A stretch of 64,000 nucleotides of DNA from Antedon mediterranea (Eukaryota > Echinodermata > Crinoidea > Comatulida > Antedonidae). Below the pieces are notes generated by a model. That model did no database searches. It was not told the DNA's origin and saw only the letters and a program-made list of their open reading frames with translations. Positions 1 to 64,000 of the stretch are shown here, in pieces (within the stretch, counting starts at the first letter, position 1; each line of letters starts with the position of its first letter). The DNA lies in assembly GCF_964355755.1 (NCBI RefSeq), contig NC_092676.1, positions 10,026,288-10,090,287 of the forward strand, read 5' to 3'. A program made the translations under genes and the position numbers.

Positions 1-650
1 GTACTAGCCTCTATTGAGGTTAAAATGTTCGGCCTGTAAATAAAGCACAATAGCTAGAGTACTAGCCTACTACAGACTACCTAGCCTAGTTACTACTAAT
101 GAATAATTAATTAATAACATAACATACTACTAGGAGGGCCTACTAGTAGAGGCTATATGGGCCAACTAGCCTACTATACTAATAATTATTAATAACATAC
201 AAAATAGAATAGTAGGACTAACCCTACTTATAAATACAATACACTTTAATAAAATTATAATTAACCTAGCCTAGGCCTAGGTAGTGTAGGTTGAATTTGT
301 TTATTCTATTGCAACTAAACTGCTTTCCTATATTATAATCTATAAATATATTAATATTAAAGAATAAATAAGGATGCATAAAATACTGAATAGGCCTAGG
401 CTAGACTAGTTCAAGTCTATTTTTAAATCTTTAAATATTTATAAATAGGCCTAGGTAGGCCTAGTTGCAAAAACATGTTTTTTAAAATATCGATTTTGTG
501 CAAATAATTATAAATACTAATTAATTAAATTTATACACAACTTATGTAATATGATTTCACAAAAGTATGATTTCAATTAGTTTTGTAATTATAATTATAT
601 TAATTATTTAAGAATTTTTTAAATAAAGTACAGTATTAACAATATATTGT
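1..650. repeat. AT-rich DNA with TAGGCCTA-type clusters
   Basis: No gene is visible. The first 480 bases are dense in overlapping copies of the palindrome TAGGCCTA and its relatives (CCTAGG, CTAGCC), followed by AT-rich sequence. Similar clusters recur near 1560-1680, 16500-16690, 37790-37830, 46080-46150, 48280-48420 and 49090-49170, often inside or at the edges of mobile elements. A minus-strand AATAAA at 652-657 probably serves the gene that ends at 727. Confidence 0.6.
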
Positions 651-726
651 TTTTATTATTATTTACAACTTAATTATTATTATTTAGAACATATAAATTG
701 CAATACTGTAGTGTATGTTGACTAAT

Positions 727-2098
727 TTATGATTCATTTAATTTTGCTTCTACCTTCCTTAATTTTAATTTCAATAATTGCACCTTGAAGTTGTGCTCGA
801 TCAATGCATACTCCATTTGTTTATCCATCAACTCCATTTTTTTTTCATGCTCATTATTGGCATTCTGTAATTGTTGTTCAACTAATTGCATATTGACAAC
901 ATGCTCATCTCTTATCATTTCATCATTTTTTTTCTTTTTTTTTGCAGGTTCCGTCAACTTAGAGATTTGTGGCATGGTACTGCAACCAGCTAGGCTAGTT
1001 ATCTCTTCATCCATAGACCCATCTTCTATTATAATTTTCTGTTGACCTATATCAACGGGAATTATCACTGTTGTACCTATATAAACAAAGAAAAGTAATG
1101 TTAATAATCTATTAACAATGTTCGTCGTGATGTTGCTTTTAAAGAACTTAATTAACTTTCAAAAACATTGTGCTTTATGTGATAAGATGCAGAATGTAAA
1201 TATTTGGCATACAGTACAGGTCAACTAAAATTATCAATGCAGGGGATGGCTGTTATATAGTGTACTTAAATGTGTATATATGAATGTGAACGATTACAGT
1301 ACATGGTACTGTATACTTTTAAGTGGAGGTGTACTCAGGGCTTTTCCTTATGTTATTTACTTCAGTATGGATGATATATGAATGTGAATGTAGGCATATA
1401 GAATAAATACCCTTGACTGGATGTACATCACAATAAGGTGCATAAATAAATGTAAATATCTTGCATACAACATGTATTCATCCTTCTTTGTTTAGTTACA
1501 TTATTTAAACAATAGTTGGTGACGATGAATGATGAAGTTTAAAGTATTGATTATATTGTCCTAGGCCTAGGCTAGTACTGCTGTAGCAGTAGGCCTAGAC
1601 CTAGGTAAGCTAAAATATATACAATTACGCCCGGGCTAATAATAAAGCTAGGTCCTAACTAGGCCATAGCCTAGCTAGGTTAGGACATGCAAGTATAAAT
1701 TATAACATACCATCGCTGTCAAAAATGTTTCCAAGTGAATGAAATTGCTGAGGAATAATTTCAGCAATTTTCATAGCCTCTTCCGAAGGCTCCGCTGGAG
1801 GTGGACCTCCGCCTGTTGCTTTTTTTTGGCGATTTGCCACTGCAACCTCTTTTTTAGCTTTGGCCTTTATATTAGCCCAGCATTTTCGCAGCTGAGCTGC
1901 CGACCGATGCTCAGATAACCCTGCAACTGTGTCGTTGAATTCTTGTTCAACAGCCCTCCATCCTTCGTTCTTTTTTTCTATCATTCTGAAATTATTTTCT
2001 TTGCATTCTAATGTACCCTTGTATTTTTCCACAAGGGCAACTAAGGTACATCGTTCGAATTCGGAAATTTTCGGCATTTCAATTTCACGGTGAAACAT
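727..2098 (-). CDS. MSANTD3: MSANTD3-like Myb/SANT domain protein, two exons
   Basis: This is a putative nuclear DNA-binding protein of about 245 residues. Exon 1 (2098-1711) carries a Myb/SANT-like domain at about residues 8-85: a VEKYK.TLECK helix, a W in helix 2, and RKCWANIK in the recognition helix. It is followed by a basic stretch and a GGGPPP linker. Exon 2 (1076-727) encodes an acidic patch, a KKKKK run and a long charged coiled coil to the C-terminus. The donor after 1711 reads GTATGT and the acceptor before 1076 reads TATATAG. The join is in frame, with a Gly codon split after its first base. Met8 (MPKIS) is an alternative start. An AATAAA lies about 70 nt past the stop. Domain order and the ECK and CW.NIK signatures match vertebrate MSANTD3. 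Related domains also occur in Harbinger-type transposons, but no transposase is nearby. The 634-bp intron holds a TAGGCCTA cluster. Confidence 0.75.
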
Positions 2099-2099
2099 A

Positions 2100-3165
2100 A
2101 AAAAGATATCCTAGGCCTATCGCGGCGAATGTTTATATTTTGCGCTTCAGTAAATCCAGGGGCATATCCAGGGTCGTCGCCCTTCGTGAGATCGTCTGAT
2201 TGGTTATTTACTAGACGTATTGCACCAGCCGTTGTAACCTCGACTAGAAGCTCGACTTCATTAAGTCGAACTGCAAACTTCGACTACATCGTTTTTGAAT
2301 CGAATTTGAAGTAATAGCTCGAACTACGACTTTTCCAAGTCGAACTTCGAACTACGACTAAAGTAAGGTTTAAGAATACGGGCGTAAGTCAATTCACGCG
2401 ATTGCCTTCGCGCACTCTTCTTCACACAAAATGTGTCGAGTCGAGGCTAATCGACAGCTAGGCAAGACATTAAACTAAGTAGTAATTCATTGAACATAGC
2501 CCAAAGAAAGCTTAGACCCACAAGAATAAAGAATGTGTATAATTTGTGTACTGTATTTTTTTTAATTCTGCTATTTTATTATCAAACAATGCATGTGTAC
2601 TCAAAGGAACTTTAAAAATGCGCGTATATGAACACATGAGATGGGAAGATTGGACGAGAATAAAAACTGTATTTTTGTGTAATGTTTATTGTTTAATTTT
2701 GCTGACTATTACTCGGATTGTGTCATACCTATACACACACACGTCACACACACAGCTCTACTAGAATAGACATATGTTTAGAGACTAATAATTAGGCCTA
2801 GGCCTAATAGTATTAATAGAAACTATAATTTTAACACGTAATTCTTTAGTAATAAATTATATTAAAAACACTATCATAAACTAAAGGCTGATTATTTCGA
2901 CAATCCACACAAAACGCCGCTATTCTTCTATGAAATCGCACGCCGCAACAACAGCGCGGAGATAGGCCTAGAATCGTACCGCACTTGTGTAATCGCTTCT
3001 TGTTGCTATACGCTTGGGTGCACACGGAACAAGAACATTAATTAACTGATGAATTATGCATGTTTATTTTGTGACGTTTCATGAGGGGGTCCCCAACTTA
3101 TGTACGAAAAAAAAAATCGCGAAGGGGACATCACACATTTGGTCTACCTGCAACACCTCTGATTC
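2100..3165. other. Intergenic, no gene recognised
   Basis: This is the upstream flank of the MSANTD3-like gene. At 2230-2370 there are iterated short motifs around TCGAACTACGACT and its complement, forming local imperfect inverted repeats. Some GC-richer sequence at 2930-3020 could be promoter-proximal, but no TATA box or clear element can be named. Open frames here are short and have no recognisable composition. Confidence 0.5.
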
Positions 3166-3169
3166 AGTA

Positions 3170-5190
3170 GTTAAAATTAATTGTCGACTTTCTAAAGGAG
3201 AAAAAAAACGTCTTTCCCGAGGACCAAGGCAGGGCAGGTCGGCGCACAACAACTATCTTTGGATATAGAGTCTTTCTCCAAAAGATTACGATTACGTGAA
3301 TTTGTTGCTGATTCAGACAGCAGCACCACGCAACGTTAACAAATTTAAACCAAATAGTTCCTGGAATCCACCTAAAAATCGTTGTCCAGCTTTTGAAACA
3401 TTTATCTAGGCTATTGAGGAGGATGTACAAAACTACGTCCCGAGTTCAGATAAACGTGACAATCTTTCAAAACAAGAGAGGCAGGCCATTGCCAAGTTGC
3501 GTCAGCGTAATGATATCATCATTAAACCCGCTGATAAAGGTTCTGCCATTGTTGCATTGTTGGACATCAAATTTTATGAAGAGGAATCCTTAAAACAGCT
3601 AAACAATCCTCTTCATTATATATCGTAAACGGATCCCACCCCGGAAATTGCGGATAAGGTGGCCAAATCTGTTTCTGTGATGGTAAAAAAACACTCCATC
3701 GATCCTAAGATTGGACTTCATTTGGCACAGGTTCCAGTTCCAGGCAGATTTTATTTCCTACCTAAAATCAACAAAACAGGCAATCCTGGTAGACCCATTA
3801 TTTCGGGCAATGGCACTGCTACAGAGAAAATTTCTGAATATGGGGATGATTTACTTAGACCATATGTGACTAATCTCCCTTCATACATTCAGGATTCCAC
3901 GGACTTTATCCGCAAAATTAACCAAATTCAAAATTAACATAATAATTCTGTTCTGGCTACATTAGATGTTTCATCGTTGTATACTAATATCCCTCACGAA
4001 GAAGGAGCCGACGCATGTATTTTAAATTACAAACAAATTACAGGCAAAACGCCTACTAAATCTCATTTATGAGAACTGGTCATGTTGATTTTAACCAACA
4101 ACAATTTTATTTTTGGAAATGACCATTACCTTCAAATTCATGGCACAGCGATGGGCACAAAAATGGCGCCATCTTTTGCAAATTTATTTATGGGACAATT
4201 TGAGACCAAATTTCTGTCCCTCCAACCTAATAAACCACTTTTTTGGTTTTATTTATTTATTCAAGATCCAACAGTGTAAAGAAAAAACAGGATCACCATA
4301 AATAAAATATATATAGATACATTGACGACATCTTCATGATCTGGACCCATGGTGAAGGTAATTTGGAATTTTTTCTTCTCAATATTAATTCAGCCCACCC
4401 AACTATCAAATTTACAGCTACCAAATCCACTAGTAGCGTTGATTTTTTTTATCCGTAAACCCACGGATAAAAATATGTACCTGCTCCCTAGCAGTTTTCA
4501 TCCCAAACACTGTACTAAAAACATACCGAACTGTAAAGCATTACGTATCAGACATATCTGTTCTTCAGATTTAGATTTTCAGAATCGTACCGAAGAACTA
4601 ACCGGACATCTCCGGAATAGAAATTACAAGAAGGAATACATCGAAACTGCTATAAAGAAAGCAAAAGATATTTCTCGATGTCAAAGACTGACGTACAAAC
4701 TATGTCAGACAAGTTCGACCAGAGTGCCATTGGTCACAACCTATCGCCCTAGGTTGCCTCCATTACGGGCTATTAATTTATTGAGAAACATATGCCCATT
4801 CTACAGTCCACAGAACGTCTCAGAACTGCTTTTCCGGAACCACCCATTATTGCATTTCGTAGACCTCCCAACCTTCGTGATATATCAGTCAGATCCTAAT
4901 TTAATTGAAATCTCATATTCTAAAGAAACAGTTCATGTTCATTGATATTAAGTTATGTTTACACTATCAAACTAGTTTGACCAAAAAAAGTCACCTTTGA
5001 GGCAAATCTTGCAAAACGTGTTCATTGGTTGATTCTAATGAAAAAATTTAAGAGTAACCAAACTGGCCGCATTTTTAGGATAAGACAATCAATTACTTGT
5101 TTGACTAAAAACGTCATTTATCTCAAATAATATTTGTGAAACACAGTACGTCGGAGAAACCAAAAAAAAAATTTACCCGAATCTGTACTT
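3170..5190 (+). pseudogene. Penelope-like retroelement, degenerate RT and GIY-YIG remnant
   Basis: Conceptual translation across several frames gives the ordered landmarks of a Penelope-like element. They are an N-terminal D.ESFSKRLRLREF block (3265-3300), KPNSSWNPP (3345-3370), NDIIIKPADKGSAIV (3510-3560), GRFYFLPKI and NPGRPIISGNGT (3745-3820), RT motif A LDVSSLYTNI (3963-3992), motif B GTAMGTKMAPSFANL (4142-4188), and motif C YIDD (4314-4325). Downstream is FRRPPNLRDISVRS (about 4855-4895). A short CETQYVGET match near 5140-5165 is the start of the GIY-YIG endonuclease. The copy has stop codons (about 3628, 3936 and 4069), frameshifts near 4255 and 4830, and a foreign insertion between RT and endonuclease. 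It is dead. The family makes its own RT and single-strand nicking endonuclease for target-primed insertion. Confidence 0.85.
4950..5118 (+). mobile_element. MITE fragment inside the Penelope-like element
   Basis: Sequence starting TTAAGTTATGTTTACACTA and continuing TCAAACTAGTTTGAC matches the terminal repeat of the short palindromic element at 61033-61182. It separates the RT part of the Penelope copy from its GIY-YIG remnant, so it inserted after the retroelement. The right end is unclear because no clean mate of the terminal repeat is seen. Confidence 0.5.
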
Positions 5191-5374
5191 GTTATATATA
5201 TTTGGCTTATTTAAGTTTTAAGTGAAACTCTTAAACTATTTTTCCCTTTAGAATGGTAATGGTCATTTTATCGTCATTTATGTGATATATTTTCAATTGT
5301 TTTGTGTTAGTTCGATTAAAGTTAAACTTTATTCAATTAAATCTTGAAAGAATTTCATTTAGCTTCGATTTTGT

Positions 5375-5583
5375 ATAGATGACAAATTTCGTTTTTGTAA
5401 AAGCACAAGTTAACGGAGTACTTACTCGAACGTTTCGATCTCTATCAGAGATCCTTCTCAACTGACTGCGGAGTGTTAATGCAGCTTGGTCATTCTTGAC
5501 GTCATCTGTTGATGACGTCGTACCTCATACTTGGGGTAAATGGGGTCTCTAGTCGAACTTTAGAGTCGAAATTTGTCATCTAT
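5375..5583 (+). repeat. Penelope-type terminal sequence in a 17-bp inverted repeat
   Basis: The segment is bracketed by perfect 17-bp inverted copies of ATAGATGACAAATTTCG (5375-5391 and 5567-5583). Inside is AACGTTTCGATCTC...ATCAG at 5414-5438, which on the minus strand resembles a degraded hammerhead-ribozyme core of the type found in Penelope pseudo-LTRs. There is also a perfect hairpin at 5498-5519 with 9-bp arms (GACGTCATC / GATGACGTC) and a TGTT loop. It lies downstream of the Penelope pseudogene and is probably its terminal region. Confidence 0.5.
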
Positions 5584-5594
5584 ATTCACTTAAA

Positions 5595-6450
5595 CATGTT
5601 GTTTTAGGTGGTTTTTTTGTTGCTGGTGGTATCTACAATATCTAAGCTACCTCATACTTGGGGTAAATGGGGTCTCTAGTCGAACTTTAGAGGGGTATGC
5701 CAGGGCCAAGGCAGTGTACAGATAGTTTGTAGGTCATTTGGTATTGCTTACAATGTGCTAAATCATATTCATTGGTTGCTGGTGGTATCTACAATATCTA
5801 AGCTGGGATAGTTGGGGAAAGGGGGTCTCTAGTCTAACTTTAGAGGGGTCTGCCAGGGCCAAGGAAGTGTACAGATAGTCTGTAATAGGTCATTTGGTAT
5901 TGCTTACAATGTGCTAAATCATATAACAATGGTTGCTGGTGGCATGGTATCTACAACATCTAAACTGGACTAGTTTGGGGAAGGGGGTCTCTAGTCTAAC
6001 TTTAGGGTGTCTGGCACTTGCGATGCAGTTGTTATCCATTTAGTGTTGTATGAACACAACTTGTACATTTGGAATTAATTTTGAGTGGTACCTCACTCAT
6101 CTATGCTAACCCCTTTTTAGGCCCTCCTTCGGGGGGGGGGGGTCTGGCGGGCCTTTTGCAGCAGATAAAAAGTCTGTCGTTTGTGATACTGGTATAAGGA
6201 TGTCAATGGGCATCTCATGGTGGTAAAATTAGGTGGTATCTCTCTCATCTAACCGGAGTCGATTTTTTAGCACGTTTCGGGGTCCCCCGGTCTAGATGCA
6301 GGAGGGGGTACCCGGCAGACTTCCATTTTAATTGACTTAAAGTGACCCCCAACACACTTAAATAGTCAGATATTGGTACCTAGCTCATCTAACCAAATGT
6401 CTCTAGGCTGCCGGTCTAATATTGTTTAGATCAAATTTTTGGTCAAAGTG
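5595..6450 (+). repeat. 156-bp tandem repeat, about 3 good copies plus decayed copies
   Basis: The phrase TGCTGGTGGTATCTACAATA starts units at 5621, 5778 and 5934, giving a period of 156-157 bp. Each unit also carries GGGGTCTCTAGTC.AACTTTAG and, in the first two, GCCAGGGCCAAGG and a CATTTGGTATTGCTTAC block. From about 6060 to 6450 further related but strongly diverged units can be followed by their CTCATCTAACC and GGTACC phrases. A G-run lies at 6131-6141. No coding sense is seen. Confidence 0.8.
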
Positions 6451-7176
6451 GATAACTATTATGTGACATTACAATAGCATATTCAACAACAACATTTTGT
6501 TTAGGGGACAAACATCTTTAATGTTAATTTTACATTTTTTAATTAATTAATGTAGACTCGTTAAAATACATACTGGTGCTTCCTTCCTCCATTTGGAGTT
6601 GGGGCGTTTTGGGTTTGGGACTGAACGTGAATCTGGAAATTGTTTAATGCGTTGATCGCCATTCTGGACGACAAGTGCTTGTCTCTGCCAGATTTTGGTA
6701 GGAATTTCACAGGCTTTCAGATTGGAAATGTTATCACTATCACTTGCTTTTTATGCCCATCATACATTTTTATTTATCATATTTTTTAGTTTGCATATAG
6801 CATAGAGACTCGTCAACAACCATGTGACTAATAACAATTCTGCATTAAATGATATACTTAGATTAAAATTAATAACACTAACACTAGACAAACACTTAAT
6901 TATTTATGTCATTCTTGTTGAGAGGTTTTCGCTGTATAAATTAGTGAAAATAAATGTGGTGCGGTTCATAAGTGCACACAATTCGCGTGTCGGTGGTATT
7001 TACTGAATATTATTAAATATTAAAAAGTAGTAGTATCTACTGTAGATATCATTTAAAAATTAAATATTCAAAACCAAGTATTATAATAATAAGAGCAAAA
7101 ACATGCCAAAGGCAGCCATATTTCAGTGATGATAGAAAAGTTACTTTAGTCGTTGCGAAGAGCGTACGGTAATAAT
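6451..7176. other. Intergenic and 3' flank of MARVEL gene A
   Basis: There is no gene. The stretch GTCAAAGTG.ATAACTATTATGT near 6433-6465 recurs near 8714-8740 inside intron 1 of MARVEL gene A, marking a dispersed repeat. The rest is AT-rich. A clean AATAAA for gene A was not found just after its stop. Confidence 0.4.
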
Positions 7177-10100
7177 TCAGGTGTCATTTCCATCGGATAT
7201 AGAGTTTGTACTTTTATACAGAAGCACACACTCAACTACCAGAAGAACCATTGAAGCAAAACCGAATAGCTAGATCAAAACAAGAAAATAAAACAATGTT
7301 ATAAAATATTGAATACCCAGAGATTATAGCTTAATTAAATGCTGTCATCATTACCAAATGATCACCCAATACACTACATTTTTTAAGCCTAACATGATTT
7401 TAGAGTTACTTCCAAAAGAAGAGCAAGACAATAATAGTTCATTTAAAATGTAAATTTTTATTTGAGCGATTGTTTATGTAAAGCAATTTAAGAATCTCAG
7501 TACATAAATACCAAGAACAGTACCTCATAGCTTCATTCTTTTACCAAAGTTAAATTTAGACATTTCAAACATCATAATTAAGTAAAAGACTGGTAAATTA
7601 CTGTAGCTACTATAACTCACACAGGCGACGATTTGTTGGCCTTGCCCTGGTGGTTTGTATGGGTCTATGTGCAAGCCATTTATTTTGTTTATACTTGACG
7701 CTAGAGAAGACGAAACGAATAAAAGAAGAAAAGCAGCTACACAACAAAAACCAATCTCCTATTGGGAAAAAACGAAAGAAAACAATTGATCAATCTCTAA
7801 ATTTCATTAATATTACAGCAACAGTAGGCCTATTGCATTACTACATACAACATTACAACTGATGACATGACAAGTAATCGGATTCAGGCCTATAATAATC
7901 ACCACTTTGTTGTTAATAACGTGCCTAAATTAACTTTAATAACATGTAAAATGTATTAGGAAATTGTAATTTTTATCATGTTATATTTTGTATTTAGTCC
8001 AGTCCTGTTTTGGTAATGACATTTAGAATGATTTCTGGTAAGCAAGTAATTTATTGGGAAAGAATAGGAACGCAATCCCATTGTTGTTCTGAGTTCTTTT
8101 TTCTGAATTGAATAACTTTATTAGCTTAAAGTTCATACCGCTTTATCAGCTTTAGCTCTGGTAAGACTCATCCAGTCCGGCATAATAATGTGACCAATCA
8201 CAGCAATCGCTACTATCATGATTGTAAGAATGATGGCGAATGCCGCATATACATCATACTCCCACACTCCGTTAACATACGTTGTGTATATTATATTGTA
8301 TTGAAATTCGCTAATTCGATCAAGAATTAGACAGAACCCGATAAACAGTAAAATCTGTAATTTAAAAATAACACATTATTGTTTTTATTTCAAGCTTCAG
8401 TACACATCCATCTTTCAGAATTTGGTACAGGCAAATTATTGTTTCATTTAACTATTAAATCAAACGAAATTACGTATGTATTATCTCCAAAAAATCGTGA
8501 AAAATTACGATTAATGAACAAGACTTTAAATAAGCCATTTCGCAATTTCAATATAGTTATTCACTTCCTTGGGCAAATACACTTATAATTGAATGTTTTC
8601 ACTATAAAAAAACACAAAATAAACAGTTAAATTAAACCAAACCCCACTTGACTTCCAGACTATTTTTTGCTTTATATTACAGTAAATATTTTTGCTTTGA
8701 TCCCATTTTTTGTCAAAGTGAATAACTATTATGTAAAAAAGCATGTTCAACAAACGAAATCTTCAGGGCAATAACCGAGGAGGAGGTATTACTTCGCCCC
8801 GCGAAAATGTCTAATAAACACATTTTTTAATAAATCGTAACAAATTAAATGTTGAATGTTGTTATTGTTTCTTTTGCCTATCTGGATATTGAATGTTTCT
8901 TCCAAATAACAAACTAATCATTTTGCTAAATGTAAGCATAATGCAGGTCAAATTAGCAATTGAAATGACGGGTACTAATATCTTGTATGTTAACAACAGT
9001 GAAAACTCATGAGATAGATTTTGCTAAGAACACGTGACGTCACAGTAATTTACGGTAATCTCACACCATATATACCTTTCAAACTCAATACCGAACATTT
9101 CTAAACAAAATTTGCTTAATAATTGTTTGTGGATGTTTACATTCTTAAATTTCAAATAATTTTAAATATGAATTTTTTTGTTTAAACTTTTCAAAATAAC
9201 GTCATCGTGAGTACGATCTGTGTCTTCAATTTGTTGTTCATCAATGTCTGGTAAACGAACTTTTATATCTGTTGTAACCATAGCATTAGGCCTACTTCAA
9301 TGATATTGTTTAACACGACATAGTTTCAAGTATTTACATAATAGTAAAGAGTAAATAACCACAAGAGTTTACTCGACAATAAACTTAGTTATGTCATTAT
9401 GGTGGTTAAATAATTATTACACCATAGTGTGTATAGTTTAGCGGTAAATTTTAAAATCACTATGGTTTCACTTATTTATTAATGTCAACATATTTTTTGA
9501 AATAAACACTATAATATACGGGTCAAACTACAACAAGTTTGCAAACATTATTTGCCATTGTTGTAAACCCCTTGTTTCTTGTTAATGCTCGTAATATATG
9601 TGTATTCAGTCTGTAAACATTCTATTTGCAGTTGGAAAGAGAATTTAGTAGCACACACTTTGTTATATCGTCGTTAAAGTTTGAGCTAATAAAAGCATAA
9701 TAATAATTTTAAAAAGTAGATTCACGCAAAGTTTAGATTTTACTATGGTTCCATTATTACAATACCAATATCAACCAATATACATTTTTTTAACACGTTT
9801 TATGTTTTTGTATAATACGATATAGTTCACAAAGTATGATGTATCAAAACCATGAAAAAAATACCAGTAAGGACATTTTAAGACGCCTTTTACAATCCTA
9901 CTGCGGAATACGTATTTCTGAAAAAGATCATTCATCAACATTAGGCCTATTTTACAGCTCAATTAATTCGCATAAATTGACCATTCCTTAGGCTAAGGAA
10001 TGGTCAGTTAAATGGTTGATGAAATTTAATGTAAAGAAATGTAAAGTGCTTCACTTGGGAAAATAGGTACTGTAGATAAATCTAATTACCGTCTAGGCAG

Positions 10101-10790
10101 TGAGACGTTGTTGGCATTGGCTTAAAAAAATTTCTTGGTGTTATTTTCACAAGTGATTGTAAGCCAAGTCGGCAGTGTGTAAAAGCAGCAAGTAGTACAG
10201 AACTGTGAAGAGGACATTCAAAAACATTGATAGGGAAAGATTTCAAGTAATGTACAAGTCATATCGTTCACATATGGAATATTGCATTCAGTCTTGGTAA
10301 AGATAAAGAATTATTAGAGAAAGTACAGACGAGAGCCACAGAGATGGTGAGTGGAATAAGGGATCTACCTTACCAGCAAAGGCTAAAATAGTTGGACCTC
10401 CAACCACTGGAGATAAGAAGATTACGTGGAGACATAATAGAGACATTCAAGATTCTAATAGGGGTCGAGAATATTAACCCAGACGACTTCTACACTATCT
10501 CTTATAACAACAGAACTCGTGGTCACAGTCTGAAGCTTTATCGTTCTAAACTCAAAGCAAATCTCTTAATGTGCATAAATAACATTTTTTCAATGAGAAT
10601 AATATTAAACATTGGAATGCCCTGAATTATCTTTAATCTTATCACATCTGTTTTATGTTTCTTTCTTTTTGGTAATCAAAAAGATTGATTATTAGTTTCT
10701 TCTCTTTGGAACTAAGCTGTTTCAATTTATACTTACGACTTCAATAATCTTGAGTATTCCATTCGCAGTTTTAAGATAATTCAAATCCAT
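7177..10790 (-). CDS. MARVEL-type four-span membrane protein, gene A (4 exons)
   Basis: The spliced product is a 166-residue integral membrane protein. Exons are 10790-10737 (18 codons), 8354-8139 (72), 7758-7621 (46) and 7269-7177 (30 plus stop TGA). Donors are GTAAGT, GTATGA and GTGAGT, acceptors end in TACAG, AATAG and TCTAG, and every junction is phase 0. Predicted membrane spans are residues ~12-30 (GILKIIEV then ILLFIGF), ~54-78 (ending AVIGHIIM), ~91-110 and ~134-154 (LFGFASMVLLVVEC). The short N-terminus starting MDLNYLKT before GILK, the four-span pattern and the length fit MARVEL-domain proteins of the MAL/plasmolipin/CMTM group. Those act in vesicle trafficking and membrane apposition; the exact subfamily is not resolved. 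The start Met is the only one before span 1. The gene is paralogous to the gene at 18051-28376. Confidence 0.8.
8355..9977. other. Intron 1 of MARVEL gene A, distal part
   Basis: This is AT-rich intronic sequence with no second gene. It holds the dispersed repeat copy at about 8695-8770 that is shared with 6420-6500. A 14-bp-arm palindrome follows at 9978-10006 and a CR1 scrap after that. Confidence 0.5.
9978..10006. repeat. Perfect palindrome, 14-bp arms, 1-nt centre
   Basis: TGACCATTCCTTAG is followed by one G and then its exact reverse complement. It sits at the 5' edge of the CR1 fragment inside intron 1 of MARVEL gene A. A palindrome this tight could form a cruciform or mark a past joining event; its role is unknown. 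Confidence 0.7.
10000..10625 (+). pseudogene. CR1-type LINE fragment, C-terminal RT region
   Basis: Translation in shifting frames gives the post-RT end of a CR1-family ORF2: MKFNVKKCKVLHLGK, then MYKSYRSHMEYCIQSW, EKVQTRATEMVSGIRDLPY, and then LQPLEIRRLRGDIIETFKIL followed by a remnant of the usual C-terminus. Several stops and frameshifts make it inactive. It lies antisense within intron 1 of MARVEL gene A and has lost both the catalytic RT core and the 3' tail. Confidence 0.8.
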
Positions 10791-10799
10791 AATTTAATA

Positions 10800-12769
10800 G
10801 TCTGAAATAATTAAAGGACAATTAATAACATTGTTTTTAATCAGAGGCCAAATCAGTCATTTTGTGTAAATTATCGGAACAATACTTTGTGGAATTTAAA
10901 CTTTAAAAAGTTGAGAAATCAATGGATGTTGAAATTATTTTACGAACTGCACTGTAAAAGAAGCGTAGCGTATTACCGACACGTGAATAACAGTCTTGCT
11001 AACCCGGTAACATTAATATCAATTTACCCATACCCACACAACACTAGACGATTTAACAAACAATGCATTAAGTAAGAATTGCTATTTTTATTTTAATCAT
11101 GGAGAAAATACATAAGTTGAGAGGGTCCAATATACACACAGTTACTTTCGGTTAACTGTTGTTACATACTGATTCCTGTTTTTAAACGAATACGAATAGG
11201 CCGAAATAAAAATATTTTTTAGTTAGCGAACACGCGATTAATCTGTTCGATTGTTGGCCCTATTTTGTTTTACCACCACATCATTTGTATTGATCAACAT
11301 CGTAGATTCAGACAACTTCGTCGTAACAGCTTTACCTCTTAACTTAAATTAAACATTGAAAAGATAAATAAATGGCTGATTGAAGTCTACGTACCTTTAA
11401 TAACGACGTGTCATTTAATGCTCAGATTGATGTTTACTGGTTTGTATGACCGATTGATATTTTTCATACTACCTTGGGATTATATATCCACAGAACAGAA
11501 ATAACAATAGACCAATGAAAACGGTCCAATTACAAATATTTACACACATTAAAATATGGACCTATAAAGGGCTAGATAAATCATTTTATGTCCCTTTTTA
11601 TTGATTATCTTTTTCGACTATGGGTGTATTGAGAGCATTGAGGCATAAATATACAATGTCAAAACATTCATGGGAAAATAAAATAATCGTTAGATTAACG
11701 TGTAGGCATACAATAATGTTATTATCGTTTTTGCTGTCCGATACAGTAATAACAACATTACAGATATTTTGACACGCATGGCGTTTCATACGAATACAAC
11801 TCAAAACGGCGACTATTGGTCAAACATCAAAAGAATAACTACAGACTTTGGGCAAGTCTAACAGCGGAATGAACATTTACAAGTGCAATACCCATGTTGC
11901 ATTACCATATTTAGAAGACTTTGCATCCGATCTGTACTGCCATTAGCTACATCTTAACTGATTATCTTAACCTCATTGAGGTATAAGGTATGTGATTTAC
12001 TGTAGGCCTACTGGCGATACCTAGTTTTATGGTAGTATTTCATCTTCTTTTTTTTCCATTTTTTTGTTGTCTGTTTTCTTGAATGTTAACCTACATATTA
12101 TTTTAAAATTGAATTGATTTAGATAAAGAAACTTTCTCACGTTTTGTTTCTTTACCAAACTTGGTCAAACGCATCTCTAAACGTGTGGCTAATTAAAAAC
12201 TTGCTTAAAATGTTGATGACTCCAAAAATGACATTGGGTCACAAGGTACAACCATGTTAATTTTAGCCAAAATAAATGCTCCTAGACGCATCTGACTTTG
12301 ACCATACATTACGCAATGTTATTGTAAGTCCTCCTACGATTTTTTTTTTAGCTAATTATATTTTCAATTCTTACGTCACAAGTCATTCATATCTAATAAG
12401 GTATGGGATAATAAGTAACGCAGTGGCTGCATCTACGACTAGACGTAGATCCAAGCTAGATTCTATATCTACGCCTATTGACCCGATCGGGCTTCCGGCC
12501 CTCTTTCTCTGGCCTCCGGTCCTCGTAATCTTAAAAAACATCGTTTTAAAAACATCCCTATAGGAAAATGGTGAGAAAAATCGATGGTCCATAAAAAAGA
12601 TGGTGAGTAAAAAAAAATACCAACAATGAGTTTTAAAGCTTAGCATAACGCTACAGTATTACATTGCGAGACCCAGGCTCTACCCAGTAAGCCATCCAAC
12701 CGGCTTATGATGCACCGACATCATAACACATTAATATTTTATCAAAAGCCATAGGGGCGCTATATAAGC
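10800..12769. other. Intergenic, no gene recognised
   Basis: This is the upstream flank of MARVEL gene A. AT-rich sequence has scattered short frames (the longest, near 12276-12646 on both strands, overlap each other and show no family resemblance). A GC-richer patch at 12480-12530 is noted. No RNA gene or mobile element is recognised. Confidence 0.4.
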
Positions 12770-13392
12770 GTAGATATCAGAGCCATATATTATAGAGAGA
12801 GTTTCGACATTGAATGGATTGGAAGCCGTATTTGTGTCCAACTATGCCTATGTAGCGTATGGAGTTGAGTCTTTTGTTTTGAAAATGTATAACATCAAAA
12901 GGCCTTAACTATCGAATTTAATATCAAACAATCAATTTGCTTGAAGGTTTTTGTTAGAATAATAACGAAGTTATAAAGTTACTGCGAACATGATTTTAAA
13001 CAACAAAAATAGATTTAATCCATTCAATTTCCGACTCTTTCCAATAAATGGCTTTGTGCGCTCCCTGCACGCTCTACGCGTGCGCGTTTAGTTTGTACAG
13101 CGATTCTTCTTCTACATAGTAATGTATTGTTTTTACATTTTGTTGTTTAAAATCATGTTCGCAGTAACTTTATGATTTCGTTATTATCTTATCTATAAAA
13201 TTGATTGTTTTGATATTAAATTCGATATTTAAAGCCTTGTGAATGTTATACATTTTTTAAGCAAATGACTCGACTCCATACGCTACATAGGCATAGTTGG
13301 ATACAAACATGGCCGGCGTGCACACCACGTGACTTTCTAAAATCCGTGAACGCAATGCCGTAACTCTCTCTATATATGGCTCTGGTAGATAT
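12770..13392. mobile_element. Palindromic hAT-like element 1 with 8-bp target duplication
   Basis: The element runs 12778-13384 (607 bp). It begins CAGAGCCATATA and ends TATATGGCTCTG. Arms of roughly 240 bp are imperfect inverted copies: for example the CATAGTTGGA / TCCAACTATG blocks and the TTACTGCGAACATGATTTTA block near 12979 with its complement near 13150. Both ends are flanked by GTAGATAT (12770-12777 and 13385-13392). An 8-bp duplication and a CAG-type terminus fit the hAT superfamily. There is no transposase, so it is a non-autonomous foldback. Confidence 0.8.
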
Positions 13393-14194
13393 CAGAGCCA
13401 TATAAAGAGTTACGACATTGAAAATTAGAAGCCATTTTTGTGTCAAAGAATTCGCACGCTGAGGGCGCGCGCGTCTATTTTGTATAGCGTTTTCCTGTAG
13501 TTCATGCATTATTTTTAGGGTTTTTTTGTCTATGAAATAACGCTTATATTCCTTGTTTGTTTTAGTAATTAATTTTATTAATGGTATTAATTTGGTAACA
13601 TATATTGTGTCTATAATAACAAAAGAATAAATGCTAGGGCCTATACAAGTCAGGATACATCAAAGCGTGAACCAATACAAATTCACCTCTCTTTTTATAC
13701 AGTATATGCTCTCCGTGTGTTTTTGATACAAACTTTCAGAGACTCATTCATTATTTCATTTGTAATAATTTGCCTTTATTATTTTAATATTGTTCATACC
13801 CTATTCAATATATTAACAAATATATCCACGACACTTTATTATTTTATTTAGTCATCAAAGCATGCATTATGAATTGAAAATATTACATAATTGTTATTAA
13901 TAGGACGTAGTTATGGGATGTTTCGTTCCAAAATCAATCAATCAATCAATCGAACTTTATAATGTACTAGCGCACGCGCGCGCAATATTCTTTGCCGCAA
14001 GTACTTCTGTATGCTGTGCACATCGATATTTCACCGTAAAATGTGCATTTACATTTTTTTAAATATAAGAAAAAGTTTAAAGTATTTTCTTGCTCCTATA
14101 CTTTACATGAATTAACGGAGACAAGTTTGATCTGCATATCACGGGACTATAATCCAATGTCGTAACTCTTTATATATATGGCTCTGGTAGATAT
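13393..14194. mobile_element. Palindromic hAT-like element 2, abutting element 1
   Basis: The element runs 13393-14186 and starts CAGAGCCATATAAAGAGTT directly after the GTAGATAT that ends element 1. It finishes TATATGGCTCTG and is followed by a third GTAGATAT (14187-14194). The arms share the terminal AGAGTTACGACATTG / CAATGTCGTAACTCT blocks with element 1. The interior differs and contains an AATC microsatellite (about 13934-13951) and CG-alternating stretches. It has no coding capacity. Confidence 0.8.
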
Positions 14195-14239
14195 AGCTTG
14201 TAAATTGTATCTAAATTGTATTGGCGTAGAGGCCGCCAG

Positions 14240-17195
14240 AATACAGTGGGAAAGCCACTCGACAAATCGAACAAATTTTCATCTAAGAGAGGGCGCCCTA
14301 TTTTTTCAAATTTGTTAAAAAATACAGAAATTTGTAGGCTATATTTGAAAGGATATCATGTAAAATTACTATTAAAAATAAAAAAACTTGAAAATGGAAT
14401 ATATTTTCAAAGGATTAAATTATATGGTAACAATTTTTTTAAGAATTTTCATCCATACAAAAATCTGAAATTTAAGGGACAATTCGTGTTAATTTTTTTT
14501 ATTGAATTAGTGCCTTAAAAAACCACTTAATTAAAATATTTATCAAAAATGAACCACCTCGAATTTAAAATCCCTGTTGAACAAATTTATTAACTACATT
14601 TTAAAATATTGGGATTAAAAATCGAGTAGTTGGGACGCAAATCCGACTAAAGTACGTTCATATTGCATCGCGCCGCCTAGCGGGTCCTAGGCCAGCAGGT
14701 TGTTTACTTTTTCCGCGGTACCACCATGACATGTGTTGTATCGCGCGCAAGAACACGACGCTAACTAGGCCTAGGTGCGCCTACACTTCACCGAAGCTTT
14801 CAGAAGCAGAACAATCAGTGAAATAAGAAAGAAAGAAACTCAATATGTATACTGATCAAGGCATGTAGCCAATATTTCGCTATTTATTAAATTGATCAGG
14901 TAAATAAATACGTTAGGCCCTGGCTGGAAGTAAAACCTCCATGATATAGCGAGGCCTAGGCCCCCACACACAGAAGGGAAATCCACACAAAACACACATT
15001 AACATTAATTGCTGTTGGGACCTGTAGTTTTGCTTCACATTCACTGCTGATAATACTTCCACTGATTCATGTAAAAATGATCAAATAACTTGCTCAGCTT
15101 GTTTTAAAGTGTGATCTATCAATTCATATAATCAGAGTCCACAAATAAGCATTTCATTTTAAACTTTATATTCAAAGATCATGATAATATAAGCCTTTCA
15201 TTTATATGTATATACCAAGATCACGATACTGTGTAATTAAAGCACAATATTTTTATGAACATATTATTTGATTCATTCAAGTGTTGCCACATAGCCTTCA
15301 TATCACACAACTCACTAAAATGGTGAAAATGAATAGTACACAGAGTATGATCTACAATGCATAAATGTCAATGAATTGCTGCTTTTAAAATGTTACTGAT
15401 GCAAATTTATGACTTGGCTTCATGCATTCTTGAAATTTCGTACCATAGCAAATCCTGAAGAATTTTATTTAGAAAATGCTAACCATACTATAACCATATT
15501 GCAGCAATGTAGACCTTGTAAATGTGAGAATGTAGAGAATAACCTATGCATATTAATTGATTGCCATTATGACACCTATGTACTAGCGTATGGAGTGTAT
15601 ATTGATATAGGCATATCTATTGAATTTAAAGTCTCTTCACCTTTTGTTCATTGGCTACAATAGTATTGCTCAATAAATGTATTGGTAACCAAATAGTCTT
15701 GAGATTTATTTAGAATGAATGACCACAAATTAAAAAAATGTATAATTTATGTTCATTCATAGCACAATTATTGAATGGGAAAAACAGAAGCCGGCTGTTA
15801 AAATGTATAAATATAATCTCTAAATAGTTTATCACAAATATTTGTACACAGAATAAAAACAATAAATTTTTAATGTTTTAACTTTATAACACAACTTTTT
15901 TTTGCATCAACATACAACATTAATTATTCAACTATTATTATAAATGTAATACTTTTATAAATGTTATTTGCTAATTCCATCCAATATTTAAAAATTGCAT
16001 ACAGTAAACTTTCTTATTTTTGTTTAAACTTGTAATATACAAAATACATTTAGATGGTATTATTTATAGAGCCTATCTCAATTGTAAATATGAGTCATAA
16101 AAACAAAAATCACATTGGTCAATAAAAAAATATTAAATTCATAAAAAAAAATCTTCTTATTCAAAAGAGTTTTTCCAGTTATTTTAATTTACATAGCATT
16201 TTAACATGTAATAACTCAACAGTTGAATCTTTAAACAAATACAGTGATATAATATAGAAATAATGAATGTTTATGAGTTGGATTGTGAGAATAATTCATG
16301 AATTGAAAAATTGACTGCTCTATTTTTAACAAGGCAGGGCCGAGATAAAATGACCAGGCAATTTTTCATCAAATACAAAGCATTCATGATTTGTATTATA
16401 ACAAGATTATATATTAATATCGTACCTACTAGTAATAGACTATACATGTCTGATCATTTATAGCCAGCCGTGTGAGATCATCGCAAATTAGGACTTTCTG
16501 TCCTAGCTAGCCTAAGCCTCGCCTAAATAAAAGGCTAGTAGGCCTCTAGCCTTTTATTTACCTAGTCTAGGCCCTCTGTCTAGCTACTACTACTAGGCCC
16601 TAGCCGGATGTACGTCCTCCTAACTCTAACTAGGCCTAGCTAGGCCTACTAGGGCCTACTACTACTAGGCCTAGGCCTACTAGGCTGGGCCTTGCCAAGG
16701 CTATCTCATGACTTAATCGGAATAAACTATAAACAGTGTTTAACAACGATGAACCACCTTCTCATAGGTCATAATCGATATATACTTAATTAAAGCATAG
16801 TATTAAGTTATTAAAACACATTTTCATTAGTTCGGACGCAAATCCGACTATTCAGAAAAATGTAAACAAATCAAATGGTAAAACTTACATGACCTTGCAA
16901 CTTTTCCGAACCAGTGACTTACGGAGAAAATTTTAACTTTATCGTCTGATTTTTATCCAAATGAAATCGATTGGCTAACAAAATATACTTATTAGGAGAC
17001 TTGTTTACCAAATTAGAAAAATTATAACATTTGAATATTAAAGATATTATTCTAATTATAACTTCTGTTTTTTTCAAGTTTTTTTCGCGTGAAGCTTCAA
17101 GTTTTGTAATGTATGAGGGCGCTACACAACTCAATCGAACAAATAGATGAAAAACGTTCGACAGAATTATCGCGAAGTGGCTTTCCCACTGAATA
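14240..17195. mobile_element. 2.95-kb non-autonomous DNA transposon, CAGTGGGA termini
   Basis: The element is 14244-17191. It opens CAGTGGGAAAGCCACTCG and closes CGAAGTGGCTTTCCCACTG, with AATA on both sides (14240-14243 and 17192-17195) as a 4-bp target duplication. Subterminal blocks (TCGAACAAA, TTTTCATCT, GAGGGCGC) recur inverted near each end. The interior is AT-rich, holds a strong TAGGCCTA cluster at 16490-16690, and twice contains GGACGCAAATCCGACTA (14632 and 16834) in the same orientation. An 84-codon frame at 15409-15663 has no recognisable domain. A 4-bp duplication with this terminus suggests the Chapaev/CMC group, but that is inference. A second family member lies at 37098-39245. 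Confidence 0.75.
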
Positions 17196-18050
17196 ATTTA
17201 CGATTTATGCATCACCGCCTTACAAATATTTCTCATTTTATAGGCCTATATTTCCTGTATACAGATTTGTGTGTAGACTGACTATCTTTAAAACTCAATG
17301 ATTTTTTAATTTTCAAAATATTCACAATACTCCTAATATTAAAACTGGTCATAATAAACTTGTTATAATCTTGACGTCATCAAAGAGCAATTTTATAAAT
17401 TCACCCTAGCAATCATGGCTTAAGAGTTTGCATATGCGTCTTTAACATTTATAAACGACAACATGCCAGAAAATACCAACAAAAAAGCCAAAGCATGCAT
17501 TTATTATAATTATTCGACAGTGTGTAGGCCACTAGCCAAACAAAAATAATATATAAATTATTAATTCTGATAATTACTTTATTTCTTATTTTATAATATT
17601 ATAGACTAATAGAATAAATTCTACATTGACCATGTATGTCTGTATTGGGTAGTGTGCCGTGCATTAATTTTGTTCTTAATACATTGACAGGCTATGGTTT
17701 TCTCATGATAAGGTTTATATTTTTGTGCCTGGTGATTGGCTAGGGGTTAGGTATTTATGTCACGGCTAATCACCGGGCCTAATCGAATTCAAATCACGGT
17801 TCCCTATCTTGGTCTAGGTGTAATACGTCACGGCGTTTGAAATTCCGCGCTCGTGTGGAGGACGGAGACATGATCTAACAATTGTCCTTGTTTAGGCGTA
17901 ATTTAATTTCAATATTGTACTCTACATGCTGTGCCATCCAAACCTATCCAAAATCTATTTTGAAGCCGTAAATTCTTAACTTGCAAAGCGCATCATTTTA
18001 TTTCTCTCAACATTATAGCCGAGTAGCATAATCATTATGTTTGAACGGAT
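17196..18050. other. Intergenic, with a structured repeat at 17727-17778
   Basis: This is the 3' flank of MARVEL gene B. At 17727-17778 a 14-bp stem (GCCTGGTGATTGGC with GCTAATCACCGGGC) closes a 24-nt loop. The same structure with compensatory changes is at 50764-50818. An AATAAA at 17997-18002 (minus) lies about 50 nt past the gene B stop and is its likely polyadenylation signal. Nothing else is seen. Confidence 0.6.
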
Positions 18051-21000
18051 TTAGGAAGATACGTCCATCAACGTTTTTCTGAGAAAAACACACTCAACTG
18101 CCAGAAGAACCATTGAAGCAAAGCCAAATATCTAAAATTAAAGAAAATAAACCATGTTACAAACTATTCATTATGTATGTATTATATAGATATGTGAAAC
18201 AATTTGTATTTGTTGGGGAATATAATGTTTCTGGGCTTAAACAAGTGTGACACTCGTGATGGTCGCAACGCAGAGACTATACGACTCAAGTGAGTTGACT
18301 AATAACAAGTGATAGTTTGGATTTTACATCTCGTCGTGATTGTGATGTGAATCAATCGGATCAACGGCATAGGTCTAAAATGTTTCCTTATAATACAATC
18401 CAGTTCGAAGTAGGTTGATGTTTTCGTTACACAACACGTCGCTTCATTGTCTATTAAGACATGCAGTATCGTGTCTGAAGTACTCGATTGTACCCTATTT
18501 TATTCATGATTGTACATAACGACATCACACTTATTTTCATATCATGTGACCAACACTCGTTCAATCACAAATGACAAGAATTTACTTAGGTGTGTTATAA
18601 CATATACTGGTATTCTTGTCAGTCTAATCATAGTTCAGTCATTTTAGCCTAAAATTTAGCTAAATTTTGAACTAATTGCAACATAATTTTGTCAATGCTT
18701 TGAGGTCCCCAGAACACCATACGAAAAGTCTTAACAAATCCTAATAGTAAAAGACGTCTAATTTGCATTAATCCAAAATTGCCGCCACATTTCAATAATT
18801 TGACATATTTTGACCTCTAAACGACCTATTTGAATGCTTTAAAGTTGCAGAGTGGGGTATTTGCCCGTGGGCTTTCATTTGAAAAAGGTTACAATTTGAT
18901 TTATTTCTGTTATTTTTCATAATAATTCTATAGCATACTTTTAATGGCCGCTGAATGCGTATATTGATCCTATTATATCATGATGTTTTCTGGATTATAT
19001 TATTTATTTATTTTGTATTTATTTATTACCATCTTTACTGAGGGTAGCCTATCCAGTTTCTAATGGAACTGATCATTTAGGGCCCTCGATAAAACATACA
19101 TACAGTAAAACACATAAAATATTGAATATTCAAATGACATAATATAGGCCTAAACATTTACAATGGTTATAAAATTCATATAGAAGTTAAAATCGTAGAC
19201 AGATAAAATATATATATACACAATACGAACAATATTAGCTGGAAATAAATTCTTAAGTTCACGTTTAAAGGAAATAATATTTTCAGATTGTCGAATGATT
19301 TTAGGAATCATATTAAAATACATAGGCGCTTTATAACTTTATAACTGAAACATTGTTTAAAAATCTCTAATGAAGGTCGAGGAACAATATAATTACAATT
19401 AGAGATGGATCTGGTAGTTGGTCGACCTCCGGGCTGAGTCCTGGTTAACATGCGACTGATGCAATCCGGAACGGTATTGATGGAAGCCCGATAGGCGAGA
19501 CAACCAAGTTGAAACTGATAACGTTGAGAAACGGATGAGATGGAAAGGGTGTTATCAATAAGGTGGGATGGGGTATGAGAGTGAACTTTAAAAATAACTC
19601 TTTTAGCTCTATTTGAAGTTTCTGGACTTTAGCAACGAGTGGTGCTCGGGAGCCCCAGAGAGAACAACAATAGTCAATATGAGGTAAGACAAGAGCATTG
19701 TATAACATAAGAGATGTAGTTTGGTGGACAGATTTTCGAGTTCGGGCGAGGATGGAGATAGAGGAACTTAATTTGTTGCACAACTTATCAACGTGCGGAA
19801 TAAAAGTAAGATGATAGTCAAGAATGATGCCAAGATGCTTATGTTGGGTGACCTGTTTGATCGGTAAGTTGCTAATAGAAACATTTATAGGCCAGAGTGA
19901 AGAAAGCCTTTGTGGTGTTCCAATAACCATCACTTCAGTTTTTTTAGTATTGAGCGCTAGGCTATTAGCTAGAAGCCAAGTGGAGATTTTATCCAAGTCA
20001 AAATTAAGATTGGTTACAATATCATCAACCTTATCGCTAGAATTGTAAATTATGGGATCCATATCCATTGAAGAGTACGATAAACAATTGGGTAGATCAT
20101 TTATGTATATGGAAAATAATAGTAACCCAAGGTTGGATCCTTGAGGTATACCAGCGTTGACATTAATAGATGAAGATATTGTTGATTTATAACAGACATG
20201 TTGCTGACGTCCAGCAAGAAACCATAAAAAACATAAAAGGGAAGTTTACGTAACAGAATTTCGTAGTTTACTAGATCGAAAGCTTTCCTTAGATCAATAA
20301 AAACTGAACCAATTATATTACCTTCATCTATACTGTGGATCCAGCTGTCATGAGTTTTAGTAATAGCAGTAAGTGTAGAATAAGTGGGACGAAATCCAGA
20401 GTTGTTAGGGCATAGAAGATTATTTGAAGAAAGATATTCCAGTACTTGCATACCGACGGCCTTCTCAATCACCTTAGACATGATGGGTAACACAGATATA
20501 GGTCTGTAGTTATCCGGTAGATGTTTGTTACTGGATTTAAAGATGGGAGTAATCTTACCAATTTTCCACGAGAGAGGAAAGCTCTGACTGGAGATGGAAG
20601 TATTAATAATCTGTGTGAGTAAAGGTGCGATGATGGGGGCTGCCGCCCGAACGTGCTTACCATCAATACCGTCGTGTCCAGCAGAATTCGCAGAATTCAG
20701 TCCGGAGATTTCCTTAAATACAAAATCAGTACTAACATTATGAAAAGAAAAAGAAGACGAACATTGTTTAAGAAAAGAACATGGATCAACATCAGTAAAC
20801 TGAAGGTTTGACGTTATATTATTTGCAACATTGGTAAAATAAGTATTCAATCCCTCTGCAATTATAGCAGGTTCGTTAGTGGTAGCACCGTCAATTATAA
20901 AAAATTTGGGTAGTTTATTGCACTTTTTGTTTGGAAGGATATCTCCTTTATTGTTAGTCGCATTGAGCCTTCCGACACATGCGCGTTACTATGTTTCGAA

Positions 21001-24000
21001 GTCTTTTGACAATAGACCAATCAGAAGCCACATTGGATCGATTAAATCGTTCCTTGGCTTTGTCCCTTTCGTGCATGAGAGTTAAAATATCGTCTCTACC
21101 ACTTAACCATTTTGGCAATTTGCCTTTAAAGCGTTTAATATAGGGGCATGCTTGTTGCACACATTCGTAAATAAGTCAACGAATGTGTCATATATTGAAT
21201 CAATATCATCCATGTTGTCAATGACAGACCAGGGTTGGTCATTTAGGTCATTGCGGAAATATTCAGAATTAAAGTTCTTATAAGTTCTAAAAGTCCTCTG
21301 TGAATGAGAAAATTTAGGCATTTTAAATTTAATTCGTGTATAAATGAAATCGTGGTCACTGAGAGCACTTGGTTAACACGACACTCAATATGCACATGAG
21401 GGTTATTCGTTAAAAATACATCAATAAGAGTTGATGTATTAGTGTTAGTCCTTGTAGAAGACGGCACGATTTGTGCTAACCTAAAGCGTGCCATAATGTC
21501 TTTTAGTTTTTTAGATTTTGCATGTGAGTTAAAATCACAGTTCATATCGCCTGCAATGATAACGTATTTAAAACGTGTAGTAAATATTTCCAGTGTAGAT
21601 TCAAATCTATTGAAGAAATCAACTGGTTCATTTGGCGGTCGATAGATAGTGGAAAACAAAATAGTTCTACCACTCGGAACTTTGATTACGATTGCAAGTT
21701 GTTCAATACTTTCCATTGCTGGGTCTTCAAATTCCATGAAGTTGATGTTTTGATGAATGAATATCGCGACACCGCCTCCGTTCCTAGTTCTGTCTTTCCT
21801 TATCAGGATGTAGTTAGGAATATCAAGTTGACTGGAACAAATAATACTACTAAGTTTCGTTTCTTGTAACAACAGTATGTGAACTGGTTGGTAGTGTAAC
21901 AAGACTCTAACATCGACGATTTTATCGAGTAAGCTGTTAACATTCACATCTGCAATTTTTAAACCATGTTGATGACGAATGGTACCAAAATTAGTTCCTG
22001 TGTCTTCTTCATCTTGTACAATGGGACCAGGATTGATCTCAACGTCACCCGAGAGTGCTAGTAAGTTGAAAGTAGCCGTAGAGTTAGCATAATATTGTAT
22101 GGAATTACCATAAAAACGACGCTTCTTTCGTTCTTTGCATTCATTTTTTGCTTAGTATTTGCACAGTTACCGTATTGTTTCAATGTTCATTTAAGGTCAC
22201 GAATGCTGTGCAGTGGCCTGGATTAGTAGCTATTTCCATTGATCGCTTGCGATCGCATGACGTGGAAAATTTGACGCAAACACTGGATGGAAAATAATCT
22301 AGATGTAGGCCTAATGATGGAATGCAATCAGGGTGTGACCACAAAGTACGATGTTTAGGTGCATTTCCATCATTAAAACAGTTATATATGCTCACATCCA
22401 ATGCTGTATTGATTATGTATGCCAATAAAATAACGATTGATGAAATAATGGTAAGTAAACCGAAAGGTTTTCGTCTTACCATCAATCTGTTCTCTAAGTC
22501 TAATAATTCACAGTTTTCCATTATAAAGACAGTAGTTACCACAGCAATATATCAAAATCCAACATAAATATAAGACAACTAAGTGTTGCTCACGGTCTTG
22601 CTGATAGATCGTTGATATGCCTAGGCCCAAGGAGTAGTACTTGGTATCGGCTATCCGGGAAAGAATGCTTCTCCGATACCACCGCGGGTACAGTATATTG
22701 AATTGTTAGAATGCAGGGCTAGAGAGCACCGAGTATCATACGTCTGTTCTCTACCGAGCCGTGTCACTAACCATGTGACTAATGTTTCCATACCTTTTCA
22801 AGTAGAAAGATACTTTGTGGCTTCTTGATAGGTGGTACAATCATGTTTAGAATGGTTCTATTATAAATGCAATACGGCCACCATAATTCAATAATTGGTT
22901 ATCCTTACTTAGCGGATAACCATTGTGATTGTCGGGAACTTTTTTTATTATTCTTTCTTTCTGAAACTTTTGTCTGCAAGGTTTGTCTAAAATTTGTACA
23001 CAGTACATTTTGTGACTTTGAATGAATAGAGACCTTTATGTGATGTGCAGCAACCTTCGTTTTATGACGTCAATTATTTTAATTTTTTGTACGTTTGGAG
23101 CCATATTGAGCATTTCAAAATTTTAATTTTGTTTGCGTTGCACGTGCATACTTGTGCACACAGCCAGTATTTAGATGTCGAAATGCCGTCGTAGTCGTTG
23201 ATTTTTGTTCTTTAAACTTTCCACTATATTCAAGAAATTCATAATTTTACAAAGTATCGTGATGATAATTATCTTTAATCGAATGCATCTAAATCTATAG
23301 AAATAATTGTTGATTTTAGAAAAGGAAGAGTAATTTTAACTAGGTTCTTTAAATTGTCCCTCGTTATGCCACTGTTGAAAAAGCAAAATCTCGACTCCAA
23401 CGTCCTACAAAATTATAGACCAATAGCAAATCTTCCCTTCCTTTTCAAAGTCTTGGAAAGAATTGCAACTGCTCAGATAAAAGCATATATGGATGAACAT
23501 TTCCTGTTTTCAAAAGTCCAATCAGCCTACCGCCGCTTCCACTCAACTGAAACCGCTTTATTACGTGTTACAAACGATCTACTACTTGCTTTAGACAAAG
23601 GTAATGAAGCGGTACTTATTCTACTCGACTACTCCGCCGCATTTGACACTATCAATCATGATTTATTATTTCAACGTCTTCAGAAAAGATACGGCATAAG
23701 CGGAACCGCTTTGAAATGGTTTATTTCATATTTTGAGAATCGTAGACAAGCAATCATTGTGGGTGATTTGATGTCTGATGAGTTCGCTCTACCCTGGGGT
23801 GTACCGCAGGGATCCGTAAAAGGTCCACTCGATTTCATCTTATACACTGGACCACTCAGCAACATCATTGATTCCCACCCGGAAGTTCGTCATATGATCT
23901 ATGCAGATGACACTCAACTATATTTAATCATGAAACCTACACATCACTCTGAATCTGTTAACAGCCTTGAATCATGCATTGCAGATGTTCGCTCATGGGC

Positions 24001-27000
24001 CATTCAAAATAAACTCATGCTCAACGACTCCAATACTGAAATGATCCATTTTCATTCAAAGTTCCGTGAGGCATCATCGTTTCCTTTGGTCCATATCGGA
24101 GATACTAGTGTCTCTACCTCCAGCTCAGCCAGAAATCTAGGCGTCCAACTAGACAACAGCCTCGGTTTAAAAGAACACATTCGTAATGTTTGCCGTGGTG
24201 CTTCCTTTGGAATTTACCAGATCGGCTAGATTCGTAAGTACCTTGACAAAACATCAACTGAAGGTCTTGTTCATGCTTTTGTTTCATCTCGTCTGGACTG
24301 TAATAACTCGCTTCTGTACGGCCTACCAACTTCTTATCTGTCTCCTCTTCAACGAATCCAAAATTCCGCCGCAAGACTTATCACTGGCACTAAACGACAT
24401 GAACATATTTCTCCCGTTTTACGTGACTTACACTGGTTGCCTGTAGATCAGCGCATTCGTTTTAAAATCCTGTTGCTGACATATGCAAGAGTTAAGTGGA
24501 CAAGCCAAGATCTGAAAAACTAGAAGCAGGGAAAAGCATTTGTATCATCTCAATGTGGTTGGGATTTAGAACGATTAGTTAGACGCTCTTTGCTATAGAA
24601 TTCTGCAAGGGAACATAGACTTACGTCTGTATCATGTGGACCCTCAAACATTGCTACAGACATCTACAGGTGGTTATCACAACATTCGTGTCTATTTTCA
24701 GATAATTTGCAATGAAAAGTATATATATGCATCCAGGAGAAACGGGTTGGCAAATTTTAGATAGTAAATCTACCCAATCAGACTGATAAACCTCCAGCAC
24801 TATACTGAATTTTATCTACTGTGACTGCAATACGTGTACATACTGACACCATGGTCTCTTTTGCAGTGTGTCCACGGAGTGCAGAGAAGCTGCAGGAATT
24901 CCGAGCCACCAGACTTACAGTACGTGACTAATTGATTGGCGGTAAATGAGCAAGATAATTTTCAATAACAACATGAATATCTTACAGTAAAACAAGGAAC
25001 AAATCAGATACCATATGTGATTACTTTCACATAATTAGGACATACTGTACGCTGATATTTAACCCACGTTCCATTTCAGTTACAGTTTATTGCCATGTGT
25101 TTATTTCTATTCTAAATATGCTTGTACCACACCTACCAAGAAGTCACACAATACTTTTCTACTTGAAAAGGTATGAAAAAAAAAATAGTATATATTCATG
25201 AAAAAAACGAGCAGAAAATAGGATTAGCATAAGAATTCAGCGGTCATTTTAAAATATGCTAATTAGTATGCAAATTAACAAGTAACCTTTTCCAAATAAA
25301 AGCCCATGGGTCAATACCTCAATCGGAACTTTAAACCATTCAAATAGGCCGTTTTTAGGTAAAAATAATATGTCAAATTATTGAATTTTGGCGGCCATTT
25401 TGGATTTATGCAAATTAGACACCTTTCCCTATTAGTATTTTTGAGACTTTTAATATGGTGTTCTGGGGACCTAAAAAAAATGCATTGTGGTGAAAAAAAT
25501 TTTGTTGCAATTAGTTCCAAGTAAATAGGTAAAATGACTGGACTATCAGTGACCTCTACTTACACAGGCTGTAATTTGTTGCCCTTGTTCTACTTTGAAA
25601 GGTGGTCTGAATATAATATCATTGATCTCTTTTATTTGAGACGCTAAACAAGATGAACCGATCAGAAGAAGGATAGCAGCTACAATACAAAAAATTAACT
25701 CCTGTAAGGAAGAGAAAACATGTTCAATGGAAATACATACATATATTATAAAGGCCTATAGCAATTATATTGTATATGTAATATCGCACGTCTTATGATT
25801 TATTTTAAATTCAGTGGTTGGCAAAAAGACTGAGGTTATGAGAGTGGTTTATATGGGGAGCTGCATTTAGATATAGTGTTTATAGTAATTACCCTATTGT
25901 TTTTACCATGTCTATAATTATTCAGTAAGTATATACGTACAGTTTATTAAAAATAGATTAGTTATTAAAATAATCATACCGCTTTAGCAACATTAGATTT
26001 GTTGTGACCCATCCATTCTGCCATGAAAATGTGACCAATCACAGTGACACCTATCACGATTGCCACAAGCATTGCAAATACTGCATACAAGTAAAGCTCC
26101 CAGAATACGTCGCTGCAAACACAAGGTGACCAGATGCTCTTACAATCGACTAATAGATCAACAATAAGAGCAAATCCGATTATCAGTAAAGTCTGTCAAG
26201 AAAAGAAGCATATCATTTTAGGTCTATTCTATAAATAGTCTGCATAATAAAAAGTATCTGCAGCTCTGAGGAACGAACTCATTTTGTATATAGTGAGGTT
26301 TCTTTTTTTCTTCCCACTTTTATTTCTTAAAATTTCATAGATATAAATAATTATGAACATAATATTGTACATAGACCTTAACTACTGTATTTATTGTACA
26401 CGAGTAGCAATGATGACAGAGCATATATCAAGATCTAGAATAATTTATTGTGATATAAAAGATAAGGGTATTCTATTATGAATAACATAATTATAATATA
26501 ATAATTCACAAATAGGAAAGGATAAACAATATTATCTTAACAAATTGAAATCCTAAAATGAAAAAAAATAAAAATAAAACTACCCTGTACAGTATATCTA
26601 TTTCATTGCAGCTCCATTGTTGTATGTTTATCTTTTGTGGCGTAAACACTACATAACCATAAAATCATATTATTTTCATTATTATAAACTTTTTTGTGAT
26701 TTTGATTTTCATCAATAACATTTTAAAACTTATAAATTTCATATTACCTTCTTTTTTCATAAATTTTCTTATATTTTTCTATACTACACACTTACAATAG
26801 TTTAAGAAGTTATCACAAAGACAATTTTGTCATGTATTTTATTGTTTGTCATTTCAGAATTATTATTTTACAATTTATGTATATGCCTGTACAAGATAAA
26901 ACAAATGAAAATCATAGCTAATTTAATGCTGATATTGATAATTTGTATTCTATAATAGTGAAGGCTGCAGATGTGTAAATATAATCTCTAGATTATCTCC

Positions 27001-28376
27001 CGTTACTTACGATTCTGAGCATTCTCCTCCAAAAATTCTGAATAAATTTACAAATAAAAAACAAATGATTTTCATTTTTCAATTTCTCCACATTTATCAC
27101 ACGTTTGTGTTTCTTTAACTTTCCAATGATAAAGCCATTTGTTGATAGTCAGGATTTATGTAAAATCTTATAATTGAATTGTGCTAATTTCTAATCCTTC
27201 ATTTTACATACTTTCCGTTAACCAAGATGTTTTTGCCAATCTATGTTGTTGTCATTTTAGTTGTGACATTGGAATAATGACATGTTCATTCACAAACCAT
27301 GAGTACATTAGTTTGGTAGTAATACTTTCATATTTGGTCTTAACTAACTCATTATCATCATTACATTCGAACATCATGTAGGCCTACTATTAACAATAAG
27401 TTTCCAATGAATTGGTATTGCTTTAATAATACACAAATACTCATTTAACCAGTTTATATAGACCTACTGAAATAAATTTATTGTGATCACATAAAAATCA
27501 TAGATACAGCATACCTAAATGAAATTAATTAGCTTAATTTAAAATATACTCTATATACTTGGACTCCTTTTATATTAGGCAACTAACATAATTTAATTTG
27601 TTTTAGTGCATGCAACACGTGATATTCTACTAATGACATTAATATAATTTTTTTTAATATGGCAGCTAATATTATTATTCAATGAAAAACTAAAAAGAGA
27701 CGTTACAGAAGGTATTTACATTAGTTAATAACTAATTAATTAATAACAATAGAATGTTTACTGGACTTTGAAGCTAGTTATGTTAAACAAATAAAAACAC
27801 AGCAAATGATAGTTTGGTGCAAAGTTTAAAAATCACTATCGTTTTATTAATAAAGGCTTTTTGGGCGTGCCCTACATAACGAACATTTATTCAAATCTGG
27901 CATTCGAAATAAACAAGAACACTATGTCGATATTTCGACTTACTATGTCGATATTTTGATTTAATAATGAGGAATTTTTACTTAATTCGATAATAAGCTA
28001 TACTAAAATGGCTGGAACAGGCTTTCGTATGAGTACAAATTGAAAGTCAAAGAGAAACTCAAAACCATCACATCTATAATCGTAGGATTTTCATGGTTCT
28101 TCGTGTATTTTTGTCAATATAAAATACTTTAAGTCATCTGTTTTTAATCTAAACTATAATATATATTTATAAACAAATGGATATCTTAATATTATTATAC
28201 AGTAATTGTACTTTGTGATTTGTTTTTTTGAAACTTATTTTGTACAAATAGTATTTAGATTGATGGTCATGTTCACATGTAGCCTAACTGCCTAAGAACC
28301 AAACTGTATTGCTTATACTTACGGCTACAGTACACTTCAGTATTCCATTCAGAGTTGCCAAATACTTGAAATACAT
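18051..28376 (-). CDS. MARVEL-type four-span membrane protein, gene B (4 exons)
   Basis: The spliced product has 161 residues. Exons are 28376-28323 (18 codons), 26192-25980 (71), 25701-25564 (46) and 18131-18051 (26 plus TAA). Donors are GTAAGT, GTATGA and GTAAGT; acceptors end in GACAG, TACAG and TTTAG; all junctions are phase 0. The exon pattern and the short N-terminus ending NGILK match gene A. Spans are at ~12-31 (TLLIIGFALIV), ~53-74 (AIVIGVTVIGHIF), ~90-109 (ELIFCIVAAILLLIG) and ~136-154. In the last exon, 15 of the first 20 residues equal those of gene A. The span 1-2 loop differs most: gene B has three Cys there (DCKSIWSPCVC), which could form extracellular disulfides, while gene A has none. 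Intron 3 is 7.4 kb and hosts two LINEs. The family is known for trafficking and junctional roles; the specific role is unknown. Confidence 0.8.
18638..18900 (+). repeat. Dispersed repeat, inverted relative to 25250-25545
   Basis: Blocks GAACTAATTGCAACA, AGGTCCCCAGAACACCATA, TCTAATTTGCAT, TCAATAATTTGACATAT and CCTATTTGAATG.TTTAAAGTT occur here in order. They occur again as the reverse complement at 25250-25545, with a shorter relative at 40137-40280. Both long copies are inside intron 3 of MARVEL gene B, near its two ends. Confidence 0.8.
18995..22130 (-). pseudogene. CR1/L2-like LINE with 2A peptide, EN and decayed RT
   Basis: Read from about 22130 down, the frames give a 2A motif (22067-22023) and then an APE endonuclease (from about 21960: VNVNSLLDK, LLLQETKL, YRPPN, GDMNCDFN, LIDVFLTNN). 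A frameshift near 21370 follows, then SDHDF in another frame. Next come the linker and RT (20850-19445), with SAGHDGIDGKHV, NYRPISVLPIMSKVIEK, motif A FIDLRKAFD and motif B IPQGS. The catalytic YADD position reads DMDP (about 20055), so the RT would be inactive even with the frames restored. The C-terminal part continues to about 19270, and a 3' tail rich in GAGGGTA..CC and TATTTATT ends near 18995. The element lies in sense orientation within intron 3 of MARVEL gene B. A short dispersed tail of the same kind is at 43437-43643. Confidence 0.8.
22023..22067 (-). other. 2A ribosome-skipping peptide coding motif
   Basis: The minus strand encodes NLLALSGDVEINPGP immediately upstream of and in frame with the LINE endonuclease region. 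The D-V-E-x-N-P-G-P signature defines 2A peptides, which release the upstream chain at the Gly-Pro bond during translation. 2A sequences are established in sea-urchin and other APE-type LINEs. No in-frame ATG remains upstream here; a TAA occurs at about 22151. Confidence 0.8.
22180..22542 (-). CDS. Hypothetical 120-codon frame with one membrane span
   Basis: I do not recognise this product. The frame begins with a hydrophilic segment (MENCELLDLENRLMVRRKPFG after an upstream Met), has a basic VRRK flank and then a clear hydrophobic span (LLTIISSIVILLAYIINTAL), and ends in a Cys-containing tail, the layout of a type II signal anchor. A GTGAGC after the span (codons TALD) could be a donor, which would make it a first exon. 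It lies in intron 3 of MARVEL gene B between two LINEs on the same strand as the 2A LINE, and might also be part of an insertion. A chance frame remains possible. Confidence 0.3.
   Translation of the reverse strand: MVTTVFIMENCELLDLENRLMVRRKPFGLLTIISSIVILLAYIINTALDVSIYNCFNDGNAPKHRTLWSHPDCIPSLGLHLDYFPSSVCVKFSTSCDRKRSMEIATNPGHCTAFVTLNEH
22560..23340. other. Intronic stretch, nothing recognised
   Basis: This part of MARVEL gene B intron 3 lies between two LINE copies. A small inverted repeat GGTTATCC...GGATAACC is at about 22898-22922. There is no coding or RNA feature. Confidence 0.4.
23345..24490 (+). pseudogene. L2/CR1-group LINE fragment, RT domain
   Basis: A 291-codon frame from 23354 encodes most of an RT: NYRPIANLPFLFKVLERI, FHSTETALLRVTNDLL, motif A LLDYSAAFDTINHDLL, motif B VPQGS..GPL and an intact YADD (MIYADDTQLY, about 23897-23926). 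Motif E ARNLGVQLD lies near 24135. A nonsense codon at 24227-24229 is followed in the same frame by YLDKTSTEGLVHAFVSSRLD, QRIQNSAARLITG and LHWLPVDQRIRFKILLLTY, where homology stops at about 24487. It lacks the endonuclease and the 3' end. It is antisense to MARVEL gene B, within intron 3. Confidence 0.85.
24491..25563. repeat. Intronic stretch with inverted dispersed repeat 25250-25545
   Basis: 24491-25250 holds nothing recognised. 25250-25545 is the reverse complement, with divergence, of 18638-18900. Together the two form a long-range inverted repeat around the LINE cargo of intron 3, ending 19 bp before exon 3 of MARVEL gene B. Confidence 0.6.
26193..28322. other. Intron 1 of MARVEL gene B
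   Basis: Very AT-rich with no gene. It contains the possible 27-nt cassette exon at 27011-27037. No mobile element is recognised. Confidence 0.5.
27011..27037 (-). other. Candidate 27-nt cassette exon in MARVEL gene B
   Basis: On the minus strand TTATTCAG precedes and GTAAGT follows a 27-nt segment coding NFWRRMLRI. Inserted between exons 1 and 2 (both phase 0), it would add nine residues just before membrane span 1 without a frame change. Its ATG could also begin a short isoform MLRI-TLLIIGF. Splice sites are good, but there is no homologue in gene A that I can see. Confidence 0.35.
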
Positions 28377-28389
28377 GATTTAAACGTCT

Positions 28390-29040
28390 GAAAAGGATAT
28401 TTCAACACTGATATTAATTAATTCGGTGCTACAATAAACAAAAATGTTGTCTAAATCTACAATACAACAGAGAAAGTTCATGAACATTTTTATACCAGGC
28501 CTATATACTTTTTTTTATGATTCAATATTTACACATCTTTATACAGAATGTTATAATGATATACAGATATTAGTCTCCAAATAGGCTATGTCTGATAAAG
28601 AAGCCTTAAATAAACATATAAATATGATAATATTGAGTGATATACATCGTTTGAAAGCAAAATAATTGAGGATTTTTTAATAAGTGTTACGCATATTCAA
28701 ATTCTATTTCATTTGTTAGGTAAATTCAACAACTATACACATAAACATAAAGATGACAACGGTGTAGCATCCTGGAGATTGCCATGAACGCTAAGCACTA
28801 TCGCGTGCTAAACGTCAAACAAGTGAAAGCAGAATCTATATATAAATATTCCTTATTAATAATATAAAATGTCGTTAACAAACCAAACAATCAAACAAAT
28901 GTTACAGTTACAAAGGTTTATGTGATTGTTTTACACAAAGGTGTTCGTCTAATAACAGGTATAAAATGTGTGTATGGCTAGAAATGTTGTTAATGTTATG
29001 GCTATCGTGTGGCAGGCTTTCTTGGCCTTAGCTATCTTTA
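28390..29040. other. Upstream flank of MARVEL gene B
   Basis: AT-rich; probably contains the promoter, but no specific element is recognised. The satellite starts at 29041. Confidence 0.4.
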
Positions 29041-31321
29041 AATTTAAACTTTTAAAAATTGAGTTTGTGAATAGAAAATAATTTCCGATCGAAGCTTATT
29101 TACTTTTAACAATTATGCGATCTATAAATTAGGTACACACTAGAGTGTTCACTGGTTCGTATGGCTGTAAAGTATTACCGGAGGACCTAAATAAATTTAA
29201 ACTTTTACAAATTGAGTTTGTGAATAGAAAATAATTTCCGATCGAAGCTTACCTACCTTTAAAAAGGATGCGATCTTTAAAATAGGTACACACTAGAGTT
29301 TTCACTGGTTCGTATGGCTGTAAAGTATTACCGGAGGACCTAACTAAATTTAAACTTTTACAAATTGAGTTTGTGAATAGAAAATAATTTCCGATCGAAG
29401 CTTACCTACCTTTAACAAGGATGCGATCTTTAAAATAGGTACACACTAGAGTTTTCACTGGTTCGTATGGCTGTAAAGTATTACCGGAGGACCTAACTAA
29501 ATTTAAACTTTTACAAATTGAGTTTGTGAATAGAAAATAATTTCCGATCGAAGCTTACCTACCTTTAACAAGGATGCGATCTTTAAAATAGAATTTTCAC
29601 TGGTTCGTATGGCTGTAAAGTATTACCGGAGGACCTAACTAAATTTAAACTTTTACAAATTGAGTTTGTGAATAGAAAATAATTTCCGATCGAAGCTTAC
29701 ATACCTTTAACAAGGATGCGATCTTTAAAATAGGTACACACTAGAATTTTCACTGGTTCGTATGGCTGTTAAGAATTACCGGAGGACCTAACTAAATTTA
29801 AACTTTTACAAATTGAGTTTGTGAATAGAAAATAATTTCCGATCGAAGCTTACCTACCTTTAACAAGGATGCGATCTTTAAAATAGGTACACACTAGAAT
29901 TTTCACTGGTTCGTATGGCTGTTAAGAATTACCGGAGGACCTAACTAAATTTAAACTTTTACAAATTGAGTTTGTGAATAGAAAATAATTTCCGATCGAA
30001 GCTTACCTACCTTTAACAAGGATGCGATCTTTAAAATAGGTACACACTAGAATTTTCACTTGTTCGTATGGCTGCAAAGTATTACCGGAGGACCTAACTA
30101 AATTTAAACTTTTACAAATTGAGTTTGTGAATAGAAAATAATTTCCGATCGACGCTTACCTACCTTTAACAAGGATGCGATCTTTAAAATAGGTACACAC
30201 TAGAATTTTCACTGGTTCGTATGGCTGTTAAGAATTACCGGAGGACCTAACTAAATTTAAACTTTTACAAATTGAGTTTGTGAATAGAAAATAATTTCCA
30301 ATCGAAGCTTACCTACCTTTAACAAGGATACGATCTTTAAAATAGGTACACACTAGAATTTTCACTGGTTCGTATGGCTGTAAAGTATTACCGGAGGACC
30401 TAACTAAATTTAAACTTTTACAAATTGAGTTTGTGAATAGAAAATAATTTCCGATCGAAGCTTACCTACCTTTAACAAGGATGCGATCTTTAAAATAGGT
30501 ACACACTAGAATTTTCACTGGTTCGTATGGCTGTTAAGAATTACCGGAGGACCTAACTAAATTTAAACTTTTACAAATTGAGTTTGTGAATAGAAAATAA
30601 TTTCCGATCGAAGCTTACCTACCTTTAACAAGGATGCGATCTTTAAAATAGGTACACACTAGAATTTTCACTGGTTCGTATGGCTGTAAAGTATTACCGG
30701 AGGACCTAACTAAATTTAAACTTTTACAAATTGAGTTTGTGAATAGAAAATAATTTCCGATCGAAGCTTACCTACCTTTAACAAGGATGCGATCTTTAAA
30801 ATAGGTACACACTAGAATTTTCACTGGTTCGTATGGCTGTAAAGTATTACCGGAGGACCTAACTAAATTTAAACTTTTACAAATTGAGTTTGTGAATAGA
30901 AAATAATTTCCGATCGAAGCTTACCTACCTTTAACAAGGATGCGATCTTTAAAATAGGTACACACTAGAGTTTTCACTGGTTCGTATGGCTGTTAAGAAT
31001 TACCGGAGGACCTAACTAAATTTAAACTTTTACAAATTGAGTTTGTGAATAGAAAATAATTTCCGATCGAAGCTTACCTACCTTTAACAAGGATGCGATC
31101 TTTAAAATAGGTACACACTAGAGTTTTCACTGGTTCGTATGGCTGTAAAGTATTACCGGAGGACCTAACTAAATTTAAACTTTTACAAATTGAGTTTGTG
31201 AATAGAAAATAATTTCCGATCGAAGCTTACCTACCTTTAACAAGGATGCGATCTTTAAAATAGGTACACACTAGAGTTTTCACTGGTTCGTATGGCTGTT
31301 AAGAATTACCGGAGGACCTAA
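29041..31321 (+). repeat. Satellite array, 15 copies of a 153-bp unit
   Basis: The phrase AATTTAAACTTTTACAAATT begins units at 29041, 29194, 29347, 29500, 29642 and then every 153 bp to 31172, giving 15 units. The fourth unit is 142 bp because it lacks 11 bp around GTACACACTAG. Each unit contains TTTCCGATCGAAGCTTACC, GGATGCGATCTTTAAAATAG and TTACCGGAGGACCTAA. Two variants occur at one site (CTGTAAAGTATT or CTGTTAAGAATT), in the order AAAABBABABAABAB, where the seventh unit is an A with one change. Units are nearly identical, pointing to recent homogenisation. There is no coding frame. Confidence 0.95.
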
Positions 31322-31829
31322 TTGAAAAAACGGTTAATTACAAAGTCCAATAATGCAATAGAACATTTCGTGAGCCAGACATCTTTACTATTTACATAGG
31401 CCTACATCACACATTTAATTAATGGTCTGTATTGCAAGTCTTTATATCAGTTAACTATACAAACACGATAGGAGTTGCGATATTAGGACTTCCCTAATGC
31501 TTCAAATTGATTAAATTTCATTTTGTTGGCTGACAAAACCAGTATAGTTTTTTTCACGAAAATTACACACCTTTATATCCTCAATTAATAAGCAATTAAT
31601 CAGTATTTCTGCATGGTTTAAAGGTAAATTAATTTTATCAAAAACTAACTTAATTTACTTTTATCATAAGAAATGTAAAAAAGATATACATTCAGATATT
31701 GTCATACTCCGGTGGCAGGAGGGGGGAATCACCACCCGAAAGGGGACAAATTGCCATCCAACTTTTCTAGACTAGAATTTTCCGTAGATTACGAATATGG
31801 AAGGTAATCGATCAGGATAGGAAGCGTTT

Positions 31830-32800
31830 TCGAGATATAAGGGGTCAAAGTTCAAATTTGACCAATTACAATGTATTATGTATATGTATTATAACAAATT
31901 TATTGAAGCACAATTTGGTCTGTTATTACATTTTTATGATTATAAGTGTCTATTCAATCACCTTATAAAAAAAAAAATCCTTTGTGATTAAGGGTCAAAT
32001 GTCAATATTGACCAATCATAAAACGTACCTATAAAACCAAATAAAAACTAATATTTAATAAAAAATTGGATGTTTTCTCATCCTGTTAATCAATCATACG
32101 CAATGTAAAAGAGCGAATTCATCATTTCATCAGTTGACATGAGGTCAATTTCATCAGTTGACATAAGGTCAAAGGTCAACATTTTAATACGCGTATTAGT
32201 TAACAAATAAATGCAAAGTTGTCGAAACTATGATATTGATGCTTTTACAAGTAATCAAATTATTTGATTAGTAAAGTTATGTTATTTCATTATAATACTG
32301 TATTTAATCAAATCATCAGACTTCAATCAAGATAAGAAGCGAATTGGAAGAGATAAGGGGTCAAAGTTCAAAATTGACCAATTATAACAATGTATTATAT
32401 ACATATGTATTATAACCAATTTATTAAATTTCAATTTTAATACATGTATATGGTTATAGGTATTGTATGGTGTTATTCAGTCGCCTTATAAAACAAATAC
32501 TTTGCAATTAAAGGTCAAATGTCAATATTGACCAATCACACAATTTGCATTTAAAACCAAATAAAAACTAACATTTAAGACAAAATGTTATGTTTTATCA
32601 TTCTGTTAAGACATCTATCAATCATACACAATCAAAAGAGCACATTTATCATTACACAAGTCGACATGGGTCAAAGGTCAACATTTGAACAAATGATCCA
32701 CTAAATAATGCAAAGTTATTCAAACTATGAGATCGATGTTCATAAATGTAATCACATTATTTGATCAGTGAAGTTATGGTATTTTTATATTTTTTCTAGT
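31830..32800 (+). repeat. Two ~516-bp direct copies with GGTCAAAGGTCA-type motifs
   Basis: The phrase GGGGTCAAAGTTCAAA starts at 31841 and again at 32357. Both are followed by TTGACCAAT, a TATGTATTATAAC block, an AAATGTCAATATTGACCAATC block, AAATAAAAACTAA and a TCAATCATACxCAAT block. Perfect or near-perfect direct repeats of AGGTCA spaced by one base lie inside (32166-32178; near 32667). Confidence 0.75.
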
Positions 32801-33129
32801 GCGCATTATTTTAAATGTATTAATATAATACTGTAAAGTAAATAATTTAATTAATATTATGACGATTAAAATGTTATGATGTTAAAAAAAATGTTGCGCT
32901 GACCTTCAATGATTTGCCACTATACAGTTGCATTTATTAGGGCAACAATATTCGTTTTTGGAAAATAAACTACTATTCATCAGAACCAGAGAATACCAAT
33001 TCGTACAGGATAGGGCATAGGCAGATCCAGGTGGCCAAACTCAATCCACAACTCACTACACAGACAGACCACAATTTTTATATAGTTTGGCCCATACAGG
33101 AAAGAGTTTCCTGTATACAAAGGATTCTA

Positions 33130-34170
33130 AAATAACCCATATGGATTTGCCCGAATGAACCCTTTGAGGACCCTTTTGGGATCTCTATGTGGTGTGCTTC
33201 TACATAAGGCCCTGTATTAGAAATTAGTAAATAGTTCATAGATGAACTATGGAATAAAACTAAATGTGCACCCTCAATCTTTAAATAACATTTATGGATT
33301 TGCTCAAATGAACCCAAGGGCTGATCCTTCATGGACCTTTCGGGGTTCTCTATGTGGGGCTACAAGAGACCCTATATTGGAAATAATGTATGTGGGGTGA
33401 AAATGTGGGTTCATAGAGATATAATAAATATCCCTGTGCGCCCTCGATCATCCATAAAGAACATTTTATGGATTTGCCCAAATTAACCCAAGGGCCGGTC
33501 GTTCTCCATGGATGGACATTAAGCTCCATAATGGAAATATAAGGGGTGACACTGTGAGTTCATATAGACAGGCGCGGCCCATGAATTAAGCTGCCTGTGC
33601 ACTCTCGATCCTTAAGACAAATTTATGGATTTGCCCAAATTAACCCCCAAAGGCCGGTCCTCCATGGATGGACATTAAGCCCCATAATGGACATATAAGG
33701 GGTGACACTGTGGGTTCATAATAGACAGGCGGGCCCATGGAATAAAGCTGCCTTGCACTCTCCATCCTTAAGGAACACTTATGAATTTGCCCAAATTAAC
33801 CCAAGGGCCGGTCATCCATGGACATTAAGCCTCATAATGGAAATATAAGGGGTGACAATGTTGGTTAATATAGACAGGCACATGGAATAAAGCTGCCTGT
33901 GCACTCTCGATCCTTAAAGAACCGATTTGGATTTTGCCTAAAATAAAACAATTACAGCAGGTCATCTATTTAAACTCTTCTGTGGTTCTCTACTGTATGG
34001 TCAGTTCTACATTTGGCTCCTGTATGGGATCAATGCATTTGGCTACATAAGTTACTGTGTTAGAAATATATCGGGTAATTAAAACTGTAGGTTCCAATAT
34101 TAAGCCATGGGAAAAGCCTGTCTGTGCACCCTCAATCCTTTTAAAAGAACCCATATGGATTTGCCAAAAT
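33130..34170 (+). repeat. ~155-bp tandem repeat, about 6-7 diverged copies
   Basis: TGGATTTGCCC-type starts occur near 33141, 33295, 33469, 33627, 33782, 33927 and 34158. Units share TTAACCCAAGGGCCGGTC, CATGGATGGACATTAAGC, ATAATGGAAATATAAGGGG and GTGCACTCTCGATCCTTAA. The centre copies are most alike. It lies within the long-TIR element. Confidence 0.8.
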
Positions 34171-35084
34171 GAACCAAGGGTAACTTCTGAATTCTCTATG
34201 AGCCGTACATTCCGTTTATTGGAGATACATGGCTCAAAAGAAAGACATTGTACTGTATAGTAATAGTATTATTCCCCTTCCACACCTCTTTTTTAATTAA
34301 ATCTGCCCTGATAGGCTCTTTGTAAAGGCTTTCAAGGCAATAATCACACTTGTATTTTTCAAACAGTATAATCTATTAGATTGAATAAAAATATCTATTA
34401 TAAACAATTTGCCGTTAGAAATCTCTATGCCATGTCGTTATTTAGATGAGAAAAACAGGTCAAAGGTTAAAATTACAGAAAAATAGGTGTTTAAGTCACT
34501 TTTTGAAAAAAATGTTGCATTATGTAAAGTATAAACATATATATTGTGAACAATTTGACACCAAAATTGGCTCCTTACGACAAATATTTATTAATGTTTT
34601 TATAACCTTATTCAATTATGTCAAAGGTTAATAACCACACTTTCGGTCATTTTCAAGCAATATCATCTGTTATACTGAATATAAATGTATATCTTGGAAA
34701 CAATTTGCTCCTATTTTTAATTCTCTCCGACCTGCCGTTACTTAGATATAGCAAAAAGAGGTCAAAGGTCAAAATTGCTAACAATGGGATTTCCGGTCAA
34801 TTTTTCAAAGAAAGTTCTGTTAGAGCTAATATAAATATATACATTGTGAACAATTTGACACTAAAATTATCTCACTACGTCCAGAATTTCCAGAGATATA
34901 GCATGTTTTTATATTGGTCAATTTTGAACTTTGACCCCTTATATCTCGAAAACGCTTCCTATCCTGATCGATTACCTTCCATATTCGTAATCTACGGAAA
35001 ATTCTGGTCTAGAAAAGTTGGATGGCAATTTGTCCCCTTTCGGGTGGTGATATCCCCCCTCCTGCCACCGGACTATTGACAATC

Positions 35085-35715
35085 ATTCAATTATAAAAGT
35101 GAACCATATCTAATTCTTAGGGGTCATAATTGACTCTCAATTAAATTAGGGTGCTCATATTGCCAATATTTATAAACGGTATCAAGAAATGTTAGAATGT
35201 TATCTAAACTCAAATTTCCGTTTAATATATTATGTTTACTCTACAACACTCTTATTTTACAATATTTAAATAAAATATTGGTTGAGCTACAACTATTGAC
35301 AAATTTACACACTTATGTTCATGCACGAGCTCTGAAACATCTAAAATTCGTTGTGTATTAATTTAATTTTCAAAAGAAAGCCCATACAATTTATACTTCT
35401 CTTAATATATTAAATATTTTTATATCAACAAACTTCAAACAGTCATGTTAATTTTTCGTTTCAGTAATAAACAGCTTCCTTCAAAATTTTATACTTTTCA
35501 TATTTTTGTCAATTTCACTCTTAAAACATAAAATTCGACTGCCAAATTGATTATATCATTTACGAAAAAATATTCTATTTCACTTCGCAGGAAATCTTTT
35601 ATTTATTATGAACCTTGTTTATTGGACATTATGCCTTTTAATCTCAAACAATATATATTAAGCTCTACCCATGGTATTGAGCACTTTCTACAGTTGATCT
35701 TGCTTTCTACTTAGT
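35085..35715 (+). pseudogene. LINE fragment, post-RT region, heavily decayed
   Basis: Frames give FLGVIIDSQLN (motif E region), then AHIANIYK, and later YINKLQTVMLIFRFSNKQLPSKFY and PFNLKQYIL, the conserved C-terminal tract of CR1/L2-type ORF2. Many stops are present. The copy abuts the right end of the long-TIR element, which may have inserted into it. Confidence 0.65.
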
Positions 35716-35717
35716 TT

Positions 35718-35750
<33 letters not shown>

Positions 35751-35970
35751 AATCCAAAGGCAAATTACTGAACAAATGACAATGCTATGGGTATCAGTGG
35801 CTGGATCCCAATGGAGATACAAAAAAAAGCGAAAAGCTAAATCCAAACGATAAAGTAAAACAGCCAGAAAAGTTAGCAGAGCTTTCGGGCAACACTAGCC
35901 CTTCATCAGTGCAAGTGAAGGAATTTGGATAATGTCAAGAACTGGCAAGTGCTGCCTGGGTGGACAGGAA
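35716..35970 (-). repeat. Penelope terminus with hammerhead ribozyme core; AT microsatellite
   Basis: An (AT)n run lies at 35725-35750. From 35745 to about 35855 the sequence is the reverse complement of 55590-55695 (shared phrases CAAAGGCAAATTACTGA, GACAATGCTATGGGTATCAG, GGATC.CAATGGAGATACAAA), so it is a dispersed element end. At 35875-35909, minus strand, the hammerhead core reads CTGATGA, a GGGC/GCCC stem II with loop, GAAA, then a 3-bp stem III (AGC-TCT-GCT). Penelope-like retroelements are known to carry such ribozymes in their terminal repeats. Confidence 0.7.
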
Positions 35971-37093
35971 AAAAAGAAATACAACAAAAGGTGATAGGGT
36001 GGAGTCTGAATAAGAGTAGAAAATAAAGAAGGTAGCTTGGTAGAGATATAAACAATTTTGGAATGAAACTAAAAAACAGTTTAAATTGTGGTTAGTTAAT
36101 ATTGGAACTTAAATGTTGGTGGTCAATGGAATAATTTTACCGATCTAGGAGTATCTATATATAAATTATGGTTAATTCTGACATAGGCGAGCACAATGCA
36201 AAAACTTCGGTACAAATCTCCGCCTTGGATACCTACCTTATCTATCTGAGATGTACCGCGAAACGTAGATTTGATAACATTAGTGTTCACAGCGACGCTA
36301 TTGTTCCATCATATTTCTATCTTAGGAAGATATTATAAAGAGTTTTTTAACACAATTTATGATTTCAACATTAGATTTTCATCTCAATTTCAATTCTTCC
36401 CGGTCAAAGTATTTTCCGGGTTTAAGATAAGTTCACCTTGCAACAACCTGGTTTCAAATATTTTCTCTCTTTTATACACAAGGGAGCAGTTAAAATAATA
36501 GATTTGACCCTAAAGGTGACTGGAAACAGGCACTTTCCATCAATCAATAGTGTCCCTTTGGAAGACGAATAAAAAACCAGATATATTTGGCCATTAATCA
36601 TAGCCATAATTCAGTTTTTTGTTTATTTTAAAACATACCGCGCATGTGTGAAGGTACAGTAGTTAAATAATAGGAATTATACTGCAAATTAATAAAGATC
36701 AAATTAAATATACGCCATAAAGAATCAGAATATATTGTGGGGAATAGTATTTTAAAATTACATAGGGAGATTTGATGATAAGACATTTTTCGAGTGAAAT
36801 CCCGATAGCTGAGTTTTATTGAGTAAGCTTGAAGGAATAACTGTAGGCTATCTTCCTGTGTCCCGTTAGGACCGAGATGTCTGCCCATGTTGCAAGGCGT
36901 AATGTCTTCTTTCTTGGGCCCACTCTGTCACGGCAGTTAGTTTCAAAAGATGATTAAATTAAATAATGTATTAATAATTATTAGGATGGTATTCATTTGA
37001 ATAAACGCCTCTCCAATAAAACATCACTTTGAATAATAACCCCCCCCCCCCCCCCCCCCACCCCAACCCAACTATCTAATAAACATCCATCCA
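35971..37093. other. No gene recognised; poly-C run
   Basis: AT-rich sequence with only short frames (for example 36271-36498 plus, 36628-36888 minus) of no recognisable family. The first part may still be Penelope untranslated sequence. A C-run lies at 37041-37059. No RNA genes are seen. Confidence 0.4.
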
Positions 37094-39249
37094 CATACAG
37101 TGGGAAAGCCACTTCGCGTTTTGACCGTTAAATCGTGTAAAATCGACTTACTTCCGCATTGACGATTTTGAAGCGCCACCTATCGTTGAAAACTGAAACC
37201 ACGATTTTTCGTCGCCTAGCAAATAAGTGCTGTTTTATTTTAAGCTCTCATGAATATTTAAGAACCGCCCAACATTACCTATTATGGTAAAAGCATTTCC
37301 TAATAAGTATAATTGAATAACCGATCGGTTTCTTTCAAAGAAACCGAAGCTAATACAATACATTCGGCGACTGAAGTCGGGACTCGTGAAATTTATAAAT
37401 GTGGTACGATTTGACTACTGTTTTGTTGTCCATTTTCTGAATAGTCGGAGGTGCATCCCAACAAATTAAAACAATTATAATCAATTGTTTTATCAAGAAT
37501 AATATTAGTTTAATCGAGTATGATATATTTCTATCCTGTTCAAAATTTGTTGGTGTATTCTCAGGCCTCGAAAGGTAGGTACATTTTCTAGCTGTGAGCG
37601 TGGTTTCGGCAACGCGAGACACGTGTGTCAGTATAGGCGATAGCGAGACGTGTGTTGATGCTGATCCGATAGTCGTTAAGTTGTACTGATTACGAGTATC
37701 ATTGGTCCTGGCCGGCCTAGCCTGGTGATCTGATCCCCCAAAAAAAATACTTTTTTTCAATCAGTATTAATATATTATTTGATTTATTAGGCTCAATAGA
37801 TGCCTAGCTAGGCTACTAGTAGGCCTAGGCCTAGATTATAAATAATAATAGTAAATACTGTAATTTAATTAATAAAATACAGCTTCCATTTGCCTTACTT
37901 TTATGTCATCATATAATATTATAATTATATATACAACCAGACATTAACATTTTTTAAAATAATATTTATTATTTTTTCTGACACTTTCAGGAATAGTTGA
38001 TGATGCAGAGTTCTTTTTCTTTGTGACTTCAAACTGAGAGTGAAGTGGATAAAAAGATGACACCGGTACCTACCGACATTGTCATACCCAAACTATAATT
38101 TAATTATTTAAAACAAAATGTTGAATTACAAAAATGTATGTTGCAGAGGATTTAGATGAATATTACAATACAAATATTTATGTTGAATGCAAACCTACTA
38201 CACTATACTCTGTAAATTATGTTATTGTCATGTGGTAGACCTTAAAAATTGAATATTTATTGTATGTTAGGCCTATTTTATATTTTATTATTATTAATAC
38301 TGTATTAGTTTAATATTTATACTACAATGTATTAATTTATATTATACAGTACTAGTTTGTACATGTTTTTACCCAAAAAAAATGAATAAATAATTTGTTA
38401 TTCAATCTAATTGCTTGTTTGTTCATCAATAACAAAACAATTGTAAGCAAGTATATAACAGTTCTTGTTAGCCGCTTATTTCAGGTCATATTATTAATAT
38501 TAGCTAGGCCCGACGCGCCCGATCACAACGTCACTAAGTGACTTTCCGCCCCTGGAACAATCACTCGCTAATAGGGCTAGGCCTCGGACTCGTATAAAAG
38601 CTATTATAATAGTTATGATAAATATTCCTCAACTAAAATGTATACTGTGATAAATAAACAAGTAATAATATACGTTGTATTGGAATGTATTTATTTATAT
38701 GAATTCTTATACGCGGACAATTATAAACATCGCGTATATCGTTCGCTATAAATAAATTCATAAACACGATGACGATGAGTTTACAAAATGGCGGTTTCGC
38801 TAGTTTTCGATGGAACAAATAGTGGTACCTTTAGTTTGAATAGTCGGGGCTGCATCCCAACCACCGAATTTTGTATCTTAATATCGTATTCTGTAGATTA
38901 TTAATTTTTCTAACAGGGATTTTAAATTCAGGACTGTTCAATTTTTCTAAACATTTTATTTTAATGATTTTCTAGGGTACAATTTCGGAAAAAAGACATT
39001 GGTTGATTTTGCCGTTAAATTACAGATTATCGTTTTGTTCAAATACATTTAATTTTACATGACAATATATTAAAACCATTTATGAATTTATTTCACTAAC
39101 AATATTTTTCCGATAATCAGCTAAATTTACAAATATTGTGTTTTTCCAACACCCTAAAATTTAGCAATTTTCAACTAAATTAGAAAAGTAGGGCGCCCTC
39201 TCCGAGTCGAAATTTGACACGATTTGTCGACTGGCTGTCCCACTGCATA
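37094..39249. mobile_element. 2.15-kb non-autonomous DNA transposon, CAGTGGGA termini
   Basis: The element is 37098-39245. It starts CAGTGGGAAAGCCACTTCGCG, ends ACTGGCTGTCCCACTG, and is flanked by CATA (37094-37097 and 39246-39249). The reverse complement of its right end matches the left end of the 14244 element (GTCGACAAATCG, GAGGGCGCCCTA), so they are one family in opposite orientation. CTGAATAGTCGG..GTGCATCCCAAC near 37428 and GAATAGTCGGGGCTGCATCCCAAC near 38838 are internal direct repeats, also shared with the first element. A 136-codon minus frame (37350-37760) runs through these repeats and has no domain I recognise. Confidence 0.75.
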
Positions 39250-39626
39250 TTTATAACAACACAATTATACTATTTGTAGTAGAATTCACCGCACTGTTAA
39301 TTACAATTTACCAAGCATTTGTTATTCTTTTTTAGCACTTTTCATATCTATTAGAGGATTTCATTTGATTATAAATGTTACCATATTATCAAAACTACAA
39401 AATTTAACATATATCCCTCGAATAAGCACCTCCCTCAAATGACCTCCGCCTCCCCAAAGGGCCCTACCAAACAATAAAAACTGTACTTTAAAATGTTATT
39501 AATCATCTAAAACACTGTGAAACAAAGTAGTTTAGTTTTACGAATGTCAAGCATTTTCAATAATGGTAACCGACAGAAAACGTATAAGGAGAACATTATC
39601 ATTCCGAGAACCATCGTCTACACTTC
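39250..39626. other. Intergenic, nothing recognised
   Basis: AT-rich. GATGGTTCTCGG-type sequence (complement of about 39606-39616) is shared with the flank of the second conserved-loop hairpin (63621-63632), so this is probably part of that repeat family. Confidence 0.4.
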
Positions 39627-39663
39627 CTAGAGGGGGAGCGAGCGAAGCGAGCTCACCCTCTAG
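39627..39663 (+). repeat. 37-nt hairpin, conserved loop, copy 1
   Basis: Arms CTAGAGGGGGAGC and GCTCACCCTCTAG pair over 13 positions (one G-T) around the loop GAGCGAAGCGA. The second copy at 63571-63607 has the same 13-11-13 layout and the same loop but mostly different arms. Function is unknown. Confidence 0.75.
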
Positions 39664-39797
39664 TGTTCCTAATGTTAAGTACAAAAGGTTTTGTGGTTTT
39701 AAGTTGTAATTCCCAGTGGTTTTCTTTGTCTTTGCGAGTTTTGTCGCTCCATTTGACATCGTGGTCTATTGCAATAACTCTGAAATTTGCCACATAT

Positions 39798-39871
39798 GGC
39801 TCTGTGGTCTAGTAGTATGATACACTCGCCCTGTAAGCGAGAGGTTGCAGGTTCGAATCCCGCCAGAGACA
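39798..39871 (+). tRNA. tRNA-Thr(UGU)-like sequence, probably pseudogene or SINE head
   Basis: The 74-nt cloverleaf has an acceptor stem GGCTCTG/CAGAGAC with discriminator A, an anticodon stem CTCGC/GCGAG, and T-arm GCAGG-TTCGAAT-CCCGC. A-box TGGTCTAGTAG and B-box GGTTCGAATCC are intact, and a TTTT Pol III terminator lies at 39874-39877. The anticodon would be TGT (Thr). Against a working tRNA are position 33, which is C instead of the near-universal U, and mismatches in the acceptor (G2-A71), D (C12-T23) and T (A51-C63) stems. CCA is not encoded, as is usual in eukaryotes. Confidence 0.55.
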
Positions 39872-40644
39872 CCTTTTCATACAACTAAAACTATTGATAT
39901 GTTGTTTCGTTCTCATACGGAGAGTGTTTTATTGGGGCGACTTTTTCTCATTCTCACAGATTTCCTCATCTTCATCGTTTCAAATTAATTAATTAAATGT
40001 CAGTATATCACCGGGCGGTTTAGAATTAATGTTCTTTGCCCTGATGTGTTTATATATATATAAGTATCTCTTCGGAGATCCCGCTTTGTGAATAAAAATA
40101 CTGAATAGTAGTACAGGAAAACTATGAAATATGGTTGAAAAAATTGCAACAGAATTTATTTCACCACAATGCATTTCTATAAGGTCCCTATATGAACATA
40201 CTAAAAGTCTAGAAAAATCCAGGTAGGGGAAATAGGTTTTTTAAAACAAAATGGCCGCCAATGGCGAAAATGCCTAAAAAAGGACAAAAAAAACATAAAT
40301 GATAGATCTAATTACCACTTTATAACAGTTTTTACAATGGTTTATATATTTCTTTACAGTTTCGAAGATCTGAACTACAATATACACATTATTTTAGGTG
40401 CTGTTAATTAGAAAATGACCGAAAAACAAATGTTTAAGTATCTAGATATATCTCTATTGTTATAATATATAAAACGCAGTCCTTCCTATGCTTAATGCAT
40501 AGGATTAAGGTGTCTAATAATAAATCAGTTCATTTACATTTGTACTGTTATAACAATATATTACGACATTGGTCGTGCCAGTGGGGAGGGGTATAGAGAT
40601 GGGAGATAATATGGGAAGGGTGAGGGAGTCTGTCCAGCCCCCTT
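39872..40644. repeat. Dispersed-repeat copy 40137-40280 and imperfect hairpin 40484-40517
   Basis: ATTGCAACAGAATTTATTTCACC through AAATGGCCGCCA matches the repeat at 25250-25545 and 18638-18900. An imperfect hairpin around TCCTATGCTTAATGCATAGGA lies at 40484-40517 and resembles the one at 41995-42040. Otherwise nothing is seen. Confidence 0.55.
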
Positions 40645-41800
40645 TAGATACTTTCTATCCCTAGTCTGTGGGTGGAAGAGAATTTCCTATCCACTGCTAT
40701 ACCTGGTAATAAAGACTCACGAAATGAAATTTTGCAGCAAGGGAATAGATTTGCTTTTTGCAACTTTCTCAAAGAAAAGTAGGCTGTCTAAAGTCTCCAT
40801 TGACTTCCCTCCATACGGTAGCTACCATCCAATGCCAAATTCCTGATGCAATGTTTTCTTTCTTTTTTTTAACTGTTTGGTTTACAGAATTTGACATACA
40901 GCTCTAACTGTGATGTGATGATTTTTAAGACCAACACCTTTTCCTAAACCAAATTTACTTACGGCCCATAATTACAGCCATTAAACACAAGAGTTTACTT
41001 TGCCTTCACTGCATAACGTAACAAACATACATGTTACATAATAAATGTCTTGAAATGTTGCTGTTTCGGGCCAAGAGGTTTGATGTAGCAGTGCTCCCCC
41101 GTTGATAACATACAGTGGGCAGTGAGATGAAGGTTTCTGAGTAGTCTAGCAGTGTGTATGGAGTCAATGGAGTAAAAGAGGGCTGCAGGAAAAGTACAAG
41201 GTTCTTTTTCAACAAATGATGCATTGTGTATGACTGTCTCACATAGCCATCAATGATGGAATAGTATATGTGAGGGAATGTGCACTGCTTCTCTATTGAT
41301 GAATATGGTTGATTTTGATCCATGTATAATAATATGTTCTTTCCTCTTAAATTTATATTATGTCACGGTTGCTTCATTCATTGATTTAATACCGTATGTT
41401 CTCGATGGGGGAGCATTGTAAATGCATGTAAAGTCTTTCCTTGGTGTGAAGCTCTGTAAAAATTAATTTGCTTTTTATACATGGAATTCAGGGATGTGAT
41501 ACTACATCCCATCTATTTGGTATAGGAAAAGGTGTTAGTCTTAAAAAGTCATAACACCTGGGCAGTAGTACCAAACCATCGCATCAGAGGAATTGGCATT
41601 GGTAGCTATATACTGTATGGAGGAATACGTTCTGGGAGAAAGTAGCAAAAAGCAAAACAGCACTTAAAATAAAGTCTATTCCCGCAACAACAAATGCTGC
41701 AAAATGTCATTCCCTGCGTGTATATTACCATGGTACAGCAGTGGATAGAAAATACTCTTCAACCCATAGACTGGGGGATGGAAAGTTACAAATGGCGTGA
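40645..41800. repeat. 1.15-kb imperfect palindrome (foldback)
   Basis: Left-arm landmarks TAGTCTGTGGGTGGAAGAG (40661), ATCCACTGCTATACC, GAAATTTTGCAGCA, CATACGGTAGCTACCATCC and CACCTTTTCCTAAACCAAAT recur as reverse complements in reverse order between about 41520 and 41775. A GTGCTCCCCCGTTGATAACATA block (41091) matches the complement near 41396-41417. The centre is about 41250. A frame at 41006-41323 (minus) spans the centre and looks non-coding. It is probably a decayed long-TIR element. Confidence 0.7.
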
Positions 41801-41994
41801 TGTGTCCATTGACGACAAATTTACCACCAGTACCACTGTTTGTGACGAATACCACGGCATCAGCACATGCTTAATTCCTACCTATAGACAGAGGATGATA
41901 ACTGGACAATGAAAATAAATGGATTAATAGATTGTAAGTTTGTATAATTCTATTGTTGTGACAGTAGCCTACAAATGTAAATGAGCTGTTTTAT

Positions 41995-42040
41995 TAGACA
42001 CCGTAGTCCTGCATTATAATGCATAGGACTACGTTGTCTA
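41995..42040. repeat. 46-bp hairpin / mini-MITE
   Basis: TAGACACCGTAGTCCTGCATTA pairs with TAATGCATAGGACTACGTTGTCTA with two small bulges. Its relative at 40484-40517 sits on the other side of the 1.15-kb palindrome in the same orientation. Confidence 0.6.
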
Positions 42041-42229
42041 TTATTATAAGTTAAAGTTGGCTGAAAGGTTAATGTTGTTGTTCCTTGTAGTGTGCAATTT
42101 TTACTTTTATTTACCAAACTGTGTTAATTCACCTAACACAATCTGCAATTATTCAATTAATAACACTTACTACAATGGTCTGTGCAATATTTTACTGAGA
42201 TAGTCGTCTTCAAACGCACCAAAATTAGG

Positions 42230-42719
42230 CTATATTCGATCTATAGATACGATCTTGTTGATGCGGCTGTCAGGGACCTTGTCCCCACCATTAAAATTCG
42301 CAAAAAAAGTCATAAATGGTTTGATGCCGAGCGTGTGAAAGCCTTAAAATCTAAAGAACATTACCATCGTATATGGAAACAATTTCCATCCATCATTTCA
42401 CGTCAAAACTTCTGTGTTGCCAGAACTAATTTCAAAAAATTATCAAATTGTAAATATAAGGCTTACCTGAAATGCATCTCCTCTGACCTTGTTGCAAATC
42501 CTAAGCGATTTTGGACTTGGATCAAGTGTAAACGAAAAACTAAATCAAATGCAATAAGTATCTCTGATGGGGTTAGGGTTGCTGACAGCCCGCAAGCAAA
42601 AGCCACACTATTTAACAACTTTTTTGTTTCAGCTTTCTCGGACTCCAGGGATACTCCTATTGCCGAGCATTTAGATCTGCCTGAACTCAACGTTGATACA
42701 TTTTGGACATCGGTGAGTT
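42230..42719 (+). pseudogene. LINE fragment, linker between EN and RT
   Basis: The frame beginning at 42182 contains KKSHKWFDAERVKALKSKE, then FKKLSNCKYKAYLKCISSDL, NPKRFWTWIKCKRKTK, and KATLFNNFFVSAFSD. This is the tract that links endonuclease to RT in jockey/CR1-type ORF2. Both flanking domains are missing. The 3' break is near 42712, just before the next LINE. Confidence 0.8.
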
Positions 42720-42779
42720 AGATTGATCAAAATCGTTTAAGTTAACCAAATACTTAATTGACGTCCATGATCATCATTA

Positions 42780-43595
42780 TTGTTTCACTGCCTGTCGTTT
42801 AGTTGTTGTTGGTATGTCATGATAAAACAATTCATATTACATTGTATAAATTGTAATTTATTGCACATACTTGTTAACTTAGGCTATATAGTGTTAACTA
42901 TTCTCTGCTGCTGTAAGCAGCTTGCTCAGTTTTATTCATTAGTCATTTCCTTTTCTGTCTAATTTAAATGTTTGAATGTGACCTTTTTGATAATGTAAAT
43001 GTGAGCACAGAATATTTTAACGAAGATAACTTAATTTCTTCACTTGAACATTCTAATTTATCATCAAACTTTTCTATATTTGGACTAAACTGTCGTAGTG
43101 TTGTTAATAAGTTTGACTTAATCTCAAACTATTTAGACTCACTCGTACATGCCTTCTCCGTCATTGCCTTCAGTGAAACCTGGTTAACCGAAAAAGATAA
43201 TATTAATCTATACCAGTTACCAGGCTACAGTTTGATTCACACTGATAAGAGAGGTGGTGGGGTAGCGTTCTATGTTACCAACAAACTAACATATATTATT
43301 AGAAATGATCTGTCATCTTGTATGACTGAAGCAGAGACTATCTTTATTGAGATTGAGTTAGAATCAGGAAATAATGTTATTTGTGGTATAGTTTATAGAC
43401 CACCCTCACGTTCCTTGCAAAAGTTTGATGATGAATTATTTTTTTATTTTTATTTCAACTTTATTTATAGAGGGTAACCCTTCCAGCTGAACCCGCAGGC
43501 CAGCTGATATTCAGGGGCCCTCTTAAAAATGACAAAGTATATAAAACTATACTTAACTAATACGAATCTACTATATACATTTAAATTTAAAACTA

Positions 43596-43646
<51 letters not shown>

Positions 43647-45782
43647 AACATGTGTAATGCAAATGATTAATCTAGAAAAAAAGAAAGCTTACCTTGTGGG
43701 AGACTATAACATAAACTTACTCCAACAATCTACCGACAACACTATCCAATCACACTTAGACACAATATTTTCTCAGTCATTTCAGCCAATCATAAAAAGT
43801 CCTACTAGAATATCCGATAATTGTGCTTCAATAATTGATAACATTTATTGCAACATCGATTCTTTTACTACGTCCCTTAAAAGTGGAATACTTATTACTG
43901 ATATTTCTGATCACTTCCCAATATTCTGTGTAGATACTTTGGAAAAACATAATAAGCAATATCCTCGATTTGTATATAAACGACAATACTCTCCTCAACA
44001 AACGGAGTATTTTTTGCAAGAATTACAAAGCAATCAGTGGAATGATGTGCTATCCTCAAATAATGCGAATGTTGCTTATCAAAATTTTAAAAAAAAATTT
44101 AAATAAAACAATTGATAATTGTTTCCCTTTAAAACGAATTAGAAATAAGGCGAACAAGTTAAAATCTCCTTGGATCACAGCTGAAATTGCCAGAGCTATC
44201 TCTCAAAAACATAAATTATATAAAAAGTACAAACAAAATAACACCACTACTAATAAAAGTACGTACATACATTTTAGAAACAAGTTAACCACTACTATTA
44301 GAAATCGGAAAAAAAGAATATTATATGGTCCAGTTTGAACAAAATAAACAAGATATTAAAAAAACGTGGACAATCCTAAATGATATAATGGGTAGGGAAA
44401 AGACTACCAATTTGCCTACAAAAATAAAATTGGGTACTGAGACTTTCTCTGATAATGATGAGAAAGCTGATGCATTCAACTCTTTTTTTATTAATATTGG
44501 AGAAAAACTAAATAATAAATTTAGGCATGATTGTCAAAATGATCAAATCACCCATAGAACTTTCTTAAAGAGAAATTTTACCTCTTCAATGTTTTTTAAG
44601 CCTGTTACTGAACATGAACTTAACCACTATATTAAAAACACAAAGAATACTTCTCCTGGCCATGATGGTATAAGTGCCCAACTCATAAAATCTGCTTCCC
44701 CGTTTATTTTAAAACCTTTATTGCATTAATACGTCATTATCATCGGGCTGTGTCTCGGCTGATATAAAAATTGCTAAAGTTATCCCGGTATTTAAGAATG
44801 GTGACATCTCCGATATAAATAATTATCGGCCTATTTCCATTTTACCCTTTTTTTCCAAAATATTTGAGAGGAATGTGTATGATCAAACGATTTGTTACCT
44901 CTCAAAATATAACGTACTGAGTAAAACACAGTATGGGTTTAGACAACACCATTCAACTAGTCATGCTTTAATACAATCGATTGAAAAAATCACAAACGCT
45001 ATTGAGAATAAAGAGTTCACACTAGGAGTTTTCCTTGATTTATCAAAAGCGTTTGATACAATCGATCATGGTATATTATTAGATAAGTTAAGATTTTATG
45101 GTATAAGAGGAGTTCCGCTAAACTGGTTTTCAAACTATCTTAAAAAAAGACTAAAATACACATTTATTGTTAATACTGCATCTAGTAAAATGACAGTAAA
45201 CACTGAAGTTCCTCAGGGATCCATATTGGGTCCATTATTATTTCTTATATTCATTAATGATATTAGTCTAGCATGTAACCATGTAGACATGATTATGTAT
45301 GCAGATGACACAAATGTGTTTTATAGTCACAATGATATTACTCAAGCTTTTGATACAATGAACCAGGAGTTATCTATACTTTCGGACTGGTTTATTGCTA
45401 ACAAATTAACGCTAAATGTAAACAAATCAAAATATGTTATATTTAAGGCTAGAAATAAGTCAGCTGACACTACCTCACTAGAATTGAGGATGGGAAATGA
45501 ATGTATAGTAAAAGCTACTGAAGTTAAATTTCTAGGCTTATTTCTGGATGAAACTTTATCGTTTAATTTTCATGTAAATGAGGTAGCAAACAGTATTTCT
45601 AGAATAATTGGTGTCTTAAACAAAGTGAAGTCTATGTTATCAAGTAACATCTTGTTAACGGTATACAATGCACTTATATTACCTAGAATAACGTATGCTA
45701 TCACAGTATGGGGTGCTACTTCTGCTACAAGTTTAAACCGTATACATATTCTCCAGAAAAAAGCACTTAGAAATATTCAATA
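42780..45782 (+). pseudogene. CR1-like LINE ORF2, EN and RT, frameshifted and interrupted
   Basis: The endonuclease starts at 42968 (IFGLNCRSVVNKFD, IAFSETWL, RGGGVAFYV, VYRPPS). It is interrupted at 43437-43643 by a poly-A-tailed insertion and resumes with LVGDYNINLL and ISDHFPIF. The frame shifts near 44100, is reopened by a stop at 44336, and shifts again near 44730. RT covers TSPGHDGISAQLIK, NNYRPISILPFFSKIFER, motif A FLDLSKAFDTIDH, motif B VPQGSILGPLLF and an intact YADD (45298-45309). Motif E KFLGLFLDE and the post-RT ALILPRITYAITVWG follow. It ends at 45782, exactly where the foldback element starts. A hydrophobic frame (42780-42962) precedes it. Confidence 0.85.
43437..43643 (+). mobile_element. 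Short poly-A-tailed retro-insertion in the LINE endonuclease
   Basis: About 207 bp start with TTTATTTTTATTTCAACTT, contain AGAGGGTAACCCTTCCAGCTG and GGGGCCCTCTTAAAAATG, and end in a run of about 42 A (43602-43643). The GAGGGTA...GGGCCCT arrangement also occurs in the 3' tail of the minus-strand LINE near 19040-19090. It is likely a truncated LINE tail or SINE moved in trans. Confidence 0.65.
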
Positions 45783-48697
45783 GGGTTGGTGAAATCTGTC
45801 CATAATAGGTTACTTTTCTGTCCATAATAGGGGACTTTCTGTCCATAATAGGGACTAGAGGGCGCTGTTGTTTGTCCATAATAGGTAACTTTCATAATTG
45901 GCTGTCCAAAATAGGCGACTTTTTGTCCACAATAGGCGAGTTTATTGGAGTAGTGCGCCATCCATTGTGTTGTCCATAATAGGTGATTTTTTTGGCGTAC
46001 TCGTACATACGTAGTTTATTTCGCGAGTAGAAGTAATAGTATTATTAGTTAATACTAATTTGCTTTCTCTTCAGACTTCGAGGCTACCTAGGCCTAGCTA
46101 GTAGGAGGCCTAGGCCTAATTAGTAGGCCTACCTTACAGCAGGGAAGGAATACAAATGACATGGGCTCATATTAGGTAGATAGGTTTCCTACTACAAACA
46201 ACTAGGCCTATCCTCATTATCTGTTTTTTTATTATTTTATTTTTTTAATATGAATATTTTACAGACTAGGGCCTAGGCTAGGCCTACTCGTAACTATACT
46301 GCCTAACTGCAGGTCAGGTCTGGCGGACTAGTCACTATACAGTCTTTTACTAATACCACTGCCACCACCGCCCACTACTATACTTTGAAGACCGAAATCA
46401 GCTACTACTAGCCTAGTCTACTAGACCTATTGGTAGTTTGTCTTCAAATCACAGACATCTAGATTGCTAGATTGACCTATTTAAATTTTTGTTTTTTTAA
46501 ATTATTTTTTGAATGAATGAGTCTTATCCAGACAGTTCGGACAGTTAGTAGGTTGGCAGTATAGTAGAGCCAGAGCTATTGTTACTGTATGTTATTAATT
46601 ATGTCATCTATTTAAATCTCAATTTTTCCATATTTTTTGCATGTATCAAAGATTGTGTACAGTGTATCTTCTGATCAATGTTATAGTACAGTAGCATGGA
46701 CATTAACCAGGGTAAGTAACAGATAGGCCCAACTTACAATTGAAGAATAATACTTTACATACAACCCACTAGGCCTACATCTTTTAGGACATTTTTCAAT
46801 ATGACCAAGATACTGTAAAATCCCAAGAAGAAACCTATTTAGAAAAAGTATTTGTTTGCAAAAGTAATCTTCGGAAAAGAAGGATACAATTTAGTCAAAC
46901 ATTTTTAGAGAGACAAACTGAATTTTATCAGTACCGTAGTAGAAAAACTGACAATACATGAAAATTAATTTTTAACATTCTGATTTGAAATATTCTATTC
47001 ATTTGAATTGCTAAGAAATTAAAAGTAGATATTTTTTTTTTCATTCATTATAAACATTACAATCACAGTACAAAGAATAGATAAATCCACTAACAAATTC
47101 ATGCAGAAAATATTTCAAAATTTAATTGAATGTTATATTATTAAAGCATTCATTCAATAAAGCATTTGTCTTTAAAACATTTAATATCAGTTTTCATATA
47201 GTGAGTATGGTAATAATTGACTCTAACAACTGGTATAAACTTAAATTTAGTAAAACAATCCTACATATCTTTTTTTAAATGCAATAAAATATTTAAACAT
47301 AACTGTTTCCCACCATACTGTTTCCCACCATACAACATGAAAATTTGTCTCAGCATTACTAAGATTGAAGTTACTTGCATTATAAAATACTTAAACATTA
47401 TTATAGTATTTAAATGCTTCCTTTTTTTTTATTATAGGCATACAGATGTTTGATATTCTGCTCATATACAGTATGCTGCTCAAAAGAAAAAGTACATCAC
47501 TTCAACATATTATTTTTGATCATAATCATCGATCAATAATTATACTGTAGTAATAAACATAATAATTATGGTGCATTTTATTTATCCTTGCTATTTTTTA
47601 AATTGTAGTTTAACCATGTTTTTACACTTTTAAAATTAATATAATTCAGTATTTTTTTAATGTGATTTAGATTTTGAATAAACTGTTCTGAATACAGAAC
47701 AAAGGTGTTGCTTGTACACTGCGTGTATGTAAACTTGATTTATTGTCGTATTTCTTATTATTAAACATTAAAATTGATTCATTTAATTAAACAATATAAT
47801 AAATGGATGAGATGTGCTGCTGTTGATACACTTTAGACTGGGATGGTTTGTCATTGAGCTATGTGGATCCAGAATTTTGAAATAGGGGAGGACCTAAAAT
47901 GACGAAATGAAGTGCTGAACTGTGATGTCTTTTTCAATATTAAATTGATTTTTATTATTACTGTTAACAAAACAAAATAAGTCCAAAGAAAAAAAAAATA
48001 CAACAATTACATTGAAACACCAATGCATTTATAAAAATAACAGTTTACATTTTCATTATCTTAAAAAAATAAAACTTTATCAATATTATCATTAGAGTAT
48101 TATGGGGTATTTTTTATTTTTGTAAAAGAACGTGTGGGTTTGGTGATTTATTTAAACTTGCAATAGTATGGTAAGTTGCGTAATGTCTGTCCGTACTATC
48201 AAACCTAAAATGAAGTTCAAATTAAATTATTTGTTGCTGAATAAATTTCACATTTCATTATTATTAGTGGACAATAACAAATGGACTAGGCCTAGGCCTA
48301 GGCTAGTAGTACTAGTAGGCCTATAGAGGTAGCCTAACTAACAGGACTAGCCTAGCTAGGCCTAGGCTAGAAAGACTTAAATATTTATATACTAATTAGG
48401 CCTCCTAGGTAGCCTCGAAGTCTGAACAGAAAGCAAATTAGTATTACTTCTACTCGCGAAATAAACTACGTATGTACGAGTACGCCAAAAAAATCACCTA
48501 TTATGGACAACACAATGGATGGCGCACTACTCCAATAAACTCGCCTATTGTGGACAAAAAGTCACCTATTTTGGACAGCCAATTATGAAAGTCACCTATT
48601 ATGGACAAACAACATCGCCCTCTAGTCCCTATTATGGACAGAAAGTAACCTATTATGGACAGAAAAGTAACCTATTATGGACAGATTTCACCAACCC
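45783..48697. mobile_element. 2.9-kb foldback element with iterated TCCATAATAGG
   Basis: Terminal inverted repeats of about 300 bp (45783-46090 and 48400-48697) begin GGGTTGGTGAAATCTGTCC. Each arm has seven TGTCCATAATAGG-like repeats, two of them as CCAAAATAGG and CCACAATAGG, and then TTTTTTTGGCGTACTCGTAC, TTTATTTCGCGAGTAGAAG and CAGACTTCGAGGCTACC. TAGGCCTA clusters flank both inner edges. The interior is AT-rich and non-coding. No target duplication is evident. The left end truncates a LINE. Confidence 0.85.
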
Positions 48698-49440
48698 CGC
48701 TCAAACATCGAGTGCATGACCGCACGTGTGTGTGGGCTAGCCTCGCTCGATCCTTTTATCGAGAGGCGCACGTTTTCACGGAAAATCGTATTCGATTAGT
48801 ATCTATGTATCCTAGAAGTGTGTACGCTAGGTCTATGCTATAATCAACTGGAGAATATACTAGTCGAATACTGTACACCATGTGGTTGCCAAGAAGGGCT
48901 CGCTCGCGCTGGGGGTACGACGGTCGTGCGTATAACATATATAATACTATTCCAATCGTAAACGTTTACAAATGAAATTTTATCGGAGCGCCTAAAACAG
49001 CTCCATAATGAACAAATCTTTTCATCATATTTAGTACAAAATCACGCTAAAATGCCTTGAAAACTAGCAGGTTGCTGTTACGCTAGTACACTGTAGCTAG
49101 GCTAGGCCTACTCTTTAGTAATACTAAGTAATAGGCCTAGGCCTTACCTTAAAAAGCCCAGGCCTAGCCAACGAGGTGGCGATATCTACGTGTGTTGAGG
49201 CATTTATGTTCGGTGTATAAGACAATATTAATTTAGAGGTTAAATTTGCGTGTCAAAGTGCGATTATACACCGAAATATACGCTACGTTATTATTTTATT
49301 GTTTCATCCTCGCACATTCGATTTTTACACCTTTTCGGCCCAAAAAAATCATAAAAAAAAAATTTTTTTTAAAGCGCCCTCAACATAAAAAAAAAACTTT
49401 TTCTTATCTCCGCCCCAAATTTTTGGCGAAATAAGGGGCG
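48698..49440. other. No gene recognised
   Basis: A GC-richer patch (48700-48930) is followed by a TAGGCCTA cluster (49090-49170) and homopolymer-rich sequence to 49440. Short overlapping frames only. Confidence 0.4.
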
Positions 49441-52400
49441 GCGGATGACAGCAAACAAACTATTTTTTTTTGTATGGCCTCATGCGAGAAAAATAATGTA
49501 GTATCATCGGCGAAGGACACAACCTGTAGAGTGTACTGACACGAGTCAAGTCATTTACATAATTAAGAACAATAACGGTCCCAGAACAGAACCCTGTGGA
49601 ACGCCACAAGTTATGTCCTTCGTCGATGATTTACATGAATCCAAAGAAACAAATTGCTTGCGGTCAATAAGATAACTTTTGAACCAGTCCAAAGCTATAC
49701 CTCTGATCCCATATTTATCAAGTTTGGAGAGTAAAATTTGGTGATTTATAACATCAAAGGCTTCAGATAAGTCTAGAAATATGCTTAACTGAAATAAATT
49801 ATTTTCGAAAGATTCAGTGATATTATTTATAAGTTAAGAATGGCATGACAAGTGGAATGTTTAGGTAGAAAACCATATTGATGATGGTTTAAGATATCAA
49901 ATTTATTTGGATAGTCTAAAAGCCTTTTATGCATGAGTTTTTCTAATAATTTTGAAAACACTGGTAGAATAGGTATAGGTCTGTAGTTAGATAATAAACA
50001 GGTGTCTCCTTTCTTAAATATAGGAGCTACCTTTGCCAATTTCAATTTAGTTGGTACTGTACCTGAGCAAAAAGATGAATTTATGGCAAATGTTAATGGA
50101 TTTATAATACACGGAAGAACAGCTTTAATTTGCGAGGAGATAAGTTATCATGCCCACCTCCTTTTTTTTTTATGTTTGAAGGAATTTTAAGGGATCTATA
50201 GCTGAAGCAGGTAAAGACTTATTGATATCAGGCCCTATGGATGAATGTAAGGTCCTATATGTATATTTATATAGAGGGCGCATTTCATTTCAACATTGTT
50301 TTTCGTTCATGTGCAAGTTTTTTAGATGATCCCTGTTTTGGGGAATAAGACATGTGCGCGCCTAAGGTTGTTGTAGAGCAGACATAAAATGGTCGCAAGG
50401 ATGAGACCATCTGTCATAGGCGTCTGATAATATACTATTATAAAATTGTTACGCGGAGAAAGACCATAGGTTTTGGTGAGCATCCGGTTTATTATTAACT
50501 TTAGATTGATATTATTTAGTTATTGTTTGATTTATAGTAGTTTGAAAGGCCCTAATTTTCAAATGAACTTGAAATCAATTGAACTTTAAAAGGAACTGGA
50601 AATCAAAGGAACTATCAAATGAACTTGAAATCAAACATCAAATTGGACAGCAATGTCAGACACTGACGGTGAACTAAAATGCACCTGCCTCCCTTGGGAA
50701 GACCAGTCCGAGAATAGTCAGGGGGGCAGGAAACAAAGAAAATAAAACGAGGAGGATTGTAGTGCCTGGCGATTGGCTAGTGGCTACGTCATCTATACGT
50801 CACAGCCAATCGCCGGGCCTACGCGCACTCAACCCCCGAATCCGGCCGGCCTTGGGACTTGCCAGTGGCGAGATACGTCACGACCAGCCCCAGGCGTTGA
50901 ATGTGCGAGAGACAAAACTCTATCTCTTGAAGCGAAGACATAACCGAAGGAAGACATAAAACTATACCCATCAAGTTACTAACCTAAAGGATTAGGTGAG
51001 TACAAACGATGAGTGTGTAGTTATACCGAAGAGACTTAATTGTCCTCCTAGGTGAATAAGTAATATAACAGTCTCTTTACTATATCATTGTTGTCACGAG
51101 GCTGGTCAAGACGTTCATTAATTTCAATGTGTTAATGTTGATATAACAATTGTAGGCCATATCTGTCCTGTATAGTAAGGAAGGCATTTATATTATGTAA
51201 TCAGCATCTCAAGTGTAATTTACAGAGAATTATTTAAGTGTTTATACAGTATTGTGATTTATTACACATATACGTTGTTCTGTGTAAGCCGATAGAGGGC
51301 TGTACATTGAGAGTTTTGACGTTGCTACGACGACAGGGATCGTCTTTAAATTGTTGTTATTTGCATGATTCGTTATAACATGGTACTGCTGTATGTTAAC
51401 ATAGGCATTTATATTTGTCTGTTTCTTACTAGAAACGCCACAAGCTACATGCATCACAGGTTTGACAGCTTAAAGGAGGAAATAAAAATAAGGAATAAGC
51501 AGTATATTGTGTGTAGTCTTGTTGTTGTCTACCTGAATCTAACTCCGTGAACAGAGGTCGTTACAATGAAAAATAATTGTTAAAATGATCACATATAGAT
51601 TTATCATTTTTTATTATGTTATTTTCGATTTTAATTGAATTTATTTTATTGGATACTTTTTTGCTTGGACTTACAACCGAATTTATAATATCCCAAGTAC
51701 TTTTTATATTTCCTTTAACTTGTTCAAATTTATGTCTATAGTAGTTGGATTTAGCAGTACGACACAGTCGAGTAAAAATATTTTTATATTTAGTGTAAAT
51801 TAATTTGTGGTTTGCATTTTGTGAAGAGATATATTTTTTGTATAATTTATGTTTATGTTTACTTGATTTAATTAAAGAGGCGCTCATCCAAGGCTGTTTA
51901 AAAGCTTTGTGTTTTGGAATAATTTTAGTAATTAGATGTTTATTGTGTATAGAAGTAAATCAATACAAATATCAAATGAGAGCTTAGGATCAGAGTTATA
52001 TACATCAGACCAGTCCTCTTGCATTAAACTGGTACAAAATGAGTTATGATCATTTATTACATAAGAAATTCTTTTGTTAGACGTTTTTTCGAAATTGTGG
52101 TCAATAAGTTGGAAAATAGGAAGATGATCAGCAATGTCCGAAATTATAATACCAGAAGTTATATTTATATTTGTCTGATTCGTATAAAAATGATCTAATA
52201 GAGTTGCACTGTTTGTAGTAATTCGCGTAGGTTTGGAAACAGTAGGATAAAACGAATGGGATAGAATAATGTCTAAGTAATCAGTTATTGAGTTTTGATT
52301 GTGGAATTTTAGTAAATCAATATTAAAATCACCCATTAGGTTGCAATGTTTGTTTTCAATATTGATACGAGTAAGTAATTCATCTAAGCATATAGAGAAA

Positions 52401-54020
52401 TCAGTAATATTAGAACTTGGAGCCTATATATGATACCAATTATTATATTTTTCTTGTTGTTTAATATAATTTCAACAAATAAAGAGTCACAAATATTTCT
52501 TGGAAGGGCAAGGTCGGTTCGAACACGGATATTTAACTCGTTAAGTAAAAACAGTCCTACGCCACCTCCAGTACTATATTGTCTATTACTTGCAAAAAAA
52601 AGTGTAATTGTTTAAAAGGGGGATTGTTTGTTATCATTTAGCCAGGTCTCTGATATACCAATTATGGAAAATTTAGTGTGCAAAGAATATAATAAACTGT
52701 CAAAAGCATCAGACTTATTTGAGAAGCTTCTTATATTCAAATGCACTAAAGATAGTTTGGGTTTAGTTAAAGAGTCATGCAGGGTGTTAAATTCAGTTAT
52801 ATCATAATATTTACAATGATCAAATGTATTGGATCTAGTGGTTAAGTGATTAATTAGCATATCAGCCTGAGTATCATACCTATTTTCATTTTGAATAAAA
52901 GGATTAAAATTTGGTTCAAATTTTGAATTTAAATTATCGCTAGTGCACTGAACGCCAACAGGGAGATGAGAAGATCCATTTACATTCATAAATATATAAC
53001 AAATAAATGAAAGAATAACAATAAAAAGTGTATATGTAATAATTACAAGGTTCACAGTATAACAACTAAGTGATATTGATTATCACGCGTATGCATTGAC
53101 ATAAAAATAAATAAAGTACAAATCTGCTACTTTTAAAAGGTCCATAAAGTAAGCTTCGAGTAGGCCTATTTAAGATCATTCTGATAGCGAGACAGATCAG
53201 ATCGGGAATTGATGACTAATTTCTTCATGCTGTTGGTTAGTATACATATCTTGCCGTCTTGGGTCCAGGTGGCCTTGATCGATTTTGCATATGTATGTTT
53301 CACTTCACGAAGCAGTTGAGATCGTTTTGATGTTAAACTTTCGTGAATAAAATAAGGTGAATCTTTGAAACGTTTCTTTGCCCTGAAGATTTCATTTCTC
53401 ATTTTGTAGCTGGCAAATTTAATGATAATCGGCCTAGTTTTGGACTTGTTAGTGATTGCCGCCATGTTTCGTCCAAAGCGATGAGACCTGTCAATGTCGA
53501 TAGAATCGATAGAGACATTTAAGTTTTCTTTAAAGATCTTTATCACTTCTTTATCCGTATTTTCTTCTTTTTTTTTCTTGTATTCCGTGAATTACTAGGC
53601 AGTTTCTTCTAGAATACTGTTCAGTAGAGATCTAATTCATTTTCAAGTGCAGAGATTTTGTTTTCTAGACTACATAACTTATCATTGATAACGTTTGTAT
53701 CGAACTTTAGAGACTCTCTGATAAGGTCAGTTAGTTTCCCGGTTAGTTGATCATGTACCACTTTTGATACAGCCTTGGAAATCTTCAGCGTAAAATTTGA
53801 GTCAGAAGCTAAACACTTTTGTAACTCAAAGTCAATTAGTTCTTTTACTTCAGCTATATTAATTACGTTACCTTGTTTTCGCGCCGCGGCTCTAGCCAGC
53901 TATGTCCCAGGAGGACACATTTATTAATAAGCTGTTTCATAGCGGTAGCTTTAGTATCTAAGGCTGACAGTTTTGTGAATTTGGAAACTCGACTATAATT
54001 TATAGGTAGCTGCTGGACCC
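49441..54020 (-). pseudogene. CR1-like LINE with ORF1 and ORF2, split by an insertion
   Basis: ORF1 (about 54020-53163) has a coiled-coil stretch (DKLCSLENKISALENELD), then LEQYSRRNCLVIHGI across a frameshift, and an RRM-like block DIDRSHRFGRN...RPIIIKFASYKMRNEI. ORF2 starts at 53055 with a hydrophobic segment (residues ~4-23), then the endonuclease: VHLNIRSFSNK, GISETWLND, a frameshift, MGDFNIDLL (52336), LLDHFYTN, ISDIADHLPIF. The linker follows (51887-51561, HKLYKKYIS, FNNYFS). An insertion occupies about 50290-51565. RT resumes at about 50290 and includes GGGHDNLSS, APIFKKGD, NYRPIPILPVFSKLLEK and FLPKHSTCHAI. It ends after VVSFADDTTLF at about 49470. Stops and frameshifts make it inactive, and the 3' end is lost. 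Confidence 0.85.
50447..51566. mobile_element. LTR-like insertion within the LINE (tentative solo LTR)
   Basis: The segment begins TGTTACGCGG and ends GGTCGTTACA, giving short inverted TG..CA ends. It contains two CCAAT/ATTGG pairs in the hairpin at 50764-50818, an AATAAA-type signal at 51479-51484 (GGAAATAAAAATAAGG) and a T/G-rich stretch before the 3' end, as LTRs do. No 5-bp target duplication is visible, so the call is uncertain. About 150 bp between 50290 and 50447 are also foreign to the LINE and unexplained. Confidence 0.4.
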
Positions 54021-54733
54021 AAAAAACGTCTGGGAGAAGAGAGTCAATATGAAAGCCTTTGCTGATAATACAGTATTATTGAGATGTAGACGGAAATCTG
54101 TAAAATCTTGTTCAATAAATAATAACTTCGTTTTTGCTGTCAACCAGGCCGGTATTATAATAAATTACTGTCAAATAATCATTCGATAATGGTCAAAACT
54201 TTATTTTGGCTCTGTCAACATAAAGGGAGGTATTTACAATAACTTTCTTTTGACTGTCAATCTAGGCCAATGTTATAATAATACGCCGTCAGATATTAAA
54301 TCATTGAAACAGTCCTGGTAAAATTTTTTTTGGTTATCAGATGCCGTGGGGGGGGGGGGGGTCCAATCAATTATCGTCAGAAGGTGAACAATCAGTCTAG
54401 GTAGCAGCAGCAGATTATTAGGAACGCCTGCTCCATTAATTAATCCAGAAAAAGGTTTGTACATTATCTATTTGTTTATTAGCCTTCTCCTAACACAATT
54501 ATATTTTCTTTAAAAAAGGGTTTTATAAGTGGTTTCAACATTTATGATAGTAATGTCACAGTTCTGTGTCTGGACGCAACTTCATAGACCTACTAGTTAT
54601 ATTATTCATATTAACTGATACTTACTCTTCATTTACCGTAAAGTTCAGTTTTAATGAAATATATAATATAAATTGGCTTCGTAACAATTAATTATCGTTG
54701 AAAAGGTTAGTTTTTTGGTGATAGGTGAAAATG
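54021..54733. other. No gene recognised; G-run
   Basis: AT-rich spacer with a G-run at about 54348-54361. Nothing else is seen. Confidence 0.4.
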
Positions 54734-55079
54734 ACACTATGACGATAACGACGGACGATAAATATATAGCATGCATTTCTTTTACATAAACCAAAAGAAA
54801 TTAGAAAGGTTTTCGTTCTAGACCTATAGGATAATCATTTATGCTGTCTTTGATAAAAATAATGTTTTTCAAATTCCAATCAAATGACGTCATGATAAAT
54901 AAAAACAATAAAATCGCTGTATTGTCACGATATTATTGGTCTTACTAATCATGACGTCATTTGATTGGACGTGTGAAAATATAATTTTCATCAAAGGAAT
55001 TGTTTATATTTCTTTTAATTTATGTATTAAAAATGCACATTTGTCTATTTATCGTCGATCGTTATCGTCCTAGTGTATG
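54731..55079. mobile_element. 343-bp palindromic MITE
   Basis: The element 54734-55076 starts ACACTATGACGATAACGA and ends TCGTTATCGTCCTAGTGT, with ATG on both sides (54731-54733 and 55077-55079). The inner arms include a perfect inverted 20-mer around CAATCAAATGACGTCATGA near 54880 and its complement near 54945. It is non-coding. Confidence 0.75.
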
Positions 55080-55227
55080 GGCCTTATGCTGTAAATGTTC
55101 AATTAATTGATCATTCCGATTTTATTAGTTGGACTCTTGCACAGTTGCTGTCTAATCGTTGTTGTGTAATATCATTTCGAACCATATGTGGCTGTGCATG
55201 GAAGTCCGGTCTACAAAAACTCGGGCC

Positions 55228-55559
55228 CGGGATATATATATATATATAATAATACCACATTTATATAGCGCCCTTTTCATGAGTAATCATGCTCAAAGGC
55301 GCTTTACAAGCATTATTACCCCAGTATTTGTTTTGGAATCAAACACGTATGGAAACATACTCCCATAATGCAGCCGGTAACCAGCGCAAAGTTGTGTCTA
55401 GATCTAACTGGGTACCCATTTATACACCTGGGTGGAGAGAGGCAACGTAAGTAAAGTATCTTGCCTACGGATACAAGCAATGCGATGAGAGTTGGATTCG
55501 AACCTAGGTCTGACGATCGGTAGTCCAACTTCCAACACACTGCGCCACACGCCCGGATC
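55228..55559 (-). mobile_element. tRNA-derived SINE
   Basis: Minus-strand order: a tRNA-like head at 55557-55490 (A-box TGGCGCAGTGTG, B-box GGTTCGAATCC), a body with GTAGGCAAGATACTTTAC and CACCCAGGTGTATAAATGGG, and a tail TGTAAAGCGCCTTTGAGCA, then AAAAGGGCGCTATATAAATG and TATTATTATATATA. The GCGCTATATAAATG...TATTATT ending is typical of tRNA SINEs of marine invertebrates and fish. The repeat-rich end abuts an AT microsatellite (55233-55248). Confidence 0.85.
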
Positions 55560-55830
55560 ATTGTTATTGGGCCTGTTTACTTTATCGTTTTGATTTAGCT
55601 TTTCACTTTTTATTTTTGTATCTCCATTGAGATCCAGCCACTGATACCCACAGCATTGTCATTTTTTTCAGTAATTTGCCTTTGGATTTATATATATATA
55701 TATAATTATAAATCAAAGAGCTGCATAGGCAGGATATAGAAAAAAATCAAGATCAAATAAGTTAAAACTGCCTCAATATAGATTTATTTTAACGACATGT
55801 TTCGGGCATAGCCCATCATCATTATATATA
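55560..55830. repeat. Two Penelope-type terminal fragments
   Basis: 55590-55695 is the reverse complement of 35745-35855, so it is a copy of the same terminus, cut by the SINE. After an (AT)n run a different terminus follows. It contains TGTTTCGGGCATAGCCCATCATCA (55798-55821), on the minus strand a hammerhead-like TGATGA, GGGC-TAT-GCCC stem II and GAAAC, with A in place of the first core C. Confidence 0.6.
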
Positions 55831-55854
55831 TAATTATGTTATTATACAATTGAA

Positions 55855-56280
55855 AGCAAAACCCGTTGAATCTCAAATCATTAGGACTAGAAATTTGGCT
55901 TATCAATCAAATAAATACTTTCGTTCAAAATAAAACTCCAACCTCTCTAAAAGATTGAACTCGAAAACGGACCGTTTTTTGAATTGGGTATGTTGAAACA
56001 TTTCAATATTCATTTAAAAAAGTACATTAATTATGGTATTGATCAGTGGCTATAGAGGCGTAAAAACCCTCGGTCAATATCATATAAAATGCACTGTGGA
56101 AGGGTCATTATTAAGACTGCAAAATTGGGCTTATCAACAAATAAATACTTTCGTTCAAAATGTAAAATCAAGGCTGAAAAATTGGGCTTATCAACAACAA
56201 AATATTTTATTATTAGATGCGATAACATCAAGGATAATCAGTATAATTATTAATATAGCCACTGTTACTAGTTTTATTCT
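55855..56280 (+). repeat. Dispersed repeat R1, copy 1
   Basis: Landmarks are GGCTTATCAATCAAATAAATAC, ACGGACCGTTTTTTGAATTGGG, GGTATTGATCAGTGG, AAAAACCCTCGGTCAATATCAT, CACTGTGGAAGGGTCATTATTA, and two AATTGGGCTTATCAACAA units. They recur in order at 60560-61010 and, in part, at 61200-61330. The LINE at 56290-60365 lies between copies 1 and 2. Confidence 0.75.
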
Positions 56281-56289
56281 ACATTCTAA

Positions 56290-59200
56290 AGTAAATAGGG
56301 TTTCAAGGTTGTCACAGCCGGGAGTGGTATTGGGGTTAAGCTCCCTTTACCTAAAAAATGCTCCCATACGGTGTGCGTCTCAAATAGCCTCTGACAACTA
56401 AAAGTCCAACTCCTGGCCTGCACGAATGGCTTAGTTCTTTCTTTAAGCCTGGCGAAACCTGCTTGCTACTGACAGGAGAAGGGACGAAGGCGAGCCACTG
56501 GCGCCTCAAAACCAGAAGCTTACTTGGACAGGTGGAGTTCATCAGCCGTGACAGGCAGTTCACCTAGGAGAAGGAAAACTCTGATTTCAAACCTCCGCTG
56601 CCTTGCGGCTATATCCATCCTGGAAAAGGCTTCAGGAGTAAACCTTAAGGACAAATCCGGAGTGAAGCCCCTAAGGTGGTTTGGAACATTGACTCGATCT
56701 CCTTCCGGCAGCTTCTGCAGCCAAACTGGTACCATACGTATTGCTCTGCTCTCCTATGGACTTTATCGGTAAAGGCCGAGAGGGGGATTCTGCTGACTGG
56801 GCATCGCAGGGTCCCCATATTTTTCTTCGCCCAGGCGTGCGCCCTGGAGAGGTCACTTCAGTGCTGTTGTAAAAAACGGCTAAAATCCACACGGGAGACA
56901 GCAGTTTACGAGTGATAAGCCAAGACCAATTGGCGTAGGTCAAGGCGCTACGGGTTGTCTCCGACGGTGGGAGGGACCATCGCAGTCCCACTGGTCAGCT
57001 ATCACCCGCCTCAAGCCGAGCAGCCCTCGGCCAGTAAGATGCTGACCCGCCACAGTCTGCCTGCTTCAATGGGTGCTTGGAGCTTAGGATTCTTCCGACA
57101 AGCGGACTGTAACTACTGCACCAGGCAAAAGATTAAAGAAAAGACTAAAGAATACTACCTTGCGATTTGCAAGCTGGAATGTCAGGACCATGTGTCCTGG
57201 CTTTTCAAACGACCCACGAACGACCAATGACTTAAGAAAGACAGCTATCATCAACCGTGAGCTCAAGAGGCTCAACATCGATATCGCTGCATTACAGGAG
57301 ACAAGACTCCCCTCGGATGGCAGTATAAGAGAAAGGGACTACACGTTCTTTTGGCAGGGGTTGGAACCTGACCAACCACGACTCCATGGAGTGGGGTTCG
57401 CTGTTAGAAACTCTCTTGTAGCATCAGTCGAACCACCATCCAAGGGCACCGCCCGAATCCTCTCACTCCGCCTATCAACATCTTCGGGCACAGTAAACAT
57501 CTTGAGCATCTATGCACCAACTCTTTGCTCAACACCCGAGTCTAAAGATGAGTTTTATGAAGAGCTGGACTCTGCCATCAGAGGAATCTCAGACACAGAA
57601 CATCTGTATTTGCTTGGCGACTTCAACGCCCGTGTGGGATCTGACCATTATTCCTGGCCCAGGAGCATTGGACATTTTGGTGTAGGAAGACTAAATGAGA
57701 ATGGCCAGAGGCTTCTGGAGCTCTGCAGTTATCATGACCTCTGCATTACCAACACATTCTTCTCCACCAAGCCTCAGCACAAAGTGTCCTGACGACATCC
57801 AAGATCTCACCACTGGCATCAACTAGATCTCGTCATCACTCGAAGATCTTACTTAAATTACGTAAACATCACTCGCAGTTACCATAGTGCAGACTGCGAT
57901 ACTGATCACTCTATGGTGCGCAGCACAGTGTGTCTCAAACCAAAGCAAATTCATCGCTTCAGGCACATAGGATGCCCACGCATCAACACAGCTAATACCA
58001 ATCTGCCAGACCTGTGCGCTCGTTTTGCCCAAACCATCGATAAAATGCTGAAAGACTGTCCAAAAGCCAACTCTGAAATGAGATGGGCTCATATTCGTGA
58101 TGCCATCTATACCTCCGCCAAAGACATCTTCGGCGTGAAAGAGAGGAAAACCCCTGATTGGTTTGAATCAGGAATTTCTGCGATGGAGCCAGCTTTAGAG
58201 GCAAAGCGTGCAGCGCTAATTGACTACAAAAGAGACCCTTCAGAAAGAACACTAGAGGCTCTTCGTAAAGCTAGAAATAACTCTCAAAAGATAGCTCGAC
58301 AGTGTGCCAACCAATACTGGTTGAACCTCTGTCAAGATATTCAACTCTCTGCTGATCATGGCAACACTGGCGCCATGTACGCTGGTATAAAAAAGGCCTT
58401 TGGACCTAGTGCAACGAAGATCGCACCATTAAAGACCGCCTCTGGTACCATCATAACTGATCGTGGAAAGCAGATGGAGAGATTGGTAGAGCATTACCAA
58501 CAACTCTACTTGAGAGAAAACATTGTCACTGACTCAGCCATTGAGTGCATAGATTATCTCCCCATAATGGAAGAGCTCGACAATCCACCTACACTGGCGG
58601 AACTAAGCAAGGCCATTGATATCTTGGCTTGCAGTAAAGCCCCAGGAAAAGACGGTATCCCACCAGAGGTCCTCAAGGCTGGTAAACGCTCCACATTATT
58701 ACTACAAAACCTACACGAGCTTCTGCTACAATGCTGGGAAGAAGGCTCAGTACCCCAGGATATGCGTGACGCAAACATCGTTACACTGTATAAGAACAAA
58801 GGCGATCGCAGCGACTGCAACAACTATCGTGGAATATCCCTTCTTAGCATAGTGGGTAAAGTCTTCGCACGTGTTGTACTAACTAGATTACAATCACTTG
58901 CAGAACGTGTCTATCCTGAAGCCCAGTGCGGCTTCAGAGCTGGAAGATCAACCATCGACATGATATTCTCAGTGAGACAACTACAAGAAAAATGCCGTGA
59001 GCAGAGGCAGCCCCTGTACATTGCCTTCATAGATCTAACGAAAGCCTTCGACCTTGTCAGTAGGAAAGGTCTCTTCTCCCTACTACAAAGGATCGGATGT
59101 CCTCCAAAGCTTCTGGGAATAATCACCTCCTTTCACGAAGACATGCACAGCGTTGTGCAGTATGATGGCTCATCTTCAGATCCTTTTCCCATCAAGAGTG

Positions 59201-60365
59201 GAGTAAAGCAGGGGTGCGTTCTCGCGCCTACACTCTTCGGCATATTCTTTTCCCTGTTACTATCATATGCCTTTCGTCAGTCAAATGAAGGAGTCTACCT
59301 ACATACTCGAAGTGACGGAAATCTCTTCAACCTTGCCCGCCTTCGCGCAAAGACCAAGGTGCGACGTCTACTTATTAGAGAGTTGCTCTTCGCTGATGAC
59401 GCTGCCATCACAGCCCACAGTGTAGAAGCACTCCAGCGCCTCATTGACTGCTTCTCACATGCATGCGAGGAGTTTGGCCTTACCATCAGCCTTAAGAAAA
59501 CGAACGTTCTAAGTCAAGACGCAGCCAATGCTCCTCCTAAGATCAAAATCGGCGATCATACTCTTGAGGTGGTGGACAAGTTCATTTACCTTGGTTCCAC
59601 TGTTTCCAGTAACCTCTCATTTGACGCCGAACTCAACATCAGGATTGGAAAAGCGACATCAGCCATGGCTCGCCTAACAGATAAGGTTTGGAAAAACCGC
59701 ATGCTGACTATAAACACCAAGATGAAGATCTACCAGGCTTGTGTCCTAAGCACCCTATTGTACAGCAGTGAATCATGGTCTCTTTACACCCGCCAAGAGC
59801 GCAGATTGAGTTCATTTCATCTGCGCTGCCTGAGAAGGATACTCGGCATCAAATGGCAGGATCATGTCTCAAATAAAACCGTTCTAACTCTGGCAAGTTT
59901 GCCCAGCATGTACTCACTACTTACCCAGAGACGCCTTCGATGGCTGTGCCATGTAAGGCGCATGATGGATGACGGAAGAATACCAAAGGACTTACTCTAT
60001 GGTGAGCTTGTCACTGGAACTAGACCTAAAGGAAGGCCCATGTTACGCTTTAAAGACGTATGCAAGCGTGATCTTAAGTCGGGCAACACAAACGTCACAA
60101 ACTGGGAGGCTGTTGCCTCCGATCGCAGTATGTGGAGATCCACTATCAAAATGTGTGTCCAAACAAGCGAGAGTGGACGCGACAAGAAACGGACGCTACT
60201 CAAGAAACGTAGAAAGGAGAGAGCATCCTCTGCTCCAACCGATCAGGAGCCAACGTACATCTGCCCAAAATGTGACAAATCATGCCGCTCAAAAATTGGA
60301 CCCTGCACCGAATGACGGATAGAGGGCGCATACCTATTGTCTCTCGAGACAGACGGCTGCCAACA
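56290..60365 (+). mobile_element. Near-complete APE-type LINE, one nonsense codon
   Basis: A GC-richer 5' UTR (56290-57130) precedes the ORF. The APE endonuclease frame is 57160-57792 (ASWNVRTMCPG, AALQETRLPS, GVGFAVRNS, YAPTLCS, LLGDFNARVG). A TGA at 57790-57792 stands where the frame otherwise reads on without shift into WHQLDLVITRRS, DTDHSMV and the 800-codon RT frame (57913-60315). RT has KAPGKDGIPPEVLKAG, CNNYRGISLLSIVGKV, motif A FIDLTKAFDLVS, motif B GVKQGCVLAPTLFG, motif C FADD and YLGSTVS. It ends in a CPKCDKSCRSKIG zinc-knuckle start whose usual C-terminal His/Cys part is missing. The tail contains GTCTCTCGAGACAGACGG. The first codon of the listed frame is TTG, and the frame is open upstream to a TAG at about 57087. 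The clade is unresolved (RTE/I-group-like). Confidence 0.85.
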
Positions 60366-60559
60366 AAAGTAAATAAAAATCCACTAGAAAACAAACAAGT
60401 CTGAATGTTATGCTTATTAGCCATGTTATGTTTGTTACTGTATGCCTATGATTGTTTGCAACAAAAAAGACGTGTGAGGTTCTTTCTTTAGATTTTGAAG
60501 AATGATTTGTGTTACAGGTTGACACATGAGTCAAATGCTCAAGATATCGGCTAACGCCA

Positions 60560-61330
60560 TGGGACCCTTGGCTTATCAATGAATAACAAATACAGTACTA
60601 CTTTGTTCAATTGAAATCGGAATCTGACCGTTTCATTAAATTGGGTGTGATTAGGCCTAAACATATAATAATTTATTAAAAAGGTACAATAAAAACAAAT
60701 GCATCAGAGGTGTAAAGAACCCACGGTCAATATCATGTAAAATGTATATGGTATAAGCACTGTGGAAGGGGTCATTATTATTAAACTGGAAATTCGGCTT
60801 ATCAACAAATAAATACTTTCGTTTAAAATGTAAAATAAGACTGAAAAATTGGGCTTATCAACAAATAAATACTTTTGTTCAAAATTTAAAATAAGACTGC
60901 ACAATTTGGCTTATCAACAAATAAAATACTTTTTTTTTCAAAATGTAAAATTAAGACTGGAAAATTGGGCTTATAAACAAATAAATACTTTTTTTCAAAA
61001 TGTAAGAAAACATTTTTTAAATATAATCCTTAAGCTCTGTCTATACTATCAAACTAAATATGATGTGCCCATATTATATAGACATGACGATGTCCACTAC
61101 GATATTCGGGCATATCACTACCATATTTGGGCACATCACACTTTTTTTGTTAAACTAGTTGGGACAGTGTAGACAAAGAACTATGTGATCGAAACATAAG
61201 TCGGAATTGGACTGACGCGATTGATTTAATTGGGTATTTTAATTAATGTAATGATTCATTAAAAACTATAATACCGATACGCGTTTGGTATTGATCAATG
61301 GTGCAAAAAACCCTGAGAAATAATGGTATA
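60560..61330 (+). repeat. Repeat R1 copies 2 and 3 with a 56-bp tandem array
   Basis: Copy 2 (60560-61010) repeats the landmarks of 55855-56280 and ends in four tandem units of about 54-60 bp (starts near 60787, 60841, 60897 and 60957). Each has GGCTTATCAACAAATAAA, ACTTT and CAAAATGTAAAATAAGACT. Copy 3 (about 61200-61330) has ATTGGGTATTTTAATTAATG, GGTATTGATCAATGG and AAAAAACCCTGAG. A MITE lies between copies 2 and 3. Confidence 0.75.
61033..61182. mobile_element. ~150-bp MITE, AGCTCTGTCTA...TAGACAAAGAACT
   Basis: Left end AGCTCTGTCTATACTATC and AAACTA match, as an imperfect inverted repeat, the right end AACTAGTTGGGACAGTGTAGACAAAGAACT. TA stands at both borders. A relative interrupts the Penelope pseudogene at about 4950. 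Confidence 0.65.
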
Positions 61331-61910
61331 ACGCGATTTGGTGATAGCTTAGCAATAGTACAACCCATATACTATTATTATAAATACCTATTACAAATCC
61401 ATTCATATAACTTTTCATCGCGAACCGAAAATGTATAAATGTTATTCTATAGACAGTAATTATATATTCAAAAGCCATATTATTATTATTATCAATACCT
61501 AAATGCGATAGTAATAACCACATAAACATAAATTATTCCCAATACAAGTTTGTGCGTTTAATTCTAGAAAGAAACGACTGTGCTGACAGCCCAATGACAT
61601 AAATCACAAGTAAAGTCCCAATTGTTCACTTGCGTTTTGATTGGCCGACCTATTATATTAGATTAATGAAGACTGTCCAGTCAAAAAGTTACGCGGCGTT
61701 TTTTGTAAGAAATATTTCTTGTTTATGATGCAATGCCTCGTCCATATCTGACGAATCGCCAGATTCGTCAGATACAGCTCCGTGCGCAATGATGCGTATC
61801 CATATTTTCCGTTCGTGTATTTTGTATATCGTTCGTAATTTATACTGCTAAAATTTGTTAGTTTCTTTAGTTTTTAGTTTAGCAGAATTAAATTAGTAAT
61901 ATGAGATGAT
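61331..61910. other. No gene; 13-bp perfect hairpin at 61745-61774
   Basis: TATCTGACGAATC, loop GCCA, then the exact complement GATTCGTCAGATA. Stem-loop function is unknown; no T-run follows. The rest of the stretch is unremarkable. Confidence 0.6.
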
Positions 61911-62650
61911 AATTTATTTGTCACGAATCAGGCAGTTCGAAAACGAATTTTATTCATATTTTACTTTGGCTTGACAATGAGCGCAGCAAGTTGTTGATAT
62001 CGCTTTGGTCCTTGGATGCACATGAAACGGAGCCTCGCCGCATGATGTGGGTGGTGGATCGACTCCGCGTGCTGGACGTCGTGAATATAGAGGCTTCCGA
62101 CGGCCGTTGAAATAGAATATTGCAATGGCGTGAGTAATTTTCGCTAATTTACCATGGTATCTTAAAATTTCGTTTTTACTCAAAATACTATACATTTTGT
62201 TTTTATTTGTATGGGTTTGTGTTAATTTGATACATTTAAATAACATGTGTGAATTTCTTGAAAATCGAAATTCCATTTCAGGTCCATTTTAACAGATTTT
62301 ACAACGAACTCACTCTGGAAGAAAATATGCAATTGTTGAAATCGGTTTTGACGAAGTCAAAGGTGACTTGAACACACCATGTAAGGAATTGGAAATATTT
62401 AATGTGAATGAGTTAAGAAGTAAGTCATTAAACGGTCGGATTCACTCTTAAATGGTGCAATATTAGCCGTGCATAAAAAAACTTCTTGAATATTTCCCGT
62501 CCCATGCTAATTCCAAGCTACAGTATAATTGTTTTATATTTCATGATATGTAAGTTCACTCGTTGATCAAATAGAGTATGTGCCTGAGCAGTATCGATCT
62601 GAAATTCTTCAAGATGCTACTAAATGGTGCTTCGAGAACTTTACAGTCAC
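61911..62650 (+). other. Possible exon-like segments, unrecognised
   Basis: Three segments look more coding-like than their surroundings. (a) 61916-62109 on plus has an open frame (LLISLWSLDAHETEPRRMM, VVDRLRVLDVVNIEASDGR) and a GTGAGT at 62130; the minus strand is open there too. (b) 62282-62370 follows TTTCAG and reads FNRFYNELTLEENMQLLKSV. (c) 62575-62647 follows CAAATAG and reads YVPEQYRSEILQDATKWCFE, ending TGA, then GTAATA. Each ends in a stop near a donor, so they do not join cleanly. They may be remnants of a decayed gene. Confidence 0.25.
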
Positions 62651-63570
62651 CAATTGAGGTAATAAATTATATTGATTATACTTTGCATGGGCAAGTATAT
62701 AAAAACCGCACGATAAAGTGCTTTGACAAATTATTAAAATAAAAACAAATTGTATCACGAATAAAATTAGGAACTACTGCCATTGATTTTTTTTATACAC
62801 TACGGTATCCCTTCACTTTAAAATAAATGTAGGCTAAAAAATTAAAGCAATAGTGGATATGGAAATTTAGACTTTACATTTGACTGTTCAGACTTTACGA
62901 AAATAAAAGACGCTAAAGAAAATTGTGCTGTGTGAATTAGATGATGCGCGCAAACACTAACGAAAGTATAAAATGCTAAACTATATTATTTTGGGGTGTT
63001 TTTTTCTTGATGTATGAATTATTTGATACATACAGATAAAATAAAAAAGTTTAACATAAATCGATTGAAAAATACATTGCTGCGGAAACACGAATTGTTA
63101 AGTTGTTTTCATGTTCAACAATATATAAAACCATTTGTAATCATTTTGTTTGTGTGTGTTTATTTTTATTCATTTACATTTTATTTTTATTTCAATTGTT
63201 CTGATATTTGTTAGCTATTTGCTACTTCTGTAATTACATCGTGGTCTATAGCAGTAACCCGTGCTCCACACCGTCTTGTCTGCCTTAATAATAATTTTCA
63301 TGGGATGAGTATAAGTATAAAAGCACAATACTGTATATGGGATATGAAAGTGGCAACGTGCATGAGAGGTGCACGTTTTGAAGTATGTCAATCAGTCGGC
63401 AGATTAAAACATTTTAATGAAAAAATATGAATATGAAATAAATTATAAAATAATTACGGACACAAAAAGTTGCAATTTTTTTGTGTGTGAGGTTTCGTGT
63501 CTTTTTCGCTAGTTTTTTAATTACATTATGGTCTAGTTTTGATTTAAACGGTGATACTTAATTATAATTA
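62651..63570. other. No gene recognised; flank of hairpin copy 2
   Basis: AT-rich. ATTACATCGTGGTCTATAGCAGTAAC at about 63232-63257 matches GACATCGTGGTCTATTGCAATAAC at 39756-39779, placing both hairpins in one repeat family. Confidence 0.45.
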
Positions 63571-63607
63571 CTAGATGGTACGCGAGCGAAGCGAGCGTAC
63601 CATCTAG
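63571..63607 (+). repeat. 37-nt hairpin, conserved loop, copy 2
   Basis: CTAGATGGTACGC and GCGTACCATCTAG are perfect 13-bp arms around GAGCGAAGCGA. Layout and loop equal those of copy 1 (39627-39663). Confidence 0.8.
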
Positions 63608-64000
63608 GTCGTGCCCGCAGATGGTTCTCGAATACATAGTAATTTAATAGTAAAAAATCTGGCGATTTCAAATAATAATAAGTAGACACAATGATTTATG
63701 TAGTCAACCAAAATTAGCACCCTGGGAATTACTTCCGAAAGAGAAACTTACCACAAAATGAGTCCAAATTGTTTATTCATTTAAAGAAACCCAATTAGGG
63801 TTGAGGGATGGGAAAGAGGATAGGTACAAAGAGGAACAATTTTTAAATATATTCTTTATCCACGTCAGTAACGAAATATTGTTTTCATTTTTTATAGGCC
63901 TATAAATAATATACCACTAACGGTGACTAAATATAGTAAAACATTTGCGATTTAATACTTTGTTAAAACTGTCACTGTCATAGGCGATTGAAATAGTAAA
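63608..64000. other. No gene recognised
   Basis: GATGGTTCTCGAAT at about 63621-63634 resembles, inverted, the flank of hairpin copy 1. Otherwise AT-rich sequence without features to the window end. Confidence 0.4.

Follow-up and report, generated by a model that had tools for sequence, protein, structure and literature searches.

Canonical Helitrons (Helitron1; Helibat/Helraiser) are described as carrying a 5′ TC, a 3′ CTAG and a 3′ hairpin, inserting at A|T with no duplication of the target, preferring AT-rich DNA, most strongly on the 3′ side, and encoding a RepHel transposase of about 1450 aa (PMC4778049), all of which is shared by the system described here. In the same description of Helraiser, a mutant of the hairpin loop behaves like deletion of the hairpin, and a stem swap retains about 90% (PMC4778049). 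Helentrons, Helitron2 and HINE (DINE-1) elements are described with a palindrome near the 3′ end and abundant non-autonomous copies (PMC4067079, PMC3627910, PMC5148889), features that also recur here. Outside transposons, small hairpin-loop inversions of 11–24 bp have been noted in chloroplast genomes (cited in PMC12928735), and template-switch loop inversions, in which a short loop is turned between inverted repeats, have been described (PMC8794818). The two hairpins analyzed here join these subjects: with high confidence, we assign them to the 3′ ends of non-autonomous Helitrons of two related families (T-type and G-type), which are probably mobilized in trans by RepHel and whose loops probably become inverted in place.

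Hairpins, flanks and element ends

The window, i.e., the whole 64-kb stretch of DNA analyzed, contains two 37-nt hairpins with an identical loop, GAGCGAAGCGA, at 39627–39663 on the plus strand (loop 39640–39650) and at 63571–63607 on the minus strand (loop 63584–63594), as the first-pass annotation had reported. The loop has two exact occurrences in the window; in shuffled sequence, with at most one mismatch allowed, loop matches averaged 0.22 and two matches arose in 2 of 100 shuffles, so that the loop by itself is only moderately unexpected and the argument depends on the hairpin as a whole. The claim that both hairpins still pair is correct for the second (13/13 pairs) and needs amendment for the first, where 12 of 13 pairs form and pair 9 is a G·A mismatch. 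The flanks are indeed related in inverted orientation: the subterminal motif CGAGAACCATC, conserved in related copies, lies at 39605–39615 on the plus strand, and its reverse complement, reading GATGGTTCTCG on the plus strand, at 63620–63630, i.e., the motif on the minus strand. The reversal of the loop relative to this flank between the two copies is likewise real; the first hairpin combines a G-type stem with the normal loop orientation, and the second a T-type stem with an inverted loop.

A genome-wide search for CTAG-N9-GAGCGAAGCGA-N9-CTAG, as the annotation had proposed, returned 1712 hairpins (861 + 851) in the 354-Mb genome, against 0 and 0 for the pattern read backwards. Both window hairpins coincide exactly with the 3′ ends of non-autonomous Helitrons, which bears out the earlier suggestion of a mobile-element terminal hairpin; the alternative suggestion of a recognition site is compatible with this, since by analogy a Helitron 3′ end would also act as one. 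The two elements and related copies end in CTAG (CTRR in Helitron1), and the DNA beyond the hairpin varies from copy to copy, with T first in 137/137 rows, a base that the search patterns did not require. At the other end, T- and G-type elements begin with TCTATATATAA, in accordance with the 5′ TC of Helitron1 (the L028 copy begins with TCTAAATATAA), and the base before the TC in 17 readable copies is A in 13, T in 2 and G in 2 (head-to-tail junctions). Of 92 flanks, 92% have A at position +9 after the 3′ end. The hairpin is terminal, at distance 0 from the 3′ end and with CTAG included, rather than 10–12 nt upstream as in Helitron1, and the elements are for this reason labeled a Helitron1-like variant.

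The G-type element extends from TCTATATATAA to CTAG at 36154–39663 on the plus strand, as delimited by the 5′ end common to related copies and by empty-site copies, and is interrupted by an unrelated, nested high-copy repeat of ~2.15 kb at 37098–39245, where most matches span query positions 399–2546 or nearly so. The host target follows at 39664–39673 (plus strand), with T at +1 and AAT at +8 to +10. The proposed comparison of occupied and empty loci was carried out for this copy: among the matches listed, 40 of 45 cross the junction and five short pieces fall short of it, and with a shorter query 40/40 cross. All four empty sites inspected at single-base resolution lack a gap at GGGAGTA|TGTTCC, demonstrating for this one copy insertion between A and T with no target duplication. 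The T-type element is represented by its 3′ part, at 63571–64000 on the minus strand, with the host T directly following its CTAG at 63570 (minus strand), as in related copies; similarity to full copies runs beyond the window as far as roughly position 64501, at which point some 380 nt of the 5′ part are absent.

Stem covariation, loop and transposase

Stem pairs co-vary between hairpin versions, with the loop unchanged. Three of 13 pairs are altered on both sides, and the covariation score was equaled in 1 of 500 shuffles (37 of 500 for changed-pair counts alone). The retention of pairing under changed sequence, recognized from the two window copies, holds over five stem versions, with exceptions at pair 9 (two) and at pairs 10 and 12 (one each). 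Constancy of the loop is partly built in because the hairpins were mostly found via the loop, and a loop-free search served as check. Within the loop lies d(GCGAAGC), a DNA mini-hairpin of exceptional stability. Calculated DNA folding energies for the T-type hairpin are −14.0 kcal/mol with the normal loop versus −13.6 kcal/mol with the inverted loop and do not separate the orientations, hence the case for the mini-hairpin is based on melting data from the literature. These observations suggest that the loop is the part recognized and that the stem need only pair; with their stems altered by evolution and the loop retained, the copies parallel in nature the mutant experiment on Helraiser.

Two near-identical RepHel-bearing copies, on C1 and C5, carry a third hairpin version at their 3′ ends, with 99.3% identity up to within 18 nt past the hairpin and divergence thereafter. 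The C1 copy has an intact 1439-aa open reading frame that matches Helraiser (7lcc, E = 1.2e-254); its GLPHVH aligns with GLPHAH of the Helraiser HUH motif, and Tyr663 and Tyr667 align with Tyr727 and Tyr731, both tyrosines of the Y2 pair. The open frame of the C5 copy comprises only 1132 aa. On their 5′ side, where the two copies were compared, tandem ~337-nt units occur, as does a further repeat beside one copy. The loop was not found in the stretches examined around other, partial RepHel matches, with up to two mismatches for L043, L044 and L045, and up to one for L127/L128, L129/L132 and L131. One further candidate, L046, was rejected as a T-type autonomous relic, since its hairpin is part of a T-type element that has a 5′ part of its own and lies beside a RepHel remnant. 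Judging from sequence, a Helraiser-like RepHel that the genome still encodes probably mobilizes the T- and G-type elements in trans; the likeness of these elements to the RepHel copies is established at the 3′ end, so this assignment rests on the last ~60 nt.

In the proposed mechanism, RepHel would nick at the 5′ TC, and the helicase would peel off one strand, on which the single-stranded 3′ palindrome would fold into a 13-bp stem, a tandem G·A step and the GCGAAGC mini-hairpin. The folded hairpin may then act as a rolling-circle terminator that pauses the machinery and offers CTAG for the second cut, upon which the strand would be inserted at the A|T step of an AT-rich site that has AA at +8/+9. 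Where the inverted-repeat arms are perfect, an inter-strand template switch during host replication of the palindrome could occasionally turn the loop in place, and the second hairpin of the window would be a product of such an event.

Recurrent inversion of the loop

Genome-wide, 42 ends have an inverted loop, among them the second hairpin of the window, versus 1528 with normal orientation. None of the 42 has a G-type or wobble stem; wobble-stem copies, which show no inversions, are also younger. In the larger tree, 40 inverted rows require 30 changes of orientation, 12 of them forced by strongly supported branches, and over 200 bootstrap trees the number ranges from 29 to 31 with a single origin in 0%; a smaller first tree, in which inverted rows clustered, gave 21 changes with at least 5 forced, the count being dependent on tree sampling. 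By these counts, loops are inverted about 2 to 3 times as often as a single loop base is changed. Inverted copies look somewhat older than canonical ones, with median end branches in the larger tree of 0.0236 (38 rows) versus 0.0094 (45 rows; p = 0.002), or 0.0194 (33) versus 0.0095 (43; p = 0.03) for perfect arms only, a contrast in which the canonical copies come from one chromosome and the bootstrap of the larger tree had not settled. Because of the 30 changes for 40 copies and the somewhat greater age of inverted copies, we conclude that inversion is recurrent, apparently having happened many separate times, and that it probably takes place in situ, after insertion, with a template switch between perfect arms as the most likely route. 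The family constitutes a natural mutation experiment: a single nuclear genome holds more than a thousand copies of the same palindrome, and in these, loop inversions can be counted and their frequencies with perfect and imperfect arms compared.

Parvovirus terminal palindromes fold back, self-prime and are resolved to give a flipped hairpin. Inversion of the loop during transposition, with the 3′ end folding back, self-priming and being resolved by the HUH nuclease so that the new copy receives a flipped hairpin, appears unlikely here, even though similarity identifies the transposase as an HUH nuclease, the palindrome extends to the 3′ terminus, leaving a base-paired 3′ OH that could self-prime, the target junctions of inverted ends are ordinary (T at +1 in 38/38, A at +9 in 36/38), and the like-for-like age contrast is just moderate. 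Inverted copies nonetheless look older, and flipping of the whole palindrome should not require perfect arms, which is difficult to reconcile with the stem types of the 42 inverted ends. An invertible end in the parvovirus sense, flipped by self-priming and HUH resolution during replicative transposition, is slightly more doubtful still; if true, this Helitron would use a rolling-hairpin step alongside or instead of simple termination.

Spread of one old subfamily by transposition would account for the clustering in the first tree and for a few small groups composed solely of inverted rows; it is, however, contradicted by the larger tree and its bootstrap and is very improbable. Even less credible is a site of another recombinase (a tyrosine or serine recombinase, or an IS200/605-like transposase) in place of a Helitron, for although such elements are described as having terminal hairpins and causing no target duplication (PMC3627910), the TC/CTAG ends and A|T insertion speak against it and the RepHel copies with their related 3′ end contradict it. 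A structured RNA under selection, raised by the first-pass annotation and in keeping with the covarying stem, finds no support and is hardly conceivable, given that an Rfam search of the window matched a single nearby tRNA and neither hairpin, that the hairpin stops exactly at a DNA insertion junction, and that the dispersed copies show transposon anatomy.

Comparison with known systems

Loop inversion at a Helitron 3′ end, probably in place, sets this family beside, and apart from, the systems outlined above. Among the openly accessible literature matches listed, no title concerns an inverted Helitron loop or a hairpin that includes the terminal CTAG, and among those listed for a text search with the loop sequence none concerns Helitrons. 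The Helentron/Helitron2 group differs in its T-rich (TT) target, as opposed to TC/CTAG ends and A|T insertion, and Helentrons differ in their endonuclease domain, none being found by Pfam in the 1439-aa protein. Loop inversions in chloroplast genomes and by template switching likewise turn a short loop between inverted repeats, whereas, unlike the chloroplast cases, the present ones affect a nuclear multi-copy transposon end with its parallel copies of the same palindrome. Compared with Helraiser, whose hairpin is described as 19 bp long and 11 nt from the end (PMC4778049), the hairpin here is 37 nt and terminal, and because it extends to the last base, CTAG occurs on both of its feet; the preference for A at +9 is also sharper than the Helraiser target preference as described (PMC4778049).

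Helitron ends and their target sites

The two hairpins proposed from sequence at 39627-39663 (+) and 63571-63607 (-) are present in both places, and their loop, described as identical, occurs twice in the window. A search of the genome (354 Mb, 18 contigs) with the pattern suggested in the first-pass annotation (CTAG, 9 nt, loop, 9 nt, CTAG) gave 1712 matches (861 and 851 by strand), and the backwards control gave 0. The first hairpin ends a G-type and the second a T-type element, two related non-autonomous Helitron types with different stems. In 22 copies (20 fetched and the two in the window), one side of the hairpin is common within types and the other is variable between copies; two copies, L015 and L016, are alike upstream as well as downstream, which suggests a duplication. 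On the conserved side, a form of CGAGAACCATC and a short spacer lead up to the hairpin, and comparison of larger stretches places the 5' start of the shared part at TCTATATATAA.

Of 18 copies examined at the 5' end, 17 are readable, L027 having a replaced 5' end; 13 of the 17 are preceded by A, 2 by T and 2 by G, and both G cases are head-to-tail junctions, with CTAG of one element abutting TC of the next. Such junctions make up 7 of 137 rows on the 3' side. The base directly 3' of the hairpin is T in all 137 rows, whose loci were found with patterns that did not require it. Further into the host, counted from the 3' CTAG, A occupies position +9 in 92% and +8 in 73% of 92 distinct flanks, a set retaining rows only with exact flank and loop match, for which 16 loci, including 8 with RepHel (the Helitron transposase), gave no row. 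Head-to-tail Helitrons were observed in four stretches (L027, L030, L031 and L032), joined as CTAG|TCTATAT with zero host bases between them, as expected for rolling-circle concatemers.

The G-type Helitron at 36154-39663 is inserted within another repeat, and the comparison of occupied and empty loci that had been proposed could be made here. With its joined flanks as query, 40 of 45 matches listed cross the junction (query 1-377 or 5-377), the remaining five being short pieces that end before it; with a shorter joined-flank query, 40 of 40 matches listed cross. Base-by-base reading of four copies showed no gap in any of them at GGGAGTA|TGTTCCTAATG, and therefore the element inserted between A and T without target duplication, as shown for this one empty site. 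The host repeat (about 35904-36153 and 39664-39790) is high-copy, with 91-93% identity in 40 places among matches listed; just outside it, 134 bp beyond the first hairpin, lies a tRNA-Thr gene (anticodon TGT, 39798-39873). The Helitron itself contains a nested repeat of ~2.15 kb (37098-39245) with ends CAGTGGGA...TCCCACTG, for which 45 matches were listed including itself (92-100% identity, some partial), and which has no ORF longer than 136 aa.

RepHel-bearing copies

The Helitron N-terminal domain was matched 87 times in a genome scan, and longer stretches for five of these and pieces around four more were inspected. One stretch, L042 on contig C1, has an uninterrupted frame for a 1439-aa protein that carries Helitron_like_N and PIF1 domains and matches the Helraiser structure 7lcc over residues 94-1420 (E 1.2e-254). 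About 750 nt past the stop codon comes GAGGACCATTCGGGTACACCCA, followed by a hairpin in which the loop is the same and the stem is a third version; the next base is T. A second copy, on contig C5, has an open frame of 1132 aa; the two are 99.3% identical up to within 18 nt past the hairpin and divergent beyond, and the third-stem hairpin was found at these copies only (up to 2 mismatches allowed). About the last 60 nt are common to the T and G types and the RepHel-bearing copy. The loop was not found in the other RepHel stretches inspected, all partial (L043-L045, L127-L129, L131 and L132). In L042 (about 7598-8065, minus strand), reading by eye picks out a possible short extra ORF upstream of the RepHel frame. 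Another RepHel family, with dozens of copies whose open frames are roughly 3,000 aa long, e.g., C1:14509036 (L043), looks like a second, recently active Helitron-like group.

Loop inversion

With the flank (the conserved motif upstream of the hairpin) fixed, the normal loop occurs at 1528 ends and the inverted loop at 44, of which 2 were dropped for an unrelated flank; the second hairpin of the window is one of the remaining 42. All 42 are T-type, 37 with perfect arms and 5 with point changes. G-type stems, or those of the wobble type, a further stem version, number 0 of 42; the first 100 normal ends listed include 23 G-type and 21 wobble by hand count. A loop-free search (flank, outer CTAG feet, any 27 nt, then T) gave 1724 ends; subtracting the 1528 normal and 42 inverted ones leaves about 154 with other loop changes, or about 14 per loop position. 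From total counts, inversion thus has roughly three times the frequency of change at a single loop base, and about twice in the first 100 loop-free ends listed (2 inverted, 11 otherwise changed, 87 normal); the rate is rough because the three patterns counted differ in feet and final T.

A tree of 105 rows (65 canonical, i.e., with normal loop, and 40 inverted) omits L085 and L086 as duplicates and the canonical L004 and L008, removed by hand because of a very long branch in an earlier tree. It requires 30 state changes (bootstrap range 29-31), of which well-supported branches force at least 12, and shuffled labels do about equally well (97 of 500 as low), with the bootstrap not settled and two rows on long branches. 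The earlier 89-row tree required 21 changes, of which 5 or more were forced; its labels were clustered (0 of 500 shuffles as low), so that some inverted copies are probably related to one another. End branches are longer in inverted than in C1 canonical rows (0.0236, n = 38, versus 0.0094, n = 45; p = 0.002), also with perfect arms in both groups (0.0194, n = 33, versus 0.0095, n = 43; p = 0.03), and inverted ends stand at ordinary target junctions (+1 T in 38/38, +9 A in 36/38). Together these observations point to repeated inversion, probably after insertion. Inversion during transposition is a possible alternative, its odds raised slightly by the weaker age contrast in the like-for-like comparison.

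For post-insertion inversion, template switching during replication across the perfect 13-bp arms would invert the loop, and the zero inversions in other stems support this. Wobble copies, however, are also younger by nearest-neighbour divergence (0.67%, n = 21, versus 2.33%, n = 63); G-type copies are not (2.33%, n = 13).

Stem, loop and known systems

Across the five stem versions, pairing holds in 93.8% of cells, a value as high in 3 of 500 shuffles; 3 of 13 pairs are altered on both sides, a count that 37 of 500 shuffles reach. Only 1 of 500 attains the covariation score, and sliding the partner destroys it. The test comprises five related sequences, few in number and all found via the loop, so loop sameness across them is built in. 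No second common loop was found among the first 100 loop-free ends listed. The strand ending in CTAG contains GCGAAGC, and the flanking GA/GA steps we take to resemble tandem sheared G.A pairs. DNA folding favours the normal T-type loop over the inverted one by no more than 0.4 kcal/mol. GCGAAGC forms a mini-hairpin with a melting temperature of about 78 deg C (PMC4686876).

The constant loop and variable stem agree with experiments on Helraiser, for which PMC4778049 reports that stem exchange retained about 90% activity and that loop change was about as harmful as hairpin deletion. The perfect 13-bp arms likewise agree with loop inversions at perfectly paired hairpins, attributed to replication template switching in PMC8794818, and with those of chloroplast genomes, with 11-24 bp arms (as cited in PMC12928735). 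The canonical Helitron hairpin is set back about 10-12 nt from the 3' end (PMC5148889 and PMC4067079), and that of Helraiser 11 nt (PMC4778049). Unlike these, the present hairpin takes in the last base and has CTAG at both feet; it is an unusual Helitron terminator, fully terminal, in which the loop varies less than the stem and is recurrently inverted.
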